From Actinomyces marmotae (GTDB lineage: Bacteria; Actinomycetota; Actinomycetes; Actinomycetales; Actinomycetaceae), in assembly GCF_013177295.1 (NCBI RefSeq), contig NZ_CP053642.1, positions 1,860,001 through 1,924,000 of the forward strand: 64,000 nt of DNA, in the 5' to 3' direction. This document shows, in pieces, positions 1-64,000 of the stretch (position 1 is the first letter of the stretch; the number at the start of each line of letters is the position of its first letter). A model generated the notes under the pieces. That model had not been told where the DNA came from and did no database searches. It saw nothing but the letters and a program-made list of their open reading frames with translations. The translations under genes were made by a program, and so were the position numbers.

Positions 1-321
1 GGCGTAGGACGTGAACGTGGCCACGGCCAGCGCGACGATCGTGACGACGACGGACACGATAAGCGAGTTGAGCAGGCCCTGCCCGAAGTAGTTACCCGAG
101 GAGAAGACCGATTCGTAGTTCTCCAGGGAGGGGTGGGCGGGCCACCAGGAGTTGTCGAAGACCTCGGTGTCCGGGCGCAGGGAGGAGACGAGCATCCAGT
201 AGAAGGGCGCCAGGCAGTAGATGACGATGAGGACGATGCCGAAGGTAGAGGCGATCTCGCCCCAGGAGTGCTTCTTGCTCGGCCGCTCGATCGCGTGCGT
301 CGGTGCTGCTAAGGCGCTCAT
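1..321 (-). CDS. Carbohydrate ABC transporter permease (MalG-type), partial
   Basis: This is the N-terminal 107 codons of an inner-membrane permease of the MalG family; the gene runs off the left edge. The start ATG (319-321) overlaps the stop of the upstream permease in an ATGA, so the two are translationally coupled. A charged cytoplasmic N-terminus precedes a first membrane helix (IVLIVIYCLAPFYWMLV) and the typical extracytoplasmic stretch SSLRPDTEVF, then a second helix. The EAA loop that contacts the ATPase would lie beyond the window edge. With the MalF-like partner and the binding lipoprotein it should form a sugar importer. The substrate cannot be told from sequence, and no dedicated ATPase is in view (MsmK-type shared ATPases are common in such systems). 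Confidence 0.9.
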   Translation of the reverse strand, partial: MSALAAPTHAIERPSKKHSWGEIASTFGIVLIVIYCLAPFYWMLVSSLRPDTEVFDNSWWPAHPSLENYESVFSSGNYFGQGLLNSLIVSVVVTIVALAVATFTSYA

Positions 322-1340
322 GAGCCACTCCTGTCGGCCGAGGCGGATGCGGGGCGCTTGGGCAGGAAGGCCGAGGCCGGGAGCCTCCCATCGCTCCTCT
401 TCCTCCTGCGCCTCTTCTCCGGCCCCGTGCCCAGGTCGGCGTGGGTGATCCTGGTGAAGGCGAGGGCGAAGACGAAGACGTAGAGGAACAGGAAGAGCGC
501 GTACACCGCCCCCGAGCCGTAGCGCAGGTTGGAGGCCTCGTCCTGGACGAGCATCGAGATGGTCTCCACGCTCGCCTTGCGCGGCCCGATGAGAATGTAG
601 GGGAGGTCGAACATCCTCAGGGCGTCCAGCGCACGGAAGAGGACGGCCACGGCCAGGGCGGGCTTGACCAGCGGCAGTGTGATGCGGGTGAAGCGCTGCC
701 AGGTGGTGGCGCCGTCGATCTTGGCGGCCTCGTAGACCTCGTCGGGGATGACCTGGAGGCCGGCGAGCGTGAGCAGCCCGATGTAGGGGGCGGTCTTCCA
801 CACGTCGGTGATGATGATGGCCATCTTCGCGGTCAGGTCGCCGGACGCCCACATGATGTGGTGGCCGAGGACGGCGTTGGCCACGCCGTTCTGGTTGAAG
901 ATCCAGGCCCACAGGATGGAGGACACGGCGGTCGGGATGGCCCAGGGCACGAGGATCGCGGCGCGCACGATGCCGCGTCCCCTCATGGCCCTGTGCATGA
1001 TGATCGCCATGGCGACGCCCAGGAGGGTCTCCAGGACGACGGTGACGACCCCGAACAGGGTGGTGTTGTAGACCGCGTTCCAGAATCGGTCCCCGGAGCC
1101 GGAGAAGATCCTGGTGTAGTTCTCGAACCCGACGAAGCGCTCGGCCTCGTCGAAGAAGCCCGTCGACTTGTTCAGCTCGGGCGGGGCGAAAAAGGACTGG
1201 TACAGGGATTGGATGACGGGGATGACGATGACGACGCCCAGGACGAGGATCGTCGGGGTGATGAGGAGCCAGGCGAGGCGCGATTGCGCCCGGCTCGCCT
1301 GGGAGCGGTGCTTGAGCGCCGCCCGCATGTCCGTGCTCAT
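318..1340 (-). CDS. Carbohydrate ABC transporter permease (MalF-type)
   Basis: A 340-residue membrane protein with the architecture of MalF/UgpA permeases: cytoplasmic N-terminus, a first helix (LLITPTILVLGVVIVIPVI), then five more helices. The EAA-type coupling loop reads YEAAKIDGATTWQRF and should dock onto the ATPase. It forms the heterodimeric channel with the downstream MalG-type permease, whose ATG overlaps its stop. The start MSTDMRAAL lies 52 bases after the binding-protein stop, in the same leftward operon. Family is secure; the transported sugar is unknown. Confidence 0.93.
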   Translation of the reverse strand: MSTDMRAALKHRSQASRAQSRLAWLLITPTILVLGVVIVIPVIQSLYQSFFAPPELNKSTGFFDEAERFVGFENYTRIFSGSGDRFWNAVYNTTLFGVVTVVLETLLGVAMAIIMHRAMRGRGIVRAAILVPWAIPTAVSSILWAWIFNQNGVANAVLGHHIMWASGDLTAKMAIIITDVWKTAPYIGLLTLAGLQVIPDEVYEAAKIDGATTWQRFTRITLPLVKPALAVAVLFRALDALRMFDLPYILIGPRKASVETISMLVQDEASNLRYGSGAVYALFLFLYVFVFALAFTRITHADLGTGPEKRRRRKRSDGRLPASAFLPKRPASASADRSGS

Positions 1341-1392
1341 AGGCTCTTCTCGTTTCCTTCTTTGGTACGACTAGTGGATCGCCGCCGGGCGC

Positions 1393-2673
1393 TCAGGCCA
1401 GGCTCTTGAGCGTCGCCTCCAGACCGGAGATCGCGGCCTGCGCGGTGGTGGCCCCAGTGATCGCCGGGTAGAGGGCGTCCTGGATGGCGGCGGTGACATC
1501 GCCGTAGTAGACGGCCTTGGGGCGGCTTCTGGCGGAGTCGAGGGACTCCCTGAGCGTGGGCAGGAAGGGGAAGGACTCCAGTTGCGCGGGGTCCTCGTAG
1601 AGGGAGCCGACGATTGGCGCCAGCGTCTGGGTCTCCAGCGCGTAGCGCTCGGAGTCCAGGGAGGTGAACCACTGGATGAATCTCAGCGCGGTGGCCTTGT
1701 TCCTCGAGTAGGCGGAGATCGCGCAGTTGTGTCCACCGAGAGTCGGCACGAACTTCTTGCCGTCGATCATCGGCAGGGGCGCGACGGCGAACTTGTCCTC
1801 ACCCAGGGACTCCATGTCGTTCTTGTACTGGTAGGACCACTGCCGGTAGAAGAGGAGATCGCCGGACTCGAAGGCGTTGCGGCCGTCCTCCTCCTTCCAC
1901 TCCAGGGACTCCTTGGGGATGTAGCGGCCGGCGAAGGCGTCCATGAGGTTCTGGAGCCCGGCGACGGCCTCGGGGGAGTTGATCGCGACCTCCCCCTGGT
2001 CGTCGTAGAAGGAGCCCCCGGCGGTGTTGATGAACTCCGATGCGCAGCAGGTCAGGCCCTCGTACTTGGCGTACTGGCCGCCGAAGCCCCCGATGGACGA
2101 GTGCCCGGGCAGCGCGCGCACGGCGTCGATCGCTCCCTTGATCCCCTCCCAGTCCTTGGGAGGCTCCTGGATCCCGGCCTCGGCGAGGAAGTCCTTGCGG
2201 TAGTACATCATCGAGGAGTCGGTGGCGAAGGGCATCGCGAAGAGCTTGTCCCGGTAGATCCCGGTGTCCCACACCGACTCGATGACATCGGGGCTGGCGA
2301 GCCGCTCCTGAGGCAGTTCGATGATCCAGCGGTGGGCGGCGAACTCGGCGATCCACACGAGGTCCACGGAGATAACGTCGTAGGCGTCGGACTTCGTCTG
2401 GGCGTTGTTGATCATGGACTGGCGCTGCTGGTCCGCCTCGGAGGAGAGCTCGATGAGAGTGACCTCCTCACCCGGGTTCTCAGCGTTCCACTGGTCGATC
2501 CGCTTCTTGACCATCCCCCCGGAGTTGTCCTTGCCCTGGACCCAGGTGATCGGCCCGTTCCCGGTGATCTCAGTGCTGGCGCCGGCTCCTTTGCCGCAGG
2601 CCGCGACGGCAACGCCGGCCGCCGCCAGGGCGGAGCCCTGGATGAATCGGCGACGGGGTAGCGAGCTCGTCAT
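1393..2673 (-). CDS. Sugar-binding lipoprotein of ABC importer (family 1 SBP)
   Basis: A 426-residue extracytoplasmic solute-binding protein. The N-terminus MTSSLPRRRFIQGSAL carries a twin-arginine-like RRRF motif followed by a hydrophobic stretch and a lipobox ending AVAAC, so it is probably exported (perhaps by Tat) and lipid-anchored. The mature part (GPITWVQGKDNSGG...) is typical of maltose/trehalose-type binding proteins. A longer open frame continues upstream, but the ATG at 2671-2673 is preceded by a strong AAGGAGGAGG Shine-Dalgarno and begins the signal peptide, so this start is chosen. It is the first gene of the leftward operon with the two permeases. No regulator gene adjoins it. 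Confidence 0.93.
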   Translation of the reverse strand: MTSSLPRRRFIQGSALAAAGVAVAACGKGAGASTEITGNGPITWVQGKDNSGGMVKKRIDQWNAENPGEEVTLIELSSEADQQRQSMINNAQTKSDAYDVISVDLVWIAEFAAHRWIIELPQERLASPDVIESVWDTGIYRDKLFAMPFATDSSMMYYRKDFLAEAGIQEPPKDWEGIKGAIDAVRALPGHSSIGGFGGQYAKYEGLTCCASEFINTAGGSFYDDQGEVAINSPEAVAGLQNLMDAFAGRYIPKESLEWKEEDGRNAFESGDLLFYRQWSYQYKNDMESLGEDKFAVAPLPMIDGKKFVPTLGGHNCAISAYSRNKATALRFIQWFTSLDSERYALETQTLAPIVGSLYEDPAQLESFPFLPTLRESLDSARSRPKAVYYGDVTAAIQDALYPAITGATTAQAAISGLEATLKSLA

Positions 2674-2805
2674 ATGAGCCTCCTCCTTGAACCTCATCGG
2701 TGGCGGGCTGCGGGCGCCCGCACATCGGCCACAGACATCAATGGCTATGACCCAGGTAACAGTAGATCGGTCACAGAGCGGCTTCCGCCACCTTGCGAAC
2801 GCCCC

Positions 2806-2830
2806 ATCTGTGATCTTCAACTCAACAGAT
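2806..2830. promoter_or_regulatory. Inverted repeat upstream of sugar ABC operon
   Basis: ATCTGT, 13 bases, then ACAGAT form an inverted repeat about 130 bases upstream of the binding-protein start, in the otherwise empty 280-base space between that gene and the divergent cation efflux gene. It could be an operator for a sugar regulator encoded elsewhere. No promoter boxes are clear. Position and symmetry are the only support. Confidence 0.3.
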
Positions 2831-2953
2831 ATCCGATGTTCGTGCTGATGGCGACCACTTTCACGTGAGATGACGGCGATGTCGGCCCTCGCTCGCGGTA
2901 GCGTCGCCGTGATGCGCGCTCGGCGGCGCGCCCACTCGATCCAAGGAGGACCC

Positions 2954-3871
2954 ATGGCCCACGACCATTCTGGCGGCAAGGCGATCATCGCGGCGCTGGC
3001 CGCCAACGTCGGCATCGCCGTCACGAAGGCCGTCGCCTGGCTGCTCACCGGCTCATCGTCGATGCTCGCCGAGTCGGTCCACTCCCTGGCGGACTCCGGC
3101 AATCAGGCGATCCTCCTCCTCGGCGGCAAGCGGGCCAGGCGGCAGGCCGATGAGCAGCACCAGTTCGGCTACGGGAGCTCCCGCTACCTCGCGGCGTTCA
3201 TCGTCTCGATCGTCCTGTTCACCCTGGGCGGCCTGTTCGCCCTGTACGAGGCCTGGGAGAAGTTCAGCCACCCGCGCGCCATCGACTCCTGGCACTGGGT
3301 GCCGGTGGCCGTCCTCGTGGTGTCGATCGGCTTGGAGGGCTTCAGCCTGCGAACCGCGCTGCGCGAGGCGCGCGCCGCCCGCGGGAGCCGCGGCCTGCTC
3401 AGCTACATCCGCGATTCCCGGTCCCCGGAGATCCCCCTGGTCCTCCTGGAGGACATCGGCGCCCTGGTCGGGCTCGTCCTCGCCCTGGGGGGCGTGTCGA
3501 TGACCCTGCTAACCGGTGACGGCCGGTGGGACGCCATCGGATCGGCATCCATCGGCCTACTGCTCGTCGTCATCGCCCTGTTCTTGGCCTTCGAGATGTC
3601 CTCCCTGCTGCTGGGGGAGGCGGCGGCCCCCGAGCACCGTGACGCCATCCTCGCGGCGATCCCGGGCGGGGCCCTGGAATCCGTGGTCTACCTGCGTACC
3701 ATCCACACCGGGCCCGAGACCCTCCTCGTGGCGGCCAAGGTGGCCGTGCCCACCGGGGCCACGGGCGCGGCGATTGCCGAGTCGATCAACGCCGCCGAGG
3801 CGCGGGTGCGCGAGGCACTGCCAGGCCTGAGCGCCACGATCTTCCTCGAGCCCGACATCCGCCGCGCCTAA
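2954..3871 (+). CDS. Cation diffusion facilitator family transporter
   Basis: A 305-residue CDF-type metal/proton antiporter. The chosen ATG follows AAGGAGGA at the right spacing and gives the usual short N-terminus MAHDHSGG; a longer frame exists but has no ribosome site. The CDF signature is clear in the second helix (MLAESVHSLADSGNQAILLL), and GDGRWDAIGSASIGLLL is the later metal-site helix. Instead of the canonical HxxxD the second site reads DGRWDAIGS, as in a subgroup of actinobacterial CDF proteins. A C-terminal cytoplasmic ferredoxin-like domain follows. It probably exports zinc or another divalent cation; the metal is not predictable. It stands alone, divergent from the sugar operon. 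Confidence 0.88.
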   Translation: MAHDHSGGKAIIAALAANVGIAVTKAVAWLLTGSSSMLAESVHSLADSGNQAILLLGGKRARRQADEQHQFGYGSSRYLAAFIVSIVLFTLGGLFALYEAWEKFSHPRAIDSWHWVPVAVLVVSIGLEGFSLRTALREARAARGSRGLLSYIRDSRSPEIPLVLLEDIGALVGLVLALGGVSMTLLTGDGRWDAIGSASIGLLLVVIALFLAFEMSSLLLGEAAAPEHRDAILAAIPGGALESVVYLRTIHTGPETLLVAAKVAVPTGATGAAIAESINAAEARVREALPGLSATIFLEPDIRRA

Positions 3872-3996
3872 GCCGCGAGCCCTTCGCGCGACTGGCCCAT
3901 TCGAAGGCGGCGTCCCCCGCTCCGACCACGCCCGCCCACCGGCTTGCGTGGATCAACCGCGATGATCGATGCGCCCCGCAGCGGAGGCCCGATGCT

Positions 3997-4737
3997 TCAA
4001 TCGAGCGCGCGGACGCGCTCGCCGGTCGCCCTGGTGATGATCTCAACCAGGGTTCGCGTGAGCGGCGGCAGGGGCGAGCGGGGAGCGACCAGCCGCAGCG
4101 TGGCGCTCGGACCGTCTTGAAGCGGGATGAAGACCAGTCCGGGATGCGCGCTGACCTGGGCAGCGGACCTACCGATGCTGCCCACGCCCCGACCGGCAGC
4201 CACCAAGGCGACCCACTCGTCGTAGCTGGCGCACTCGACGGTGCGCGCGGGTTGACCGCCCTCGGGCCACTGCGCTTGGCTGGTGCTTCCGTTGCCCGTG
4301 TTGATGACAACCGGGTGCTCAGCCAGTTCCGCCCATGTCAGGCTCTGCCTGCCCGCCAATGGGGAGCGCCGGCTGACAACGGCCATGCGCGGCTCCGTCA
4401 GGACATCGAAGGAATCAAGCCCTCCCAGGTCCGCCTCGTGCCGGATGAGCGCGAGGTCGACGCTCCCACGGCGCAGGGCCCGCAGCGGATCGTCCTGGCG
4501 GGACAGGTGCGCGCGAGCCTCGGTCTCGGCCTCGAAGGTGGTGATGACGCGCTCTATCCAGGGGTAGGGCAGCGCCCAGGTGAAGCCGATGCGGACCATG
4601 CGCGCCTCGCGCGCCTGGGCGAGCGCGGCATCAAGCTCAGACACGATCCGGCAGGCGCGCTCCAGGAACGCCGCGCCCGCCCGCGTGGTCTCGACGCCGT
4701 GCCGGGAGCTGAAGCATAGATCATGCCTGACAGGCAC
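3997..4737 (-). pseudogene. LysR-family regulator lacking its DNA-binding domain
   Basis: The 246-codon frame (GTG start) holds the linker helix (TTRAGAAFLERACRIVSELDAALAQA) and the full substrate-binding domain of a LysR-type regulator, but the normal first 55-60 residues with the winged HTH are absent. The residues before the linker (FSSRHGVETTRAG) match the end of the wing, showing where the break lies. Upstream DNA is the promoter/leader of the divergent nitronate monooxygenase. The product cannot bind DNA in the usual way, so the gene is probably inactivated, although the frame is otherwise intact. An effector-binding fragment with a residual function is possible but less likely. Confidence 0.75.
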
Positions 4738-4773
4738 TTCCCTCGGGCGCGAGGCTCTCCTAGCCTGACAGGC
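4724..4773. promoter_or_regulatory. Twin 11-13 bp palindromes ahead of nitronate monooxygenase
   Basis: TGCCTGACAGGCA (4724-4736) and GCCTGACAGGC (4763-4773) are two perfect palindromes sharing the same core, 38 bp centre to centre, between the LysR remnant and the monooxygenase start at 4804. The first covers the GTG start of the remnant. They look like dimer binding sites for a regulator. The neighbouring LysR gene has lost its HTH and can no longer be the binder. Confidence 0.5.
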
Positions 4774-4803
4774 GGTTCCTGTCCATCGTTCCTAGGAGAC
4801 ACC

Positions 4804-5826
4804 ATGGCGACCACCCCGCTGCTGGCCTCGTCGCTCCCTCTCGCTGCCGCGCCGATGGCGGGCGGGCCCTCCACCGTGGCGCTGGCCGGCGCGGTCGCCG
4901 GGGCGGGCGCCTTCCCCTTCTTGGCGGGCGGCTACCGGAGCGTCGAGGCGCTGGCAGAGCAGATCAGTCAGGCCCGCCAACTGGGGGCCGACTTCGGCGT
5001 CAACCTCTTCGTGCCCTCGCGCGCGCCGGTCGATGATGCCGCGCTCCAGGCCTATGCGCGCGAACTGGCCCCGGAGGCGCGGGCCCACGGACTGGAGTTG
5101 AGGGTCCAGCCCGGCGATGACGACGATGGCTGGCAGGCCAAGCTCGACCTGCTGGTGAGCGACCCGGTGCCGGTGGTCTCCTTCACCTTCGGGCTTCCGG
5201 AGGACGACGTCGTCCGCCGCCTGCGCGCGGCCGGCACCACAGTGCTGGTGACCGTGACGACGGCGCGGGAAGCCGTGGCCGCTGCCGAGGCCGGGGCGGA
5301 TGGGCTGGTGGTCCAGGGGCCGCGGGCTGGTGGTCACAGCGCCACCTTCGACCCTTCTCGGACGATCGGTGGCCAGGCCACGGCGGATGTGGTTCAGGAG
5401 GTGCGCGGGGCGACCACGTTGCCCGTCATCGGTACCGGTGGAGTCGGCGGTGGCGAGGACGTCCGGGCGATTCTTGCTGCCGGGGCCCAGATGGTCGCCG
5501 TCGGCACGCTGCTGCTGCGAGCCGACGAGGCGGGGACCCCTGAGACGTATCGCCGCGCCCTGGCGGACCCGGGCTTCACGCGCACGATCGTGACACGAGC
5601 GTTCAGCGGGCGGCCGGCACGCTCGTTGCGCAACGGATTCGCGCTGCGGCATCCTCATGCTCCCAGCGCTTATCCGGCGGTCAACCGCCTGACGCTGCCC
5701 CTGCGCGCGGCCGCCGCCAGGGCGGGTGACATGCAGAGGATCTCCCTGTGGGCGGGCACCGGCTGGCGTGGCGCCCGCCGCGGGAGCGCGGCAGACGCTG
5801 TCGCCAGGCTCGCTGCCGCGCTGTGA
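4804..5826 (+). CDS. Nitronate monooxygenase (NMO / 2-nitropropane dioxygenase family)
   Basis: A 340-residue FMN-dependent TIM-barrel protein of the nitronate monooxygenase family, which oxidises alkyl nitronates such as propionate 3-nitronate. The N-terminal strand LAAAPMAGGPS contacts FMN; the conserved GADGLVVQGPRAGGHSA holds the catalytic-region His, and GTGGVGGGEDVRAILAAGAQMVAVGT is the phosphate-binding end of the barrel. Start ATG 4804 follows CTAGGAG; a longer in-frame extension lacks a ribosome site and would cross the palindromes. Flanking genes on both sides are truncated, so this is the surviving member of a degraded cluster. Confidence 0.88.
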   Translation: MATTPLLASSLPLAAAPMAGGPSTVALAGAVAGAGAFPFLAGGYRSVEALAEQISQARQLGADFGVNLFVPSRAPVDDAALQAYARELAPEARAHGLELRVQPGDDDDGWQAKLDLLVSDPVPVVSFTFGLPEDDVVRRLRAAGTTVLVTVTTAREAVAAAEAGADGLVVQGPRAGGHSATFDPSRTIGGQATADVVQEVRGATTLPVIGTGGVGGGEDVRAILAAGAQMVAVGTLLLRADEAGTPETYRRALADPGFTRTIVTRAFSGRPARSLRNGFALRHPHAPSAYPAVNRLTLPLRAAAARAGDMQRISLWAGTGWRGARRGSAADAVARLAAAL

Positions 5827-5838
5827 GCAAGACGGCGG

Positions 5839-6327
5839 ATGGGCGGCGCGGCTCGGGGCCTGGCCGCGGGCGAGAGCCTCAGCCTCGGTGAACTCACGAT
5901 CCACGCCGTCGAGGCCGTTCATGGCCCGGCGGACGGTGAACGGGATTCACGGGGCTTCGTCAACTGCGAGGTCATCGGCTTCGTGCTCCAGGCGCGCGCG
6001 GAGCAGATGTTCCTCAGCGGTGACACCACCTCGCTGGATGGGGTGACAGCGGTGGCCGAGCGCTTCGGCCCGATGGACTACGCGGTGCTCCACGCGGGCC
6101 GGGCGAGCGTCCCAGCCAAGTTCGCGGGCCGCCCCTTGTCCATGACGGCTGACCAGGCGGCGACGGCGGCGCGAGTGCTGTCGGCCCGGCGCGTCGTCGT
6201 GGCGCACCAGACGCAGTGGGCGCACTTCACGCAGGGTCCTGCGCGCACACGGGCGGCATTCGCCACCGCCGGCCTGGGATCTGTCCTCGCTCCTAGCGAG
6301 CCCGGCGTGTGGGGGAGCCTGACCTAG
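5839..6327 (+). pseudogene. C-terminal remnant of MBL-fold metallohydrolase
   Basis: The 162-codon frame matches the C-terminal half of UlaG-like metallo-beta-lactamase-fold hydrolases: the conserved VLQARAEQMFLSGDTTSLDGV (metal-ligand Asp after SG) and a late His in VVAHQTQWAHF. The N-terminal half with the HxHxDH metal motif is missing; the frame begins 12 bases after the monooxygenase stop. Without the first metal motif it cannot be active. Together with the beheaded LysR gene it shows deletions on both sides of the monooxygenase. Confidence 0.75.
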
Positions 6328-6398
6328 GCGCGCCAGACGCGGTCGCTGCCGGCCAGTGGGAGCCGCGGAGGCTCCTCCGAGGCGGGATGGGGATTCGA

Positions 6399-9308
6399 TC
6401 AGGCCTTGGCCAGGGGCGCTAGGCGCAGCATGAGGCGCTTGACGGCGCGGGCGCCGTCGATGGTGAACTCCACGCGGGCGACCTTCGAGCGGCCGTGTCC
6501 CTCCAGGGCGATCACGGTGCCGACGCCGTAGGTGTCGTGGCGCACGGCGTCTCCCTCTCGCAGGCCCTGGACGGCCGCGGGGAGCTCCTCCTCTCCCCCG
6601 TTGCCCGTGGACCGCCCGCTGCCATCCAGGCGGACCGGGGCGGATCCCTTCTTCGCGGCGGCGCGCTTGGCGGCCCGGTCCTTGGCGGTCTCCACGCGCC
6701 CGATCTTGCCGGTGCGCGCGGGGCGGGCGCCGATCGGGGGAGCGAAATCGTCGTCGTCGGAGTGCCAGGAGCCTCGGGAGCGGGAGCCCCTGCGACCACC
6801 CCCATCATCGCCCCAACCGCTCCCCCAGCCGGTGCCGCCCCCGCGCAGGGCGTCCATGGAGGAAGCCAGGCGCTTCCAGTCCATGGTCTCGGGCGGGATG
6901 TCATCGAGGAAGCGGGAGGCGGGCATGGCAGTGGCCTGCCCCCAGGCGGAGCGCACGGCGGCGCGGGTGACGTAGAGCCGCTCACGCGCGCGGGTGAGCG
7001 CCACATAGGCCAGGCGCCGCTCCTCGGCGAGCTCGGAGTCCTCGGCCAGGGCCCGGGAGTGAGGAAAAGTGCCATCCTCCATGCCGGTGACGAAGACGAC
7101 CGGGAACTCCAGGCCCTTCGCGGTATGGACGGTCATGAGGGTGATCTGGCCCTGCTCGGCGGCCTCATGGGCCTGCGCCGCGGCCTCCTCGCCGACGGCG
7201 CCCTCGGCGGAGGGGAGCTGATCGGAGTCGGCGACGAGGCTGACGCGCTCCAGGAAGTCGGCGAGACTCCCCTCGGGGTTGGCGGCCTGGAAATCGGCGG
7301 CCACGGAGTGGAGTTCGGCGAGGTTCTCCACGCGGGTGGCATCCTGGGGATCATCGGAGGCGCGCAGCTCTGCGAGATATCCGGAGGCGTCGAGGGCGGA
7401 GTCGAGGATGTCCGCGACCCCGTCGCCCGAGGCCTGCTGATGGCGCAGGCCCTCAAGGAGCTCGTGGAACCGGGTGACCTGGGCTCGGGCGCGGGTGGCC
7501 AGGCCCTCGACCCGCGGGGCCCCCTGCGCCTCGGGCTCGGTCAGGCCCGAGCGGGGCGCCCCGGCGGCGTCGGCGATGGCGTCGGAGAAGGACACGCGGT
7601 GGCGGGCGCCGTGCTCGGCGAGGGCAGCCTCGGCCTTCTCCCCCAGTCCGCGCTTGGGGACGTTGAGGATGCGGCGCAGGGAGACGTCGTCATCGGGGTT
7701 GTCCACGGCGCGCAGGTAGGCGATGGCGTCCTTGATCTCGCGCCGCTCGTAGAAGCGGGTGCCCCCGATGACCTTGTAGGGCTGGCCGGCGCGGATGAAG
7801 ACCTCCTCCAGGGCGCGGGACTGGGCGTTGGTGCGGTAGAAGACCGCTATGTCCCGGGGCCTCACCCCGTGCTCGTCGGCGAGGCGGTCGATCTCGGTGG
7901 AGATCCAGCGGGCCTCGTCGTGCTCGGAGTCGGCCACGTAGCCGGTGATGGGGGCTCCGGGGCCGGAGTCGGTGAAGAGGTTCTTGGGGCGGCGCCCGGT
8001 GTTGCGCGAGATGACGGCGTTGGCGGCGTCGAGGATGTTCTGGGTGGAGCGGTAGTTCTGCTCCAGTAGAATGGTGCGGGCGGACGGGTAGTCCTGCTCG
8101 AACTCCTCGATATTGCGGATGGTGGCGCCGCGGAAGGCGTAGATGGACTGGTCGGAGTCCCCCACGACGGTCAGCTCGGCCGGGGGAAGCGCGGTTCCCT
8201 CCCCGGAGGTGCCGAGGCCGCCGACAAGCTCGCGCACGAGGATGTACTGGGCGTGGTTGGTGTCCTGGTACTCGTCAACGAGGATGTGGCGGAATCGGCG
8301 CCGGTACATCTCGGCCACCGCGGGCTTGGCCTGGAGCAGTTGGACCGCGCGCATGATGAGGTCGTCGAAGTCCAGGGCGTTGGCGGAGGCCATGCGCGAG
8401 GCGTAGGCGGTGTAGACCTCGGCGAGGTGGCGCTCGAAGGGGTTGGTGGTCACCGCCTTCTCCGCGAACTCGACGGGGGTGACGAGCTCGTTCTTGAGGT
8501 CGGAGATGCGGTGGGCGAAGGCCTTGGGGGTGAATCGCTTGGGGTCGATGCCGAGCTCGCGCACGATCAGGGTGACCATCCGCGTGGAGTCGGCGGCGTC
8601 GTAGATGGAGAAGGTGGAGCGCAGGCCGGCGGCCTCGTGCTCACGGCGCAGGATGCGCACGCAGGCGGAGTGGAAGGTGGAGACCCACATGCGCCCCCCG
8701 GCGGGCCCGACGAGCCCGGTGACCCGCTCGCGCATCTCCGCGGCGGCCTTGTTGGTGAAGGTGATCGCGAGGATCTCGCCGGGATGGGCCCGGCCGGTGG
8801 CCAGCAGGTGGGCGATGCGGTGGGTCAGGACGCGGGTCTTGCCGCTCCCGGCGCCGGCGATGATGAGCAGGGGGGCGCCGGCGTGGGTGACGGCCGCGGC
8901 CTGGGGCCCGTTGAGGCCGCGAGTGAGTGCGGTGGGGTCGCCGACGGCGAGGCCCCGTTCCCGGCCGACGCCGCCTCCCGCAGGCCCTGGGTCGGGCGCT
9001 CCTGCCTGGGCGGCGCGCAGGGCGGCAGCCCTGGCCTGGGCGCGTGCGACGAGGGCGGCGGTCTCGGCCTGGCGTTCCTCCCAGGTGTCGGCAACGGAGT
9101 CGCGTTCCTCGGCGGAGGGGAGCTCGTCGTCGGACTCGTATCCGGACTCGGCAGGGGCCTCGGTGTCGAGCAGGGAGTCGGCCCAGCCGTCGTCGGCGTC
9201 GAAGGAGGCCGGGGCGAGGGCCGGCAGGGCGGCCTCGACGGGGGGCGTGGCGCCGCCCTTCTGGCCGGGCATGGGCAGGGAGCCGAAGAGGGAGTCCATC
9301 GCGTTCAT
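6399..9308 (-). CDS. pcrA: ATP-dependent DNA helicase PcrA/UvrD
   Basis: A 969-residue superfamily-1A 3'-5' helicase acting in nucleotide excision repair and recombination control. After an acidic disordered extension of about 125 residues comes the Q-motif region LNGPQAAAVTHAGAP, Walker A AGAGSGKT (about 151-158), AITFTNKAAAEMRERV (motif Ia), VDEYQDTN (motif II), GDSDQSIYAFRGA (motif III), EQNYRST (motif IV), LMTVHTAKGLEF (motif V) and VALTRARERLY (motif VI). A basic tail ends in a Tudor-like fold (GDAVRHDTYGVGTVI) used by PcrA to bind RNA polymerase. The start MNAMDS is followed three codons later by a second ATG, so either is possible. The extension [16 protein letters not shown] reappears in diverged form in the mosaic pseudogene near 11.3 kb. 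Confidence 0.95.
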   Translation of the reverse strand: MNAMDSLFGSLPMPGQKGGATPPVEAALPALAPASFDADDGWADSLLDTEAPAESGYESDDELPSAEERDSVADTWEERQAETAALVARAQARAAALRAAQAGAPDPGPAGGGVGRERGLAVGDPTALTRGLNGPQAAAVTHAGAPLLIIAGAGSGKTRVLTHRIAHLLATGRAHPGEILAITFTNKAAAEMRERVTGLVGPAGGRMWVSTFHSACVRILRREHEAAGLRSTFSIYDAADSTRMVTLIVRELGIDPKRFTPKAFAHRISDLKNELVTPVEFAEKAVTTNPFERHLAEVYTAYASRMASANALDFDDLIMRAVQLLQAKPAVAEMYRRRFRHILVDEYQDTNHAQYILVRELVGGLGTSGEGTALPPAELTVVGDSDQSIYAFRGATIRNIEEFEQDYPSARTILLEQNYRSTQNILDAANAVISRNTGRRPKNLFTDSGPGAPITGYVADSEHDEARWISTEIDRLADEHGVRPRDIAVFYRTNAQSRALEEVFIRAGQPYKVIGGTRFYERREIKDAIAYLRAVDNPDDDVSLRRILNVPKRGLGEKAEAALAEHGARHRVSFSDAIADAAGAPRSGLTEPEAQGAPRVEGLATRARAQVTRFHELLEGLRHQQASGDGVADILDSALDASGYLAELRASDDPQDATRVENLAELHSVAADFQAANPEGSLADFLERVSLVADSDQLPSAEGAVGEEAAAQAHEAAEQGQITLMTVHTAKGLEFPVVFVTGMEDGTFPHSRALAEDSELAEERRLAYVALTRARERLYVTRAAVRSAWGQATAMPASRFLDDIPPETMDWKRLASSMDALRGGGTGWGSGWGDDGGGRRGSRSRGSWHSDDDDFAPPIGARPARTGKIGRVETAKDRAAKRAAAKKGSAPVRLDGSGRSTGNGGEEELPAAVQGLREGDAVRHDTYGVGTVIALEGHGRSKVARVEFTIDGARAVKRLMLRLAPLAKA

Positions 9309-9509
9309 TCTGGCCCTAGCCTACCGGCACCCACCCGCCCCCAGGGCCGGGCACGGCGCTGCCGCCCAGACCGCGCGAGGAGGTCACGCGCCCACCTCGA
9401 CCGCGCCCGGGGAGTCCTCCCCCGGGAAGTCACCCCATGGCACGCCTGGCCGGGGCCGTCCACACTTAAGGAGCCAGTCGGCCCGCCACCTACTACTCCG
9501 GAGACGCCT

Positions 9510-10139
9510 ATGCGCCCGCTCCCTTCCCTCCTGTCCGTCACTGCCACTGCTGGCTTGGTTCTCAGCCTCGGCGCCTGCGGTGGCACCATCCCCGTGGCAG
9601 CGAGCACCGCTGATGCGCAGGCCTCTGCCGCAGCGGCCCTGGGCGCGCGGGACATCGACCCCATCGTCTTCAGGGACTCCGCCGCGCACCGCACCGTCAC
9701 CTGCGACAAGATCATCCCGGACTACGACACGTCAGCCGTCCGGGGGGCGCCGGGACAGATCGGCAAGATCCAGGAGGAGGACACGGTCTCCCTCGTCCAC
9801 TGCACGATGGACTTCGAGGATGACTCGGCGTATGAGGCCTTCGGCGGCGACGATCTCAACATCCGCCTGGAAGCCGGCCCGGGGGACGAGACCTTCCAGA
9901 TGAGGTACAGCAGTCTTGAGGAGAAGCTTCTTCCGTCCCAGGGCCTGGCGGTCTTTGACAACTCCGACATGGGGAAGACCTCGGTTGACGGATGGATCAT
10001 CATTCTGCGCAGGGGGCAGGGCAGCGAACTGCCGGAGCACGGTACGACCATGGTCTACGAGCGTGGCCGCGGTATCGCCGTCTCGGGCGACCAGACGGCC
10101 ATCGAGTACACCGAGAGCCACGAGGTGACGTTCAAGTAG
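9510..10139 (+). CDS. Putative lipoprotein of unknown function
   Basis: A 209-residue secreted protein. The N-terminus MRPLPSLLSVTATAGLVL leads to the lipobox LGAC at about residues 24-27, predicting lipid anchoring. The mature part is acidic and has no motif I recognise; one Cys pair candidate lies at CDKIIPDYD and VHCTMD. A much longer open frame runs upstream antisense to the helicase, but the signal peptide fixes this start. It is monocistronic, divergent from pcrA. Confidence 0.75.
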   Translation: MRPLPSLLSVTATAGLVLSLGACGGTIPVAASTADAQASAAAALGARDIDPIVFRDSAAHRTVTCDKIIPDYDTSAVRGAPGQIGKIQEEDTVSLVHCTMDFEDDSAYEAFGGDDLNIRLEAGPGDETFQMRYSSLEEKLLPSQGLAVFDNSDMGKTSVDGWIIILRRGQGSELPEHGTTMVYERGRGIAVSGDQTAIEYTESHEVTFK

Positions 10140-10195
10140 GCCTTAGCACCGCATCCCGAGCGGCGTGCTGGGCATCCCACAGGTGCGCGGGGGTC

Positions 10196-10345
10196 TCAGG
10201 CAGCATACAGCTCCTCCGCCGTCGCAAGAGCAGCCTCGGTGACGTACGGGTTCCGCATCGATTCCACAATCACCAGGTCGACGGGTGTGCCCATCAAGCG
10301 GGCACGGTCATCCCGGAGTCCCAGGTCATCAGCGAGCCGGTCAGC
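10196..10345 (-). pseudogene. C-terminal remnant of MNT-type nucleotidyltransferase
   Basis: The last roughly 50 codons of the leftward frame read LMGTPVDLVIVESMRNPYV and end EELYAA-stop, which matches the C-terminus of minimal nucleotidyltransferase (MntA-like) proteins, usually paired with HEPN proteins in toxin-antitoxin modules. The catalytic GSxxxGxxxxxSDxD part is absent, and the sequence upstream is the broken alkD copy. It is a fragment without function. Confidence 0.55.
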
Positions 10346-10380
10346 GCGCCCCGGGAGGCAGAAGCAGCCGGCCGCCCATC

Positions 10381-11481
10381 TCACAGGTGCTTGAGCGCCT
10401 CGCGGCGGCTGAGGGCGGACAGGCCGGGGTGGGTCTCGACGAAGGCACGCACCCAGTCGCCGTCGGTGCGGGCGTAGTCGCGCAGCGCCCAGCCGATGGC
10501 CTTGCGGATGAAGAACTCCGAGTCCTCCTCGTTGGCCTCGATAACGTCGGTCAGGAGGCCCAAGTCGGTGCGCTCCTTGTGCTGGAGCTGGCAGATGATC
10601 GCGCTGCGTCGCACCCACATGTTCGCGTCCACCGCCCAGGCGCGCATGCGGGCGGCCGCCGCCAGGTGGGCGCGCACGACAAGACCCACGGCGTGCGAGG
10701 TCTCATCGACCAGGTCCCACCACTGCCCCGTGCGCAGGAGGTGCTCGTAGAGCGCGAGGGACTCCAAGCGGTCGGCGTGCGGCGCGGAGCGCGTGGAGCG
10801 GATGATCGCCAGGGCGGCGTAGCGCTCCTCGCGGTGGGTGGCGCCGTCCCACAGGTGGCGCAGCGCCTCCTCCCAGGTGGCGGCCTCGCACCAGAGGTCT
10901 GGGTGGGCGGCGGCGATCCGTCCGTCACGCATGGCGACGAGGTGGTCGGCGTAGCGGGCGGCGAGGTTGATATCGCGCAGGACCATCACCACGGTCGTGC
11001 CGCGCAAGCGGTTGAGGTCGGTGAGCAGGTCGAGGACCTCGACCTGGTGGGTGAGGTCGAGGAAGGTGGTGGGCTCGTCAAGGAGGAGGACATCGGTGTG
11101 CTGTGCGAGAGCCATAGCGATCCAGACGCGTTGGCGCTGCCCCCCGGAGAGCTCGTCGACCGAGCGGTCCGCGAGCTCGGCGGTGCCGGTGGCGGTCAGG
11201 GCGTCCTCGACGACGCGGCGGTCCTCATCCGTCCAGGACGGCGAACAGACCGTGGTGGGGTGCCGACCGCGGGCGACGAGATCGGCGACCTCAGCCTGGC
11301 GCTCCTCCCAGGTGGGGGCGACGGCGTCAGCGTCCTCCGGCGCGATGGCCTCCTCGGGGTCCGGCGCGGCGTCGTCAGGGGGCTCGACGCCGGCCCAGGA
11401 GTCGTCACCCTCCCAGCCGTCCCAACCCGAGGCGCCGGGGGCGGGGCCGTGCTGGCCCCGCCCCCGGCGAGCACCGACTGA
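10381..11481 (-). pseudogene. In-frame mosaic of UvrD-like, FepC-like and AlkD fragments
   Basis: One leftward frame stays open for 367 codons but is built of three unrelated parts. Codons from 11481 to about 11268 encode an acidic stretch ending [16 protein letters not shown], like the PcrA N-terminal extension. From about 11280 to 10925 comes a siderophore-type ABC ATPase lacking its Walker A part: LVARGRHP, signature LSGGQRQR, Walker [10 protein letters not shown]; the H-loop reads VLRDIN instead of VLHD. From about 10924 to 10381 it is the C-terminal three quarters of AlkD, nearly identical to the intact gene at 15700-16386. Joins fall at short shared words (LVARG; RIAA). The first usable start is ATG 11115, inside the ATPase, giving a 244-residue chimera. 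A working product is unlikely. Confidence 0.8.
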
Positions 11482-11518
11482 TCAGGATGAGCCGCGATGG
11501 TCGAGCGCGTCGCCGCGC

Positions 11519-12385
11519 TCAGGCGCGCCGAGAGGCCGCCCGCAGGACGATGCCGGCCGTCACGAGCCCGATGGCGAGGACGCCGAGGACCGTGGAAGCA
11601 CCCGTGCGGGCCAGGGAACCGGGCTGGGAGGCGGCGGAGCCCGCCGGGACACCCGCGCTGGCGGCGGCGCCGGCGGCGGCGGAGCGCGCCAGGGCACCTG
11701 CGCTGGCGGCGGCGGTGACGGACGGCGCCTGAGTGGCGGTGGTCGCGGAAGGCGCGCTGGGAACGGCGGAGGCGCTCGGCGCCGCCGAGGCGGAGGGCGC
11801 CGCCGAGGCGGAGGGCGCCGCGGAGGCCGAGGGTGCCGCGGACGGGGCGCCGCCGGGGGCGGCGTCAGCGCCGGGCTTCGCGGCGGTCACGGTGACCTTC
11901 GCCGTGAGGTCCGGATGGTCCTTCAGGGAGATCGTGTAGACGCCGGGCTTCACCTCCTTGCCGACCGTCCAGTCGACAGTGCCGACGCCCTGGGCGTTGT
12001 GGATTGTCTTACCGACGGCGATGTCACCGGGGGACGCGATGACCTCCGACTCAGTGCCGGAGGGCAGACCGGTCACCGTGATGGTAAGCGTCTTGCCGAC
12101 CTCAACGGAGGAGGCGGACAGGGCGATGGCCGGGAACACGATCCTCGCGTCGTCATCGCCCCGCTTGCCAGCGTCACCAGCACTACCAGCGTTGTCAGCG
12201 CCACTAGCGTCGCCAGCGGCACCAGCGCTGCCCGAGTCGTTGACCGTGGGGGACGCGGCGCTCGGGGAGCCGGTGGCATCGCCGGCGCCGCTGGCGCCTT
12301 CAGCGGCGGCGCTCGGGACGGCCATGAGGCCGAGGGAGAGGACGGCGGCGGCGCCGCCGGCGGCAAGACGGGGAAGCCTTCTCAT
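11519..12385 (-). CDS. LARTG-anchored Ala/Ser/Pro-rich surface protein
   Basis: A 288-residue predicted cell-wall protein. MRRLPRLAAGGAAAVLSL ending PSAAAEG is a signal peptide of about 29 residues. A Gly/Ala/Ser-rich spacer precedes a beta-rich, Ig-like segment (KTLTITVTGLPSGTESEV ... VKPGVYTISLKDHPD) of about 85 residues, then PSASAA repeats. The C-terminus has the sorting signal LARTG, a hydrophobic helix (VLGVLAIGLVTAGIVL) and a basic tail RAASRRA. LAxTG-type signals are handled by class E sortases in actinobacteria (known for Streptomyces), so this probably uses such an enzyme. Start ATG follows GAAGGA. It lies between the two parts of the broken alkD copy. Ligand unknown. Confidence 0.8.
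   Translation of the reverse strand: MRRLPRLAAGGAAAVLSLGLMAVPSAAAEGASGAGDATGSPSAASPTVNDSGSAGAAGDASGADNAGSAGDAGKRGDDDARIVFPAIALSASSVEVGKTLTITVTGLPSGTESEVIASPGDIAVGKTIHNAQGVGTVDWTVGKEVKPGVYTISLKDHPDLTAKVTVTAAKPGADAAPGGAPSAAPSASAAPSASAAPSASAAPSASAVPSAPSATTATQAPSVTAAASAGALARSAAAGAAASAGVPAGSAASQPGSLARTGASTVLGVLAIGLVTAGIVLRAASRRA
11766..11850. repeat. 18-bp tandem repeat inside surface-protein gene
   Basis: About four degenerate copies of GAGGCGGAGGGCGCCGCC encode the PSASAA repeats of the LARTG protein. Such in-frame repeats change number easily and set the length of the wall-spanning stalk. Confidence 0.7.
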
Positions 12386-12508
12386 TCTGGGAATCCTTCG
12401 ATTCAGGGAACACGGGTGCCAACATCCTACGGCCCTCCGAGCCCCCGCCGGACCGCTCGTGCGCTCTCGGCCATCATTTGATGCCAATACGTCACCTGCG
12501 CCGCGCAG

Positions 12509-12620
12509 GCCCATGGTCAGGACGGCGCAGTTCAGGGTTGAAGTGGGCGCGCTGCTGCTCGGCACGGGCCGGACCCCGTGGCGGCCAGGCCTCGCCAAGG
12601 TCACGGGCGAAGACCCGCAT
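12509..12620 (-). pseudogene. Degenerate 5' end of the broken alkD copy
   Basis: The leftward reading from an ATG at 12620 (FARDLGEAWPPRG then PARAEQQRAHFNPEL) aligns with the N-terminus of the intact AlkD at 16386 (FIHDLREALAAAGDPARAEQQRAYLKSEM). Frame and residues have drifted and the match stops near 12513. The C-terminal part of the same copy sits at 10381-10924, with about 1.6 kb (ATPase fragment and surface protein) between. The rest of the 306 bases between the surface protein and the GntR gene shows nothing else. Confidence 0.65.
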
Positions 12621-12691
12621 CGGCTCCAACCTCCCGCGGGGCACCGACCACGAGGGGGCCAGAATGAGTCACAGCCGTCCCGAATGCGGGC

Positions 12692-13378
12692 TCAGATGGC
12701 GAGCTCATACATGTCGCCGCGATAGAGCGCCACCGTGCGCTCAAGGTTCTGCCCGCCTGAGACCTGGGCGGTGACAACCGTCTGCAGGCACGGCTCCGCG
12801 GGCTCCACCTCAAGCAGTTCCGCCTCGTGCCCCTCCGGGAGCCGGGCGGACACGACGATGCCGGTGCGCTCGATCTGAAGCTGGTACTGCTGCTCGATCA
12901 GCTCGTACAACGACCCGGTGAGATCGCATCCGAGAATACCGGGGACGATGGCCGCATTGAGGACAGCCGACTCGAACCCGATGGGAATCCCGTCCCCCAG
13001 GCGCACACGCCGCACCTCGACGACGAATCCCCCCTCACCGACGGCGAAGAAGTCGCCCTCGGCGTCATCGATGGGCGGTCGCAAGGTCGCCGAGACGAGC
13101 CGACTACTGGCTCGACGCCCCGAGGCCCGCAGCGCCTCGGTGAACGAGGCGGACGCGCGAGCCACCTTGGTCACGCGGGAACGCGCCACGAAGGTGCCCC
13201 TCCCAGGCACCCCGCGAAGCAAGCCGTTCTCCGTGAGCATCTGAAGCGCGCGACGCACCGTCATCGTTGAGGCGTTGAAGCGTCGAGCCATCTCCTTCTC
13301 GGTGGGCAGGCGGACCCCAGGCCCCGCCTCGGCCGCCATCGCCGCGATGGCCTCACGGATAAGCTCATACTTATGCAC
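12692..13378 (-). CDS. GntR-family transcriptional regulator (HutC/UTRA type)
   Basis: A 228-residue regulator. Residues 3-67 form the GntR winged HTH (LPTEKEMARRFNASTMTVRRAL ... LRGVPGRGTFVA), and the remainder is a UTRA ligand-binding domain with the usual ending LERTVALYRGDMYEL. Start is GTG at 13376-13378. It is divergent from the hydrolase operon beginning at 13566, and a pair of near-identical palindromes lies between, so it most likely represses that operon and itself. The inducer would be the substrate of the two hydrolases and the lost transporter. Confidence 0.9.
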   Translation of the reverse strand: MHKYELIREAIAAMAAEAGPGVRLPTEKEMARRFNASTMTVRRALQMLTENGLLRGVPGRGTFVARSRVTKVARASASFTEALRASGRRASSRLVSATLRPPIDDAEGDFFAVGEGGFVVEVRRVRLGDGIPIGFESAVLNAAIVPGILGCDLTGSLYELIEQQYQLQIERTGIVVSARLPEGHEAELLEVEPAEPCLQTVVTAQVSGGQNLERTVALYRGDMYELAI

Positions 13379-13444
13379 GACTTCCCCCGTACGTGATCGA
13401 GCCGCTCTCCCCCGCCCGCCATGGGTGTACCATCAGCATCGATC

Positions 13445-13474
13445 ACCCTATGGTTGGCGACGCTACCATATGGT
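13445..13474. promoter_or_regulatory. Paired operator of the GntR regulator
   Basis: ACCCTATGGT (13445-13454) and the perfect palindrome ACCATATGGT (13465-13474) are spaced exactly 20 bp centre to centre, two helical turns, in the divergent region between the GntR gene and the hydrolase operon. A further half-like ACCAT occurs at 13430-13434. This is the expected arrangement for two GntR dimers on one face of the DNA. Confidence 0.6.
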
Positions 13475-13565
13475 GACCTGCGGAGTCTCAGCGGCAGGCC
13501 CGCCACGCGCGAGATCCCGCTCCCCCGACCTCGCCCGGAACCAGCTCAAAGGAGAGTGAGCTCTC

Positions 13566-13799
13566 ATGCAGTCCCCACCGCATCGGGGCGCCGTCATCAC
13601 CCCGCGCGAGGTCGCGGCACTGGATATCGGCAACGCCAAGATCAACGCGGAGCCGGCGCGCGCCGGTGGAGCGGGCGCGCTCGGGATCCATGCCGCGGCG
13701 ACCGCGCCGTCGGCCGTCTTCGCCCTCAAGGCCACCCCTGGGGCGCGCGGCAAGACGCTGGAGGACATCGAGCATGAGTTCATGAGGAGCGAAGCATGA
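13566..13799 (+). pseudogene. Internally deleted MFS transporter remnant (77 codons)
   Basis: The frame keeps a strong ribosome site (AAAGGAGAG upstream), a plausible cytoplasmic N-terminus (MQSPPHRGAVITPREVAAL) and then jumps to FALKATPGARGKTLEDIEHEF, the conserved C-terminal end of MFS sugar/metabolite porters (ETxGKTLEEI). All membrane helices are gone, so no transport is possible. The stop overlaps the ATG of the next gene (ATGA), so the remnant still acts as a leader that couples translation to the hydrolases. I regard the peptide itself as non-functional. Confidence 0.6.
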
Positions 13800-14596
13800 C
13801 GGAAACAACTGGGATCGCCCGCATCCGCACCATCAGGGCCGGAGCGCCTCAACTGCTCCTCAATCACGGCGTCACCGACAACGCGGCATCACTATCGGCG
13901 GCACACCGGCACTGGCGGAGCCATTACGATGTCACGTCGATTGATGCGCGTGGGCACGGCGTCTCCCCCCATTTCAACCCCGCGGAATTGAGCGATCCGA
14001 TCGGGGTCATGGTCAAGGATCTCATCACCATCCTTGAGGGCCGCCAGCACGATACCGCGGTGATTCTCATCGGCCACTCGATGGGGGGCGCGGTCTGCGC
14101 CGCCGCCGCCGCCAGCCGCCCAGATCTCGTCGACGCGCTCGTGCTGGAGGATCCCGCCTGGCTCTCCGAGAGCCAGAGGACCGCTTACAGCGACGAGGGG
14201 CCGACGCTGGCTGCCCGGATGGCATGGATCGCGGATCACCCTGACGAGGCGCTCACCGAGAATCGGAAGAGTTACCCGGCGTGGGACGTTGAGGAGTCCT
14301 GCGCATGGTTGCAAGCCAAGATCCAGGTGGATCGGGACTTCATCCACACCGGCGTCGTCTCCCCCGCCACTTTCTGGGCGGAGACGGCATCAGCCCTGGT
14401 CACGCCGACGCTCCTGGTCACATCCGACGGCGACGACGTCCTCATAGGGCCTTCCAGGCTGGAGGAGGTCCAGGCGCTCGGCAACGCCAGGATTCGCACG
14501 GCCATGGTCCCCGGCGCGTCGCACTGCGTGCGCCGCGACCGCTCCGAGGGCTTCTACGCGGTCTGCGACTCGTTCCTGAAGGAGGTGGCGTCATGA
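13796..14596 (+). CDS. Alpha/beta-hydrolase
   Basis: A 266-residue soluble hydrolase. Oxyanion-side motif LLNHGVTDNA, strand IDARGHG, nucleophile elbow GHSMGG (Ser about residue 97), acid SDGDDVL and catalytic His in PGASHCV are all in place, so it should be active on an ester, lactone or amide. Start ATG overlaps the remnant's stop, and its own stop overlaps the next gene's ATG, making a tight three-cistron operon under the GntR regulator. Substrate unknown. Confidence 0.88.
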   Translation: MTETTGIARIRTIRAGAPQLLLNHGVTDNAASLSAAHRHWRSHYDVTSIDARGHGVSPHFNPAELSDPIGVMVKDLITILEGRQHDTAVILIGHSMGGAVCAAAAASRPDLVDALVLEDPAWLSESQRTAYSDEGPTLAARMAWIADHPDEALTENRKSYPAWDVEESCAWLQAKIQVDRDFIHTGVVSPATFWAETASALVTPTLLVTSDGDDVLIGPSRLEEVQALGNARIRTAMVPGASHCVRRDRSEGFYAVCDSFLKEVAS

Positions 14597-15507
14597 CTCT
14601 CGACCCCGCCCGCCTCATCGATCCTGAGGTGTCCACGGCCGCGGCGGACATTCCGCCGCAGACCGCCTGGGATCCACTGACGATGCGCGCCGCCGGGGCG
14701 GCGATCCTCGATCATGAGACCCCGGTCCCCGATGGGGTCACTCGCACGATCCTCGCTGTGCCGAGCGGCGGCGAGGAGGTGGAGTTGAGGGTTCACGCCC
14801 CGCGGCACGGCGCGAATGCCGTCATCCTGTCCATCCATGGTGGCGGTTTCGTCTCCGGTCAGGCCAAGTACGACGACGCGTGGAACGCCACTCTGGCCTT
14901 GCGCACCGGCGCCACAGTCGTGAGCCCGAACTATCGGCTCGCTCCGGAGTCCGCCTTCCCAGGTCCTCTCGAGGACTGCGTCGCGGCCTGGGCATGGGTC
15001 ACCACGCAATACCCTGAGGCGACGTGGATCGCTTACGGCGACTCAGCCGGAGGGAACCTGACCGCGGGGCTGACTCTTCGTTGCCGGGACACCGGCGCCC
15101 CCATGCCGGACCATGTGTTCCTCATTGAGCCGGTTCTCGATGACCGCCTCAACACGGCCTCAATGCGGAACGCCACCAGCACGCCCGTATGGGATCTGCC
15201 GAACGCGACCGCCTCATGGTCAGCATATCTTGGCGATCAGGATCCGACGCCCCATGCGGCTCCCGCCAGGGAGGCCGATCTTTCAGGGTTCTCGCCGACG
15301 TTCCTCCTCGTGAACCAGTGCGATCCGCTTATGGATGAGGATCTCGCTTTTGCCAGGGCCCTGACTGAGGCGAATGTTCTAACCGAGGCGGTCCTGCTTC
15401 CCGGGACCTGCCACGGAATCCTCGGCCTCAACGGGCCGAGGGTCGCCGAGCGTGCACGGGAGTTGGTTCTCGGACGACTGGTCGATCTCATCGACGCCAG
15501 GGCCTGA
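14593..15507 (+). CDS. Alpha/beta-hydrolase, hormone-sensitive-lipase type esterase
   Basis: A 304-residue esterase of family IV. The oxyanion motif HGGGFVSGQ, the nucleophile motif GDSAGG, the acid in NQCDPLMDED and the late His in PGTCHGI give a complete catalytic set; NYRLAPESAFP is the family's conserved strand. ATG overlaps the upstream stop (ATGA). Two hydrolases and a former transporter under one GntR regulator suggest uptake and breakdown of a small ester. Confidence 0.88.
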   Translation: MTLDPARLIDPEVSTAAADIPPQTAWDPLTMRAAGAAILDHETPVPDGVTRTILAVPSGGEEVELRVHAPRHGANAVILSIHGGGFVSGQAKYDDAWNATLALRTGATVVSPNYRLAPESAFPGPLEDCVAAWAWVTTQYPEATWIAYGDSAGGNLTAGLTLRCRDTGAPMPDHVFLIEPVLDDRLNTASMRNATSTPVWDLPNATASWSAYLGDQDPTPHAAPAREADLSGFSPTFLLVNQCDPLMDEDLAFARALTEANVLTEAVLLPGTCHGILGLNGPRVAERARELVLGRLVDLIDARA

Positions 15508-15699
15508 GCGACCCCATCTCAGCGCTTTGCGGAGGTCTCATCGTCTCCTGCCAGCGGCCACCGGCGCTGCTGGAGGCGCTCGGGGAGAGCGACTTCCGCC
15601 ACGTGGGCGCTCCCCCGCCGTCGGCCCCACACCACCCGGGCGCCGCGCCGCTCCCAGGCCCGCTTCTCGGCAGGCCGGAGAGACAAGCCGCCCCCGGCC
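15508..15699. other. Gene-less spacer, possible fragment tail
   Basis: Between the esterase and alkD stops. A leftward frame (VAEVALPERLQQRRWPLAG then a stop) looks like the end of a protein but I cannot name it. It sits downstream of the intact alkD just as the nucleotidyltransferase tail sits downstream of the broken copy. Confidence 0.3.
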
Positions 15700-16386
15700 T
15701 CACAGGTGCTTGAGCGCCTCGCGGCGGCTGAGCGGCGACAGCCCCGGGTGGGTCTCTACGAAGGCACGCACCCAGTCGCCGTCGGTGCGGGCGTAGTCGC
15801 GCAGCGCCCAGCCGATGGCCTTGCGGATGAAGAACTCCTGGTCTTCCTGGTTGGCCTCGATGGCGGCGGTCAGGAGGCCCACGTCGGTGCGCTCCTTGTG
15901 CTGGAGCTGGCAGATGATCGCGCTGCGTCGCACCCACATGTTCGCGTCCACCGCCCAGGCGCGCATGCGGGCGGCCGCCGCCAGGTGGGCGCGCACGACA
16001 AGACCCACGGCGTGCGAGGTCTCATCGACCAGGTCCCACCACTGCCCCGTGCGCAGGAGGTGCTCGTAGAGCGCGAGGGACTCCAAGCGGTCGGAGTGCG
16101 GCGCGGAGCGCGTGGAGCGGATGATCGCCAGGGCGGCGTAGCGCTCCTCGCGGTGGGTGGCGCCGTCCCACAGCAGTCGCAGTGCGGCCTCCCAGGTGGC
16201 GGCCTCGCGCCAGAGGTCTGGGTGGGCGGCGGCGATCCTCTGGGCGATGCGGCGGGTGACGGGGACGCCGACGCCGTACATCGCCATCTCGGACTTCAGG
16301 TAGGCGCGCTGCTGCTCGGCGCGGGCCGGGTCCCCCGCCGCGGCCAGGGCCTCGCGGAGGTCATGGATGAAGGCATCGGATCCCAT
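15700..16386 (-). CDS. DNA alkylation repair protein (AlkD-like DNA glycosylase)
   Basis: A 228-residue all-helical HEAT-like repeat protein of the AlkD family, which excises bulky or cationic N3/N7-alkylated purines. The N-terminus FIHDLREALAAAGDPARAEQQ and the core [22 protein letters not shown] and [12 protein letters not shown] contain the conserved aromatic and acidic residues (W/D near WWDLVDE; R near VRRSAI). ATG at 16384-16386 after GGGAGCAAGG is chosen over a longer frame. A second copy in the window is broken (12509-12620 and 10381-10924), almost identical in its C-terminal three quarters, so the duplication is recent relative to the damage. Confidence 0.88.
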   Translation of the reverse strand: MGSDAFIHDLREALAAAGDPARAEQQRAYLKSEMAMYGVGVPVTRRIAQRIAAAHPDLWREAATWEAALRLLWDGATHREERYAALAIIRSTRSAPHSDRLESLALYEHLLRTGQWWDLVDETSHAVGLVVRAHLAAAARMRAWAVDANMWVRRSAIICQLQHKERTDVGLLTAAIEANQEDQEFFIRKAIGWALRDYARTDGDWVRAFVETHPGLSPLSRREALKHL

Positions 16387-16631
16387 ATGGCCTTGCTCCC
16401 GGCCCAACGCATCAAGGCTCACGGCACCGTCTCCTCTCGCTGCGCTGCGGATATTCTTCCACGACGCACCCGTGCTTGGCTTGACCCCATGAGCAGCCGT
16501 TCCGACGCCGTCGTCCGCTGGCACAGGACTGCGATCCCCCTGTCGGGCTGGGCACCAGGGCACTGCGCCAGGACGGGCGAGCACCACCAGTGCCCACCGT
16601 CAACCGCCTCGCGCACCCCCGAGGATCAGCC

Positions 16632-17117
16632 ATGAGCGCCGCCGTCTGCAAGGACGTCACCCAGCGCTTCGACGACCTGACCGCCCTGGACTCGGTCAGC
16701 CTGGAGGTCCGCACCGGGGAGATCCTTGGGATCATCGGACCCAACGGCGCCGGGAAGACCACCCTTCTCAGCCGGATCGAGGGACTGGCCAAGCCGACGG
16801 CGGGCAGCATCAAGGTCCTGGACCTGAACCCAATCGCGGATGCCCACGCCCTGTCCCTGCGCACCGGTGTCCAACCGCAGCAGGCCGCCCTGCCACCGCG
16901 GCTCAAGGTCGGGGAGGCGCCGGAGTCCCTGTCCGAGATCGAGGGCGTGACCGAGGTCGAGCGGGGGCACAGCGCCACCGCCTCCGCCAGCGCCTCACGC
17001 GAGACCGCATCGCGGAGCACTACCGGGGCGAGGACATCGACCGCGCGACCGAGCCGAACAACCGCGGGGTCGGAGGCACCGAAGGGACGGTTCAAGCCCG
17101 TGAGGCTCGCTCTTTGA
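16632..17117 (+). pseudogene. Internally deleted ABC-2 type exporter ATPase
   Basis: The frame starts like an ABC-2/drug-export ATPase: MSAAVCKDVTQRFDDLTALD, Walker A GPNGAGKTT, Q-loop region TGVQPQQAALP and LKVGEAPE. The signature, Walker B and H-loop are missing; it jumps to SEIEGVTEVER, which resembles the C-terminal tail of the same family, and then to low-complexity residues. About 120-150 residues have been lost internally. The ATG overlaps the stop of a 48-codon open frame starting at 16490 that I do not recognise. The end runs convergently into prmC. Confidence 0.7.
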
Positions 17118-17976
17118 CGGCCCGTAGGTAGCGGTCGCGACCGGCGAGGTCCTGGCCGGTGACCGCCTCGGTGAAGCCGGCACCGAGGGCGGCCGCCCGC
17201 AGCGCGGCCCCCTGCCCGGGGTCGTGTTCCATGACCAGCACGGCGCCGGGGCTCAGCAGGGCAGCGGCCCGCTCGACGACGGCGAGCGGCAGGCGCAAGC
17301 CGTCCGCTCCCCCGCCGTACAGGGCCAGGTCCGGGTCGTACCCGGCCGTCTCGACGTCCTCCACCTCCCCGGCGGGCACGTACGGCGGGTTGGAGACGAC
17401 CACGTCAACTCGCCCGTCCAATTCGGCGAGCACGGCCGGGGCGGTGGCGTCACCGCCGACAACCTCCACCCGTCCCGGCGCCAGGCGCTCGCAGTTCTCC
17501 CGCGCCAAGGCGAGGGCGGCGGCGTCGATCTCGACAGCCCACACGCGGGCCAAGGGAACCTCCGCCGCGACCGCGGCGGCAATGGCCCCCGAGCCGGCGC
17601 ACAGGTCCACGACCACGGGGCCACGTCCCTCCTCCGACGCCACCGCCCGGGCGGCCTCGATGGCGGCCCCGGCCACCACCTCGGTCTCAGGGCGCACGAT
17701 GAACACACCCGGTCGGCACTCCAACTCCAGCCCCCGGAACCACATGACGCCGAGAATGCGCTGCAGCGGTTCGCGTGCGGCGCGGCGCCCCACCAGCGCC
17801 GCGTATGCGGCGGTGAAGCCCTCGGGGGCGCCGTCGGCGAGCAGCAGCGGCCCGCCCAGCAGGTGCTCGGCCAGCAGCCGGGCGTCGACCTCCGGCGAGG
17901 CGACGCCCGCCAGCGCAAGCATCTGCCCCGCCTCACGCACCGTCCGCCGCAGCGCGTAACGGTCGAGTGCGTTCAC
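17092..17976 (-). CDS. prmC: Release factor glutamine methyltransferase
   Basis: A 294-residue SAM-dependent N5-glutamine methyltransferase that modifies the GGQ glutamine of RF1 and RF2. The SAM site is [12 protein letters not shown], the acidic strand VWAVEID, and the catalytic NPPY motif is VVSNPPYVP. The GTG start overlaps the prfA stop (GTGA), and prfA-prmC coupling is widely conserved. The last codons overlap convergently with the ABC ATPase remnant. Confidence 0.95.
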
Positions 17977-19076
17977 GACTGCTCGCCGACGGCCGCCAGG
18001 CGCTCCGCCTCGTCCATGGCGATGGCCGAGTCGATGACCGGCCCCAGGTCGCCGTCGAGGACGGCGTCGAGGTTGTAGGCCTTGTAGCCGGTGCGGTGGT
18101 CGGCGATGCGGTTCTCGGGGAAGTTGTAGGTGCGGATGCGCTCGGAGCGGTCCACGGTGCGCACCTGGGAGCGGCGGGCCTCAGCGGCCTCGGCCGCGGC
18201 GGCGGCGGCGCGCTCGGCCAGCAGGCGGGAGCGCAGGACCCTCAGCGCCGCCTCCTTGTTCTGCAGCTGGGACTTCTCGTTCTGCATGGACACGACGATG
18301 CCGGTGGGCAGGTGTGTCAAGCGCACGGCCGAATCAGTGGTGTTCACGGACTGGCCGCCGGGGCCCGACGAGCGGAAGACGTCGATGCGCAGGTCGGCGG
18401 GGTCGATCTCGAGCTCACCGGGGTCATCGGACTCGGGCATGACGAGGACCCCGGCGGCGGAGGTGTGAATGCGGCCCTGGCTCTCGGTGACGGGAACGCG
18501 CTGAACCCTGTGGACGCCACCCTCGTACTTCAGGCGGGCCCAAACCCCGTCGGCGGGCTCGACGGCGCCGCGCGCCTTGACGGCCAGGCGGACGTCCTTG
18601 TAGCCGCCCAGGTCGGAGTCGGTGGCGTCCATGATGGTGACGCTCCACCCCATCCGCTCGGCGTAGCGGGTGTACATGCGGGCCAGGTCGGAGGCGAACA
18701 GAGCGGATTCCTCCCCGCCCTCGCCGGCCTTGACCTCGATGATGACGTCCCGGGCGTCGTCGGGATCGCGGGGAACGAGGACGTGGCGCAGGCGGTCGGC
18801 GGCCTCCGCCTCAGCAGCCTCGAGGGCGGGGAGTTCGCCGGCGATCTCGGCGGCGAAGCCGGGGTCCGCGGCGGCGAGCTCGGCGGCGTCATCCAGGTCG
18901 GCCCGGGCGTCCGCCCAGGCGCGGTGCGCGGCGACGACCTGCCCGAGCTCGGCATAGCGCCGCCCGAGGCGCCGCATGACGGCGGGATCGGCCGCGGCGG
19001 GACCGGCCATCTCCACCTCCAGCTGGGCGTGCTCGGCGAGCAGCGGCTCGACGGCGCTGAAGTCCTCGCTCATCAT
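17973..19076 (-). CDS. prfA: Peptide chain release factor 1
   Basis: RF1 (367 residues) ends translation at UAA and UAG. The catalytic loop [18 protein letters not shown] holds the GGQ methylated by the product of the overlapping prmC. Two ATG codons in tandem (19076 and 19073) follow GAGAGGACC; the outer is given but the inner is equally spaced. Downstream of rpmE and rho in the usual actinobacterial order. Confidence 0.95.
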
Positions 19077-19167
19077 GGTCCTCTCGGGGCGGAAGGCGGA
19101 TTGCCGGGATGCGACGACGCCGGCGCTGGGCTCGCGGGGAGCCGGGCGCCGGCGTCGGTCGGGATGC

Positions 19168-19380
19168 TTACTTCTTGCGCTTGCCGTAGCGGGCCTCGAA
19201 GCGGGCGACACGGCCGCCGGTGTCGAGGATCTTCTGCTTGCCCGTGTAGAACGGGTGGCAGGCGGAGCAGACGTCGGCGCGGATCTCGCCAGCGGTGACG
19301 GTGGAGCGAGTCTCAAAGGTGTTGCCACAGGTGCAGGTGACCGTGGTGGCCACGTACTCGGGGTGAATGCCCTGCTTCAT
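19168..19380 (-). CDS. rpmE: 50S ribosomal protein L31 (zinc type)
   Basis: A 70-residue bL31 with the zinc-ribbon cysteines: TCTCGNTF and [11 protein letters not shown]. This is the C+ form, which in many bacteria is replaced by a Cys-free paralogue under zinc limitation. Start MKQGIHPEY follows AGGAGACACCT. It stands between rho and prfA. Confidence 0.96.
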
Positions 19381-19569
19381 AGGTGTCTCCTTCAGCAATC
19401 AGAGGGTCCCGGGTCCCGCACGGCGGCGCGGGTGAACCGGAGGCCGTGGGTGATTATGCCGCCGCGCGCCCCGGTGGCACAACGCGGCGGCCAGTGACGC
19501 CGAGCACCCGGAACTGCCCCCTCGGGCGCCCCCCTCGGGCGATTGACCACGCTACCTGGAGGACTGACA

Positions 19570-19619
19570 CGCGGGCGGGCCTGCCAGCCTCGATTCCGAG
19601 GCGGCGGGGCCCGCCCGCG
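19570..19619 (-). terminator. Hairpin downstream of rho
   Basis: CGCGGGCGGGCC (19570-19581) pairs with GGCCCGCCCGCG (19608-19619); the loop holds a second small hairpin GCCTCG-ATTC-CGAGGC. It begins 31 bases past the rho stop. No T-run, as usual in high-GC actinobacteria. Confidence 0.65.
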
Positions 19620-19650
19620 CGCCTCGCCGGGGAGGCGTCCTGTCAGCTCG

Positions 19651-21642
<1,992 letters not shown>

Positions 21643-21894
21643 GAGTGTCCTCATGGTGTGGCGCGCGCGATGGCTGCGCGCGGGTAGGGGGATAACCCGG
21701 ATTCATTCACGGGAGAGGTGATGCACTGCGCGGCGCCAGGGTGATGCCTCGGTCCGGTGGTTCAGTGCTCGCGGCGGGCTGGCTGCGTCGCCACTGGGAG
21801 GCGCTATGGCTCGGCCGCTGGACGCAGCATAGCAGGGATCGGCGGCCATCCCCACTGCGGCCGCCAACACGCGGCGAGGCCGGGCCCAGGGCCC

Positions 21895-21923
21895 GCGCCC
21901 TCGTGGTCGTGGTTCGAGGGCGC
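21895..21923 (-). terminator. Hairpin after FMN reductase gene, conserved loop
   Basis: GCGCCCTC (21895-21902) and GAGGGCGC (21916-21923) enclose a 13-base loop, starting 9 bases past the reductase stop. On the minus strand the loop reads GAACCACGACCAC, very close to the loop of the hairpin at 46361-46417. Confidence 0.6.
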
Positions 21924-21931
21924 ACGAGCGC

Positions 21932-22723
21932 TCAGGAGATGCCGCCCGCCGCCTCCCCACCGCGCGACCCGCCGCGCGACCGCCCCGGCAGGAGGTCGGC
22001 CATCGGGGTGAAGCCCGCCAGCGCGTCCACCGGGGCCTGGCGGCTCAGCCGCGTCATGAGATCCGCGAGCTCCGCGCCCGCCCGGGTGATCCGATCGGCC
22101 AGGGGCGCCCCGCGGTGGGGGCCGTCGCCGTCGGAGCCCTGCGCCCATGCGGCGCCGAAGTCCTCGCTGGCGGCGAAGACCGCGAGCGTCGTCGGGCGGG
22201 CCTTGAGGTAGGTGAACAGCGGCCGCAGCGCCATCTCAGTGACGAGGCTGTGCCGCGCGGTGCCAGCGGTGGCGCCCATCAGGACGGGCGCGTCGCGCAG
22301 GGCGCCGTCGGGAATGACGTCGAAGAAGCCCTTGAACAGGCCCGTATAGGAGCCCTGGAAGACGGGGCTGACCGCGACGACGCCGTCGGCTGAGGACAGG
22401 GAGTCGATGGCGGACTGGAGCCCTCCGCTGATCGGACCTCCGATCCCGGCCAGGGCGATGTCGGCCGCCAGGGGTCGCAACGCTATGACCTCGGTGGTGG
22501 CCAGCCGGGCTCGCGACTCCAGGGCGGCGCGCGCGGCCTCCACGAGGCGCTCGGCGAGCATCGCGGAGGTCGACGGCGCTCCCAGGCCCGCGTGGACGGC
22601 GACGATCCGGGGGATGCGGTCCATCTGCGCGTGCTCGTAGGCGTCGGGCGTCTCGCCGTGCTCCCCGGCGGGAGCGGCACGCCTCGCGCCCATCACCCGC
22701 GCGCCGCGATACGGCTCACTCAT
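21932..22723 (-). CDS. NADPH-dependent FMN reductase (CE1759-like)
   Basis: A 263-residue flavodoxin-fold reductase. After a variable N-terminus come VAVHAGLGAPSTSAML (FMN phosphate loop), VAVSPVFQGSYTGLFKGFFD (the P-x-Y-x-G flavin motif) and LMGATAGTARHSL. It lies one base downstream of the luciferase-like monooxygenase, and should supply it with reduced FMN; this pair is a recurring actinobacterial arrangement (CE1758/CE1759). Confidence 0.88.
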   Translation of the reverse strand: MSEPYRGARVMGARRAAPAGEHGETPDAYEHAQMDRIPRIVAVHAGLGAPSTSAMLAERLVEAARAALESRARLATTEVIALRPLAADIALAGIGGPISGGLQSAIDSLSSADGVVAVSPVFQGSYTGLFKGFFDVIPDGALRDAPVLMGATAGTARHSLVTEMALRPLFTYLKARPTTLAVFAASEDFGAAWAQGSDGDGPHRGAPLADRITRAGAELADLMTRLSRQAPVDALAGFTPMADLLPGRSRGGSRGGEAAGGIS

Positions 22724-22724
22724 G

Positions 22725-23999
22725 TCAGATCCTCACTCTCCTGCCCGTGAGCGGGTCGAAGTCGTTCACGAGCCCGAAGGGCTCCTCGGCAGGGGGATTC
22801 CCGCCGGCGAGGGCGGCCTCGTGGCGGGGGTGGAGCGGGGCGTCGGGGACGCCGTCGGGGCGGGAGCCCTCGAGCTCGGCTCGCAGGGCGGGCACGATCC
22901 GGGTGCCCAGGATCTCGAGCTGCTCCATCACGACGGAGTGCGGGACCCCGCCGGCGTCGATGAGGAAGCCCTGGCGCTGGTAGTCGCCAACGGCGTCGCG
23001 ATAGGTGAGGTAGCGCTCGACGATCCGCTCGGGAGTGCCGACCGTCAGCGGGGTGTGGGCCGTCATGTCCTCCAGGGAGGCCCCCTGGTAGACGTAGCTG
23101 GAGCGGAAGTAGGGGGTGTAGCGCTCGATCGCCGCGGCCTCGGACTCAGCGGCGAAGAACTGGCCGCCCAGGCCGACGATGGCGTGTTCGGCCCGGCCGT
23201 GGCCATAGTGCTCGAAGCGCTGCCGGTAGAGGTCGACCATCCGCCTGGTGTGGTCCAGGGGCCAGAAGATGTTGTTGTGGAAGTAGCCGTCGCCGTAGTA
23301 GGCGGCCTGCTCGGCTATCTGGGGCGAGCGGATGGACCCGTGCCATACGAAGGGGGCTGCGCCGTCGAGCGGCCGGGGCATGGAGGTGAAGTCGGTCAGC
23401 GGCGTGCGGAACTCGCCCTCCCAGTCCACGTTGGTCTCGCGCCACAGGCGGCGCAGGAGGTCGTAGTTCTCCACCGCCAGCGAGATGCCCTTGCGGATGT
23501 CCTTGCCGAACCAGGGGTAGACGGGGCCGGTGTTGCCCCGGCCCATCATGAGGTCCACGCGGCCATCGGCGACGTGCTGGAGGAAGGCGTACTCCTCGGC
23601 CAGGCGCACGGGGTCGTTCGTGGTGATGAGGGTGGTGGCGGTGGACAGGAGGAGGCGGGAGGTGCGCGCGGCGATATTGCCCAGCAACGTCACCGGGGAG
23701 GAGGGGACGAAGGGCGGGTTGTGATGCTCGCCGGTGCCGAAGAAGTCGAGGCCGAGCTGCTCGGCAGCCACGGCCATCTCAATGGTGTTCTTGATGCGCT
23801 GATGCTCGCTGGGCGCGCGCCCGGTGGCGGGGTCGGCGACGATCTCGCCGACGGTGAAGATGCCGAAGTGCATCCGGTGGCGGGGCGCGGGGGCGGCCTG
23901 GTCGACGGGAGCGGCCTGGCTCACCTGGATGGCCGGGGACTGGCGGTCGGAGGCGGTTGTCGCGGGCGCCGCGCCCGGGATGGTCCGCGCGCTGCTCAT
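22725..23999 (-). CDS. LLM-class FMN-dependent monooxygenase (CE1758-like)
   Basis: A 424-residue luciferase-like TIM-barrel flavin monooxygenase. MHFGIFTVGEI opens the barrel after a 40-residue extension; GLDFFGTGEHHNPPF carries the conserved EHH substrate/flavin residues, and DLMMGRGNTG and GSIRSPQIAEQAAYYGDGY are family landmarks. It is first in a two-gene operon with the FMN reductase. An 18-bp inverted repeat 58 bases upstream is a likely MarR-type operator. Substrate unknown. Confidence 0.88.
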   Translation of the reverse strand: MSSARTIPGAAPATTASDRQSPAIQVSQAAPVDQAAPAPRHRMHFGIFTVGEIVADPATGRAPSEHQRIKNTIEMAVAAEQLGLDFFGTGEHHNPPFVPSSPVTLLGNIAARTSRLLLSTATTLITTNDPVRLAEEYAFLQHVADGRVDLMMGRGNTGPVYPWFGKDIRKGISLAVENYDLLRRLWRETNVDWEGEFRTPLTDFTSMPRPLDGAAPFVWHGSIRSPQIAEQAAYYGDGYFHNNIFWPLDHTRRMVDLYRQRFEHYGHGRAEHAIVGLGGQFFAAESEAAAIERYTPYFRSSYVYQGASLEDMTAHTPLTVGTPERIVERYLTYRDAVGDYQRQGFLIDAGGVPHSVVMEQLEILGTRIVPALRAELEGSRPDGVPDAPLHPRHEAALAGGNPPAEEPFGLVNDFDPLTGRRVRI

Positions 24000-24056
24000 G
24001 GCGCTGTCCTTTCGTGGCTTTCACGCCTGTGCGTGATGCCCCGACTCTAACCCAGT

Positions 24057-24074
24057 TAGTTGAGAATGCAACTA
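24057..24074. promoter_or_regulatory. MarR-type operator ahead of monooxygenase operon
   Basis: TAGTTG, six bases, CAACTA is a perfect inverted repeat, typical in length and A/T content of MarR-family sites. It is one of few AT-rich stretches here and sits at promoter distance from the monooxygenase ATG. No MarR gene is in the window. Confidence 0.55.
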
Positions 24075-24115
24075 CTCAGGGGTGGCGCCTCGATCACACC
24101 ACCAGCCGTCCCCGA

Positions 24116-24169
24116 ACCGGTCTCGCTCGTGTTTTCGACCGGTCTCGCTCGTGTTTTCGACCGGTCTCG
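24116..24169 (+). repeat. 22-bp tandem array A (3 units)
   Basis: Three ACCGGTCTCG cores at 24116, 24138 and 24160, separated by spacers ending TTTTCG. The array lies directly beyond the stop codon of the DUF318 permease (the stop at 24171 touches the last core) and is followed by a G-rich tract on this strand, C-rich in the permease mRNA. Confidence 0.9.
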
Positions 24170-24170
24170 C

Positions 24171-25154
24171 TCAGAGGGGGAGGAGGAGGGGGCCGATGGC
24201 GAGGGCGCAGAGGATGGCGGCGCCCAGCGCGAGCGGGACGAAGCGCACCACGAAGCGCCGCCCGAAGGCCCCGTACTGCATGACCATGAGTTTGAGGTCC
24301 ACCATGGGGCCGACCACGAGGAACACCAGTTGGGCCGTGGCGGGCACGCCCGTGAAGGAGGCGGCGACGAAGGCGTCGGCCTCCGAGCACAGGCTCAGCA
24401 CGATGGCCAGTCCGGCCATAACGAGCGCGGCCGCCCAGGGCCGCTCCCCCAGAACGGCGAACCACTCCCCCGGCGCCGCGACCCTGACCAGGCCCGCCAC
24501 CATGGCGCCGACGACGAGGAAGCCACCGGCCTCCAGCAGGTCGTGCACGGCCGCCGCCCTAAAAGCGTCCAGCCTGCCGGCGCCCCCATGCCGGTGCTGG
24601 TCGCGAGCCCCATCGTGGGCGCCCCCTGGGCCCAGGGCAAGGCGGGCGTCGTCGTCGAGCAGGATCCAGGCCCAGCCGACGAGCACCGCGGCGAGGAGCG
24701 AGGCGACCAGGCGGGCGATCGGCATGCCGGGCGAGCCCTGGTAGGCCACCGCGGTGGACACGAGCACGATGGGGTTGATCGCCGGGCTGGCCAGTAGGAA
24801 GGCCAGGGCCGCGGCGGGCGGCGCGCCACGCTGGATGAGCGAGCGGGCCACCGGCACGGAGCCGCACTCGCAGCCCGGCAGGAGGACGCCGGCCCCGGCG
24901 GCCACCGGGACCGCGAGCGCGGGGCTGGACGGCGTGGCGCGGCGCAGCAGGCGGACGGGAACGAGCGCGGAGAGCGCGGCGGAGACCAGCACTCCCAGCA
25001 GGAGGAAGGGCAGGGCCTGGACGGTGATGGCCACGACGATGGTCGCCCACGAGCTCGCGGCGCCGTCGAGCCCGGGCGAGATCAGCAACTGGGGGCCCGG
25101 GGAGCGGAGGGAGGGAGCGCTCAGCGCCACGGCCGCCGCGCCCATCGCGCTCAC
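24171..25154 (-). CDS. DUF318-family permease (YcgR/ArsP-like)
   Basis: A 327-residue polytopic membrane protein of the permease family that contains ArsP and YcgR. Core motifs are LLPGCECGSVPVARSL (Cys pair in the pore helix) and, in the second half, LSLCSEADAFVAASF, with GAPPAAALAFLLASPAINP between. GTG start overlaps the stop of the upstream YcgQ-like gene. The pair is normally a two-gene unit of unknown transport role. Its stop abuts a 22-bp repeat array, and the C-terminus PLLLPL is encoded by the tract flanking the array. Confidence 0.85.
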   Translation of the reverse strand: MSAMGAAAVALSAPSLRSPGPQLLISPGLDGAASSWATIVVAITVQALPFLLLGVLVSAALSALVPVRLLRRATPSSPALAVPVAAGAGVLLPGCECGSVPVARSLIQRGAPPAAALAFLLASPAINPIVLVSTAVAYQGSPGMPIARLVASLLAAVLVGWAWILLDDDARLALGPGGAHDGARDQHRHGGAGRLDAFRAAAVHDLLEAGGFLVVGAMVAGLVRVAAPGEWFAVLGERPWAAALVMAGLAIVLSLCSEADAFVAASFTGVPATAQLVFLVVGPMVDLKLMVMQYGAFGRRFVVRFVPLALGAAILCALAIGPLLLPL

Positions 25155-26080
25155 AGGTAGGGCTCCTTGGGCTGGGGGATCTCGCGGAGGCGCTCGACGT
25201 CGATCGCGGGCCCGCCTGCGGCCCCGACAACGGTGCCGACCACCTCGTACCAGCGGTCGGCGCGCAGGCCGCCGACGTCGGCGCCGGGGACCGGTCCGCC
25301 ACCGGCGCGCAGCCCCACCTGGTAGGGGACGGCGTCGGCGGCGCAGCAGATGATCTGGAAGCGGCCCAGGACCCAGCCTCCCTCCCCATCGGGGGCGGCG
25401 AACCCGATCACGGTCACGCGCTCGCCGAGGAGCTCCCCGCGGCGTGCCGAGTCCCAGTACTGGCCGAGCTCGGCCAAGGTGAGCGGGTTGTTCGCGTCGG
25501 GGTCGAGGGCGGGCAGTGCCGTGCCGCGCCGGGCGGCGCGCGCGGCTAGGTCGATGCGCTCACCGGTCCAGGCGTCGACGGCCACCGCGCCACCGGCCTC
25601 GCCGTGGGCGGCTGCCGCTCTTCCCCCGCCCACGGCGGTGGATGCGAGCAGGGCGCTTCCCAGCGGCGCGGGTGAGGCGGCGGCCAGGACGGCGGGCAGG
25701 AGGAGGAGCCAGGAGGCCGCCCGCGGGCGGTGGGCGCCGCAGCCCCGCCGTCGCGAGCCGCGCAGCGCCCAGAGGCTCCAGGCCGCGAGGGCGAGGAGGA
25801 GGGCGGCGGTCAGGCCGAGCGCGGGGGTGAGCAGCGGCTGGACGTAGTGGTGGCTGCGCCCGGTGAGGACGAGCGCTCCCAGGAGCAGGCCGAGGACGAG
25901 GACGATGACGGCGCCGGCGGCCTCTCCCGCGCGGGAGGCGGCTCCCCCTGGCCCGGGACCGCGCGAGGCCGCCTCCCCTCCCCCGGGCGCCGGGGCGCAA
26001 CCGGTCTCGACGCAGTTTTCGACCGGTCTCGGTAAGAGGGGGGTGGGGGCCTGAGTTCGGTCGGCCGCGGGGTCGCTCAC
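25151..26080 (-). CDS. TIGR03943 / DUF1980 (YcgQ-like) membrane protein
   Basis: A 309-residue protein with N-terminal membrane helices (AVIVLVLGLLLGALVL, LGLTAALLLALAAWSLW, LLLLPAVLAAASP) and a C-terminal soluble domain with GFAAPDGEGGWVLGRFQIICCAADAV, which includes the conserved vicinal Cys pair. It overlaps thrB upstream (GTGA) and the permease downstream. The first 35 residues include RPVENCVETG, encoded by repeat array B, so either translation really starts at GTG 26080 and the array has entered the gene, or the start is further in. Function in the family is unknown. Confidence 0.8.
   Translation of the reverse strand: MSDPAADRTQAPTPLLPRPVENCVETGCAPAPGGGEAASRGPGPGGAASRAGEAAGAVIVLVLGLLLGALVLTGRSHHYVQPLLTPALGLTAALLLALAAWSLWALRGSRRRGCGAHRPRAASWLLLLPAVLAAASPAPLGSALLASTAVGGGRAAAAHGEAGGAVAVDAWTGERIDLAARAARRGTALPALDPDANNPLTLAELGQYWDSARRGELLGERVTVIGFAAPDGEGGWVLGRFQIICCAADAVPYQVGLRAGGGPVPGADVGGLRADRWYEVVGTVVGAAGGPAIDVERLREIPQPKEPYL
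26000..26031 (+). repeat. 22-bp tandem array B (2 units)
   Basis: Two ACCGGTCTCG cores at 26000 and 26022. The array lies 46 bases beyond the thrB stop, again with a G-rich tract (26036-26047) between. Here it falls within the first 30 codons of the YcgQ-like gene. Confidence 0.88.
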
Positions 26081-26982
26081 AGGAGGCGGGCGCCCTGGGT
26101 GTCGATGCCGGGGGTCAGCACCTGCCAGCCGTGCTGCTCCAGGGTGAAGCGGGTCTGGTCGGCCAGGCGCGCCAGGACCAGCACGGTGGGACCGGCCCCC
26201 GAGATGACCGCGGGGTAGCCCTGCTCGCGCAGGGAGTCCATGACGGCCATGGAGCCGGGCAGGACGTCGCGGCGGTACTCCTGGTGGAGACGGTCCTCAG
26301 TGCCCGCCATGAGCAGGTCGGGGCGACCGGCGAGGGCCAGCATGAGGACCGCGGCCCGGGAGGTGTTGAACAGCGCGTCGGCTCGGGGCACCGAGTCCGG
26401 CAGGACCCGGCGGGCCTCCTCGGTGGACAGGCGCGTGGCCGGGGGCGGCACGAGGATCGTCACCGGCAGGGAGCCGTCCACGGGCATGGGGGCGGAGCGG
26501 GGGGTCCCGTCCGCCTCGATCCAGGCCACCGTGGCGCCGCCGTAGACGGCGGGGGCGACGTTATCCGGATGCCCTTCGAAGCGCGTGGCCAGGGAGAAGA
26601 CGGCGTCAAGGGGCAGGGCCTGGGGGTCTGAGAGCAGGCCTCGGGCGAGCATGAGGCCGGCGACAGCGGCGCACGCCGAGGAGCCGAGCCCCCCGCCGTG
26701 GGGGATGCGGTTGACGCAGCGCATCTCGAACCCGGCCTGGGGGGCGCCGGCGGCCTCGAGCCCGGCGCGCAGGGCCCGCACGACGAGGTTGTCGTCATCG
26801 GTGGGGACGACGCCCTGGCCCACGCCCTCCACGCGCACGCTCGTGGCGCCGATGATGGGGCGGACGCTGACCTCGTCGTAGTAGCGGAAGGCCATGCCGA
26901 AGGAGTCGAAGCCCGGCCCCATGTTCGCGGTGGTCGCGGGGACGCGGACCCGCGCCTCCTCATGGGCGATGCGCACCGTCAC
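26077..26982 (-). CDS. thrB: Homoserine kinase
   Basis: A 301-residue GHMP kinase phosphorylating L-homoserine for threonine synthesis. The N-terminus VRVPATTANMGPGFDSFGMA and the ATP loop PHGGGLGSSACAAVAG are diagnostic, and AVISGAGPTVLVL is the third GHMP motif. GTG 26982 overlaps the hom stop (GTGA); a much longer frame upstream is a shadow of hom. The stop overlaps the GTG of the YcgQ-like gene. Confidence 0.95.
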   Translation of the reverse strand: MTVRIAHEEARVRVPATTANMGPGFDSFGMAFRYYDEVSVRPIIGATSVRVEGVGQGVVPTDDDNLVVRALRAGLEAAGAPQAGFEMRCVNRIPHGGGLGSSACAAVAGLMLARGLLSDPQALPLDAVFSLATRFEGHPDNVAPAVYGGATVAWIEADGTPRSAPMPVDGSLPVTILVPPPATRLSTEEARRVLPDSVPRADALFNTSRAAVLMLALAGRPDLLMAGTEDRLHQEYRRDVLPGSMAVMDSLREQGYPAVISGAGPTVLVLARLADQTRFTLEQHGWQVLTPGIDTQGARLL

Positions 26983-28301
26983 TCCCCCTCGACGCGCAGG
27001 ACGGAGATGACTTCGCGGACCTGCTCCATGCCGCGCAGCGCATCGACCGCCCGGTCGAGGTGGAGGACGGCGGCCGGGTGGGTGACGATCGTGACGAGGG
27101 GATCGACGCCGTCGGAGACGTAGGAGGCCTGGCGCACAGAGTTGATGGAGATGCCATGGTCGGCCATGGCCTGCATGATCGCGGCGAGCGTTCCGGGGGC
27201 GTCCACGGCGCGCAACTGGATCTGGTAGCGGGTCAGCGCCGACTCGGGGCCGAGGATCGGCAGGTCGGCGTAGGCGAGCTCGCGGGGCGCCTGCCCCCCG
27301 CCGACGCGGTGGAAGGCGGCGGCGACGACGTCGGAGAGCACGGCGGAGGCGGTGGGCGCCCCGCCCGCGCCCTGCCCGTAGAACATGAGGCGGCCGGCGG
27401 ACTCCGCCTCGACGAGCACGGCGTTGAAGGCGCCGTGGACGCCGGCCAGGGGGTGGTCCGCGGGGACGAGGGCGGGGTGGACGCGCACGGAGACACCGTT
27501 GGCGTGATCGTCCTCGCGGCGCTGGGCGACGGCCAGGAGCTTGAGGACGCAGCCCGAGGCATGGGCCTCGCGGATGTCGTCGGCGGTGATGGAGCGGATG
27601 CCGGTGACGTCGACGTCGTTGATGCCCACCCTCGTGTGGAAGGCGAGTGAGGCGATGATGGCGCACTTGGCGGCGGCGTCGAGGCCATCGACATCGGCGG
27701 TGGGGTCCGCCTCGGCGTATCCGAGGGCCTGGGCGGCCGCGAGGGCCTCCTCGAAGCCGAGGCCCTTGGTGCTCATCTCGTCGAGGATGTAGTTGGTGGT
27801 GCCGTTGACGATGCCGAGCACGCTGGTGACGCGGTCCCCGGCCATGGACTCGCGCAGGGCGTAGACCACGGGGATGGCGCCGGCGACGGCCGCCTCGTAG
27901 TAGAAGTCGGTGCCGGCGGCCGCGGCGGCGGCGTAGAGCTCGGGGCCGTGGGCGGCGATGAGGGCCTTGTTGCCGGTGATGACGGAGGCGCCGGCCTTGA
28001 AGGCCGCCAGGATGAGCGTGCGGGCTGGCTCGATGCCGCCGATGAGCTCGATGACGAGGTCGTTGCCGGTGGCCACGGCGGTGGCGTCGTCGGTGAGGAG
28101 CTCGCGGGGGATGTCGGTGTCACGCGGGGCGTTCACGTCGCGCACGGCGACGCCCGTGATCTCCAGACGGGCGCCGGAGCGGGCGGCGAAGTCGTCGGCC
28201 TGCTCGCCGAGCAGGCGGATGACCTGGCTTCCGACGGTGCCGGCGCCGAGGACACCGACGGTGAGGGCGCGCGCCGCTGGGCGCTGGGGATTCTCAGTCA
28301 C
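26979..28301 (-). CDS. hom: Homoserine dehydrogenase
   Basis: A 440-residue NAD(P)-dependent enzyme reducing aspartate semialdehyde to homoserine. Nucleotide loop VGVLGAGTVGSQVI; catalytic core GIVNGTTNYILDEM and ADPTADVDGLDAAAKCAI with the active Lys; a C-terminal ACT domain (IQLRAVDAPGTLAAIMQAM) for threonine feedback. GTG at 28301 gives the standard length. A TATGCT box at about 28437-28442 on the minus strand may be its -10. Translationally coupled to thrB. Confidence 0.95.
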   Translation of the reverse strand: MTENPQRPAARALTVGVLGAGTVGSQVIRLLGEQADDFAARSGARLEITGVAVRDVNAPRDTDIPRELLTDDATAVATGNDLVIELIGGIEPARTLILAAFKAGASVITGNKALIAAHGPELYAAAAAAGTDFYYEAAVAGAIPVVYALRESMAGDRVTSVLGIVNGTTNYILDEMSTKGLGFEEALAAAQALGYAEADPTADVDGLDAAAKCAIIASLAFHTRVGINDVDVTGIRSITADDIREAHASGCVLKLLAVAQRREDDHANGVSVRVHPALVPADHPLAGVHGAFNAVLVEAESAGRLMFYGQGAGGAPTASAVLSDVVAAAFHRVGGGQAPRELAYADLPILGPESALTRYQIQLRAVDAPGTLAAIMQAMADHGISINSVRQASYVSDGVDPLVTIVTHPAAVLHLDRAVDALRGMEQVREVISVLRVEGE

Positions 28302-28536
28302 GTCTGACCACCTGGTTCTCAGGGCGCGCGAGCGCCGGGGCTGGGTGGGCGCGCCGTCGGGGGGTCGCGGAGCACGCGGCGGCGTCCGAGCGGTGGGGCC
28401 GCTGGGCGCCTGGGGCGACGACGAGCCGGTCCGGCCCAGCATAGGGGCACCGGCCTCGCGGCGCTCGTCCCGACCGGCGGGCAGGCGGGGCCGACGGCGG
28501 GCCCAACCCCGCGGCGGTCCCGGCCCCGCGGAGGGC

Positions 28537-30048
28537 TCAGCCCTCCAGGCGCAGGAGGTCCTCGACCGTCTCAGGGCGCAGGACCCAGCCCTGCTCGCCC
28601 CCCGCCACCCAGGCCACGCCCGGGCGGGTGAAGAGGTTGTAGTTCATGGCCATGGAGCGCCCGTAGGCGCCGGTGGCGGGCACGGCGAGCACGTCGCCGA
28701 TGACGAGGTCCGCGGGCAGGTCGACGTCGCGAACGACGATGTCCCCGCTCTCGCAGTGCTTGCCGACCAGGCGGGAGCGCACGAGGCCGACGGCGGGGTC
28801 GGGGCGGCGGCCCGCCAGCAGCGCGGTGTAGTCGGCGCCGTAGAGGGCCGGGCGCAGGTTGTCGCTCATGCCGCCGTCGACGCTCACGTAGAGGCGGCTC
28901 GTGCCCTGCCCCAGCTCGACGCGCTTGAGGCCGGTCACCGTGTAGAGGGTGACCTGGGCGGGGCCAGCGATGGAGCGGCCGGGCTCCACTGACACATGGG
29001 GGACGGCGTCGCCGAGCTCGTCGCACAGTCGGCGCACCACGGCCGCCAGCGCGCGGGCGAGAGCCGCGGGTGAGGGGGCGGGGGCGTCGGCACCGGTGTA
29101 GGCGATGCCGAGGCCGCCGCCCAGGTCGATCTCCTCGCACAGCACGCCAGTGTCGGCCGCGACCTCGTGGCGCAGGCGCAGGACCGCCTCGGCGGCGGCC
29201 TCGAAGCCCGCGGGGTCGGTGATCTGGGAGCCGATGTGGGAGTGCAGGCCGCGCAACTCGAGCTCGGGCGCGGCGATGATCGCGTCGATGGCGGCGCGGG
29301 CGGCGCCGGTGTGGACCGACAGGCCGAACTTCTGGTCCTCGTGGGCCGTGGAGATGAACTCGTGCCCGCCGGCGTGGATGCCAGTGGTCAGGCGCACCAT
29401 GAGCCCGGCGCGCTCATCGGGGCCGTAGATGCCCTCGGCGCGCAGGCGGCGCACGGCCTCAGCCGCGTGGGCGATCTCCTCGGGGGAGTCGACGACGAGG
29501 TGCCCGAGGCGCTCCTGGACGGCCGCGGCGACCTCGGCGGCGGTCTTGCCATTGCCGTGCAGGCCCAGGCGCGAGGGTGGGAAGGACTCAGAGTCGTCCC
29601 CCTCCCCGCTCAGGGCCGCCAGGCCGATGGCCAACTCGACGCGCGAGGCGGTGTCGATGCCGAGGCCGTCGGAGAGCATCCACCGGGCCACGCGAGTGGT
29701 GAGGAAGGCCTTGCCGGCGTAGAAGGCGTCGCCGCCATTCATGCCGTAGCCCGGCCAGAATTCCTCGGCCATGGCGGTGGCCCACACGCGCGCGCGCCCG
29801 CGCATATCGGCCTCATCGAGGACGTAGACGGGGGTGGGGGCGCTGGCGAGGATCTCGGACACTGAGCGCCCGCCGATCACCAACTGGCCGTCGTCGCCGC
29901 GGTGGGCCGTGGTGGGCCACAGGTCGGGGCGCTCGGCGGGCTCGGGGCAGGCCAGCGCGCCCAGGGGCCGCTCGCCGCTGGGGACCAACGCCTCGGCGCC
30001 CCCAGTGCCCCCGGTGCTGCTCCCGCTGCTCATCGGCGTCATGCTCAC
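28537..30048 (-). CDS. lysA: Diaminopimelate decarboxylase
   Basis: A 503-residue PLP enzyme converting meso-diaminopimelate to lysine. The PLP Lys is in FYAGKAFLT; the glycine loop [11 protein letters not shown] and the CESGD active-site motif are present. The GTG start overlaps the argS stop. The order argS-lysA-hom-thrB is classic for actinobacteria. Confidence 0.95.
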
Positions 30049-31721
30049 ATCCTCTCAGGAGCGCTGACCCCCAGCAGTCCCAGCCCATTCGCCAGGACCT
30101 GGCTGACGGCGTCGTTGAGCCACAGCCGGGCGACGTGGCCGGGGGTGATGGCGTCATCCCCCCGCGGGGTGACGCGGGTGGCGCCGTACCAGGTGTGGTA
30201 GGCGGCCGCGAGGGACTCCAGGTAGCGCGCCACGCGGTGCTGCTCGCGCAACTCGGCCGCCTGGGCAACCACCGCCGGGTACTGGGCGAGCGCGCCCAGG
30301 AGCGCGGCGTCGGCGGGATCGTCGAGGGCGGCGGGATCGAAGCCAGCCTCCCGCGTGACCCCGTGCTCGGCGGCGTTGCGAGCCACATTGCGAGTGCGGG
30401 CGTGGGCGTACTGGACGTAGTAGACCGGGTTGTCGTTAGAGGAGGAGGCCAGCAGGTCCAGGTCGATGTCGATCATCGAGTCCATGGACGAGCGAGTCAG
30501 GGCGTAGCGGGCGGCGTCCACGCCGACGGCGTCGACGAGGTCCTCCAGGGTGACGATCGTGCCGGCGCGCTTGGACATGCGCACCGGCTGCCCATCGCTC
30601 ACGAGGTTGACGAGCTGGCCGATGAGGATCTGCATGTTGACCTGGGGAGTGTCCCCGAAGGCCGCGCACATGGCCATCATGCGGCCGATGTAGCCGTGAT
30701 GGTCCGCGCCGAGCAGGTAGACGGCGCAGTCGGCGCCGCGCTCGCGCTTGTCCAGGTAGTAGGCCAGGTCCGCGGCGAAGTAGGCGGCGTTGCCATCGGA
30801 CTTGATCAGGACGCGGTCCTTGTCGTCGCCGAAATCGGTGGTGCGCAGCCAGACGGCGCCGTCGTGGTCGTCGATGACGCCGCGGGAGCGCAGGCGCTCA
30901 ATGGCGCGGTCCACGGCGCCGGAGGCGTGCAGGGAGTCCTCATGGAAGAAGACGTCGAAGTCGGAGCGGAAGGCGTGGAGCTCGGCCTTGATGGAGTCGA
31001 ACATGAGGTCCACCCCGCGGGCGCGGAAGACCTCGGTGGCCTCGGCGTCGGGCAGGCTGGCGGGCTCGGGGCGGCCGGCGGCGACCTCGGAGCGGGTGAC
31101 CTTCTCGGCGATCTCGCCGATGTAGGCGCCGCCATAGCCGTCCTCCGGGGTCTCCTGGCCGCGGGCCGCGGCCAGCAGGGAGCGGGCGAAGCGGTCGATC
31201 TGGGTCCCGTGGTCGTTGAAGTAGTACTCGCGGGTGATGCCGGCCCCGCAGGCGGCGAGGATACGGGCGAGGGAGTCCCCCACGGCGGCCCAGCGAGCGC
31301 CGCCGAGGTGCACCGGGCCGGTGGGGTTGGCGGAGACGTACTCGAGGTTGATGTGCTGGCCGGCCAGCGTCTCGTTGCGGCCGTAGGCCTCGCCCGCGGT
31401 GACGATCACGCGGGCGAGCTCGCCGGCGGAGGCGGCGTCGAGGCGGATGTTGAGGAAGCCGGGGCCGGCGACCTCGGCGGAGGCGACGCCGTCGAGGGCC
31501 TCGATGCGGGGGGCGAGGAGCTCGGCGAGGACGCGGGGGCTGGTCCCGGCCCGCTTGGCCAGCTGCATGGCGACATTGGTGGCCCAGTCGCCGTGGTCGC
31601 GGTTGCGCGGGCGCTCGACCTTGGGGAGCCCGATGTCCTCCGGGGCGAGGGCCAGGGAGCCGTCGTCGACGGCGGAGGCGAGGACTGTGCGGATTGCTGC
31701 GGCGAGCTCTTCTGGGGTCAC
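30045..31721 (-). CDS. argS: Arginyl-tRNA synthetase
   Basis: A 558-residue class I synthetase. The HIGH-like motif is [12 protein letters not shown] and the KMSKS equivalent is VRMSKRAG; the C-terminal DALR anticodon-binding domain ends [18 protein letters not shown] 31721 ([10 protein letters not shown]) is chosen; an upstream extension is low-complexity. It heads the amino-acid cluster. A tRNA-Arg gene lies divergently 190 bases upstream. Confidence 0.96.
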
Positions 31722-31908
31722 GGCCGCAAGAGTACCGGACCCGGGCCGGGGCGCCCCGGGCGGGACCGGGACCCGAGCGGGGGCGGGATCCGGGCGGGGG
31801 CGGGACCCGAGCTCGTGGGCGCCCGGCTCCCGACCGGCGGGGCGGGAGGGCCGCGAACCGCCCGCCGGTTTCCCCCCTGGGCCGGGCACTGGTACAGTCG
31901 CGCAGCGG

Positions 31909-31984
31909 GCCCCGGTAGCTCAGTGGATAGAGCGTCTGCCTCCGGAGCAGAAGGTCGCAGGTTCGAATCCTGTCCGGGGCACCA
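31909..31984 (+). tRNA. tRNA-Arg (CCG)
   Basis: 76-base cloverleaf with acceptor GCCCCGG/CCGGGGC, D-arm AGCTCAGTGGATAGAGC, anticodon loop CTCCGGA (anticodon CCG, reading CGG), T-arm GCAGGTTCGAATCCTGT and an encoded CCA. It is followed at once by a terminator hairpin whose 3' half is duplicated 1.65 kb downstream at the far end of a small island. Confidence 0.96.
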
Positions 31985-31985
31985 C

Positions 31986-32020
31986 CGAGCCCCCGCCCGG
32001 CGCGACGTCGGCGGGGGCTC
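31986..32020 (+). terminator. Terminator of tRNA-Arg
   Basis: GAGCCCCCGCC and GGCGGGGGCTC form an 11-bp perfect stem with a 12-13 base loop directly after the tRNA. Confidence 0.8.
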
Positions 32021-32028
32021 CGTCGTCG
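32004..32028. repeat. Direct repeat, tRNA-proximal copy (attL-like)
   Basis: A 25-bp sequence beginning GACGTCGGCGGGG and ending CCGTCGTCG that recurs exactly at 33659-33683. It includes the 3' half of the tRNA-Arg terminator. The two copies bracket the XRE/HTH/NYN island like attachment sites. Confidence 0.7.
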
Positions 32029-32165
32029 ACTCTGTGAGGAAGCAGGTCGGAGACCTCCACGCCGAGGAACTCCGCCATGCGGATGAGACCCTCCGCGCTC
32101 CACGCCGTCGTGCCGCGTAACTTGCGGCCCGCAGCCGGGCCAGTGATCCCGAGGCGGTCGCCCCG
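32029..32165 (-). pseudogene. Remnant of XRE-family regulator
   Basis: The leftward frame reads RLGITGPAAGRKLRGT, WSAEGLIRMAEFLGVEV and SDLLPHRV, the second half of a Cro/C1-type HTH with its conserved trailing helix. The first HTH helix is lost, and the frame continues antisense through the tRNA gene. It is the innermost piece of the island beside the tRNA. Confidence 0.6.
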
Positions 32166-32324
32166 GAGCGCGCCTTGACGGCCGGCAGCCCGCCGCGGAC
32201 GCCCTGGGCATCCCCCGAGACAGGCATCCCAACCAGGGGCGGCAGCACCCACCACCAGCGCTCACAACGACACGGAGGAGGCCGCGCCCGGCCCTCGTCA
32301 CTCGGGATCGTGGCGCGCCGGGGT

Positions 32325-32783
32325 TCAGCGGTGTCCACGCGCGGTGGGCAGGGCGGTGGCGGGGATGTTCCAGGTGTGTCCGACGCGGTGGGCGGGCAGG
32401 ACGCCGGCACTGATGCGGTGGCGCACGCCCTGGGGGGTAATGCCCAGGCGCTGGGCGGCCTGGGCGACGCTGACGAACTCGACGGAGTCGAGCTCGTCTT
32501 CGAGGTTGACGTGGTGACGGGCATCAAAGTCGGTGGTGGGCAGGGCGTCGATGCCGCGCACGTGTCCCAGGGCGCTGACGACGGCCAGGGATGTGGTGAT
32601 CGCCTGGGGCAGGTTCTCGGCGGGCAGGCTGATGGTGGCGGTCCACACGGAGGGATCCCAGGGCTCCTGGCCGACGGCGGGGTGGTAGAGAGCCAGAGCG
32701 TCGATGAGGCGGTCGGCGATGTCGTCGTCATCGGTGCCGGCCGGGTGGGGGACGAGATAGACAACGCTGGTGTAGTCGGTCAT
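32325..32783 (-). CDS. HTH-domain protein of small island, unknown function
   Basis: A 152-residue protein with two parts. Residues 1-95 (MTDYTSVVYLVPHPAGTDDDD ...) are an acidic domain I do not recognise. Residues about 105-145 (VEFVSVAQAAQRLGITPQGVRH to RVGHTWNIP) form an excisionase/MerR-like winged HTH. It is transcribed away from an AT-rich promoter-like stretch (32809-32845) and lies 115 bases downstream of the NYN gene on the same strand. It could be the regulator or antitoxin of the NYN protein, or a former element's excisionase. Confidence 0.7.
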   Translation of the reverse strand: MTDYTSVVYLVPHPAGTDDDDIADRLIDALALYHPAVGQEPWDPSVWTATISLPAENLPQAITTSLAVVSALGHVRGIDALPTTDFDARHHVNLEDELDSVEFVSVAQAAQRLGITPQGVRHRISAGVLPAHRVGHTWNIPATALPTARGHR

Positions 32784-32897
32784 GGTCGCAGGGCCTTCAC
32801 TTTATATGTTGCAGTTAGAATGAATTTAGGTATTAATATTGCCTTCTCGCTGGCCCCTCCACCGAGCACGCAGCCGATGAGGCGTGGGAATGAGGCG

Positions 32898-33482
32898 TCA
32901 GATGCTGGGGAGGTCCGGGGCCGCGTAGTCGGTGGGGTCCTGGACGCGGAGGAAGTCGGCCTCGGCGAGGAAGTGGCACCAGGGTCTCTGGGTGCCGTCG
33001 ATGTGGAGGCGGCGGCCCCCTCTCCAGCAGGCGAGCTCGACGTGGCAGGGGGTCTCGTTGTAGACGAGTTCGATGGCGGGGAGGATGTCCTTGTCGCTGG
33101 TGAAGACGATGGCGGCGTCGATGCTGCCCTTCATAGCGTGCTTGACGAGGTCGACGGCGAGGGCGACGTCGATGCCCTTCTCGGAGGCTGGGACGTCGGG
33201 CCACTGGGGCGGGTACTGGAGGTTGCGTCGGACGACGGTGACGCCGGTTGCCTCCCAGTCGGCTGCCTGGCGGTCGTTGGCTCGTGCTGAGACGTCCTGG
33301 CGGGCGGGGTTGGGGCGACCACGGTAGACGCGGGTGTCGACGAGTTGGCTGGGCCTGTGGCGCCGGCTGACGAGGAGCTCGGCTGTGGCCTTGGGCCAGA
33401 TGTGTCCGTCGGCGACGTTGAAGCAGCGCTTCGCCCAGCCGGCGACGTTCTGATAGTCGAAGAAGACGGCGACGCGATCCAT
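32898..33482 (-). CDS. NYN-domain (PIN-like) putative ribonuclease
   Basis: A 194-residue protein of the NYN/LabA-like family. The acidic-site motifs are VFFDYQNVAGW near the N-terminus, KGIDVALAVDLV and FTSDKDILPAIEL, the usual Asp set of PIN-like metal-dependent nucleases; an arginine-rich basic segment precedes the C-terminus. ATG 33482 follows GAGGT. A factor-independent terminator with a T-run stands 22-55 bases upstream of the start on the same strand, suggesting leader attenuation. It is the main intact cargo of the repeat-bounded island beside tRNA-Arg. Toxin, defence or RNA-processing roles are all possible. Confidence 0.8.
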   Translation of the reverse strand: MDRVAVFFDYQNVAGWAKRCFNVADGHIWPKATAELLVSRRHRPSQLVDTRVYRGRPNPARQDVSARANDRQAADWEATGVTVVRRNLQYPPQWPDVPASEKGIDVALAVDLVKHAMKGSIDAAIVFTSDKDILPAIELVYNETPCHVELACWRGGRRLHIDGTQRPWCHFLAEADFLRVQDPTDYAAPDLPSI

Positions 33483-33503
33483 GACGGGTAACCTCACTCG
33501 GGC

Positions 33504-33537
33504 AAAAAAACCCCGCCAATCCGAGAGGACGGCGGGG
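33504..33537 (-). terminator. Terminator/attenuator in leader of NYN gene
   Basis: On the minus strand CCCCGCC pairs with GGCGGGG and is followed by seven T residues, an unusually canonical terminator for this genome. It ends about 21 bases before the NYN start. A TTGCGC/TACGGT pair with 17-base spacing (about 33553-33581, minus strand) could be the promoter that reads into it. Confidence 0.6.
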
Positions 33538-33658
33538 CGGAATGAAGCAACCGTACCGCGGCGGGCCGGTGGGCGCAATAGGCGGTGCGTGGGCGTGACG
33601 CTGGCGTTCTGCCGAAATGCCAGCGTTGAAGGTCAATGACGCCAGCGAGATCAGTCTG

Positions 33659-33683
33659 GACGTCGGCGGGGGCTCCGTCGTCG
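33659..33683. repeat. Direct repeat, distal copy (attR-like)
   Basis: Exact 25-bp copy of 32004-32028, marking the far end of the 1.65-kb island. Confidence 0.7.
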
Positions 33684-34094
33684 TCGCCCCGCTCAGCGCG
33701 GCCGGGCATGGCGACGGCCGACGGAAGAGTCGAGGGCCCGTGGGCCCGGGCTCTCACCCGGGCCCACGGGCCCTTCGCTCACGAGGCCGCTCGACTCCCC
33801 CGGTTCCCATGACAAGGGAGGAGCGGTCCTCCTTCACCGAAGCGAACGGAACGGGCTCCCTAAGACCCGCACCGATCTCGATGCGAAGCGGTCACCGGGT
33901 TCCCCAACCCTCGCGCCTCGCACCGTTCGGCGGCAGTCACTATGTAACCCGCCGGACCTGGGAGCACACCCCCTTTTGAACTGGGAAGCACCTGGGAAAT
34001 GACGCCGAGTGGTGACGAACTCGCCCCGTGGCGCCCGAGCGCGGGACCACAGGCGCTCTCACGCGGGGCCGAGCGCCCCGCCAGTGGAGAGTGA
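33684..34094. other. Gene-less stretch right of island
   Basis: No frame here looks like a protein. It holds the 17-bp-stem hairpin at 33734-33773 and ends in repeat array C. Confidence 0.5.
33734..33773. terminator. Long perfect hairpin
   Basis: GGGCCCGTGGGCCCGGG and CCCGGGCCCACGGGCCC form a 17-bp perfect stem around the loop CTCTCA. On the + strand it is followed by TTCGCTC. No gene ends nearby, so it may be the terminator of something lost, or shield the island. Confidence 0.55.
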
Positions 34095-34148
34095 ACCGGT
34101 CTCGCTCTTATTTTCGACCGGTCTCGGCGCTGTTTTCGACCGGTCTCG
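34095..34148 (+). repeat. 22-bp tandem array C (3 units)
   Basis: Cores at 34095, 34117 and 34139. This array overlaps the 3' end of the glycerophosphodiesterase gene, supplying its last codons and its TAA stop. Confidence 0.9.
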
Positions 34149-34911
34149 ATCTTAGGGAGTGGAGGGCCAGGGCGGGACGGTCGGTGATGATCGCGTCCAC
34201 GCCGAGGCCCGCCAGGCGCCGCATCTCCTCCGACTCGTCGACGGTCCACACGTGGACCTCCATGCCCGCGGCATGGGCGGCGGCGATGAGACGCCGGGTG
34301 ACCACGGGCACGCCCCAGTGCGCCGTGGGCACCTGGGCCGCGTCGACCCGGCCGCCGCGGGAGAGGCGGTCGAGGACCGCACGCCGCAGCAGGCGCCTGG
34401 GAAGGGACGCCTCGGCGGACAGGAGCAGCGCGGCGATGTCCCGCATCCCCAGGGAGGAGCGAATGGTGGGCTCCAGGGCCCGGGCGCGGCCGAGCCGGCG
34501 CGAGGAGAACGAGGAGAAGCGCACCCGCTCCAGCGCGCCAGCCCCCCTCACCACGGCGATCGCCGCCTCGACGACGCGGTCGTCCTTGAGGTCGGCGTTG
34601 AGGCCCAGGCCCGGGTGGGCCTCAAGGGCCTCGTCGAGGCGCACGGGCGGGCGCCCGTCACCGGCGTCGACAGTGGCCAGGTCGGCCCAGCGCAGCTCCT
34701 CGATCATCCGGGGATCGCCCGTGGTGCGCTCCAGGCCCGGGTCGTGCGAGAGGACGACGACGCCGTCGGCGGTGGCGCGCAGATCCGTCTCCATCCACTC
34801 CAGCCCGAGCCGGACCGTGCGCTCCAGGGACAACCAGGTGTTCTCCGGGGCCTCGCCTCCCCCGCCCCGGTGGGCGATGACGGCGCAGCGGCGCCCCGGA
34901 GCAGGCGTCAC
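34108..34911 (-). CDS. Glycerophosphodiester phosphodiesterase
   Basis: A 267-residue GDPD-fold enzyme releasing glycerol-3-phosphate from glycerophosphodiesters. AHRGGGGEAPENT and METDLRATADGVVVLSHD supply the catalytic His, Glu, Asp and His residues; DAIITDRP is the C-terminal barrel motif. GTG 34911 overlaps the M23 peptidase stop (GTGA). The last 14 residues (RPVENSAETGRK) are encoded by repeat array C and the stop lies in it, so the original C-terminus has been replaced. No signal peptide, so cytoplasmic. Confidence 0.88.
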   Translation of the reverse strand: MTPAPGRRCAVIAHRGGGGEAPENTWLSLERTVRLGLEWMETDLRATADGVVVLSHDPGLERTTGDPRMIEELRWADLATVDAGDGRPPVRLDEALEAHPGLGLNADLKDDRVVEAAIAVVRGAGALERVRFSSFSSRRLGRARALEPTIRSSLGMRDIAALLLSAEASLPRRLLRRAVLDRLSRGGRVDAAQVPTAHWGVPVVTRRLIAAAHAAGMEVHVWTVDESEEMRRLAGLGVDAIITDRPALALHSLRSRPVENSAETGRK

Positions 34912-36473
34912 GAGCAGTCCGTGGTGAGCGCTACGGCCTTGTTCTCCTTGAGCCAGGTCCACGGGTTGACGGTGGAGGAGTCCGCCACGTCGTTCTTGGT
35001 GCGGATCTCGAAGTGGAGGTGCGGGCCGGTGGAGTAGCCGGTAGAGCCCACGCCGGCGATGAGCTTGCCGGCCTCGACAGTGTCGCCCTTCTTGACGTAG
35101 ATCCCGTCCGCGTACATGTGCAGGTAGGAGGAGTACCAAGTGGTGCCGTTGATGCGGTGCTCGATGGTGACGGTGCCGGTGCCGTCCACCATGCCGGCCT
35201 CGACCACGGTTCCCGAGGCGATCGCGTAGATGGGTGTGCCCACCGGGGCGGCCATGTCCTGCCCCGCGTGGAGCTTCTGGAAGCCCAGGGTCGGGTGGAT
35301 GCGGTAGCCGTAGTCGGAGGACAGCTCGTAGGTCCCCGCGACCATCGGGTAGAAGAGCTCGGGAGTCTTGGTGAAGGCGCTGGTGTTCCCGGAGGCGCCG
35401 GAGCGCTGGGCGCAGGTCACCGCCGCGTTCTCGTAGGCCTCGCGGATGCGGGCCAGGGTCGCGGCGTCGGGGGCGTTGGAGAGCTCGGCGTCCGTGCCGG
35501 GCCCGAGGTCGGCGTCGGAGCCCAGCACGCCGGCTGACACGGAGGACGGCGTGCCGGCCGCGACACCCAGGTAGGCGGAGGCCGCCGCGGAGGAGGACCC
35601 GACCCCATTGTCCAGCACGCGGGCCTCGAGGGGCGCGACGACAGTGACAACGGCGAGCACGGCGAGAACGGCGACCCTGCTCGTGGTGCCGAGCAGGGTG
35701 CGGCGACGAGCGCGCGCCGGCGGGACGATGGCGTCAGCGTCCTCCAGGCCCCCAGGGGCCTCGAAGCCGGTGTCGGTGGGCTGCTCGGAGGATGGGATCT
35801 CCACCGTGGGCCCGTCGAAGCCGCGGCGCGAGCCCGACGCGGGGCCCGCGGGCGCGGCGGTGCCCGCATCCTCCGCGGGGGGCTCGCCGAAGGGCTTGAG
35901 CGCGTCGAGCCCGAGGGCGTCTTCGCGCGCGACCATCGCGGGGGCGTCCTCCCCGGCCGACAGTGGCCGCCAGATCGGGCCCTCGGCCTTGCCCCGGCGC
36001 TCCCAGCGCTCGGGATCCCGGGGGGCGGGCGAGGGGGGATACGCCCGAGGCGCCGCGGGCTCGGGCTGCGCGGCAAAACGCTCGATCGCGCTGGCGTACA
36101 GGGGCGAGTCGGGGAACTGGGTGGCAGCGCCGGCGGCGCGCGCGGCATGGAGGGCGCTGGCGGTACTGGGCGCGCTGCTCGCGGCCTCCCGCTCGGCCCG
36201 GCGACGCTCCTGCCGGAGGCGCTCGCAGCGGGTGGCCGGGGCCTGGGGCGCCGATGCGGCGCGACGGGGCGCGCTCGACCCGGCGGCGCTGAGGGTGGGG
36301 ACGCTGGCCAGCGCCGCCGGCACACGTGAGGGGGGCTCCATCACTGCGCCGCCGAGTCCATCCGCACCGGGGACGGCACCCTCGGCCTGACCGCTCCCAG
36401 GCGCCGCGAGCGCGGCCCGGGCGGCCCGCTCCGCATCACGGCGCTGGCGGCGGGTCAGAGGAGGCTGGTTCAC
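34908..36473 (-). CDS. M23-family peptidoglycan endopeptidase
   Basis: A 521-residue membrane-anchored cell-wall hydrolase. A 270-residue charged, Ala/Pro-rich cytoplasmic region precedes one helix (VAVLAVLAVVTVVAPLEA). The C-terminal lysostaphin-type domain has HAGQDMAAPVGTPI (metal His and Asp) and GPHLHFEIR (HxH). It should cleave peptide cross-bridges, or bind if inactive; all metal residues are present. Start is GTG. Coupled to the phosphodiesterase. Confidence 0.88.
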   Translation of the reverse strand: MNQPPLTRRQRRDAERAARAALAAPGSGQAEGAVPGADGLGGAVMEPPSRVPAALASVPTLSAAGSSAPRRAASAPQAPATRCERLRQERRRAEREAASSAPSTASALHAARAAGAATQFPDSPLYASAIERFAAQPEPAAPRAYPPSPAPRDPERWERRGKAEGPIWRPLSAGEDAPAMVAREDALGLDALKPFGEPPAEDAGTAAPAGPASGSRRGFDGPTVEIPSSEQPTDTGFEAPGGLEDADAIVPPARARRRTLLGTTSRVAVLAVLAVVTVVAPLEARVLDNGVGSSSAAASAYLGVAAGTPSSVSAGVLGSDADLGPGTDAELSNAPDAATLARIREAYENAAVTCAQRSGASGNTSAFTKTPELFYPMVAGTYELSSDYGYRIHPTLGFQKLHAGQDMAAPVGTPIYAIASGTVVEAGMVDGTGTVTIEHRINGTTWYSSYLHMYADGIYVKKGDTVEAGKLIAGVGSTGYSTGPHLHFEIRTKNDVADSSTVNPWTWLKENKAVALTTDCS

Positions 36474-36680
36474 GCTGGGATTCTCCAGATCGTTCCGGGA
36501 ACTTCCTCGGTCACCACCGGGGAGGCAGGGGTCGGGTCGGGCCGACGATCAACTCGGCCTCTTTCACCTTAGCGAGCCGACGCCGCGAGCGCCACATGGG
36601 CTGCGGCACGCAGCGGATCCGGGCAGGTCGTCACCGCTTCAGGAGGGCGCTGACTCATCCTCAGCGGCGTTGGGCCGCGG

Positions 36681-37799
36681 TCAATCCCGGTCCCTGCGCT
36701 GGTGCTCCTCGCGCTGCATGGCGTCGTTCACCTCGCCGACGAGCTCCTCGAGGATGTCCTCCAGGAAGACCACACCGATGGTCCGCTCACCGCGCCCCTG
36801 CCCGACGGGCTCGAGCACGCGCCCGAGGTGCGCCCCGGTGCGCTGCATGGCGGCGAGCACGTCCTCGACCTCGTCGTCGGCTCGCACCGGCACGAGCGCC
36901 CGCGAGCGCCAGGCGGGCACGGGCTCGCGGCGCTCGCGCTCATCGGCCCCCAGGATGTCCTTGAGGTGGATGTATCCGGTGATGATCAGTTCGGCGCCGT
37001 CCTCGCGGGCGGCCGCGGCGCCGTCGGGCCCGCCCGCCCGGGTGATCGGGAAGCGGGAGAACCCGGTGGAGGCGACCTGGCGCTCGACGTCCTCCGGGGT
37101 GCAGTCCAGGGGCAGGGTGACGAGCTCGCCGAGGGGCACCATGGCCGAGCGCGCGGTCTCCTCGGAGAACTCGATCGTGGAGCTCAGCAAGCCGGAGTCG
37201 TCGTCGAGGACACCCTCGGCGGTGGAGCGCTCGACGATCGCGGCGACCTCCTCGACGGTGTAGACGGCGGACACCTCGTCGCGCGGCTCCATGCCGAGCG
37301 CGCGCAGCACCCCGTTGGCGATCCCGTTGAGCCCGGCGATAACGGGCCCGACCAGCCGGGAGAGGGCCACGAGCGGCGGGGCGAGCCAGCGCACGGCGGA
37401 TTCGGGAGCGGCGATGGAGAGGTTCTTGGGGACCATCTCACCGGCGACGACGTGCAGGAACACGACGATGACGAGGGCCGCGACGACGGCGGCCGCGTGA
37501 GCGCCGGACTCCCCCACGCCGACGGCGAGCAGAGGCCCGGCGAGCAGGTGGGCCAGGGCAGGCTCGGCGATGACGCCCAGTCCCGTGGAGCACAGGGTGA
37601 CGCCGAGCTGGGCGGTGGCGAGCATGGCAGAGACGTGCTCAAGGGCCCACAGGGCGGTGCGGGCGCGGGCGTCGCCGGCCTCGGCCAGGGGCTCCAGGGC
37701 GGCGCGGCGGGAGGAGGTGACGGCGAACTCGGCGCCGACGAAGAAGGCGTTGCCCACCAGGAGGGCGACGGCGATGGCGAGGGCGACGGGGGCGCTCAT
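36681..37799 (-). CDS. CNNM/DUF21 transporter-like protein, short form
   Basis: A 372-residue membrane protein of the hemolysin/CNNM family. The N-terminal DUF21 part (about 1-190) has SSRRAALEPLAEAGD and GEMVPKNLSIA; a CBS pair follows (VTLPLDCTPEDVERQVAS; VPVRADDEVEDVLAAM). The CorC/HlyC C-terminal domain is absent, unlike its upstream paralogue. ATG overlaps that gene's stop. Members are linked to Mg2+ or Co2+ homeostasis. Confidence 0.88.
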   Translation of the reverse strand: MSAPVALAIAVALLVGNAFFVGAEFAVTSSRRAALEPLAEAGDARARTALWALEHVSAMLATAQLGVTLCSTGLGVIAEPALAHLLAGPLLAVGVGESGAHAAAVVAALVIVVFLHVVAGEMVPKNLSIAAPESAVRWLAPPLVALSRLVGPVIAGLNGIANGVLRALGMEPRDEVSAVYTVEEVAAIVERSTAEGVLDDDSGLLSSTIEFSEETARSAMVPLGELVTLPLDCTPEDVERQVASTGFSRFPITRAGGPDGAAAAREDGAELIITGYIHLKDILGADERERREPVPAWRSRALVPVRADDEVEDVLAAMQRTGAHLGRVLEPVGQGRGERTIGVVFLEDILEELVGEVNDAMQREEHQRRDRD

Positions 37800-39148
37800 G
37801 CGCGCGCTCCCCCCTCAGCGGGATCCTCGCCCGCCCCGGAGGCGCCGGCCGCCCCCACGGGGCGCACGCGCAAGCGGGTGATGCGCCGCCCCTCCATGGC
37901 CTCGACGATAAGCTCGGCCCGCGGCAGGGCCAGGCGGTCCCCGATGGCGGGGATGCGGGCGAGTTCGGTCATGACCAGGCCGCCGAGCGTCTCGTAGGGG
38001 CCGTCGTCGGGGACGTGGACGCCCGCGCGGGTGGCGAGCTCGTCGGGGCGCATCCAGCCAGGGACGATCCAGTCGCCGGAGGCCTCCAGGTGCGCGCCAC
38101 CTCGGCGCCGGTCGTGCTCGTCGGCGACATCGCCCACAATCTCCTCGACGGCGTCCTCGAGGGTGACCACCCCGGCGGTGCCGCCGTACTCATCGACGAC
38201 GACGGCCATCTGGACGCCCTGGGCGCGCAGCTCGACGAGCAGGGAGGCCAGGGGCATGGTCTCGGGCACGCGCGGGGCGGGCGTCATGAGCGAGGAGGAG
38301 GTCACGGGCACCTCGGCCCGCTTGGCGTGGGGAACGCCGATGGCGCGCCGCAGGTGGACGATGCCCTGAATGTCGTCGACGTCGTCACCGGTGACGGGGA
38401 AGCGGGAGTGGCCGGTGGCGCGGGCCAGGTCGACGACATCGGCGGCGGTGGCGCGCGCGGGCAGCGTGTGGAGGCGGCCGCGGTCGGTCATGACGTCGAC
38501 AGCGCTCAGCTCGGCCACCAGGATGGAGCGGGTGAGCAGCGTGGCGGTGGAGGCGTCCAGCGCGCCCTCCTTGGCGCTGTGGCGCACGAGGGCGGCGAGC
38601 TCGCCGGCCGAGCGGGCGCCGCTGAGTTCCTCGGCGGGGGTGATGCCCAGCCGACGCAGGACGATGTTCGCCGTGGCGTTCAGGACACGGATCACCGGGG
38701 ACAGGATCGTGGTGAAGCCGGACAGGAACGGGGTGACCAGCCCCGCAGCGCGCAGGGGGTCGGACAGGGTGGCGTTCTTGGGGATAAGCTCGCCGACGAT
38801 CATGGAGAAGGCGTTGACCAGGACGAGGGCCAGGGTGACGGCGGCGCCGGCGGCCACGGACTGGGCCACCCAGCCCGACAGGAGCCCGTCGAGGATGTTG
38901 GCCAGGGCGTCCTGCATCGTGTAGCCCAGCAGGATCGTGGTCAGCGTGATGCCCACCTGCGCCCCGGACAGGAGCGTGGACAGGCGCCCCAGGGCCAGCC
39001 GCACCCGCTCGGCGCGGCGGTCGCCCGCGGCGGCGCGCGTCTCAACGGTGGAGGGGTCGAGGGCGACGAGGGAGAACTCCCCGGCGACGAAGACCGCTGT
39101 GCCCGCGGTCAGGAGGATGCCGACAAGGATCATGAGCGCGTCGCGCAC
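37796..39148 (-). CDS. Hemolysin family / CNNM-CBS-CorC protein
   Basis: A 450-residue protein with DUF21 membrane domain (GEFSLVALDPSTVETRAAAGD; GELIPKNATLSDP), tandem CBS domains and a C-terminal CorC/HlyC domain (ETLGGLVMTELARIPAIGD). GTG at 39148 follows GGGGAG. Paired with the shorter paralogue, a common tandem in actinobacteria thought to act in divalent-cation transport. It is divergent from kgd. Confidence 0.9.
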   Translation of the reverse strand: MRDALMILVGILLTAGTAVFVAGEFSLVALDPSTVETRAAAGDRRAERVRLALGRLSTLLSGAQVGITLTTILLGYTMQDALANILDGLLSGWVAQSVAAGAAVTLALVLVNAFSMIVGELIPKNATLSDPLRAAGLVTPFLSGFTTILSPVIRVLNATANIVLRRLGITPAEELSGARSAGELAALVRHSAKEGALDASTATLLTRSILVAELSAVDVMTDRGRLHTLPARATAADVVDLARATGHSRFPVTGDDVDDIQGIVHLRRAIGVPHAKRAEVPVTSSSLMTPAPRVPETMPLASLLVELRAQGVQMAVVVDEYGGTAGVVTLEDAVEEIVGDVADEHDRRRGGAHLEASGDWIVPGWMRPDELATRAGVHVPDDGPYETLGGLVMTELARIPAIGDRLALPRAELIVEAMEGRRITRLRVRPVGAAGASGAGEDPAEGGARA

Positions 39149-39393
39149 GTCTCCCCTTTCCTATGGTGGTGGGCCGCACGCTACCACCGCGCCCGGGGCT
39201 CGCCCGGGCGGGGCCGGGGGACGGCTCTCTCCCTCCCCGTCAGCCGCGTCGCGCGCCGGTGCGATCCCGGCTCGCCCGCCGTTTCCCGGGAGCCAGGCCT
39301 CATGTGCCCGTAGACTTGGGCCAGCGCCCGGGCGCCGGTGCTCCGCGCATCACGGCCCGGCACCGCCGTCCCCGCTATCAGGAGAGATGAGCC

Positions 39394-42300
39394 GTGACCA
39401 CCCCGCAGACCGCAGACTTCGGCGCCAACGAGTGGATGGTGGAGGAGAAGCGCGAGGCCTGGCTGGCCGACGCCTCCTCGGTGAGCGCGCCGTGGCGCGA
39501 GTTCTTCGAGGCGACGGGCCCCGTCGGCGGGCCCGGGCCGGAGGCGTACGGGGCGCTGCATGACGTCACGCGCTCGGACCTGCCCCCGGCCCCACCGTCG
39601 AGCACGGAGCCGCCGACCTCCCCCTACGCCCAGCGCCTGGCGGCCTGCCCCCGCTCCCCACAGGAGGTCCCCGCCGCGGACACCGACATCCGCCTCAAGG
39701 GGGCGGCGGCCCGGACGGCCAAGAACATGGAGGCCTCGCTGGCGATCCCCACGGCGACATCGGCCCGCGCCGTGCCGGCCAAGGTCCTCATCGAGAACCG
39801 GGCGATCATTAACGCCCACCTGGCGCGCACACGGGGCGGCAAGGCCTCCTTCACCCACCTCATCGGCTGGGCCGTGGTGGAGGCGCTGGCGGAGATGCCG
39901 GCGATGAACGTCTCCTACCGGCTCGACGACGATGGCCGCCCCACCCTGCGCTCCCCCGCGCACGTGGCTTTCGGGCTGGCGATCGACGCGCCGTCGTCCA
40001 AGGGCGAGCGGCGGCTGCTCGTGCCCTCCATCAAGGAGGCGGACCTGATGGACCTGGCCGGGTTCATCGCCGCCTATGAGGAGTTGGTGCGCAGGGCGCG
40101 CGCCGGGGGGCTGGGCGTCGAGGACTTCGCCGGCACCACGGTCACGCTCACCAACCCCGGCATGATCGGCACGCTGCACTCGGTGCCCCGGCTCATGAGC
40201 GGCCAGGGGCTCATCGTGGGCGTGGGCTCGATGGCCTACCCGGCGGCCTTCGCCGGGGCGAGCGAGGAGACCCTGGCCAGGCAGGGTATCGGCAAGGTCC
40301 TCACCCTGACATCCACCTACGACCACCGGGTCATCCAGGGAGCCGCGAGCGGGGAGTTCCTGCGCCTGGTGGAGCGCAAGCTCATGGGCCTCGACGGCTT
40401 CTGGGACCGCGCCTTCACCTCGATGCGCGTCCCGCACGAGCCGGTCGCCTGGCAGCGCGACACCACCTACGACCCCGAGCTCGAGACCGGCAAGCCCGCG
40501 CGGGTGGCCGAGCTCATCCACGCCTTCCGCCAGCGCGGGCACCTCGCCGCGGACACCGACCCGCTGACCTACCGCCAGCGCCACCACCCGGACCTGGACC
40601 TGACCTCCTATGGGCTGAGCCTGTGGGACCTGGACCGCTCCTTCCCCACCCGGGGGGTGGGAGGGGCCGGGCGGGCCACGCTGCGCGAGATCCTGTCCCT
40701 GCTGCGCGAGGCCTACTGCGGCACCGCCGGCATCGAGTACATGCACATCCAGGACCCGGCCCAGCGGGCGTGGTGGCAGGAGCGGCTCGAGGGCCCCCGC
40801 GCGCCGATGAGCGCCGACGAGCGCCGCCGGATCCTGGCCAAGCTCGTCCAGGCGGAGGCCTTCGAGACCTTCCTGCAGACGAAGTATGTCGGGCAGAAGC
40901 GCTTCAGCCTCGAGGGCGGGGAGTCCCTCATCGTGGCTCTCGACCGCCTCCTGGACGCCGCCGCCCACGACGGCCTGGACGAGGTGGTCATCGGCATGGC
41001 GCACCGCGGGCGCCTCAACGTGCTGACCAGCATCGCAGGCAAGTCCTACGGCCAGGTCTTCGACGAGTTCGAGGGCAACGGCGTCATCGTGGGGGCGGGC
41101 ACCGGGGACGTGAAATACCACCTGGGCACGGAGGGGGTCTTCTCGGGCACCGACGGCGTGAGCACCCGGGTGTCGCTGGCCGCCAACCCTTCCCACCTGG
41201 AGACGGTCGACGGCGTCGTCGAGGGGATCACGCGCGCCAAGCAGGACCGGATCGGCCTGGGCGAGCGCGGGTACACGGTCATGCCGGTGCTCGTGCACGG
41301 CGACGCGGCCTTCGCGGGCCAGGGCGTGGTCTACGAGACCCTCAACATGAGCCAGCTGCCCGCCTACCGCGTCGGCGGGACGGTGCACATCATCGTCAAC
41401 AACCAGATCGGCTTCACCACGGGGGCGGCCTCGGCGCGGTCCACCAACTACGCCACGGACCTGGCCAAGGGCCTGCAAGTGCCGATCTTCCACATCAACG
41501 CCAATGACCCTGAGATGGTGGCCCGCGCGGTGCGCCACGCCTACGAGTACCGGGCGGCCTTCCACAAGGACGTCATCATCGACCTCATCTGCTACCGGCG
41601 CCGCGGGCACAACGAGGGCGACGACCCCTCGATGACTCAGCCGGTCATGTACCGGCTCATCGACTCGCTGCCCTCCACGCGCGCCGTCTACACCACCGAC
41701 CTGCTGGGGCGCGGGGAGATCACCGCCGAGCAGGCCGAGCGGATCGAGTCCTCCTTCCACGACGAGCTGGAGCGGATCTTCGCCTCCACGCGCGCCCAGG
41801 CGCCGGGCGGGCCCGAGGCCGGCCCGGCGGCGGCGCCCGTGGGCGAGGACGCCTCGCTGGCCGACCCGACGACGGTGGGCCGATTCCCCGGCGGCCTGGG
41901 GGTCCCAGCCTCCCAGGAGGCCGGAGCGGGCATGATGATCGGCTGGAGGAGCGCCGTCGAGCCGGGCGTCATCGAGCGCATCGGGGACGCCCAGGTGGCC
42001 TGGCCCGAGACCTTCACCGTCCACCCCAGGCTGGAGCCGATGCTGCGCCGCCGCCAGGCCGCCAGCCGCGCCGGCGGCATCGACTGGGCCTTCGCCGAGC
42101 TCATCGCCCTGGGCTCACTGCTCATGGAGGGCGTGCCGGTGCGCCTGGCCGGGGAGGACGCGCGCCGAGCCACCTTCGCCCAGCGGCACGCCGTCCTGCA
42201 CGACCACAGCACGGGCGCGGAGTGGACTCCCCTGGACTTCCTCACCCCCGGCCAGGCGCCCCTGGAGATCTACGACTCCCTGCTCAGCGAGTACGCGACC

Positions 42301-43149
42301 TTGGCCTTCGAGTACGGCTACTCCGTGGAGCGGCCCGAGGGGCTGACGCTGTGGGAGGCCCAGTTCGGGGACTTCGCCAACGGGGCGCAGTCGGTCATCG
42401 ACGAGTACGTCACCTCCGCGTCCCAGAAGTGGGGTCAACGCTCGGGCCTGGTCATGCTCCTGCCCCACGGGCAGGAGGGCCAGGGGCCGGACCACTCCTC
42501 GGCGCGCATCGAGCGCTACCTGCAGATGTGCGCGCAGGAGAACATGCGCGTGGTGATGCCGTCGACCCCGGCCAACCACTTCCACCTGCTGCGCGAGCAG
42601 GCCTACTCCCGGCCGCGCCGCCCGCTCATCGTGTTCACTCCCAAGCAGTTGCTGCGCCTCAAGGCCGCCACGAGCCCGGTGGAGGCCCTCACCTCCGGCT
42701 CCTTCCAGCCGGTGATCGGGGAGGTCGATGCGGCGATCTCGCGCGGGGGCGGCGTGGACCGGGTGCTCCTGTGCTCGGGCAGGGTCTACTACGACCTCAT
42801 GGCTGAGAGGGAGCGGCGCGGGGACGCCTCCACGGCGATCGTGCGCCTGGAGCAGCTCTACCCGCTCGACGGCGAGGCGATCGAGGCGGCTCTGGCGCCC
42901 TTCCGGGGCGCGGAGGTCGTCTGGGTGCAGGACGAGCCGAGGAACCTGGGGGTCTGGCCCTTCCTCGCCCTCGCCGCCCCCGCCGGGCTGGCCCGGCGCC
43001 TCTGGCCCGCGGGCCATCGGGGCGGCCTTGACGACGGCGCGGCCCACTGCGTGTCGCGCCCGGCGGCGGCCTCCCCCGCGCCCGGCACGGCGGGGCTGTA
43101 CAAGCGCCAGCAGGAGACGCTGGTGGCCCAGGCGTTCGACCGCTCCTGA
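39394..43149 (+). CDS. kgd: Multifunctional 2-oxoglutarate decarboxylase/dehydrogenase E1-E2
   Basis: A 1251-residue fused enzyme. The N-terminal segment (FGANEWMVEEKREAWLAD) is followed by a truncated succinyltransferase domain (about 95-330) with the catalytic DHRVIQGAASG and no lipoyl domain, then the thiamine-diphosphate E1 (from about 380): GMAHRGRLNVL, HINANDPEMV and RRRGHNEGDDPSMTQP. As in mycobacteria and corynebacteria it provides 2-oxoglutarate decarboxylase and, with Lpd and an E2, dehydrogenase activity in the TCA cycle. GTG start follows AGGAGAG. Confidence 0.96.
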   Translation: MTTPQTADFGANEWMVEEKREAWLADASSVSAPWREFFEATGPVGGPGPEAYGALHDVTRSDLPPAPPSSTEPPTSPYAQRLAACPRSPQEVPAADTDIRLKGAAARTAKNMEASLAIPTATSARAVPAKVLIENRAIINAHLARTRGGKASFTHLIGWAVVEALAEMPAMNVSYRLDDDGRPTLRSPAHVAFGLAIDAPSSKGERRLLVPSIKEADLMDLAGFIAAYEELVRRARAGGLGVEDFAGTTVTLTNPGMIGTLHSVPRLMSGQGLIVGVGSMAYPAAFAGASEETLARQGIGKVLTLTSTYDHRVIQGAASGEFLRLVERKLMGLDGFWDRAFTSMRVPHEPVAWQRDTTYDPELETGKPARVAELIHAFRQRGHLAADTDPLTYRQRHHPDLDLTSYGLSLWDLDRSFPTRGVGGAGRATLREILSLLREAYCGTAGIEYMHIQDPAQRAWWQERLEGPRAPMSADERRRILAKLVQAEAFETFLQTKYVGQKRFSLEGGESLIVALDRLLDAAAHDGLDEVVIGMAHRGRLNVLTSIAGKSYGQVFDEFEGNGVIVGAGTGDVKYHLGTEGVFSGTDGVSTRVSLAANPSHLETVDGVVEGITRAKQDRIGLGERGYTVMPVLVHGDAAFAGQGVVYETLNMSQLPAYRVGGTVHIIVNNQIGFTTGAASARSTNYATDLAKGLQVPIFHINANDPEMVARAVRHAYEYRAAFHKDVIIDLICYRRRGHNEGDDPSMTQPVMYRLIDSLPSTRAVYTTDLLGRGEITAEQAERIESSFHDELERIFASTRAQAPGGPEAGPAAAPVGEDASLADPTTVGRFPGGLGVPASQEAGAGMMIGWRSAVEPGVIERIGDAQVAWPETFTVHPRLEPMLRRRQAASRAGGIDWAFAELIALGSLLMEGVPVRLAGEDARRATFAQRHAVLHDHSTGAEWTPLDFLTPGQAPLEIYDSLLSEYATLAFEYGYSVERPEGLTLWEAQFGDFANGAQSVIDEYVTSASQKWGQRSGLVMLLPHGQEGQGPDHSSARIERYLQMCAQENMRVVMPSTPANHFHLLREQAYSRPRRPLIVFTPKQLLRLKAATSPVEALTSGSFQPVIGEVDAAISRGGGVDRVLLCSGRVYYDLMAERERRGDASTAIVRLEQLYPLDGEAIEAALAPFRGAEVVWVQDEPRNLGVWPFLALAAPAGLARRLWPAGHRGGLDDGAAHCVSRPAAASPAPGTAGLYKRQQETLVAQAFDRS

Positions 43150-43339
43150 CGGCACCGGTCCCGGGGCGCGGAGGGGTGGCCGGGGGGCCCGCGCCTCCCG
43201 GGCCCTTCCCGCCCCCGGGCCCCGGCGCGCGGGTGCCGCGCCCGCAGCGCGCCGCCGGGATCGGGAGGGCCGGATCGGTAGTCTGGGGCCACTGGGGGCC
43301 ACTGATCGGGAGGACTCCCGCACGAACAGGAGACCGTCA

Positions 43340-43954
43340 ATGAGCGCAGCAGCCGTCCCTGGAGCGGCCGACGCCAACAGGATCCACTTCATCGGCGATG
43401 AGATCGTCGCCGGCTACGGCGATGCGCGGGCGCTGGGCTGGACCGGCCGTGTCCTGGCGCGCACGCCCCGCGAGGCTGACCTGCTCCCCTCCACCCTGGC
43501 GATCCCCGGGGAGACCCTCGCCCAACTCGCCGAGCGCTGGCACGCCGAGGTGGCGCCGCGCTCCACCCACACCCGGGACAACCGGCTCGTCATCGGCATC
43601 GGCGTCGGGGATGTGCTGGCGGGCATGTCCGCAGCGCGCTCGCGCCTGGCCCTGGCCAACATCCTCGACAAGGCCTCCAGCGAGCACCGGCCCTGCTTCG
43701 TCGTCGGCCCTCCGCCGCTCCCCCACGCGGACACCGATGCGACGGCGGCGCTGTCGCACGCGGCGGCCGAGGTGTGCCGGCGCCGCTCCACGCCCTACGT
43801 GGAGGTCTTCGACCCGCTGCGCCACCACGACCAGTGGCTCACGGACGTGGCCGGGGGCGCCGGGCACCCGGCCCAGACCGGCTACGGGCTCATGGCCTGG
43901 CTCGTGCTGCACCGCGGCTGGTACGAGTGGCTGGGGGTTGAGGCCCCCGCCTGA
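43340..43954 (+). CDS. SGNH/GDSL-family hydrolase
   Basis: A 204-residue protein. The block I motif reads FIGDEIVAGYGD, that is GDE where GDS is usual, so the nucleophile serine is replaced by glutamate. Block III-like GIGVGDV and a C-terminal DVAGGAGHPAQTGY (D-xx-H-P) remain. With no Ser it may be inactive as an esterase or use another mechanism. ATG follows CAGGAGA. Monocistronic, 190 bases after kgd. Confidence 0.75.
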   Translation: MSAAAVPGAADANRIHFIGDEIVAGYGDARALGWTGRVLARTPREADLLPSTLAIPGETLAQLAERWHAEVAPRSTHTRDNRLVIGIGVGDVLAGMSAARSRLALANILDKASSEHRPCFVVGPPPLPHADTDATAALSHAAAEVCRRRSTPYVEVFDPLRHHDQWLTDVAGGAGHPAQTGYGLMAWLVLHRGWYEWLGVEAPA

Positions 43955-44071
43955 GGCCTCCGACGGCGCGAGGCGGGCACCGCCCTCATGGGGAGGCCTG
44001 GAGGGCGGGCTGGCTCCGGCGGCTCCACTACGCGCGAGGGGATGGCATGTGGCGATGACTTATGCGCGCTC

Positions 44072-44114
44072 GCGCGCCATCGCATCGGCGGTGACCGTCA
44101 CGGGATCAGCGTCG
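44072..44114. repeat. 43-bp duplicate of antitoxin 3' end, distal copy
   Basis: Exact copy of 44384-44426, which encodes the end of the antitoxin gene. This copy contains the stop codon of the toxin gene. Confidence 0.85.
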
Positions 44115-44375
44115 GTAGATCACCGAACGGTGCCCGATCTCAATGGCCAGGACGATCAACTCCTCGTCACGGATGTCGCACAGCACTCGGTAGTCACCGA
44201 TCCGATACCTCCACGCCCCGCTCAACTCACCGCTCAGCGCCTTCCCCCGCTCCCTGGGGTCTTGGGCGCCGTCGATATTCTTGTTGAGCCACGCGACAAT
44301 AACGCGAGCTGTTCCGCGATCCATCTTGGCGAGCTGTTTGTCCGCGCGTTTGGAGTAGAGGAGCCGGTAGTTCAT
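44106..44375 (-). CDS. RelE/ParE-family toxin
   Basis: An 89-residue RelE/ParE-superfamily toxin: MNYRLLYSKRADKQLAKMD, the core GAWRYRIGDYRVLCDI and the C-terminal LAIEIGHRSVIYRR with the basic/His-Arg-Tyr residues used by mRNA interferases. ATG overlaps the antitoxin stop (ATGA), the usual antitoxin-first order. The final RR-stop lies within a duplicated piece of the antitoxin gene, so the very end may be remodelled. RelE (mRNA cleavage) is favoured over ParE. Confidence 0.88.
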   Translation of the reverse strand: MNYRLLYSKRADKQLAKMDRGTARVIVAWLNKNIDGAQDPRERGKALSGELSGAWRYRIGDYRVLCDIRDEELIVLAIEIGHRSVIYRR

Positions 44376-44596
44376 GCGTACTTGCGCGCCATCGCATCGG
44401 CGGTGACCGTCACGGGATCAGCGTCGTGCTCCGCCCGCGCCTCCTGCCATGTCTTGAGATCGGTCTCATCCTCGATGCGCTCCAGAGCCGCGGTCCTCAT
44501 GAACTCGGACAGGCTCTGGCCGAAGGCCGAGGCGTAATCCTGGATGATGGCTTTCTCCTCCGCCGCCAGGCGCAGGGTGATCGATGTCGCGCTCAT
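44372..44596 (-). CDS. RelB/DUF6290-type antitoxin
   Basis: A 74-residue antitoxin: MSATSITLRLAAEEKAIIQDYA is a ribbon-helix-helix DNA-binding domain, followed by an acidic toxin-binding tail (DLKTWQEARAEHDAD). ATG 44596 follows GGAGGAGGTGCGC; longer frames upstream are not supported. It should neutralise the toxin and autorepress the operon. Confidence 0.88.
   Translation of the reverse strand: MSATSITLRLAAEEKAIIQDYASAFGQSLSEFMRTAALERIEDETDLKTWQEARAEHDADPVTVTADAMARKYA
44384..44426. repeat. 43-bp repeat, copy within antitoxin gene
   Basis: Source copy of the duplication at 44072-44114; codes for the antitoxin C-terminus DADPVTVTADAMAR. Confidence 0.85.
44510..44534. repeat. 25-bp repeat inside antitoxin gene
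   Basis: Begins CAGGCTCTGGCCG. It recurs exactly at 44626-44650, upstream of the antitoxin start. Confidence 0.85.
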
Positions 44597-44625
44597 GCGC
44601 ACCTCCTCCGCAAGACATTGTAAGG

Positions 44626-44650
44626 CAGGCTCTGGCCGAAGGCCGAGGCG
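44626..44650. repeat. 25-bp repeat, copy upstream of antitoxin
   Basis: Exact copy of 44510-44534, giving a scrap of the antitoxin's own coding sequence in its promoter region. Confidence 0.85.
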
Positions 44651-44747
44651 CGGCGGCTCCCAAGAGGATGGCCGCGCGACACGGCGGCGGCCGATCACCC
44701 ATGTGATCGGCCGCCGCCGTTCGATGCTCGGGGCGTTGCCGCCCGAC

Positions 44748-44822
44748 TCAGGCGTTGGGGCGCTTGCCGTGGTTAGCCCCGCCCTTGGCCCGGGCCCTGC
44801 GCTTGCGACCGCGCTTGCTCAT
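44748..44822 (-). CDS. 50S ribosomal protein bL37
   Basis: A 24-residue very basic protein, MSKRGRKRRARAKGG then ANHGKRPNA, matching the small actinobacterial ribosomal protein bL37. ATG 44822 follows GAGGCAACC. Its place directly downstream of rsrA is conserved in actinobacteria. Too short for most gene callers. Confidence 0.88.
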   Translation of the reverse strand: MSKRGRKRRARAKGGANHGKRPNA

Positions 44823-44984
44823 GGTTGCCTCCTCGTGTCAGATCTGCCCCACGAGGGGGCAAGGAACGCGCACCATCCTCCCACACCGCGCCGAGGGCCG
44901 GCCAATCGGATGGGGCCCCTTCGGCGTGCGCCTGGACACAGGCCGGGCGCGCGCCCGCGAGGACCGCGAGCCGGCGCGGGCTCC

Positions 44985-45404
44985 TCAGTCCCGCTCGACG
45001 CGCATCGAACTCGTCCGGGTGACGGTCACCCGGGAGCCGTCCCTGGAGACGGTGGTTGAGGTCGTCCGCGACACGGAGGCGACGCCGCTCGTCCCGCGCA
45101 GGACGGCGAGCCGCCCCAGGACCCGGGCGCGGAGCTCGGGCGGCGCCTGCTCGGCGCAGCGCGAGCGGATGATGGCGCGCAGGTGCTGCTCGGCGTCGGC
45201 GATCTGCGCGCAGTGCGCGCAGTCGGCCACGTGCCGCGCCAGGCGCTCGGCGACGGAGCGCTCGCACTCATGGTCGAGGAAGGCCTGGAGGTGGGCGATC
45301 ATCTCCTCACAGGAGACACAGGTGCCCTCCGAGGACGCGGGCTTCCCGGCCTCACCGGTCGCGGCGCCACGAGCGACGGCGCTGGCGTCGGGCGCGCCCA
45401 TCAC
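44985..45404 (-). CDS. rsrA: Zinc-binding anti-sigma factor RsrA
   Basis: A 139-residue redox-sensing anti-sigma factor. [19 protein letters not shown] and HVADCAHC carry the ZAS motif (H-x3-C-x2-C) whose cysteines form a disulfide on oxidation and release SigR. The GTG start overlaps the sigR stop (GTGA). A C-terminal tail of about 35 residues ([16 protein letters not shown]) extends beyond the minimal family. Confidence 0.9.
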
Positions 45405-46153
45405 TCGCCCTCCTCGTCGTCGCCGGGGAGGTAGCCGAGCTGGCGGGCATGGTCGGCCAGGAGCTCGCGCAACTGGCGGCGCCCGCGGTGCAGGCGGGAC
45501 ATGACGGTGCCGATCGGGGTGCCCATGATCTCGGCGATCTCCTTGTAGGCGAACCCCTCGACGTCGGCGAGGTAGACGGCTAGACGCCTCTCCTCGGTCA
45601 ACTCGTTGAAGGCCGCCTTGATCTCCTCGTCAGGCATGTCGTCCAGCGCGAGGGACTCCGCGCTCGGCAGCCCGACGGAATCGTGGGAGGCGGCGCGGTG
45701 GAGCTGCCAGTCCTCGACGGCGTCAGCGTCGGACTGCAGGGGCTCGCGCTGCTTCTTGCGATAGGAGTTGATGAAGGTGTTGGTCAGGATCCGGTAGAGC
45801 CAGGCCTTGAGGTTGGTGCCGGGCCGGTACTGGTGGAAGGAGGCGAAGGCCTTGGCGTAGGCGTCCTGGACGAGGTCCTCGGCGTCGGAGCGGTTGCGCG
45901 TCATGCGCAGGGCGGCGCCGTAGAGCTGGTCGAGGTAGGGCAGGGCCTCGGCCTCGAATCGGGCGGCACGGGCCTCGGCGTCCTCGTCTGCGGGGGCTCG
46001 CATAGGAGTGTCGCGGTGGTCGCCGAACTCCTGGGCGTCATCAAGGATGACGCTCCCGGGAGTCGGCGCGGCTGAGGACTCGCCGGTGAGGCGGTCCTCG
46101 TCGTCGATCGTGCTCGCGGAGCGCTCGCCGCGCTGGGTCTGCTGCTGGGTCAT
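45401..46153 (-). CDS. sigR: ECF sigma factor SigR (SigH family)
   Basis: A 250-residue RpoE-like sigma factor for thiol-oxidative stress. Region 2 ([26 protein letters not shown]) and region 4 ([23 protein letters not shown]) are intact. MTQQQTQ at 46153 is the likely start; the frame extends further with two more possible starts. Coupled to its anti-sigma factor rsrA. Confidence 0.92.
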
Positions 46154-46360
46154 CACCGGCGAGCCTAGCGCGATGCGCCGCGCGGCGCGGGAGGGCCGGC
46201 GCGGGGCCCCACCCGTCAAAGAGGCGATAACAGGCGTCATCAGGGCCACAGGGCTGGACGGTGCGGACGTCTCGATCATCACAGTCACGCATCATCCAAC
46301 GACGACGGCACCGCGCTTGTTCCCGCTCCGGCGTCGCGCGCCTCACCCCCGACACACCGT

Positions 46361-46417
46361 CTCGCCCCGCCCTTGCGCCCTCGAACGACGACGATGAGGG
46401 CGCAAGGGCGGGGCGAG
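46361..46417. terminator. 22-bp perfect hairpin in divergent region
   Basis: CTCGCCCCGCCCTTGCGCCC plus TC (46361-46382) pairs perfectly with 46396-46417 around the 13-base loop GAACGACGACGAT. It lies in the 389 bases between divergent sigR and padR-type genes, where no gene ends. The inner stem and loop resemble the hairpin at 21895-21923. Confidence 0.6.
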
Positions 46418-46491
46418 GCGGTTTCCGCGGCCTCAGAACGCATGACCAAGCCGCATCAGCCTGAACCAGCCCCACAGCCGTTGACGCCAGG

Positions 46492-46510
46492 TACCTTGTA
46501 GTGCAAGATA
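46492..46510. promoter_or_regulatory. PadR-type operator
   Basis: TACCTTG-TAGTG-CAAGATA, an inverted repeat with one mismatch, 33 bases before the PadR-type start. Its sequence is close to typical PadR sites, suggesting autoregulation. Confidence 0.6.
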
Positions 46511-46542
46511 TTTGGCATGACCGGGAACGCGAGGTGGAGGGG

Positions 46543-46980
46543 ATGAGCAAGGAGATGTCCGCAACAGCGAGAGCCCCGAAGGGGACCGCGGCTGGCGCCG
46601 CGGAGCCGCAACTGCGCAAGGGAGCCCTCGAACTCGCCGTTCTGGCCCTGGTCGAGCGCGCGGAGCCGGACGGCATCTACGGCGGCGCCCTCATCGAGGA
46701 ACTCGCCGCCCTGCCCACGCTCGCCGCCCCCCAGGGAACCGTCTACCCGCTCCTGTCCCGCCTGCGCGCCGCCGGCGTCGTGGAGACCACCTGGCAGGAG
46801 TCCCCCAGTGGGCCACCCCGGCGCTACTACCTGCTGACAGAAGCCGGTCGAGAGCGACTGGCGGCCCAGCGACGGGTCTGGCTGGCACTCAGCCGCGACA
46901 TGGCCGCCCTCCTGGACAGCGCGGCAACGACAACCAAGGCGCGCGGCACGAGGACGCGCGAGGAAGGAGAGCCAAGATGA
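46543..46980 (+). CDS. PadR-family transcriptional regulator
   Basis: A 145-residue regulator. LRKGALELAVLALVER, then TVYPLLSRLRAAGVV and PRRYYLLTEAGRERL, are the PadR winged HTH and its wing. ATG 46543 follows GGTGGAGGGG; a GTG 14 codons earlier would lie in the operator. It overlaps (ATGA) the next gene, the usual two-gene unit of PadR with its target membrane protein. Confidence 0.88.
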   Translation: MSKEMSATARAPKGTAAGAAEPQLRKGALELAVLALVERAEPDGIYGGALIEELAALPTLAAPQGTVYPLLSRLRAAGVVETTWQESPSGPPRRYYLLTEAGRERLAAQRRVWLALSRDMAALLDSAATTTKARGTRTREEGEPR

Positions 46981-47705
46981 GCACGGACGAGACCCGCGCC
47001 CCCAAGGAGCGCGCGACGCCCACGGAGCCCACCGCGTGGGAGGAGGCCGCCTGGGACGCGGGCGGGGACCCCGCAGCCCTCCGCGTCCTCGGCATCCCCG
47101 TCTCCCTCGATCCACGAGGCCTGCACGAGCGCTCCGCCCGCCACTTCTCCCCGACGGACCCGGTGCTCGTTCCCCGCGCATGGGGCATCGGCTGGGACCT
47201 CAACCTCGGGGCCCTCGCGACGAGGGCGGGCTGGATCAACCCGGATGACCTGGGCGATGACCTGCGCCTGGGCCCGGCGGGAATGAGGGCGCTCAGCCTG
47301 GCGCCGGCCGCCCTCGCTGTGGGAGCGGCCGCGGGCGTCATCGTCACCAGCGGGCGGGTCCCATCGACGGCGCGCTCTCGACCTCGGGCGGTGCCGACGA
47401 CGTCGAGCGCGGCCATCGCGCCCATTGCGCCGGCCGCACTCATGGCCACCGCGCTGGGCGCCGTCGACCTCGCGCTCGACGCGCCCCTACCGCAGCGCCT
47501 CGGCCACGCCACCGCCTCGCTCCTGCTTACCGGCGCCGGGATCGCCGGCACGATCCAGCAGCGGGGAGGCGCCGGCCGCGCCCGGCGGGCGGCGGTCGTC
47601 GTCGGGGCCGCCACCGCGGCCACGGGCCTCGCCATCGCCGTGACCCGGGCCGCGATCCGCCGCGCCATGAGGTCCACCACCACGAGCGGCCAGGAGCAGT
47701 CATGA
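46977..47705 (+). CDS. DUF5808-like membrane protein
   Basis: A 242-residue protein. VLGIPVSLDPRGLHERSARHF followed by PRAWGIGWDLNLG resembles the DUF5808 signature (Pro/Arg-Ala-x-Gly-x-Gly-Trp-x-x-Asn). About three hydrophobic helices follow (SLAPAALAVGAAAGVIV, AIAPIAPAALMATALGAVDLAL, ATASLLLTGAGIAGTI), so it sits in the membrane. ATG overlaps the PadR stop. Function unknown; probably the target of the regulator. Confidence 0.65.
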   Translation: MSTDETRAPKERATPTEPTAWEEAAWDAGGDPAALRVLGIPVSLDPRGLHERSARHFSPTDPVLVPRAWGIGWDLNLGALATRAGWINPDDLGDDLRLGPAGMRALSLAPAALAVGAAAGVIVTSGRVPSTARSRPRAVPTTSSAAIAPIAPAALMATALGAVDLALDAPLPQRLGHATASLLLTGAGIAGTIQQRGGAGRARRAAVVVGAATAATGLAIAVTRAAIRRAMRSTTTSGQEQS

Positions 47706-47783
47706 GCAGCGCTCCCCCGCGCGGCGCGGACTCGCGGGGCCCTGGGCCTGGCCCGCGCCGCCGAGGTGGGCCAGGATAGGGGC

Positions 47784-48290
47784 ATGGATCTTCTGCGCGC
47801 CGTCGCCCGTCCCCTGCTCGCCGCGAGCTTTGTCGTCGATGGCATCGACGCGATCGCCCGCCCCAAGCGCCACGTCGAGAAGATGAGGCGGGTGACGCCC
47901 ATCCTGGAGCGCGTGGGCGTCCCGCCGGTCATGGACTCCGACGCCGCCCTGGCCACCCGTGCCCTCGGCGCCGTGAGCGTCGCCGCGGGCCTGGGCCTGG
48001 CCACTGGCCGCGCGCCGCGCACGAGCGCCGCCGTGCTGGCCGCGATCAACGTGCCGCTCGCCGTCGTCAACCACCCGGCGTGGGCGGTCAAGGGCAGGGA
48101 GGCGCGCCTTGACGCCGTCTCCGGGCTCCTGCGCCGGGGCGCGCTGGGCGCGGGCCTCCTGCTGGCCTGCGTGGACCGCGCTGGCCGTCCCTCGCTGGCG
48201 TGGCGCGCCGCGAACAAGCGGGAGCAGCGCCAGGCGATCCAGGCCGCGAGGGCCGCGGTGCGCCAGCGCTATGAGGGCACCTCCGCCTAA
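47784..48290 (+). CDS. DoxX-family membrane protein
   Basis: A 168-residue four-helix membrane protein: MDLLRAVARPLLAASFVVDGIDAI is the family start, then ALGAVSVAAGLGLATGR, AAVLAAINVPLAVVNHP. Family members are linked to thiol and oxidative stress in actinobacteria (MRC complex). A GTG six codons upstream is an alternative start. It may follow the PadR operon on one transcript (78-base gap). Confidence 0.85.
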   Translation: MDLLRAVARPLLAASFVVDGIDAIARPKRHVEKMRRVTPILERVGVPPVMDSDAALATRALGAVSVAAGLGLATGRAPRTSAAVLAAINVPLAVVNHPAWAVKGREARLDAVSGLLRRGALGAGLLLACVDRAGRPSLAWRAANKREQRQAIQAARAAVRQRYEGTSA

Positions 48291-48419
48291 CCCGCCCACG
48301 GGACGGCGCCGTCCGGTACCGGCCGGCTCTGTCCAGTGCCGGATGGCTCTGTCCAGTGCCGGCCCGTACCGCCTCATCCCACGTCCACCGCCGCTACGCC
48401 GCCCCGAGGAGCCGTTCCA

Positions 48420-50744
48420 GTGACCGACCACCAGATCACCGCCACCGAGCCCGACATCGTCTGGACCCGCACGGATGAGGCCCCCATGCTGGCCTCGGCC
48501 TCCTTCCTGCCGATCGTGGAGGCCTACACGCGCGCGGCGGGGGTGAGCGTTGGCGTCGCCGACATCTCCCTGGCGGGGCGCATCCTGGCGGCCTTCGGGC
48601 TGGCTGACGACGGCCTGGCCCGCCTGGGCGATCTCACCTCCTCCCCGAGCGCCACGATCATCAAGCTCCCCAACATCTCCGCCTCCCTGCCCCAGCTCAA
48701 GGCCGCGATCGCCGAGCTGCGGGGGCAGGGCTTCGACATCCCCGAGTACCCGGACGCCCCCGCCTCGCCCCTGGCGGAGGAGGTCCGCGCCGCCTATGAC
48801 GCGATCAAGGGCAGCGCCGTCAACCCCGTCCTGCGCCAGGGCAACTCCGACCGGCGCGCCCCCGCCTCCGTCAAGGCCTACGCCCGCTCCCACCCGCACT
48901 CCATGGGTGAGTGGTCCCCTGAGTCGCGCACCCGCGTGGCCACCATGGACGAGGGCGACTTCAAGCACAACGAGCGCAGCGTCATCGTGAGCGAGGGCGG
49001 CGCCCTGGAGATCCGCTTCGTGCCCGCGGGCGGTGGCGAGCCCCGCGTGCTGCGCGACCACCTGACCGTCACGGCGGGCGAGGTCGTGGACGCCACGCGC
49101 ATGAGCGCTGCCGCCCTCGACTCCTTCCTGGCCACGCAGGCGGCCGCCGCCAAGGAGGAGGGACTGCTGCTGTCGGTCCACCTCAAGGCCACGATGATGA
49201 AGGTCTCCGACCCGGTCATCTTCGGGCGCGCCGTCGCCTCCGTCATCCCGAGGACGCTGGCCGAGCACGGGGACGCGCTCGCCGCCGCCGGGCTGCGGGT
49301 CGAGGACGGGCTCGCCTCGATCCTCGCCGGGCTCGATGGGCTGGAGGGCGGGGAGGCGATCCGCGATTCGATCACCGCCGAGCTGGCCGACGGCCCGACG
49401 ATCTCCATGGTCGATTCGGACAAGGGCATCACCAACCTCCATGTGCCCTCCGATGTCATCATCGACGCCTCCATGCCGGCGATGATCCGCCGCGGGGGAA
49501 CCCTGTGGGATGCCGACGGCGAGCTGCGCGACACCCTCGCCGTCATCCCCGACTCCTCCTACGCGGGCGTCTACGAGGCCGTCATCGAGGACTGCAAGGC
49601 CCATGGCGCCCTTGACCCCACCACCATGGGCACGGTCCCCAACGTGGGGCTCATGGCCCGCAAGGCCGAGGAGTACGGGAGCCACGACAAGACTTTCATC
49701 ATGGACGCCGCGGGGCAGGTCGAGGTGGCGGCGATCGAGGGGGCGGGGGTGGAGCCCGGCACCGTGCTGCTCTCCCACGAGGTTGAGGCCGGGGACATCT
49801 GGCGCGCCTGCGCGACGCAGGACGCCCCCATCCGCGACTGGGTGCGCCTGGCCATCGCCCGCGCCCGCGCCACCGGGGCTCCCGCCGTGTTCTGGCTCGA
49901 CCCGGAGCGCGCCCACGACGCCGTCCTCATCTCGCTCGTCACGCGCTACCTGGCTGAGGAGGGCGTGACCCTGACCGAGGGCGGCGACGGCGCCGATGAG
50001 CGCGCGAAGAAGGCCGACGGCGATGACGCCCCCGTGGAGGACTCGGCGGATGGCGCCGGGCTCGACATCCGCATCCTCGACCCGGTGGCGGCCACGCGCC
50101 TATCCCTGGAGCGGGCGCGCCGGGGCGAGGACACGATCTCCGTGACCGGCAACGTCCTGCGCGACTACAACACCGATCTCTTCCCGATCCTGGAGTTGGG
50201 CACGAGCGCCAAGATGCTCTCAGTGGTGCCCCTCATGAGCGGTGGGGGCCTGTACGAGACGGGCGCGGGCGGCTCGGCCCCCAAGCACGTCGCCCAGCTG
50301 CTGGCGGAGAATCACCTGCGCTGGGACTCCCTGGGCGAGTACCTGGCCTTGGCCGAGGCCCTGCGCCATGTGGCCGACCGCGGCGGAAAGCCGGCCGCCG
50401 CCCTCCTCGCCGATGCCCTCGACACCGCCACGACCGCATTCCTGGAGGCCGACCACTCCCCGGGCCGCAAGCGCGGCCAGATCGACAACCGCGGCTCCTC
50501 CGCGTGGCTCGCCCTGGAGTGGGCGCGCGCCCTGGCCGCCCAGTCTGAGGACCCCGAGTTGGCCGGCGCCTTCCGCCCCGTCGCCGAGGAGTTGGAGGCC
50601 GTCATGGGCACGATCCAGTCCGAGATGCTCGCCGTCCAGGGAGGCGCCGTGGACATCGGCGGCTACTACCACCCCGACGCCGAGCTCACCGCCGCCGTCA
50701 TGCGCCCCAGCGCCACTCTCAACGCGGTCATCAACGGGATCTAA
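48420..50744 (+). CDS. icd: NADP-dependent isocitrate dehydrogenase, monomeric
   Basis: A 774-residue monomeric isocitrate dehydrogenase converting isocitrate to 2-oxoglutarate. [34 protein letters not shown] segments, [19 protein letters not shown] and the C-terminal [11 protein letters not shown] block are family hallmarks. An insertion of about 30 acidic residues ([17 protein letters not shown]) makes it longer than the usual 740. GTG follows GAGGAG. Feeds 2-oxoglutarate to Kgd. Confidence 0.95.
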
Positions 50745-50874
50745 GACCCGCCCAGGAGAGGCGGCCCCCGCGCGGCAGGGGCCACGCGCAGCAGGGACCA
50801 CAGCCCTCCCGTGGTGACGGGCCCGGTGGCGCCCCATGCGCTCATCGCGGGATCGCCTCCTGCCCCGCGCGCGC

Positions 50875-50910
50875 CTGGGCCCCGACCACCTCGCGGTGGT
50901 CGGGGCCCAG
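50875..50910. terminator. Bidirectional hairpin between icd and rplL
   Basis: CTGGGCCCCGACCACC and GGTGGTCGGGGCCCAG form a 16-bp perfect stem with loop TCGC, between the convergent ends of icd and rplL. Confidence 0.75.
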
Positions 50911-50974
50911 GATGATCAGTGGCTCCCTGCGCCGGCTCAGGCCGCGAGGCCGAGCGCCGACGCCGGGGACGGGG

Positions 50975-51367
50975 TCACTTGAGGGTGACGGTGGCGCCGG
51001 CGCCCTCGAGCTGCTCCTTGGCCTTCTCGGCGGCCTCCTTGTTGGCGCCCTCGAGGACGGGCTTCGGAGCGCCGTCGACGAGGTCCTTGGCCTCCTTCAG
51101 GCCGAGGGAGGTCAGGGCGCGCACCTCCTTGATGACCTGGATCTTCTTGTCGCCAGCGGCCTCGAGGATGACGTCGAACTCGGTCTTCTCCTCAGCGGCC
51201 TCGCCACCGGCGGCGGCAGCGCCGGGAGCGGCGGCCACGGCCACGGCGGCCGGGGCGGCGGCGGTGACGTCGAAGGTCTCCTCGAAGGCCTTGACGAACT
51301 CGGACAGCTCGATGAGGGTGAGCTCCTTGAAGGCCTCGATGAGCTCGTCGGTGGTCAGCTTCGCCAT
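50975..51367 (-). CDS. rplL: 50S ribosomal protein L7/L12
   Basis: A 130-residue stalk protein: N-terminal dimerisation helices [21 protein letters not shown], an Ala-rich hinge, and the C-terminal factor-binding domain ending GATVTLK. Translated with rplJ under L10 control; 69-base spacer. Confidence 0.97.
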
Positions 51368-51436
51368 GATGGGCGTTCCTTCCTGGTTAAGTGGTTCCTG
51401 CGCGGGCAGGATGGGGGATGACGCGCGCGGCCTGGA

Positions 51437-51958
51437 TCAGGCCGCGGCCTCCTGCTTGTCGCGCAGGGCGTCGACGGTACGCACGGCCTTGGAGGCCGGC
51501 GCGGCGAAGAGGTAAGCGGCCTTGGACAGGGACGCCTTCATAGCGCCCGCGGCCTTGGCGAGCAGAACCTCGCGGGATTCGAGAGATGCGAGCTTGTCGA
51601 CGCCGTCGGCGGACAGCACGGAGCCATCCATGACACCGCCCTTGATGACGAGCTCCTTGTTGTCCTTGGCGAAGTCACGCAGGGCCTTCGCGGCCTCCAC
51701 CGGCTCACCGGTGACGAAGGTCAGGGCCGTGGGGCCCTTGAGGTCCTCCGCGAATGCCTCGAAGCCGACCTGGCGGGCGGCGATCGCGGCAAGCGTGTTC
51801 TTCACCACGGTGTACTCGGCGTTACCGGCGAGCGAGCGGCGCAGCGTCTTCAGCTGGGCGACGCTCATCCCGCGGTACTCAGTCAGCAGCACGGCGCCGG
51901 AGGCGCGGAACTTGTCCGCGATCTCGGCAACAGCCGCTTCCTTGTCAGGCCGTGCCAT
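51437..51958 (-). CDS. rplJ: 50S ribosomal protein L10
   Basis: A 173-residue stalk base protein: MARPDKEAAVAEIADKFR, LTEYRGMSVAQLKTLRR and TVVKNTLAAIAA are typical. The C-terminal helices bind L7/L12 dimers. The leader upstream carries the autoregulatory L10 RNA structure. Confidence 0.97.
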   Translation of the reverse strand: MARPDKEAAVAEIADKFRASGAVLLTEYRGMSVAQLKTLRRSLAGNAEYTVVKNTLAAIAARQVGFEAFAEDLKGPTALTFVTGEPVEAAKALRDFAKDNKELVIKGGVMDGSVLSADGVDKLASLESREVLLAKAAGAMKASLSKAAYLFAAPASKAVRTVDALRDKQEAAA

Positions 51959-52140
51959 GGGCCCTCCTTCCGTGGTCTGCCGCAGCGCCCTTCACGGAAG
52001 AAGCCCCGCGCCGGTGGGCACGGGGCTCGCAGCCCAGCGATGCTGGAGCGGTCTCGTCTCACCTGCGCCGGCCCCGCCCGTGGCGGACTTGGTCCCGCTC
52101 GCGCGGGAGACCTGCGGTCTTTGGCACGTCACACTCTGCC
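51959..52140 (-). ncRNA. L10 ribosomal-protein leader
   Basis: The minus strand before rplJ contains the conserved L10-leader words CCAAAGACCGCAGGT, GGACCAAGTCCGCCACGGG and GCAGGTGAGACGAGACCGC, plus a stem GCCCCG/CGGGGC near the ribosome site. L10 or L10-L12 binds this RNA to repress the operon. The outer limit is approximate; the remaining bases up to rplA hold its terminator. Confidence 0.8.
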
Positions 52141-52247
52141 CGCTGGCCGCGCCCCCGCGCAAGCCAGGAGGGGGCCAGCGCGCGGTGTGATCGCTCACTG
52201 CCCCGGTTCACCCGCCACCGCCCCGGAGGCGCCCGCGCGGGAATGAC

Positions 52248-52288
52248 GACGGCGCCGCCCGTCCCAGCGTGGGGCGGGCGGCGCCGTC
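52248..52288 (-). terminator. Hairpin after rplA
   Basis: GACGGCGCCGCCCG (52248-52261) pairs with CGGGCGGCGCCGTC (52275-52288), separating rplKA from the L10 leader. Confidence 0.7.
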
Positions 52289-52306
52289 GGACGCGATCGC
52301 GGGCGG

Positions 52307-52996
52307 TCAGGCCTTCGTGACATCCATCGGGATGCCGGGGCCCATCGTCGTGGCCATGGTGGCCTTGAGGATGTAGCGGCCCTTCGACGTCGACGGCTTG
52401 AGGCGCAGGACCTCCTCAAGGGCGGCCTTGAAGTTGTCCTCGAGCTGGGCCTCGGTGAACGAGGACTTGCCGATGATGAAGTTGAGGTTCGCGGCGCGGT
52501 CCACACGGAACTCGATGCGGCCGCCCTTGATGTCGGTGACGGCCTTGGTCACGTCCATCGTCACGGTGCCCGTCTTGGGGTTGGGCATGAGGCCGCGCGG
52601 GCCCAGCACCCGGCCCAGGCGGCCGACCTTGCCCATGAGGTCCGGGGTGGCGACGGCGGCGTCGAAGTCCGTCCAGCCCTTGGCGACCTTCTCGATGAGC
52701 TCGTCGCCGCCGACCTCGTCGGCGCCCGCGGCGAGGGCCTGCTCGGCCCGCTCGCCCTGGGCGAAGACGATGACGCGGGCGGTCTTACCCGTACCGTGCG
52801 GCAGGGACACGGTGCCACGCACCATCTGGTCGGCCTTGCGGGGGTCCACGCCCAGGCGGAGGACGACGTCCACGGTGGAGTCGAACTTCGTCACGGACGT
52901 GGCCTTGGCCAGCTTCACGGCCTCGGCCGGGGTGTAGAGGATCCCGGACTGGATCTTCTCAGCGGCGGCGCGGTAGGCCTTGCTGCGCTTGGTCAT
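52307..52996 (-). CDS. rplA: 50S ribosomal protein L1
   Basis: A 229-residue L1 stalk protein; [21 protein letters not shown] and [21 protein letters not shown] are the rRNA-binding signatures. Start MTKRSKAYR follows AAGGAGAAGCAG; the longer frame is not supported. It also commonly regulates its own operon. Confidence 0.97.
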
Positions 52997-53073
52997 CTGC
53001 TTCTCCTTGGCAGTCGTGGTGAACGGGCCGCGCATGGCCCTTCCACGGGGTCTTGATTAGGGGTGCCGGGGCC

Positions 53074-53505
53074 TCAGGCCTCGACGGTGATGCCCATCGA
53101 GCGGGCGGTGCCGGCGATGATCTTGGAGGCCGCCTCGACGTCGTTGGCGTTGAGGTCGGCCATCTTCGCCTCGGCGATCTCGCGCACCTGGGCAGCGGTC
53201 ATCGAGCCGACCTTCGCGGAGTGCGGCGTCGAGGAGCCCTTGGCCACGCCAGCGGCCTTCTTGATGAGCTCGGCGGCCGGAGGGGTCTTGAGGACGAAGG
53301 TGAAGGAGCGGTCCTCGTAGACGGTGATCTCAACGGGGATGACGTTGCCGCGCTGCGACTCCGTGGCGGCGTTGTAGGCCTTGCAGAACTCCATGATGTT
53401 GACGCCGTGCTGGCCGAGCGCGGGGCCGATCGGCGGCGCGGGGTTCGCGGCGCCGGCCTGGATCTGGAGCTTGATGAGCCCAGAGACCTTCTTCTTGGGT
53501 GCCAT
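53074..53505 (-). CDS. rplK: 50S ribosomal protein L11
   Basis: A 143-residue protein: [37 protein letters not shown] (thiostrepton-region domain) and the C-terminal 23S-binding [11 protein letters not shown]. Cotranscribed with rplA. Confidence 0.97.
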
Positions 53506-53611
53506 GTGTATGGGTCTTTCTTGTCCGGATGCCGCGCGCCTGCCGCGCGGCGGTGCGCAGGAGCGCGCACGAGGGCCCATCCTAGCCCCCGCGCGGTGCC
53601 CCGATAGCGCC

Positions 53612-53658
53612 CGGTGCCCGGTATCACAAGCGCTCGCGCTGTGATACCGGGCACCGGC
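53612..53658. terminator. 18-bp perfect hairpin between nusG and rplK
   Basis: CCGGTGCCCGGTATCACA pairs perfectly with TGTGATACCGGGCACCGG; the loop AAGCGCTCGCGC can add four pairs with a bulge. It stands between nusG and rplK, which would normally be read together, so it can separate or attenuate rplK transcription. No T-run. Confidence 0.6.
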
Positions 53659-53684
53659 GCGGCTCGCCGCGGGGGCGGCTCGCC

Positions 53685-54473
53685 TCAGATCTTGGACACC
53701 TGTGTGAAGGAGAGCTCGGCCGGGGTGTCGCGACCGAACAGGGAGATGAGCACCTGGAGCTTCTGGGTGTCCGGGTGGATCTCGGAGATCGTGGCCGGCA
53801 GCGACTCGAAGGGGCCGTCAGTGACGATGACCGACTCGCCCACGGAGAAGGCGACCTCGTAGACCTGGCCTCCGGCGGCGACCTGCGTGGCGGCCCCCTC
53901 CTCGGGGCTCGCGTTCGCGCTGGCGGCCTGCTTGGCGGCGACCTCCTCCGGGGTGGGGCCGAGTTGGGAGACGGCCTCCTCGAAGGTCAGCGGCACCGGG
54001 TTGTAGCGGTCCCCCACGAAGCCGGTAACGGCCGGGGTGTCCTTGATGGTGCGCCACACGCGGTCAGAGGTCTCCGGGTCATCCAGGTCCATCCGCACGA
54101 ACACGTAGCCGGGGATGCGGACCCGCGACACCTCCTTCTTCTTGTTGGAGGCCTTGATCTCGATGACCGTCTCCATGGGGACGACGGCGTCGAAGACGTA
54201 GTCCTCGATCTCGAAGTTCTCGGCGCGGGCCTTGATGTCCGCGGCCACGCGGCGCTCGTAGCCGGAGTAGGTGTGCAGCACGTACCACTCGCCGGGCAGG
54301 GAGGACATCTCCTTGCGGAAGTCCTCCAGCGGGTCGATGGCGTCGGCGGCCTCGGCGGCCTCGGGCGCGGCCTGGGCGGTGGCGCCCTCAGCGGCCTCCT
54401 GGGCGGCGTCGGCGGCGCTGGCGGCCCCACCGCTCTCCTCGACAGCGGTTTCCTCGAGCGTCTCTTCGGACAC
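53685..54473 (-). CDS. nusG: Transcription termination/antitermination protein NusG
   Basis: A 262-residue NusG. An acidic, Ala-rich N-terminal extension of about 60 residues precedes the NGN domain ([32 protein letters not shown]) and the C-terminal KOW ([18 protein letters not shown]). It couples RNA polymerase to ribosomes or Rho. GTG 54473 is used; the acidic extension is usual in actinobacteria. Confidence 0.96.
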
Positions 54474-54534
54474 GGTGTACCTGCTTTCCACTGGCTTCTT
54501 CAGGCTGACGGGTGGGCGCTGGGCTCGGCGGGAC

Positions 54535-54765
54535 TCAGCCGAGGCCCCACATGACCAGGCGGTCGAAGATGGTGTCGAGAATGCCGGTGAAGGCCATGAT
54601 CGCGACGATGAAGACCATGACGACGACGAAGTAGGTCCACAACTCGTTCTTCGTGGGCCAGATGACCTTGCGCATCTCGTCGATGACCTGGCGGATGAAG
54701 CGCATGACGCGCTTGATGGGGTTGCCACTGCGCGTGGATGCGTCCTTGGCGGCGCTCTCGCTCAT
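54535..54765 (-). CDS. secE: Preprotein translocase subunit SecE
   Basis: A 76-residue single-span Sec[26 protein letters not shown], the amphipathic helix, followed by [22 protein letters not shown] 54765 after GAGGATC is chosen; a GTG two codons earlier is possible. Directly followed by nusG, preceded by tRNA-Trp. Confidence 0.95.
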
Positions 54766-54865
54766 TGTCACGATCCTCGGGTGCTCGACGGTCCGAATCC
54801 TTGCCATCCCTGACGGGACGAGAAGACGAACCGACGGGATCTCCCGACAGATCCGCCGTTCTCAG

Positions 54866-54938
54866 CAGGGCAGGCGGGACTCGAACCCACAACCGCCGGT
54901 TTTGGAGACCGGTGCGCTACCAATTGCGCCACTGCCCT
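54866..54938 (-). tRNA. tRNA-Trp (CCA)
   Basis: 73-base cloverleaf: acceptor AGGGCAG/CTGCCCT, anticodon loop CTCCAAA (anticodon CCA), T-arm GTGGGTTCGAGTCCCGC. CCA end not encoded. tRNA-Trp before secE-nusG is conserved. Confidence 0.96.
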
Positions 54939-55191
54939 TCAGCGGTGACCAATCCTGCCACAGGTTCCCCCGGGAGTGGAAACAGCGACGGGGTGGGCTG
55001 CACCACTGCCAGACCCCAGAGTCTCGGGCGCCAGCCCCAGAGCCTCGGGCAGAGGCAGGCATCCCAGGGGAATCCGCTATCGTGGTCCCCGTTGTCTGAT
55101 ATCCGATGAGAGGTGCCGACGACAGCTCGTGACCGCGCGCACCGCGCCCGAACCGCCCCGGCCCTGCTCGACCTCACGAGAGGAGGCCACT

Positions 55192-56262
55192 ATGACCAAT
55201 GCTCGGAACACCGCCGCAGCCCTCCCGACCCCCGGGGCGCCCAGCCCCACCGGCACCGTCGCCGCCCATCAGCCAGCATCGGGCGCCGGCGCGCCCGGCG
55301 AGTCGCGCCCCGCCCCGAGCGCGATCCTCGGCGCCTACGCCTCGCTGCCCGAGTCCCAGGAGGACCAGGAGGAGTACTACCGGCTCCTGGCGCAGATTCC
55401 GGGCGCTCGCGGGCTCGAGATCCCCTTCCGGGACGACCTCGGCGGGGCGGCCGGCCTGCCCTGGCTGGCCTCCCAGCTCGCACCCCACTGGGACCGCAAC
55501 ATCATCACCGCGATCCCCGGGACCATGGTGCGCGTGTGGGCGACCGGCGCCTTCGGCCTGGCCTCCACCGATCGCCAGGGCCGCGCCGACGCCCTCTCCT
55601 TCACCCGCTCGGTGCGCGACGGCGTCGAGGCGCTGCGGGAGGCGGCCGGCCGCGACGTCGTGGCCGCCGTCGAGATCCACTCCGCGCCCTCGGGCGAGCC
55701 CGGGGTGGCGCACAGCGCCGAGGCCTTCGGGGAGTCGCTGTCGCAGATCGTCGACTACGACTGGGGCGGCGCGCTCCTCCTGGTGGAGCACTGCGACGCC
55801 TTCGTGGCGCCCGACCTGGGGGAGAAGCGGCTGCTCGGGATCGACGAGGAGTTGGAGGTCCTGCGCGTCCTCAACCATCCCCGCGCGCGCATGTCCCTCA
55901 ACTGGGGCCGCTCAGCCCTCGAGGCCCGCGACGCCGCCACCGCCTTGGAGCATGTGCGCCTCGCCCGCGCCGCCGGAGTGCTGGAGGGGGTCATGTTCTC
56001 CGGGGCCGGCCCCGCGGATACCCGCTACGCGAAGGCGTGGATGGATGGGCACCTGCCCCTCGACGTCGACGAGCCGGGATCGGTGATGGGCGCTGAGGAT
56101 GTGCGCGCCTGCTCCCTGGCCGCGCTGGAGCCCATCGAGGGCCCCGAGGGGGCTATCGCCCCGGCCTCCTACCTCGGGGCCAAGTGCCAGGTCCCGGCCG
56201 AGGCCACCCCCGAGCAGCGCCTGTCCTTCCTCACCCACATCCTCGACGCCACCCGCGTCTAA
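55192..56262 (+). CDS. DUF4862 family protein
   Basis: A 356-residue protein matching the DUF4862 pattern: ILGAYASLPESQEDQEEYY, IPGARGLEIPFRDDL, VAAVEIHSAP and the late GAKCQVPAEATPEQRLSFL. Alternating strands and helices suggest a TIM barrel of the sugar-isomerase/epimerase kind, with acidic residues at LEIPF, VEIHSA and LVEHCDA as candidate metal ligands. ATG follows AGAGGAGG. Function unknown. Repeat array D starts 15 bases after its stop. Confidence 0.75.
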   Translation: MTNARNTAAALPTPGAPSPTGTVAAHQPASGAGAPGESRPAPSAILGAYASLPESQEDQEEYYRLLAQIPGARGLEIPFRDDLGGAAGLPWLASQLAPHWDRNIITAIPGTMVRVWATGAFGLASTDRQGRADALSFTRSVRDGVEALREAAGRDVVAAVEIHSAPSGEPGVAHSAEAFGESLSQIVDYDWGGALLLVEHCDAFVAPDLGEKRLLGIDEELEVLRVLNHPRARMSLNWGRSALEARDAATALEHVRLARAAGVLEGVMFSGAGPADTRYAKAWMDGHLPLDVDEPGSVMGAEDVRACSLAALEPIEGPEGAIAPASYLGAKCQVPAEATPEQRLSFLTHILDATRV

Positions 56263-56276
56263 CCGCCCCTCATCAC

Positions 56277-56330
56277 CGAGACCGGTCGAAATCAAGAGCG
56301 AGACCGGTCGAAATCAAGAGCGAGACCGGT
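56277..56330 (-). repeat. 22-bp tandem array D (3 units, inverted)
   Basis: Cores at 56281, 56303 and 56325 in the reverse orientation to the other arrays, matching the + orientation of the gene it follows. Spacer variant ends TGATTTC on the minus strand. Confidence 0.9.
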
Positions 56331-56519
56331 CCACAGCACGCAGGGCGGGGTCATCGGGAAGCGCAATGCCCTCCCGCGCCACGCGCCCGGCTCCCTGCGG
56401 GCCCGCAACCCTGGGGCCCTCGCCTCCACCGAGGCCGCGCCCATCGACCGCGCCGCGCCACCATCCACCGCGCCGACGCCGGGGCCAGCATCGCCGAGGC
56501 CGGGCCCTCCTGCGCGCCT

Positions 56520-56891
56520 TTTGACCGGCGGCGCGCGAGGCTGGGAGCCGATGAGCGCGGGGCGATCGCCGTCGACGACCAGCAGCGATCATCCGATCCC
56601 GCGACGTGGCCGGCCGGCGACGCCACTGCCAAGCGCGACGCCGTCGACGAGCGGGCCGGCGGAGTGCGCCCGGCGCCCTCAACATCCCGGAGGGCACCCC
56701 GCGCGATCACCTCGGAGATCCGCCCGACCGACCGCTGGCAGCGGCTCGCGAGGCGGGCCTGCGCGGCCACGTCGCGACCCGTATCCTCCTCCAGGAGGGG
56801 CGCGAGGCGCGCGATCTCGACGGCGGCCACCGCACCTGGTCCGCGGCTGGCGGGGCCGGCGCTCGGGACGACGCCGCAGCGCCCCCGATGA
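56520..56891 (+). pseudogene. Remnant of CoA-disulfide reductase/rhodanese gene
   Basis: One frame reads RLGADERGAIAVDDQQRSSD then PATWPAGDATAKRDAV, the FAD-binding C-terminal motif (TSDPxIWAxGDA) of pyridine-nucleotide-disulfide oxidoreductases. A second frame from about 56660 reads APGALNIPEGTPRDHLGDPP, then GLRGHVATRILLQEG and ARDLDGGHRTW, the tail of a rhodanese domain with its catalytic Cys loop deleted. This is the CoADR-RHD fusion, frame-shifted and missing most of its length. Sequence from 56340 to 56520 shows nothing more I can assign. Confidence 0.65.
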
Positions 56892-56904
56892 AGGAGGAAC
56901 GACC

Positions 56905-57174
56905 ATGGGCATCGCGCTCAACCCCACGGACCTGCATCCCACCATGGCCCGCCTCAAGCGGGCGCGCGGGCAACTCGACGCCGTCATCCGCATGATGGAG
57001 GAGGGCCGTGACTGCGAGGAGGTCGTCGTGCAGGTCGCGGCCGTGAGCAAGGCGGTGGACCGCGCGGGGCTCGCCATCATCGCCTCCGGAATGCGCGCCA
57101 GCCTCACGAAGGACCCATCCGGCCAGATCCTGGAAGCAACCCGCCTGGAGAAGCTCTTCATGTCCCTGGCATGA
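56905..57174 (+). CDS. CsoR/FrmR-family regulator with incomplete sensor site
   Basis: An 89-residue all-helical repressor: MARLKRARGQLDAVIRMMEEGRDCEEVVVQ is the family core. Cys37 (in GRDC) is the first sensor Cys, but the second-site His/Cys in helix 2 are gone: the segment reads AGLAIIASGMRASL where relatives have a Cys (LRxC). Metal (Cu/Ni) or persulfide (CstR-like) sensing would need both. ATG follows AAGGAGGAACGACC. It lies just past the wrecked CoADR-rhodanese gene, its probable former target, so sensor and enzyme have decayed together. Confidence 0.8.
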   Translation: MGIALNPTDLHPTMARLKRARGQLDAVIRMMEEGRDCEEVVVQVAAVSKAVDRAGLAIIASGMRASLTKDPSGQILEATRLEKLFMSLA

Positions 57175-57227
57175 GGGCGCAGGGCGGGGCGGCGGCATCG
57201 CGAGCACGAATCTCGCCGTGTTGATGG

Positions 57228-57281
57228 ACCGGTCTCGCTCCTGATTTCGACCGGTCTCGCTCCTGATTTCGACCGGTCTCG
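57228..57281 (+). repeat. 22-bp tandem array E (3 units)
   Basis: Cores at 57228, 57250 and 57272 with TGATTTC spacers. It lies 54 bases past the CsoR stop and before the aminotransferase, but points opposite to array D, so it is the one array not oriented with the gene it follows. Confidence 0.9.
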
Positions 57282-57328
57282 GCTAGAGGGCGGGAGGGGC
57301 GTGACAGGCGGATAACCCGCGTGGGACC

Positions 57329-58561
57329 ATGGGCCCTGTGAGCACAGTGAGCACCTCCCCCGCACGGCGCGTCTCCGCGCGCCTGTCCGCCATCGCCCCC
57401 TCCGCCACCCTCGTCGTCGACGCCAAGGCCAAGGCCCTCAAGGCCGCTGGTCGGCCGGTCATCGGCTTCGGCGCCGGCGAGCCCGACTTCGCCACCCCTG
57501 ACTACATCGTCGAGGCCGCGATCGCCGCCGCTAAGGATCCCGCCAACCACAAGTACTCCCCCGCCAAGGGCCTGCCCGCGCTGCGCGAGGCCATCGCCGC
57601 CAAGACCCTGCGCGACTCCGGATACGAGGTCTCCCCCGACGACATCCTCGTCACCAATGGCGGCAAGCAGGCCGTCTTCCAGGCCTTCGCCTCCATCCTC
57701 GACCCGGGCGACGAGGCCCTCCTGCCCGCCCCCTACTGGACCACCTACCCCGAGGTCATCGCCCTGGCCGGCGGTATCACGGTGGAGGTCTTCGCCGGCG
57801 CGGACCAGGAGTACAAGGTCACCGTCGAGCAGCTCGAGGCCGCCCGCACCGAGCGAACGAAACTCCTGCTCCTGTGCTCGCCGTCGAACCCCACCGGCTC
57901 GGTGTACACGCCCGCTGAACTCACCGCCATCGGGCAGTGGGCCCTTGAGCACGGCATCTGGGTCATCACCGATGAGATCTACGAGCACCTCCTCTACGAC
58001 GGCGCCGAGCCCGCCCACATCGTGGCGCTCGTCCCCGAGCTGGCGGACACCACGATCGTCCTCAACGGCGTGGCCAAGACCTACGCCATGACGGGCTGGC
58101 GCGTGGGCTGGATGATCGGCCCGAGCGACGTCATCAAGGCCGCCACGAACTTCCAGTCGCACCTGTCCTCCAACGTCGCCAACGTGTCCCAGCGGGCAGC
58201 GCTCGCGGCGGTGGCCGGGGACCTGACCGCCGTGGCGCGGATGCGGGAAGCCTTCGACCGCCGTCGGAAGGTCATGGTGGAGATGCTCTCGGCCATCGAC
58301 GGGCTCGCCGTCCCGACGCCGCGGGGCGCCTTTTACACCTACTCGAGCATCGAGGCGCTGATCGGGAAGTCCCTGCGTGGGACGGTCATCGACTCCTCCG
58401 CCACGCTGGCCTCGCTCGTCCTCGAGCACGCCGAGGTCGCGGTGGTGCCCGGTGAGGCCTTCGGCCCGTCCGGATTCCTGCGCCTGTCCTACGCAACGAG
58501 CGACGACGCGATCACCGAGGGCGTGGGGCGCCTCCAGGCGCTCCTGGCCGAGGTCGCCTGA
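57329..58561 (+). CDS. Class I aminotransferase (aspartate aminotransferase type)
   Basis: A 410-residue PLP enzyme of fold type [19 protein letters not shown] is the AspAT N-terminal motif; [27 protein letters not shown] and the PLP Lys in [14 protein letters not shown] are all present. Likely transfers amino groups between aspartate/glutamate and 2-oxo acids. A GTG at 57338 is an alternative start, as neither has a strong ribosome site. Confidence 0.9.
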
Positions 58562-58955
58562 GCGCCCGCCCGCCGGGCCTCCTTCCCGGGAGCGGTTCCG
58601 CCGCTCAGTACCGCGAGCAGGGGGCCCGGCCGATGGTGGGCCCGCGGCCTGTCGCCAGGTTCCATCAGGTCATCCCCGACCGCTCCGAAGGACGGGCGGA
58701 GACGCCGTGGGCCGCTGTCAGCCCGTGCTCGAGCCCATGGGACCGGACCCCGGCCCCGCCGTGTAAGTACTCGCCGCAGCGCGGCTGACACCCAGCGGAG
58801 TCCGTGGGGATCGCGCGGGGGAGCAAGGTCCAGTGGCGGAGGATGCGCGGTCAGGGACGTTGACGCGCTCCCCGAGGAGGATGCCGCCGACGGCGCCCGC
58901 AGCAGCCCGCGCGAGCACGAGCGGGAATCAGCGCGCTCTCCTGCGCCCAATGCGA
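58562..58955. other. Gene-less stretch before array F
   Basis: No frame in these 394 bases resembles a protein and no hairpin or operator is evident. A former gene is possible but not recognisable. Confidence 0.4.
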
Positions 58956-59031
58956 ACCGGTCTCGACGCTGTTTTCGACCGGTCTCGACGCCGTTTTCGA
59001 CCGGTCTCGACGCTGTTTTCGACCGGTCTCG
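58956..59031 (+). repeat. 22-bp tandem array F (4 units)
   Basis: Cores at 58956, 58978, 59000 and 59022. The array ends 26 bases before the stop codon of the APH-fold gene, with the G-rich tract between. It is the longest array in the window. Confidence 0.92.
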
Positions 59032-59056
59032 GCGAGGGGGAGGGTGGGGAGCGGCG

Positions 59057-60304
59057 TCAGTGGGGGCCGCGGCGGGCTTGGAGCTCGCGGGCCTGGGCGA
59101 GCCAGGTCTCGGCGCGGGCCAGGCGGCCCTCGGCGTCGGAGCGCCACGGGCCGCCATCCTCGCGCCGGGCGCCCGCCACGAGGGACAGCACCACGCCGGC
59201 GGCCCGCGCCCGCAGCGCCACGGGATCCGCCTGCTTCTCGGCCAGGCGCGTCCAGGTCTCCAGGGCTGGGCGCAGGCGGGGGTAGGAGGCAGGGGCGAGG
59301 TGGTCGAGGACGCTGACATGCCCGAGCAAGCAGGCCAGGTCGTCCACGCGCCGCCCGGGCCCGAGAGAGTCCACGTCGAGCAGGCAGGAGACGGACTCGC
59401 CGTCCATGAGGACATTGGCCTCGTAGAAGTCGCCGTGAACCGGCACCACCGGGCCCGGGTCGGAGGTGGCCATGAGCTGGGCGACGCCGTCGGCGATGGC
59501 CCGGGCGCGCGAGGCGTGCTCGGGCAGCACGGTGGCGGCGGCGTGGGCGTAGTGGCGGGCGCGGTCGGACCAGGCCGGGTGGACCGGCAGATCCAGGGAG
59601 GCCCGCGGAAGAGCGTCGAGCAGGCCGGTGAGGTGGTTGAAGACGCGGGTGGCCTGCTCGGGATCCATGCCGCGGCTGAGCAGCCCGGACAGGGAGGCCC
59701 CCTTGCCGGTGGACAGCAGGACGAGGCCATCGGGGTCGTCCCGCAGCACCTCGGGGGCGGGGACCTCGGCTGCGGTGAGCAGTCGGTGCCGGTGGGCGAA
59801 GGCCTTCGACTGGGAGGGGCGCAGCACCTTGGCGTAGGCGGTGGAGGCGTCGGCAAAGGTCACCTTGACCACCGCGCGGCGCGTGGGGCGGTAGGCCACC
59901 ATCATCGCCTTGACCGGGGATCCCAGGCGCTGGGAGAGCAGGGAGGGAGTGCAGGCCACGGGGAGGGCGGGGAGCTCGGGGTCCCCGGGGTGCCGCCACA
60001 CGTGGACGGCCGGCCCGTCCCCGCCGGTGGGCGCCACGCGGGTCAGGCCCGGTGCCTGCGGGTTGGTCAGTCGCGCCGTCGTCGCGCACAGGTACTCGGT
60101 GGAGCGGCGCCCATCCGCGGACAGCACGACGGCGGTGTAGCCCACGGACACGCCCGCGCCGGGGCGGTGGTGGACGGAATGGACCTCCCAGGAGTCCAAG
60201 CGCCTGCCCGCGGGGGCGAGGGCCGCGGACAGGACGGAGGCCGCTCGGGGCCCGGTGAGGAGCGCGACCTCCTCGGGCTCGCGGGATGCCGACGATGGAC
60301 TCAT
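59057..60304 (-). CDS. Aminoglycoside-phosphotransferase-fold kinase
   Basis: A 415-residue protein with a protein-kinase-like fold. The C-terminal half holds the Brenner-type motif VPVHGDFYEANVLMDGE (catalytic Asp, Asn) and LLDVDSLGPG (Mg-binding Asp). RRAVVKVTFADASTAYAKVL supplies the ATP-site Lys. The N-terminal about 150 residues are less conserved. A metabolic substrate (sugar or small alcohol) is more likely than antibiotics. ATG 60304 (MSPSSASREPEEV) fits better than a longer frame. Confidence 0.82.
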   Translation of the reverse strand: MSPSSASREPEEVALLTGPRAASVLSAALAPAGRRLDSWEVHSVHHRPGAGVSVGYTAVVLSADGRRSTEYLCATTARLTNPQAPGLTRVAPTGGDGPAVHVWRHPGDPELPALPVACTPSLLSQRLGSPVKAMMVAYRPTRRAVVKVTFADASTAYAKVLRPSQSKAFAHRHRLLTAAEVPAPEVLRDDPDGLVLLSTGKGASLSGLLSRGMDPEQATRVFNHLTGLLDALPRASLDLPVHPAWSDRARHYAHAAATVLPEHASRARAIADGVAQLMATSDPGPVVPVHGDFYEANVLMDGESVSCLLDVDSLGPGRRVDDLACLLGHVSVLDHLAPASYPRLRPALETWTRLAEKQADPVALRARAAGVVLSLVAGARREDGGPWRSDAEGRLARAETWLAQARELQARRGPH

Positions 60305-60377
60305 GCCGATAAGTCTGCCGCACTCGGCGCCAACGCACATCCGACCAACGGGCGGTGCTCGTGGGAGAATCACCGCC

Positions 60378-61544
60378 GTGCCCACCGAGTTCCCCGGGCC
60401 GAACGCGCCCACCGCATCCGCCGCATCCACCATGATGAAGGCGCCCGCCCCCACCGATGGGCCGACCGACGCCCGGCGCTCCAGCACCGGCCGGCGCGAT
60501 CTCGCCGCCCTTCCCAAGGCGCACCTCCACCTGCATTTCACGGGCTCCATGCGCCTGGACACCCTGACCGAGCTGGCCTCGACGTCGCGCGCGCGTCTGC
60601 CCTCCTCTCTCCTAGACGGCGATCCCCTGCGTGTCCCGGCGGACCACCGGGGCTGGTTCCGTTTCCAGCGCGCCTACAACACCGCCCGCCACCTCGTGGA
60701 CTCAGAGGAGGTCATGCGCCGCCTCGTGCTGGAGGCCGCGCTCGACGATGCCGCGGAGGGCTCGCGGCGCCTGGAGATGCAGGTGGACCCCACCTCCTAC
60801 GCGCCCTTCGTCGGCGGGATCACGCCGGCCCTGGAGATCATCCTCGACGCCGCGGCGCAGGCCACCGCCCTGACCGGCGTGGAGGTGGCGATCATCGTGG
60901 CGGCCTCCCGCATCCGCCACCCCCTCGATGCCCGCGCCCTGGCCAGGCTGGCCGCCCGGCACGCGGGTGATGGGCCGGGCCAGGTGGTTGGCTTCGGGCT
61001 GTCCAACGATGAGAGGGCCGGGGAGACCTCCGCCTTCGCCCCCGCCTTCGCCATCGCGCGGCGCGCGGGCCTGGCCTCTCTCCCCCACGGCGGTGAGCTG
61101 CTGGGGCCGGAGCACGTGCGCGAGGTCGTCTCCGCCCTGCGCCCCCACCGCCTGGGCCACGGCGTGAGGGCCGGAGAGGACCCGGCCCTGCTGGACTCGA
61201 TCGTGGCGGCGGGCATCAGTCTGGAGGTGTGCCCGGCCTCGAATGTGTGCCTCGGGGTCTACCACCGCACCGAGGACGTGCCACTGCGGGCACTCATCGA
61301 CCACGGGGCGCAGATCGCGCTGGGCGCGGACGACCCGCTGCTGTTCTCCTCGCGCTTGACGGACCAGTACGCGATCGCCCGCTCGCAGGGGCTCGACGAC
61401 GACGCGCTGGCAGAGTTGGCGCGCGGCTCGATCCGGGCGAGCCTGGCTGAGGAGTCATCCAAGCGGCGCTGGCTGGCCGAGGTGGACGACTGGCTGGCTC
61501 ACCAGCCGACGTGGACGGGCTCGGGGACGAGCGTGACGCCGTAG
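60378..61544 (+). CDS. Adenosine deaminase family protein
   Basis: A 388-residue metal-dependent deaminase. LPKAHLHLHFTGSM carries the HxH zinc ligands, SLPHGGELLG the third His with the Glu, HRLGHGVR the catalytic His region, and LGADDPLLF the Asp-Asp pair. Substrate could be adenosine or a relative such as 6-aminodeoxyfutalosine. GTG 60378 is used. The 3' end overlaps murB convergently by 46 bp. Confidence 0.88.
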   Translation: MPTEFPGPNAPTASAASTMMKAPAPTDGPTDARRSSTGRRDLAALPKAHLHLHFTGSMRLDTLTELASTSRARLPSSLLDGDPLRVPADHRGWFRFQRAYNTARHLVDSEEVMRRLVLEAALDDAAEGSRRLEMQVDPTSYAPFVGGITPALEIILDAAAQATALTGVEVAIIVAASRIRHPLDARALARLAARHAGDGPGQVVGFGLSNDERAGETSAFAPAFAIARRAGLASLPHGGELLGPEHVREVVSALRPHRLGHGVRAGEDPALLDSIVAAGISLEVCPASNVCLGVYHRTEDVPLRALIDHGAQIALGADDPLLFSSRLTDQYAIARSQGLDDDALAELARGSIRASLAEESSKRRWLAEVDDWLAHQPTWTGSGTSVTP

Positions 61545-62692
61545 CGCTCGCGCACGCCGTCGACCACCGCGTCGCGCAGGGCGACCAGGTCGGCGGCGCT
61601 GGCCCCGCCCCTGTTGGTCAGGGCCAGGACATGCTTGGTGGACAGCGAGGCGCGCGGCGCATCGGGCAGGGCGAAGCCCTTGGGGAAACCGGCGTGGTCG
61701 ATGAGCCAGGCGGCGCTCGTCTTGACCATGCCCTCGATGACGGGCGCTCCCCGCACCGTGTCGGTGGGGCGGGAGTGGTCGGCGACCGGGAAGCGGGGGG
61801 CGTCGTCGGGCAGGCTCGCGGCCTGCTCGGCGGTGAGGATCGGGTTGGTGAAGAACGAGCCGGCGGACCAGGTGTCGTGGTCGGCGTCGTCGAGGATCAT
61901 CCCTTTGGAGCGGCGCAGGTCGAGGACGGCCTGGCGCACGTCGACCGCGGGGACGCGCGCGCCGATCTCAGTCCCGAGGGCGGAGGCGAGCTGGCCGTAG
62001 GCGATGGGGGCGGCGAGGCTGGCCTGGCGGACGTGGAAGCCCACGGCGAGCACCACCCAGCGGCCCGTCGGGCCCCAGACGCGCCCGCCACCGGTGGGGG
62101 CGTCCGTGAGCGAGCGCTTGATCACGGAGTCGCGGTAGGCCAGGCGCAGGTCCGCCAGCGGCATGTGGACGACGCGGCCGGTGAGGCGGTCCCAGGCGCG
62201 CACGGAGGCGAGGAGTTCGGCGACCTCAGCGCCGTAGGCGCCGATGTTCTGCACGGGGGCGGCCCCGACGCTGCCGGGGATGCCGGACAGCGGGGCGAAT
62301 CCGGCCCAGTCGTCGGCCACCGCCCGGCTGACGAGATCGTCCCAGGCCACGCCACCGGTGGCGGTGATCTCGACGCCGCCACAGGCGGATTCGGAGACGA
62401 CGCGGACCTCCTGGCGGCCGTCGCGCAGGACGAGGCCGTCGAAACCGGCGTCGGAGGCCACGATGTTCGAGCCGCCTCCGACCACGAGCAGCGGCGTCCC
62501 CGAGGCGTCGGCCTGGCGGACCGCCTCGATCATCTCCTCCTCCGTGGAGGCTTCGAGATAGTGGCCGAGGGGACCGCCGATGCGCAGGGTGGTGAGCTCG
62601 GCGAGGGAGGACGGCGCCCGGCCGCCCAGCGCCCGGGCGCGCGTGGGCACGCCCGGGGCGGGAGCCCCCGAGGCCCCCGGGGGGCGCGTCAC
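61499..62692 (-). CDS. murB: UDP-N-acetylenolpyruvoylglucosamine reductase
   Basis: A 397-residue FAD enzyme reducing UDP-GlcNAc-enolpyruvate to UDP-MurNAc. TLRIGGPLGHYLEA, VVGGGSNIVASDAGFDG and FAPLSGIPGSVGAAPVQNIGAYG are the FAD and substrate sites; SAGSFFTNPI contains the proton-donating Ser and MVKTSAAWLIDHAGFPKG the substrate loop. GTG 62692 overlaps the bS22 stop (GTGA). Confidence 0.94.
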   Translation of the reverse strand: MTRPPGASGAPAPGVPTRARALGGRAPSSLAELTTLRIGGPLGHYLEASTEEEMIEAVRQADASGTPLLVVGGGSNIVASDAGFDGLVLRDGRQEVRVVSESACGGVEITATGGVAWDDLVSRAVADDWAGFAPLSGIPGSVGAAPVQNIGAYGAEVAELLASVRAWDRLTGRVVHMPLADLRLAYRDSVIKRSLTDAPTGGGRVWGPTGRWVVLAVGFHVRQASLAAPIAYGQLASALGTEIGARVPAVDVRQAVLDLRRSKGMILDDADHDTWSAGSFFTNPILTAEQAASLPDDAPRFPVADHSRPTDTVRGAPVIEGMVKTSAAWLIDHAGFPKGFALPDAPRASLSTKHVLALTNRGGASAADLVALRDAVVDGVRERYGVTLVPEPVHVGW

Positions 62693-62787
62693 TTCTTGTT
62701 GCGGCGCTGGTGACGCGTCTTGCGAAGCAACTTGCGGTGCTTCTTCTTGGCCATGCGCTTGCGACGCTTCTTGATGACAGAACCCAT
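62689..62787 (-). CDS. 30S ribosomal protein bS22 (AURKAIP1/COX24 domain)
   Basis: A 32-residue basic protein MGSVIKKRRKRMAKKKHRK then LLRKTRHQRRNKK, the actinobacterial bS22. Neighbours (BldC-like HTH gene upstream) are conserved. Stop overlaps the GTG of murB. Confidence 0.92.
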   Translation of the reverse strand: MGSVIKKRRKRMAKKKHRKLLRKTRHQRRNKK

Positions 62788-62946
62788 GGGTATTCCTCAC
62801 AGTCTTACTTGCCGGGGCCCGACCGCGCCCCGGGATCCGAAGACGGGCCAGCGGGCGGCCGGACGGGCCTGATGGTCGGGCGATGACGGGCCCTCATGGG
62901 ATGTCTCGACCCGGCCACTCATGTGACCCGGCGAGTCTAGCGGGTC

Positions 62947-63186
62947 TCAGGACCCCGAGGCCTCCGTCTCCCCGTGGCCCCAGTCACCCAGGCCAGCGGA
63001 GAGGTACTCGGCCACCGCGCGCTCGGGGACCCGGAAGGAGCGCCCCACCTGCATGGCGGGCAGATCGCCGGAGTGGACCATGCGGTAGACGGTCATCTTG
63101 GAGACCCGCAGCATGGCGGCGACCTCCGCGACCGTAAGGAAGGAGGGGGCGCCGGAGGCGGCAGGACTGGGAAGGGCAGGTGCCAT
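62947..63186 (-). CDS. BldC-like helix-turn-helix protein
   Basis: A 79-residue DNA-binding protein of the excisionase/MerR winged-HTH class: FLTVAEVAAMLRVSKMTVYRM and then LPAMQVGRSFRVPERAVAEYL. It is conserved beside bS22 in actinobacteria (compare Rv0500A). Targets are unknown. Confidence 0.88.
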   Translation of the reverse strand: MAPALPSPAASGAPSFLTVAEVAAMLRVSKMTVYRMVHSGDLPAMQVGRSFRVPERAVAEYLSAGLGDWGHGETEASGS

Positions 63187-63468
63187 GGATGCGGATCCCG
63201 TCAGTCAGGTTCGGATATGTGCACAGCGGGCAGCCCCGGGCGGCGGAAGGCGCTGAGGAGTCATGGGTGACGCGCCCTCCCGCCCGGGCGGTCGGCGCCG
63301 CGCAGGACTGAGCCCAATATAACGCCTGTCCCACCAGGCGCACACGTCCATCGCGTCCCCAAACGCACCACTCGTTGCAGATCACATTTTGGTCACGACA
63401 ACGCCCGAGATCAAGAAGGGGAAAGCGACGCCGCGATGGCGCGCGCGGCCCATCGAAGGGGCCACAAT

Positions 63469-64000
63469 GTGCCCGTGCCCTCATCCAGCAAGTCGCCCCG
63501 GCAGTCCCCGGGCCCCCTCTCCGCGCTGAGCACCGCGCCCGAGGACGCGGCTCTCATGCCCGCCGACCGCGGCCCCGCCACCGGACCGCGGGGCCTGCTG
63601 GTGCGCCTGGGGCTCTACGACCGCCTGGCGCGGGCGGCCCGGTTCTCCCCCGCGCGGCTCGCCGTCGTCATCTTCGCCGCGATCATCGGCGCGGTCGCGG
63701 CCCTCCTCGCCCTGCCGATCTCGACGGCGTCGGGGCGCGCGCCCAGCCTCGTCGACTCACTGTTCACGGCGACGTCGGCGGTCTGCGTCACCGGCCTGAC
63801 CACCGTGGACACCGCCACCTACTGGTCCACTTTCGGCCAGGCGGTCATCATCCTGGGCGCCGCCATCGGCGGCCTGGGCGTCATGACCCTGGCCTCACTG
63901 CTGTCCTTCGCCGTCAACCGGCACGTGGGCCTGACCCAGCGCATCCTCGCCGCCAGCGAGAACCAGTCCCGGCTGGGCGACGTCGCCGCGCTGCTGAGGG
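63469..64000 (+). CDS. TrkH/KtrB-family potassium uptake protein, partial
   Basis: The first about 177 residues of a K+ channel-like transporter, cut by the window edge. After a 45-residue hydrophilic N-terminus, a helix (AVVIFAAIIGAVAALLALPI) leads to the first pore motif SAVCVTGLTTVDTATYWSTFG (selectivity filter TVGLT-like, here CVTGL) and the helix VIILGAAIGGLGVMTLA. GTG 63469 (VPVPSSSK) is the probable start; a second GTG is two codons later. The 282 bases upstream show no clear riboswitch. Confidence 0.85.
   Translation, partial: MPVPSSSKSPRQSPGPLSALSTAPEDAALMPADRGPATGPRGLLVRLGLYDRLARAARFSPARLAVVIFAAIIGAVAALLALPISTASGRAPSLVDSLFTATSAVCVTGLTTVDTATYWSTFGQAVIILGAAIGGLGVMTLASLLSFAVNRHVGLTQRILAASENQSRLGDVAALLR

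Follow-up and report, generated by a model that had tools for sequence, protein, structure and literature searches.

Phased 22-bp repeat arrays and a linked nuclease-like gene in Actinomyces: a candidate one-gene mobile element

Results

Tandem arrays at gene ends in the window

The stretch of DNA analyzed here, a 64-kb window of the Actinomyces marmotae chromosome, contains six short tandem arrays lying among the genes listed below.

24116-24169, minus strand: three-unit array (unit sense CGAGACCGGTCG...), 1 bp beyond the stop of an ArsP-like permease gene (24171-25154, minus)
24170-24195, minus strand: C-rich tract (polypurine on the plus strand), outside the 24116 array and overlapping the 3' end of the ArsP-like permease gene
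26000-26031, minus strand: two-unit array, 45 nt beyond the stop of a GHMP-kinase gene (26077-26982, minus)
34095-34148, minus strand: three-unit array within which the frame of a GDPD gene ends (stop 34108-34110)
56277-56330, plus strand: three-unit array, 14 nt beyond the stop of a DUF4862 gene (55192-56262, plus)
57228-57281, minus strand: three-unit array, antisense to both of its plus-strand neighbors and 65 nt ahead of an aminotransferase start
58956-59031, minus strand: four-unit array, 25 nt beyond the stop of an APH-like gene (59057-60562, minus)

All six lie where the original prediction had placed them, and each of the 12 unit-to-unit steps measures 22 bp. As had also been proposed, five of the six either overlap the stop codon of a gene that reads in the array's sense direction or begin no more than 45 nt beyond it. 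Only 57228-57281 departs from this; it faces the array at 56277-56330 across a metal-sensitive-repressor gene (56905-57174, plus). At 26000, the neighboring open reading frame as called reads through the array and has probably been assigned the wrong start. The inner flank of the 34095-34148 array carries TCCACT, 6 nt inside. The window holds 19 matches to GACCGGTCTCG with at most one mismatch, 18 of them within arrays and one stray at 52046, compared with a mean of 4.9 and a maximum of 11 in 100 dinucleotide shuffles of the window. Two arrays, 24116-24169 and 26000-26031, are also present in A. denticolens, the former at the identical place.

The array population of the chromosome

The 2.42-Mb A. 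marmotae chromosome carries about 120 such arrays, built from a 22-bp unit that consists of CGAGACCGGT and a further 12 bp. The predicted genome-wide enrichment of the unit is borne out by the unit pairs, 84 in one orientation and 111 in the other, against none for a reversed-pattern control. In the 561,862 bp examined, we found 121 arrays of at least two units, with 203 of 205 unit steps exactly 22 bp long and the remaining two 19 and 18 bp. Many arrays are paired head-to-head, and one pair, at 1750-1872, sits between dnaA and dnaN. In 20 of the 121 arrays, TCCAC(A/T) lies exactly 6 nt inside.

Compared with intergenic gaps of at least 60 bp, arrays are concentrated between convergent genes (34 against 60 gaps) relative to codirectional (41 against 164) and divergent (9 against 69) ones, and 44 of 49 arrays in convergent gaps begin no more than 52 nt from the facing stop. 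The proposal that array orientation follows the adjacent gene fails genome-wide, with codirectional gaps in A. marmotae holding 12 sense arrays, 14 antisense arrays and 15 cases of both; the corresponding tally for G013 and G017 (G numbers denote individual Actinomyces genomes) is 9, 1 and 3. The polypurine tract described between stop and array does accompany arrays genome-wide, but it is not tied to gene ends and occurs in every gene context: the pyrimidine fraction of the outer C-rich tract is 0.75 beside sense, 0.74 beside antisense and 0.74 beside divergent arrays, against 0.49-0.53 after stops that have no array. A replichore bias, raised with the original prediction as a point to check, was set aside on a hand tally (roughly 29 C/41 T against 19 C/26 T).

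An Rfam scan at gathering score, covering the window and 18 of 70 stretches, found no RNA family overlapping an array; its matches were tRNAs and a single Actinomyces-1 RNA, which lies about 158 nt away from an array. An identity with an Rfam RNA was set aside, as were RNA hairpins between adjacent units, since by eye the self-complementarity is lost in the G013 dialect. Inspection by eye showed no target-site duplication around pairs with a 6-bp center, a comparison for which no recent insertion is at hand.

One gene lies between inverted arrays in many Actinomyces genomes

In A. marmotae, one inverted array pair encloses a gene for a 364-residue protein. This gene and its counterpart in G013 provided the lead, and the other genomes then served as the test. 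An orthologue is found in 20 of 49 Actinomyces genomes, with a single one per lineage bearing it, and by inspection inverted arrays enclose it in 19 of these 20 (A. marmotae and G013 included), with G054 having an array on one side only. The flanking arrays use species-specific cores with a period of 22-23 bp, and TCCACA lies upstream of the gene in most flanks examined; because of this placement, the idea that TCCACA is a DnaA box was dropped. An automated test scored 16 of 19 orthologues as flanked, compared with 10 of 328 control genes (p = 3e-18), related species being non-independent data points in this as in the phyletic counts below; 16 of 205 genes from array-rich A. marmotae stretches were also flanked.

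The gene also tracks the repeats among genomes. It is present in 13 of 14 genomes with at least 17 unit pairs and 7 of 35 others (p = 3e-6), a cut chosen after the counts had been seen, and in 14 of 17 with at least 10 pairs and 6 of 32 others (p = 3e-5); both p values ignore shared ancestry. Dispersed repeats occur in 14 of the 49 genomes and linkage of gene and arrays in 20. In G008, G021, G051, G020 and G016, the orthologue is flanked by arrays, yet only 1-8 pairs with the A. marmotae core are found, because their core differs from it. G022 has 17 pairs without a high-scoring orthologue, and the dialect or period at the gene departs from that of the dispersed arrays in G050 and to some extent in G005.

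A predicted nuclease with an AbiEi-like N-terminal part

The protein of about 364 residues combines an AbiEi-like N-terminal part (similarity at 5.6e-6) with a C-terminal domain resembling DUF559/Vsr-type PD-(D/E)XK nucleases. Pfam matches comprise DUF559 in 6 of 18 proteins (best 3.4e-5), MTES_1575 in 3 and AbiEi_4 in 2, and residues D271, E282 and K288 are invariant. Its Foldseek matches include Rv2827c (probability 0.94), the catalytic domain of I-Bth0305I (0.91, E = 0.45) and AbaSI (0.89), all with E-values above 0.01; a sequence search of the PDB returned no convincing relative. Searches of plasmids and phages gave no match for the protein or for the one array searched, which weakens the case for a plasmid or phage origin. 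At least one relative of the nuclease-like gene is present in 43 of the 49 genomes. A reading of the G017 gene as broken by a TGA was dropped, as the TGA is absent from the profile match.

Full, solo and empty sites

The orthologue occupies at least six different sites across species, two of which hold solo arrays in other species. The site after a gene we call gene A contains the full element in six relatives and a solo pair in A. marmotae and G041, and is empty in G013. A second site, behind a phosphorylase gene, holds the full element in G015 and G054, is solo in G017 and is empty in G042. Two further sites are full or empty: that between the S17 and L14 genes (full in A. marmotae, G041, G004 and G059; empty in G008) and that after moaB (full in G050, G052, G005 and G055; empty in A. 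marmotae and G004). That one site can be full in some genomes and solo or empty in others indicates mobility.

Comparison with relatives reveals how the arrays turn over. Divergence is 1.8-3.9% in cores, 10-11% in flanks and 14-37% in spacers; cores are conserved, spacers and copy number turn over, and core dialects are species-specific. All 12 A. marmotae clusters spanned by one G041 contig retain at least one core. Array positions are stable among close species, and movement is hence old or rare. Conservation of positions between dialect groups was considered and set aside (2/5 against 10/38 for G013; 0/3 against 5/32 for G017); an earlier pooled test on G046, G042 and G013 had given 3/6 against 2/19 (p = 0.07).

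Discussion

We consider it probable that a one-gene mobile element has these arrays as its phased ends, and that the dispersed arrays are derivatives of it that lack the gene. The full element would read, in order, C-rich tract, tandem 22-bp units, N6, a TCCACAGG-like motif, the single gene, inverted units and a G-rich tract. Many lineages with the orthologue also carry arrays without the gene, solitary or paired head-to-head, in intergenic positions chiefly by gene 3' ends. By analogy, our best reading is that these arrays may be maintained much as REPINs are by a RAYT, though by an unrelated nuclease-like protein. The protein may bind the units cooperatively on one face of the DNA, two helical turns apart, and may cut beside them; cutting could then lead to the movement or copying of arrays, through a process resembling homing or through templated repair, and their concerted evolution would be accounted for as well. 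Of the roles first suggested for the window arrays, a small mobile repeat and a phased protein-binding array fit the evidence, while Rho-type termination does not as the primary role.

The gene could instead be a passenger, with arrays spread by an unrelated transposase or ordinary recombination and flanked genes captured by chance. Other A. marmotae genes do lie between inverted arrays, among them three DUF6318-type cassettes, an NADH:flavin-oxidoreductase and the metal-sensitive repressor. We regard this as unlikely, given that orthologues of one and the same gene have arrays of different dialects around them in 19 of 20 genomes, against 10 of 328 control genes. The transposase scan, which comprised two families, also argues against it: the Y1/HUH family (PF01797) is absent from all 49 genomes, in a search whose control matched in 5 of 14, which speaks against RAYT-driven REPs, and the TnsB/MuA-type PF09299 occurs only in the array-poor G010, which weakens a Mu/Tn7-type transposase. 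For PF09299 none of the 14 control genomes matched, so the sensitivity of that search rests on the single G010 match.

Alternatively, the gene may be an autoregulated AbiEi-type defense or toxin-antitoxin gene, with flanking arrays as operators and dispersed ones as a regulon or as operators that have spread. The AbiEi-like similarity and the repeats on the promoter side of the gene would suit such a role, which we nevertheless judge quite improbable: arrays lie downstream of the gene as well, few of the dispersed arrays fall in divergent gaps, which bear promoters, and the states at shared sites point to mobility.

Least probable, in our view, is that the arrays serve to terminate transcription or to insulate, with the C-rich tract loading Rho and the bound array forming a roadblock, bidirectional when paired. 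This would account for the convergent-gap enrichment, the proximity to facing stops and the mostly sense orientation in G013 and G017. At 2339999, moreover, the place of an A. marmotae array pair is taken in A. gaoshouyii by a long GC hairpin, and hairpins of at least 12 bp outside arrays are less frequent in convergent gaps that have arrays (6 of 31) than in those that lack them (13 of 28; p = 0.049; for gaps up to 250 bp, 3/26 against 10/22, p = 0.011; up to 160 bp, 3/23 against 6/18, p = 0.15). Against it stand the mixed codirectional orientations in A. marmotae, the equally strong C-tract beside antisense and divergent arrays, GC hairpins already present by eye between stop and array at S17, glgP and some other ends, the full element between the S17 and L14 genes, and the lack of a canonical U-run design, no U-run being seen by eye after arrays.

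The proposed mobile element resembles several known systems in part. In REPIN-RAYT systems, one enzyme gene per repeat type is described beside cognate repeats, which are dispersed, extragenic, arranged in inverted pairs and co-evolving in diversity (PMC3116915, PMC8266576). Dispersed repeats in inverted pairs and a single linked enzyme gene recur in Actinomyces, but the units are tandem 22-mers without a GTAG hairpin or a GTAG-tagged palindrome of 20-50 nt, and the gene itself stands at different sites in different species. Tn7/Mu-type ends, which also carry several sites of about 22 bp (for the transposase) in inverted arrangement on either side, are a further parallel, yet the outer tips here read CGAGA... 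rather than TG/TGT. The predicted Vsr-like PD-(D/E)XK catalytic domain would link the protein to homing endonucleases of the I-Bth0305I type, mobile single genes that are intron- or gene-borne; the Actinomyces element differs in its phased inverted end arrays, gene-less array population and intergenic location. The weak AbiEi similarity recalls AbiE type IV toxin-antitoxin systems, but here the C-terminus is nuclease-like and a single gene has repeats to its left and right. Our Pfam scans gave no match to the recombination-promoting nucleases Rpn (PF04754), PD-(D/E)XK enzymes for which a part in gene acquisition has been proposed; RpnA shows little sequence specificity in its cutting, and the parts of that account drawn on here do not mention repeat arrays (PMC5350276).

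More tentatively, the element could represent a new class of self-propagating bacterial DNA, in which an AbiEi/Vsr-like nuclease gene would bind and cut its own phased 20-23-bp arrays, convert them to the prevailing unit and seed gene-less copies. The outcome would be a REPIN-RAYT-like population driven by homing and repair instead of a transposase, with several distant paralogues possibly having 19-23-bp repeat families of their own.

We found no title or abstract on this 22-bp array family in the open PMC literature, and the Actinomyces repeats now gain a candidate cognate protein. The spread and persistence of intergenic repeat populations thereby become testable through one gene and one 22-bp unit, and the species-specific cores, whose period is nearly fixed, form a natural series along which protein-DNA co-evolution could be followed. 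If the protein does move the arrays, then a DUF559/AbiEi-type nuclease would count among mobility enzymes, and the paralogues of this nuclease would need re-reading.

A 22-bp repeat family across the genome

The six arrays predicted in the window (24116-24169, 26000-26031, 34095-34148, 56277-56330, 57228-57281 and 58956-59031) are all present, and their 12 unit-to-unit steps are all exactly 22 bp. The window occupies positions 1,860,001-1,924,000 of a single contig of 2,419,502 bp. A whole-genome count, the check proposed with the original prediction, shows that the unit recurs beyond the window, with 84 unit pairs in one orientation and 111 in the other; a reversed-pattern control over the whole genome gives 0 pairs. 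Positions were assigned to 84/84 and 108/111 of these, and the placed pairs group into at least 115 arrays at no fewer than 73 places. Within the 561,862 bp formed by the array-surrounding stretches and the window, there are 127 unit groups, 121 with at least two units, and the step is 22 bp in 203 of 205 cases. The sense unit consists of CGAGACCGGT followed by 12 variable bases, which fall into a few spacer classes.

Array anatomy and pairing

At the outer end of the array, a C-rich tract occupies positions -14 to -5, with T frequent at -4 and a purine at -2. In 20/121 arrays the motif TCCAC(A/T) is found on the inner side of the last core, at a distance of exactly 6 nt (0.5 expected in a 13-nt window). 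Head-to-head pairing is common: among pairs with two or more units per arm, the cores are separated by exactly 6 bp in 18 and by 57-59 bp in 7. Other inverted pairs enclose 0.2-1.9 kb, some with genes inside. The arms of the 6-bp pairs are mostly identical (exceptions at 2289296, 676051 and 186196). At genome position 339759 (stretch L121), both arms of a 70-bp palindrome are altered together relative to G041, another Actinomyces genome; this co-change may reflect selection for pairing or correction of the palindrome via template switching. A further Actinomyces genome, G013, contains arrays fused directly at their outer ends, opposite to the common arrangement:

G013 stretches, joined coordinates 298677/298709: outer-to-outer fused arrays
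G013 stretches, joined coordinates 303077/303109: outer-to-outer fused arrays

Gene context and orientation

Genes were called with a purpose-built codon-usage gene caller, and 4 of 121 arrays lie within them. Array-bearing gaps comprise 34 convergent, 41 codirectional and 9 divergent, against 60, 164 and 69 among all gaps 60 bp or longer in those stretches, figures of which only the ratios are informative because the stretches were picked for having arrays. The proposal that orientation follows the gene fails as a genome-wide rule: in codirectional gaps, arrays run with the genes in 12, against them in 14 and both ways in 15. Codirectional gaps in 400 kb each of G013 and G017 hold 9 sense, 1 antisense and 3 both. 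The predicted polypurine tract does lie beside the arrays, but its suggested tie to gene ends did not hold. Its pyrimidine fraction is 0.74 beside antisense and 0.75 beside sense arrays (0.49-0.53 after array-free stops), and this equal strength indicates that the tract belongs to the element. It is less strong in G013 (0.70) and G017 (0.66). Arrays may have a secondary part in gene-end function.

The origin-proximal half of the genome holds 61 of 88 clusters, which are denser toward the origin (KS p 0.001). The intergenic region between dnaA and dnaN, the expected origin location, contains an array pair (L107:1750-1872). At window 34095-34148, a glycerophosphodiester phosphodiesterase frame terminates within the array, so the repeat encodes the protein's final residues. 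About 158 nt from this array, window 33829-33937 (-) matches the Actinomyces-1 sRNA (RF02928, 105.9 bits); 18 other array stretches have no such match, and the sRNA is therefore probably unrelated to the arrays.

A candidate cognate gene enclosed by inverted arrays

At genome positions 567112-568372, inverted arrays enclose a 364-aa gene, and its G013 relative (47% identity) is enclosed by inverted arrays of the G013 dialect. Full-length orthologues occur in 20 of the 49 Actinomyces genomes scanned (at least 225 bits; at least 453 by profile); next by profile come two halves of a split gene in G058 (304 and 246 bits), and then other genera at 241 bits or less. As read by inspection, inverted tandem arrays flank the orthologue on both sides in 19/20 genomes (A. 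marmotae, G041, G004, G059, G013, G046, G044, G042, G015, G017, G005, G050, G052, G055, G051, G021, G008, G016 and G020) and on one side in G054. G016 and G020 have degenerate units upstream, and the flanking period is 23 in G050, G052 and G055. An automatic test, which required a 9-mer recurring at an interval of 18-26 bp in one flank and its reverse complement in the opposite flank, was passed by 16/19 orthologues (G041 left out), 10/328 genes of 0.6-1.6 kb from G013 and G017, and 16/205 genes of that size in array-rich A. marmotae stretches, control sets that may include the nuclease gene itself. With tandem repeats required on both sides, 11/19 orthologues and 2/328 and 4/205 controls pass.

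Allowing up to three mismatches, the A. marmotae core forms 17-689 pairs in 14 of the 49 genomes and 0-12 in 35. The orthologue is present in 13/14 genomes with at least 17 pairs (the exception is G022) versus 7/35 others, a cut set after the counts were seen; with the cut set to 10 pairs, the orthologue is present in 14/17 versus 6/32, and since species share ancestry these counts are not independent. Among 164 family genomes outside the genus, five have a single match each (up to two mismatches). G013 and G017 yielded different cores in a de novo search for 22-bp periodicity; in G007, G024 and G018 (120-140 kb), no core recurred.

Inverted arrays whose unit order is related also flank three related cassettes of about 1.9 kb, each with a DUF6318 lipoprotein-like gene and a second secreted-looking protein:

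Genome 356578-358571 (L122): DUF6318 cassette
Genome 991430-993365 (L146): DUF6318 cassette
Genome 2028897-2030826 (L162): DUF6318 cassette

A decayed copy lies at 1489034. At 670344-671356 (L138), 0.9 kb inside inverted arrays resembles, by eye, a candidate decayed ISL3-type transposase.

The protein and its paralogues

An 18-row alignment of the nuclease-like protein has D271, E282 and K288 invariant. Pfam matches among the 18 members are to DUF559 (6/18, best 3.4e-5), MTES_1575 (3), AbiEi_4 (2) and AbiEi_1 (1), none of which is found in the A. marmotae protein at 0.1; PADLOC matches to AbiEi reach 5.6e-6. Foldseek with an AlphaFold2 model (mean pLDDT 82.9) gave nothing below 1e-3; relevant rows above that value are the AbiEi-like Rv2827c (probability 0.94), the catalytic domain of I-Bth0305I (0.91) and AbaSI (0.89). 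We call the protein AbiEi-like plus Vsr/DUF559-like.

Repeats of 19-23 bp also tend to accompany the distant paralogues of 11 genomes, where 9/28 loci pass the weaker of the two automatic tests and 4/28 the strict one. The second A. marmotae paralogue has a 20-bp tandem repeat nearby, with matches (up to three mismatches) at three genome places:

71424-71489: 20-bp repeat, second family in this genome
537939-537984: same family
1815988-1816647: same family

Full, solo and empty sites

The gene with its arrays was found at six or more places across genomes, four of which differ in state among species, with empty sites confirmed over 365-450 nt:

After gene A (264 aa, no Pfam match): full in G020, G016, G042, G046, G044 and G051; bare array pair in A. 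marmotae and G041; empty in G013
After a glgP-like carbohydrate-phosphorylase gene: full in G015 and G054; solo array in G017; empty in G042
S17-L14: full in A. marmotae, G041, G004 and G059; empty in G008
Beside a moaB-like gene: full in G050, G052, G005 and G055; empty in A. marmotae and G004

Pfam backs the neighbour names S17, L14, phosphorylase, MoCF_biosynth and EF-Tu. Arrays thus occur at shared sites both with and without the gene, and the bare states may be gene losses or separate insertions. In the A. marmotae species group, the element lies between the normally adjacent S17 and L14 ribosomal genes (L132:3136-5412).

Array turnover among relatives

In A. gaoshouyii and A. denticolens, which share 87-95% identity with A. 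marmotae in the majority of long alignments from a partial comparison, array positions are kept and whole units are gained or lost. Across 45 and 22 arrays, respectively, aligned as given by BLAST, divergence is 18/1003 and 22/570 sites in cores, 93/648 and 153/416 in spacers, and 1215/12396 and 711/6285 in flanks. In a biased sample, 54 of 55 relatives' arrays aligning into A. marmotae stretches match an array there; the 55th is a coincidence in coding sequence. One G041 contig keeps at least one core at 12/12 clusters spanned, and alignments are broken at three more loci. The counterpart of 208610-209740 in G041 is a compact array pair, that of 30246 one core, and that of 2339999 a plain GC hairpin.

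Discussion

These results establish a repeat family with its period and species dialects, its linkage to one gene, and sites that are full, solo or empty. In the mechanism we propose, the protein would bind units spaced two helical turns apart and cut the DNA beside them; repair templated by other arrays would then homogenise units and seed gene-less copies. The near-constant period across changing cores, the core conservation and the fast spacers fit one rapidly co-evolving binding protein. The present system works similarly to REPIN-RAYT pairs (PMC3116915, PMC8266576), with repeats and a putative cognate enzyme, but lacks their defining Y1 transposase and GTAG hairpin. It also differs from Mu/Tn7. 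We class the system as a variant among those that pair repeats with a cognate enzyme.
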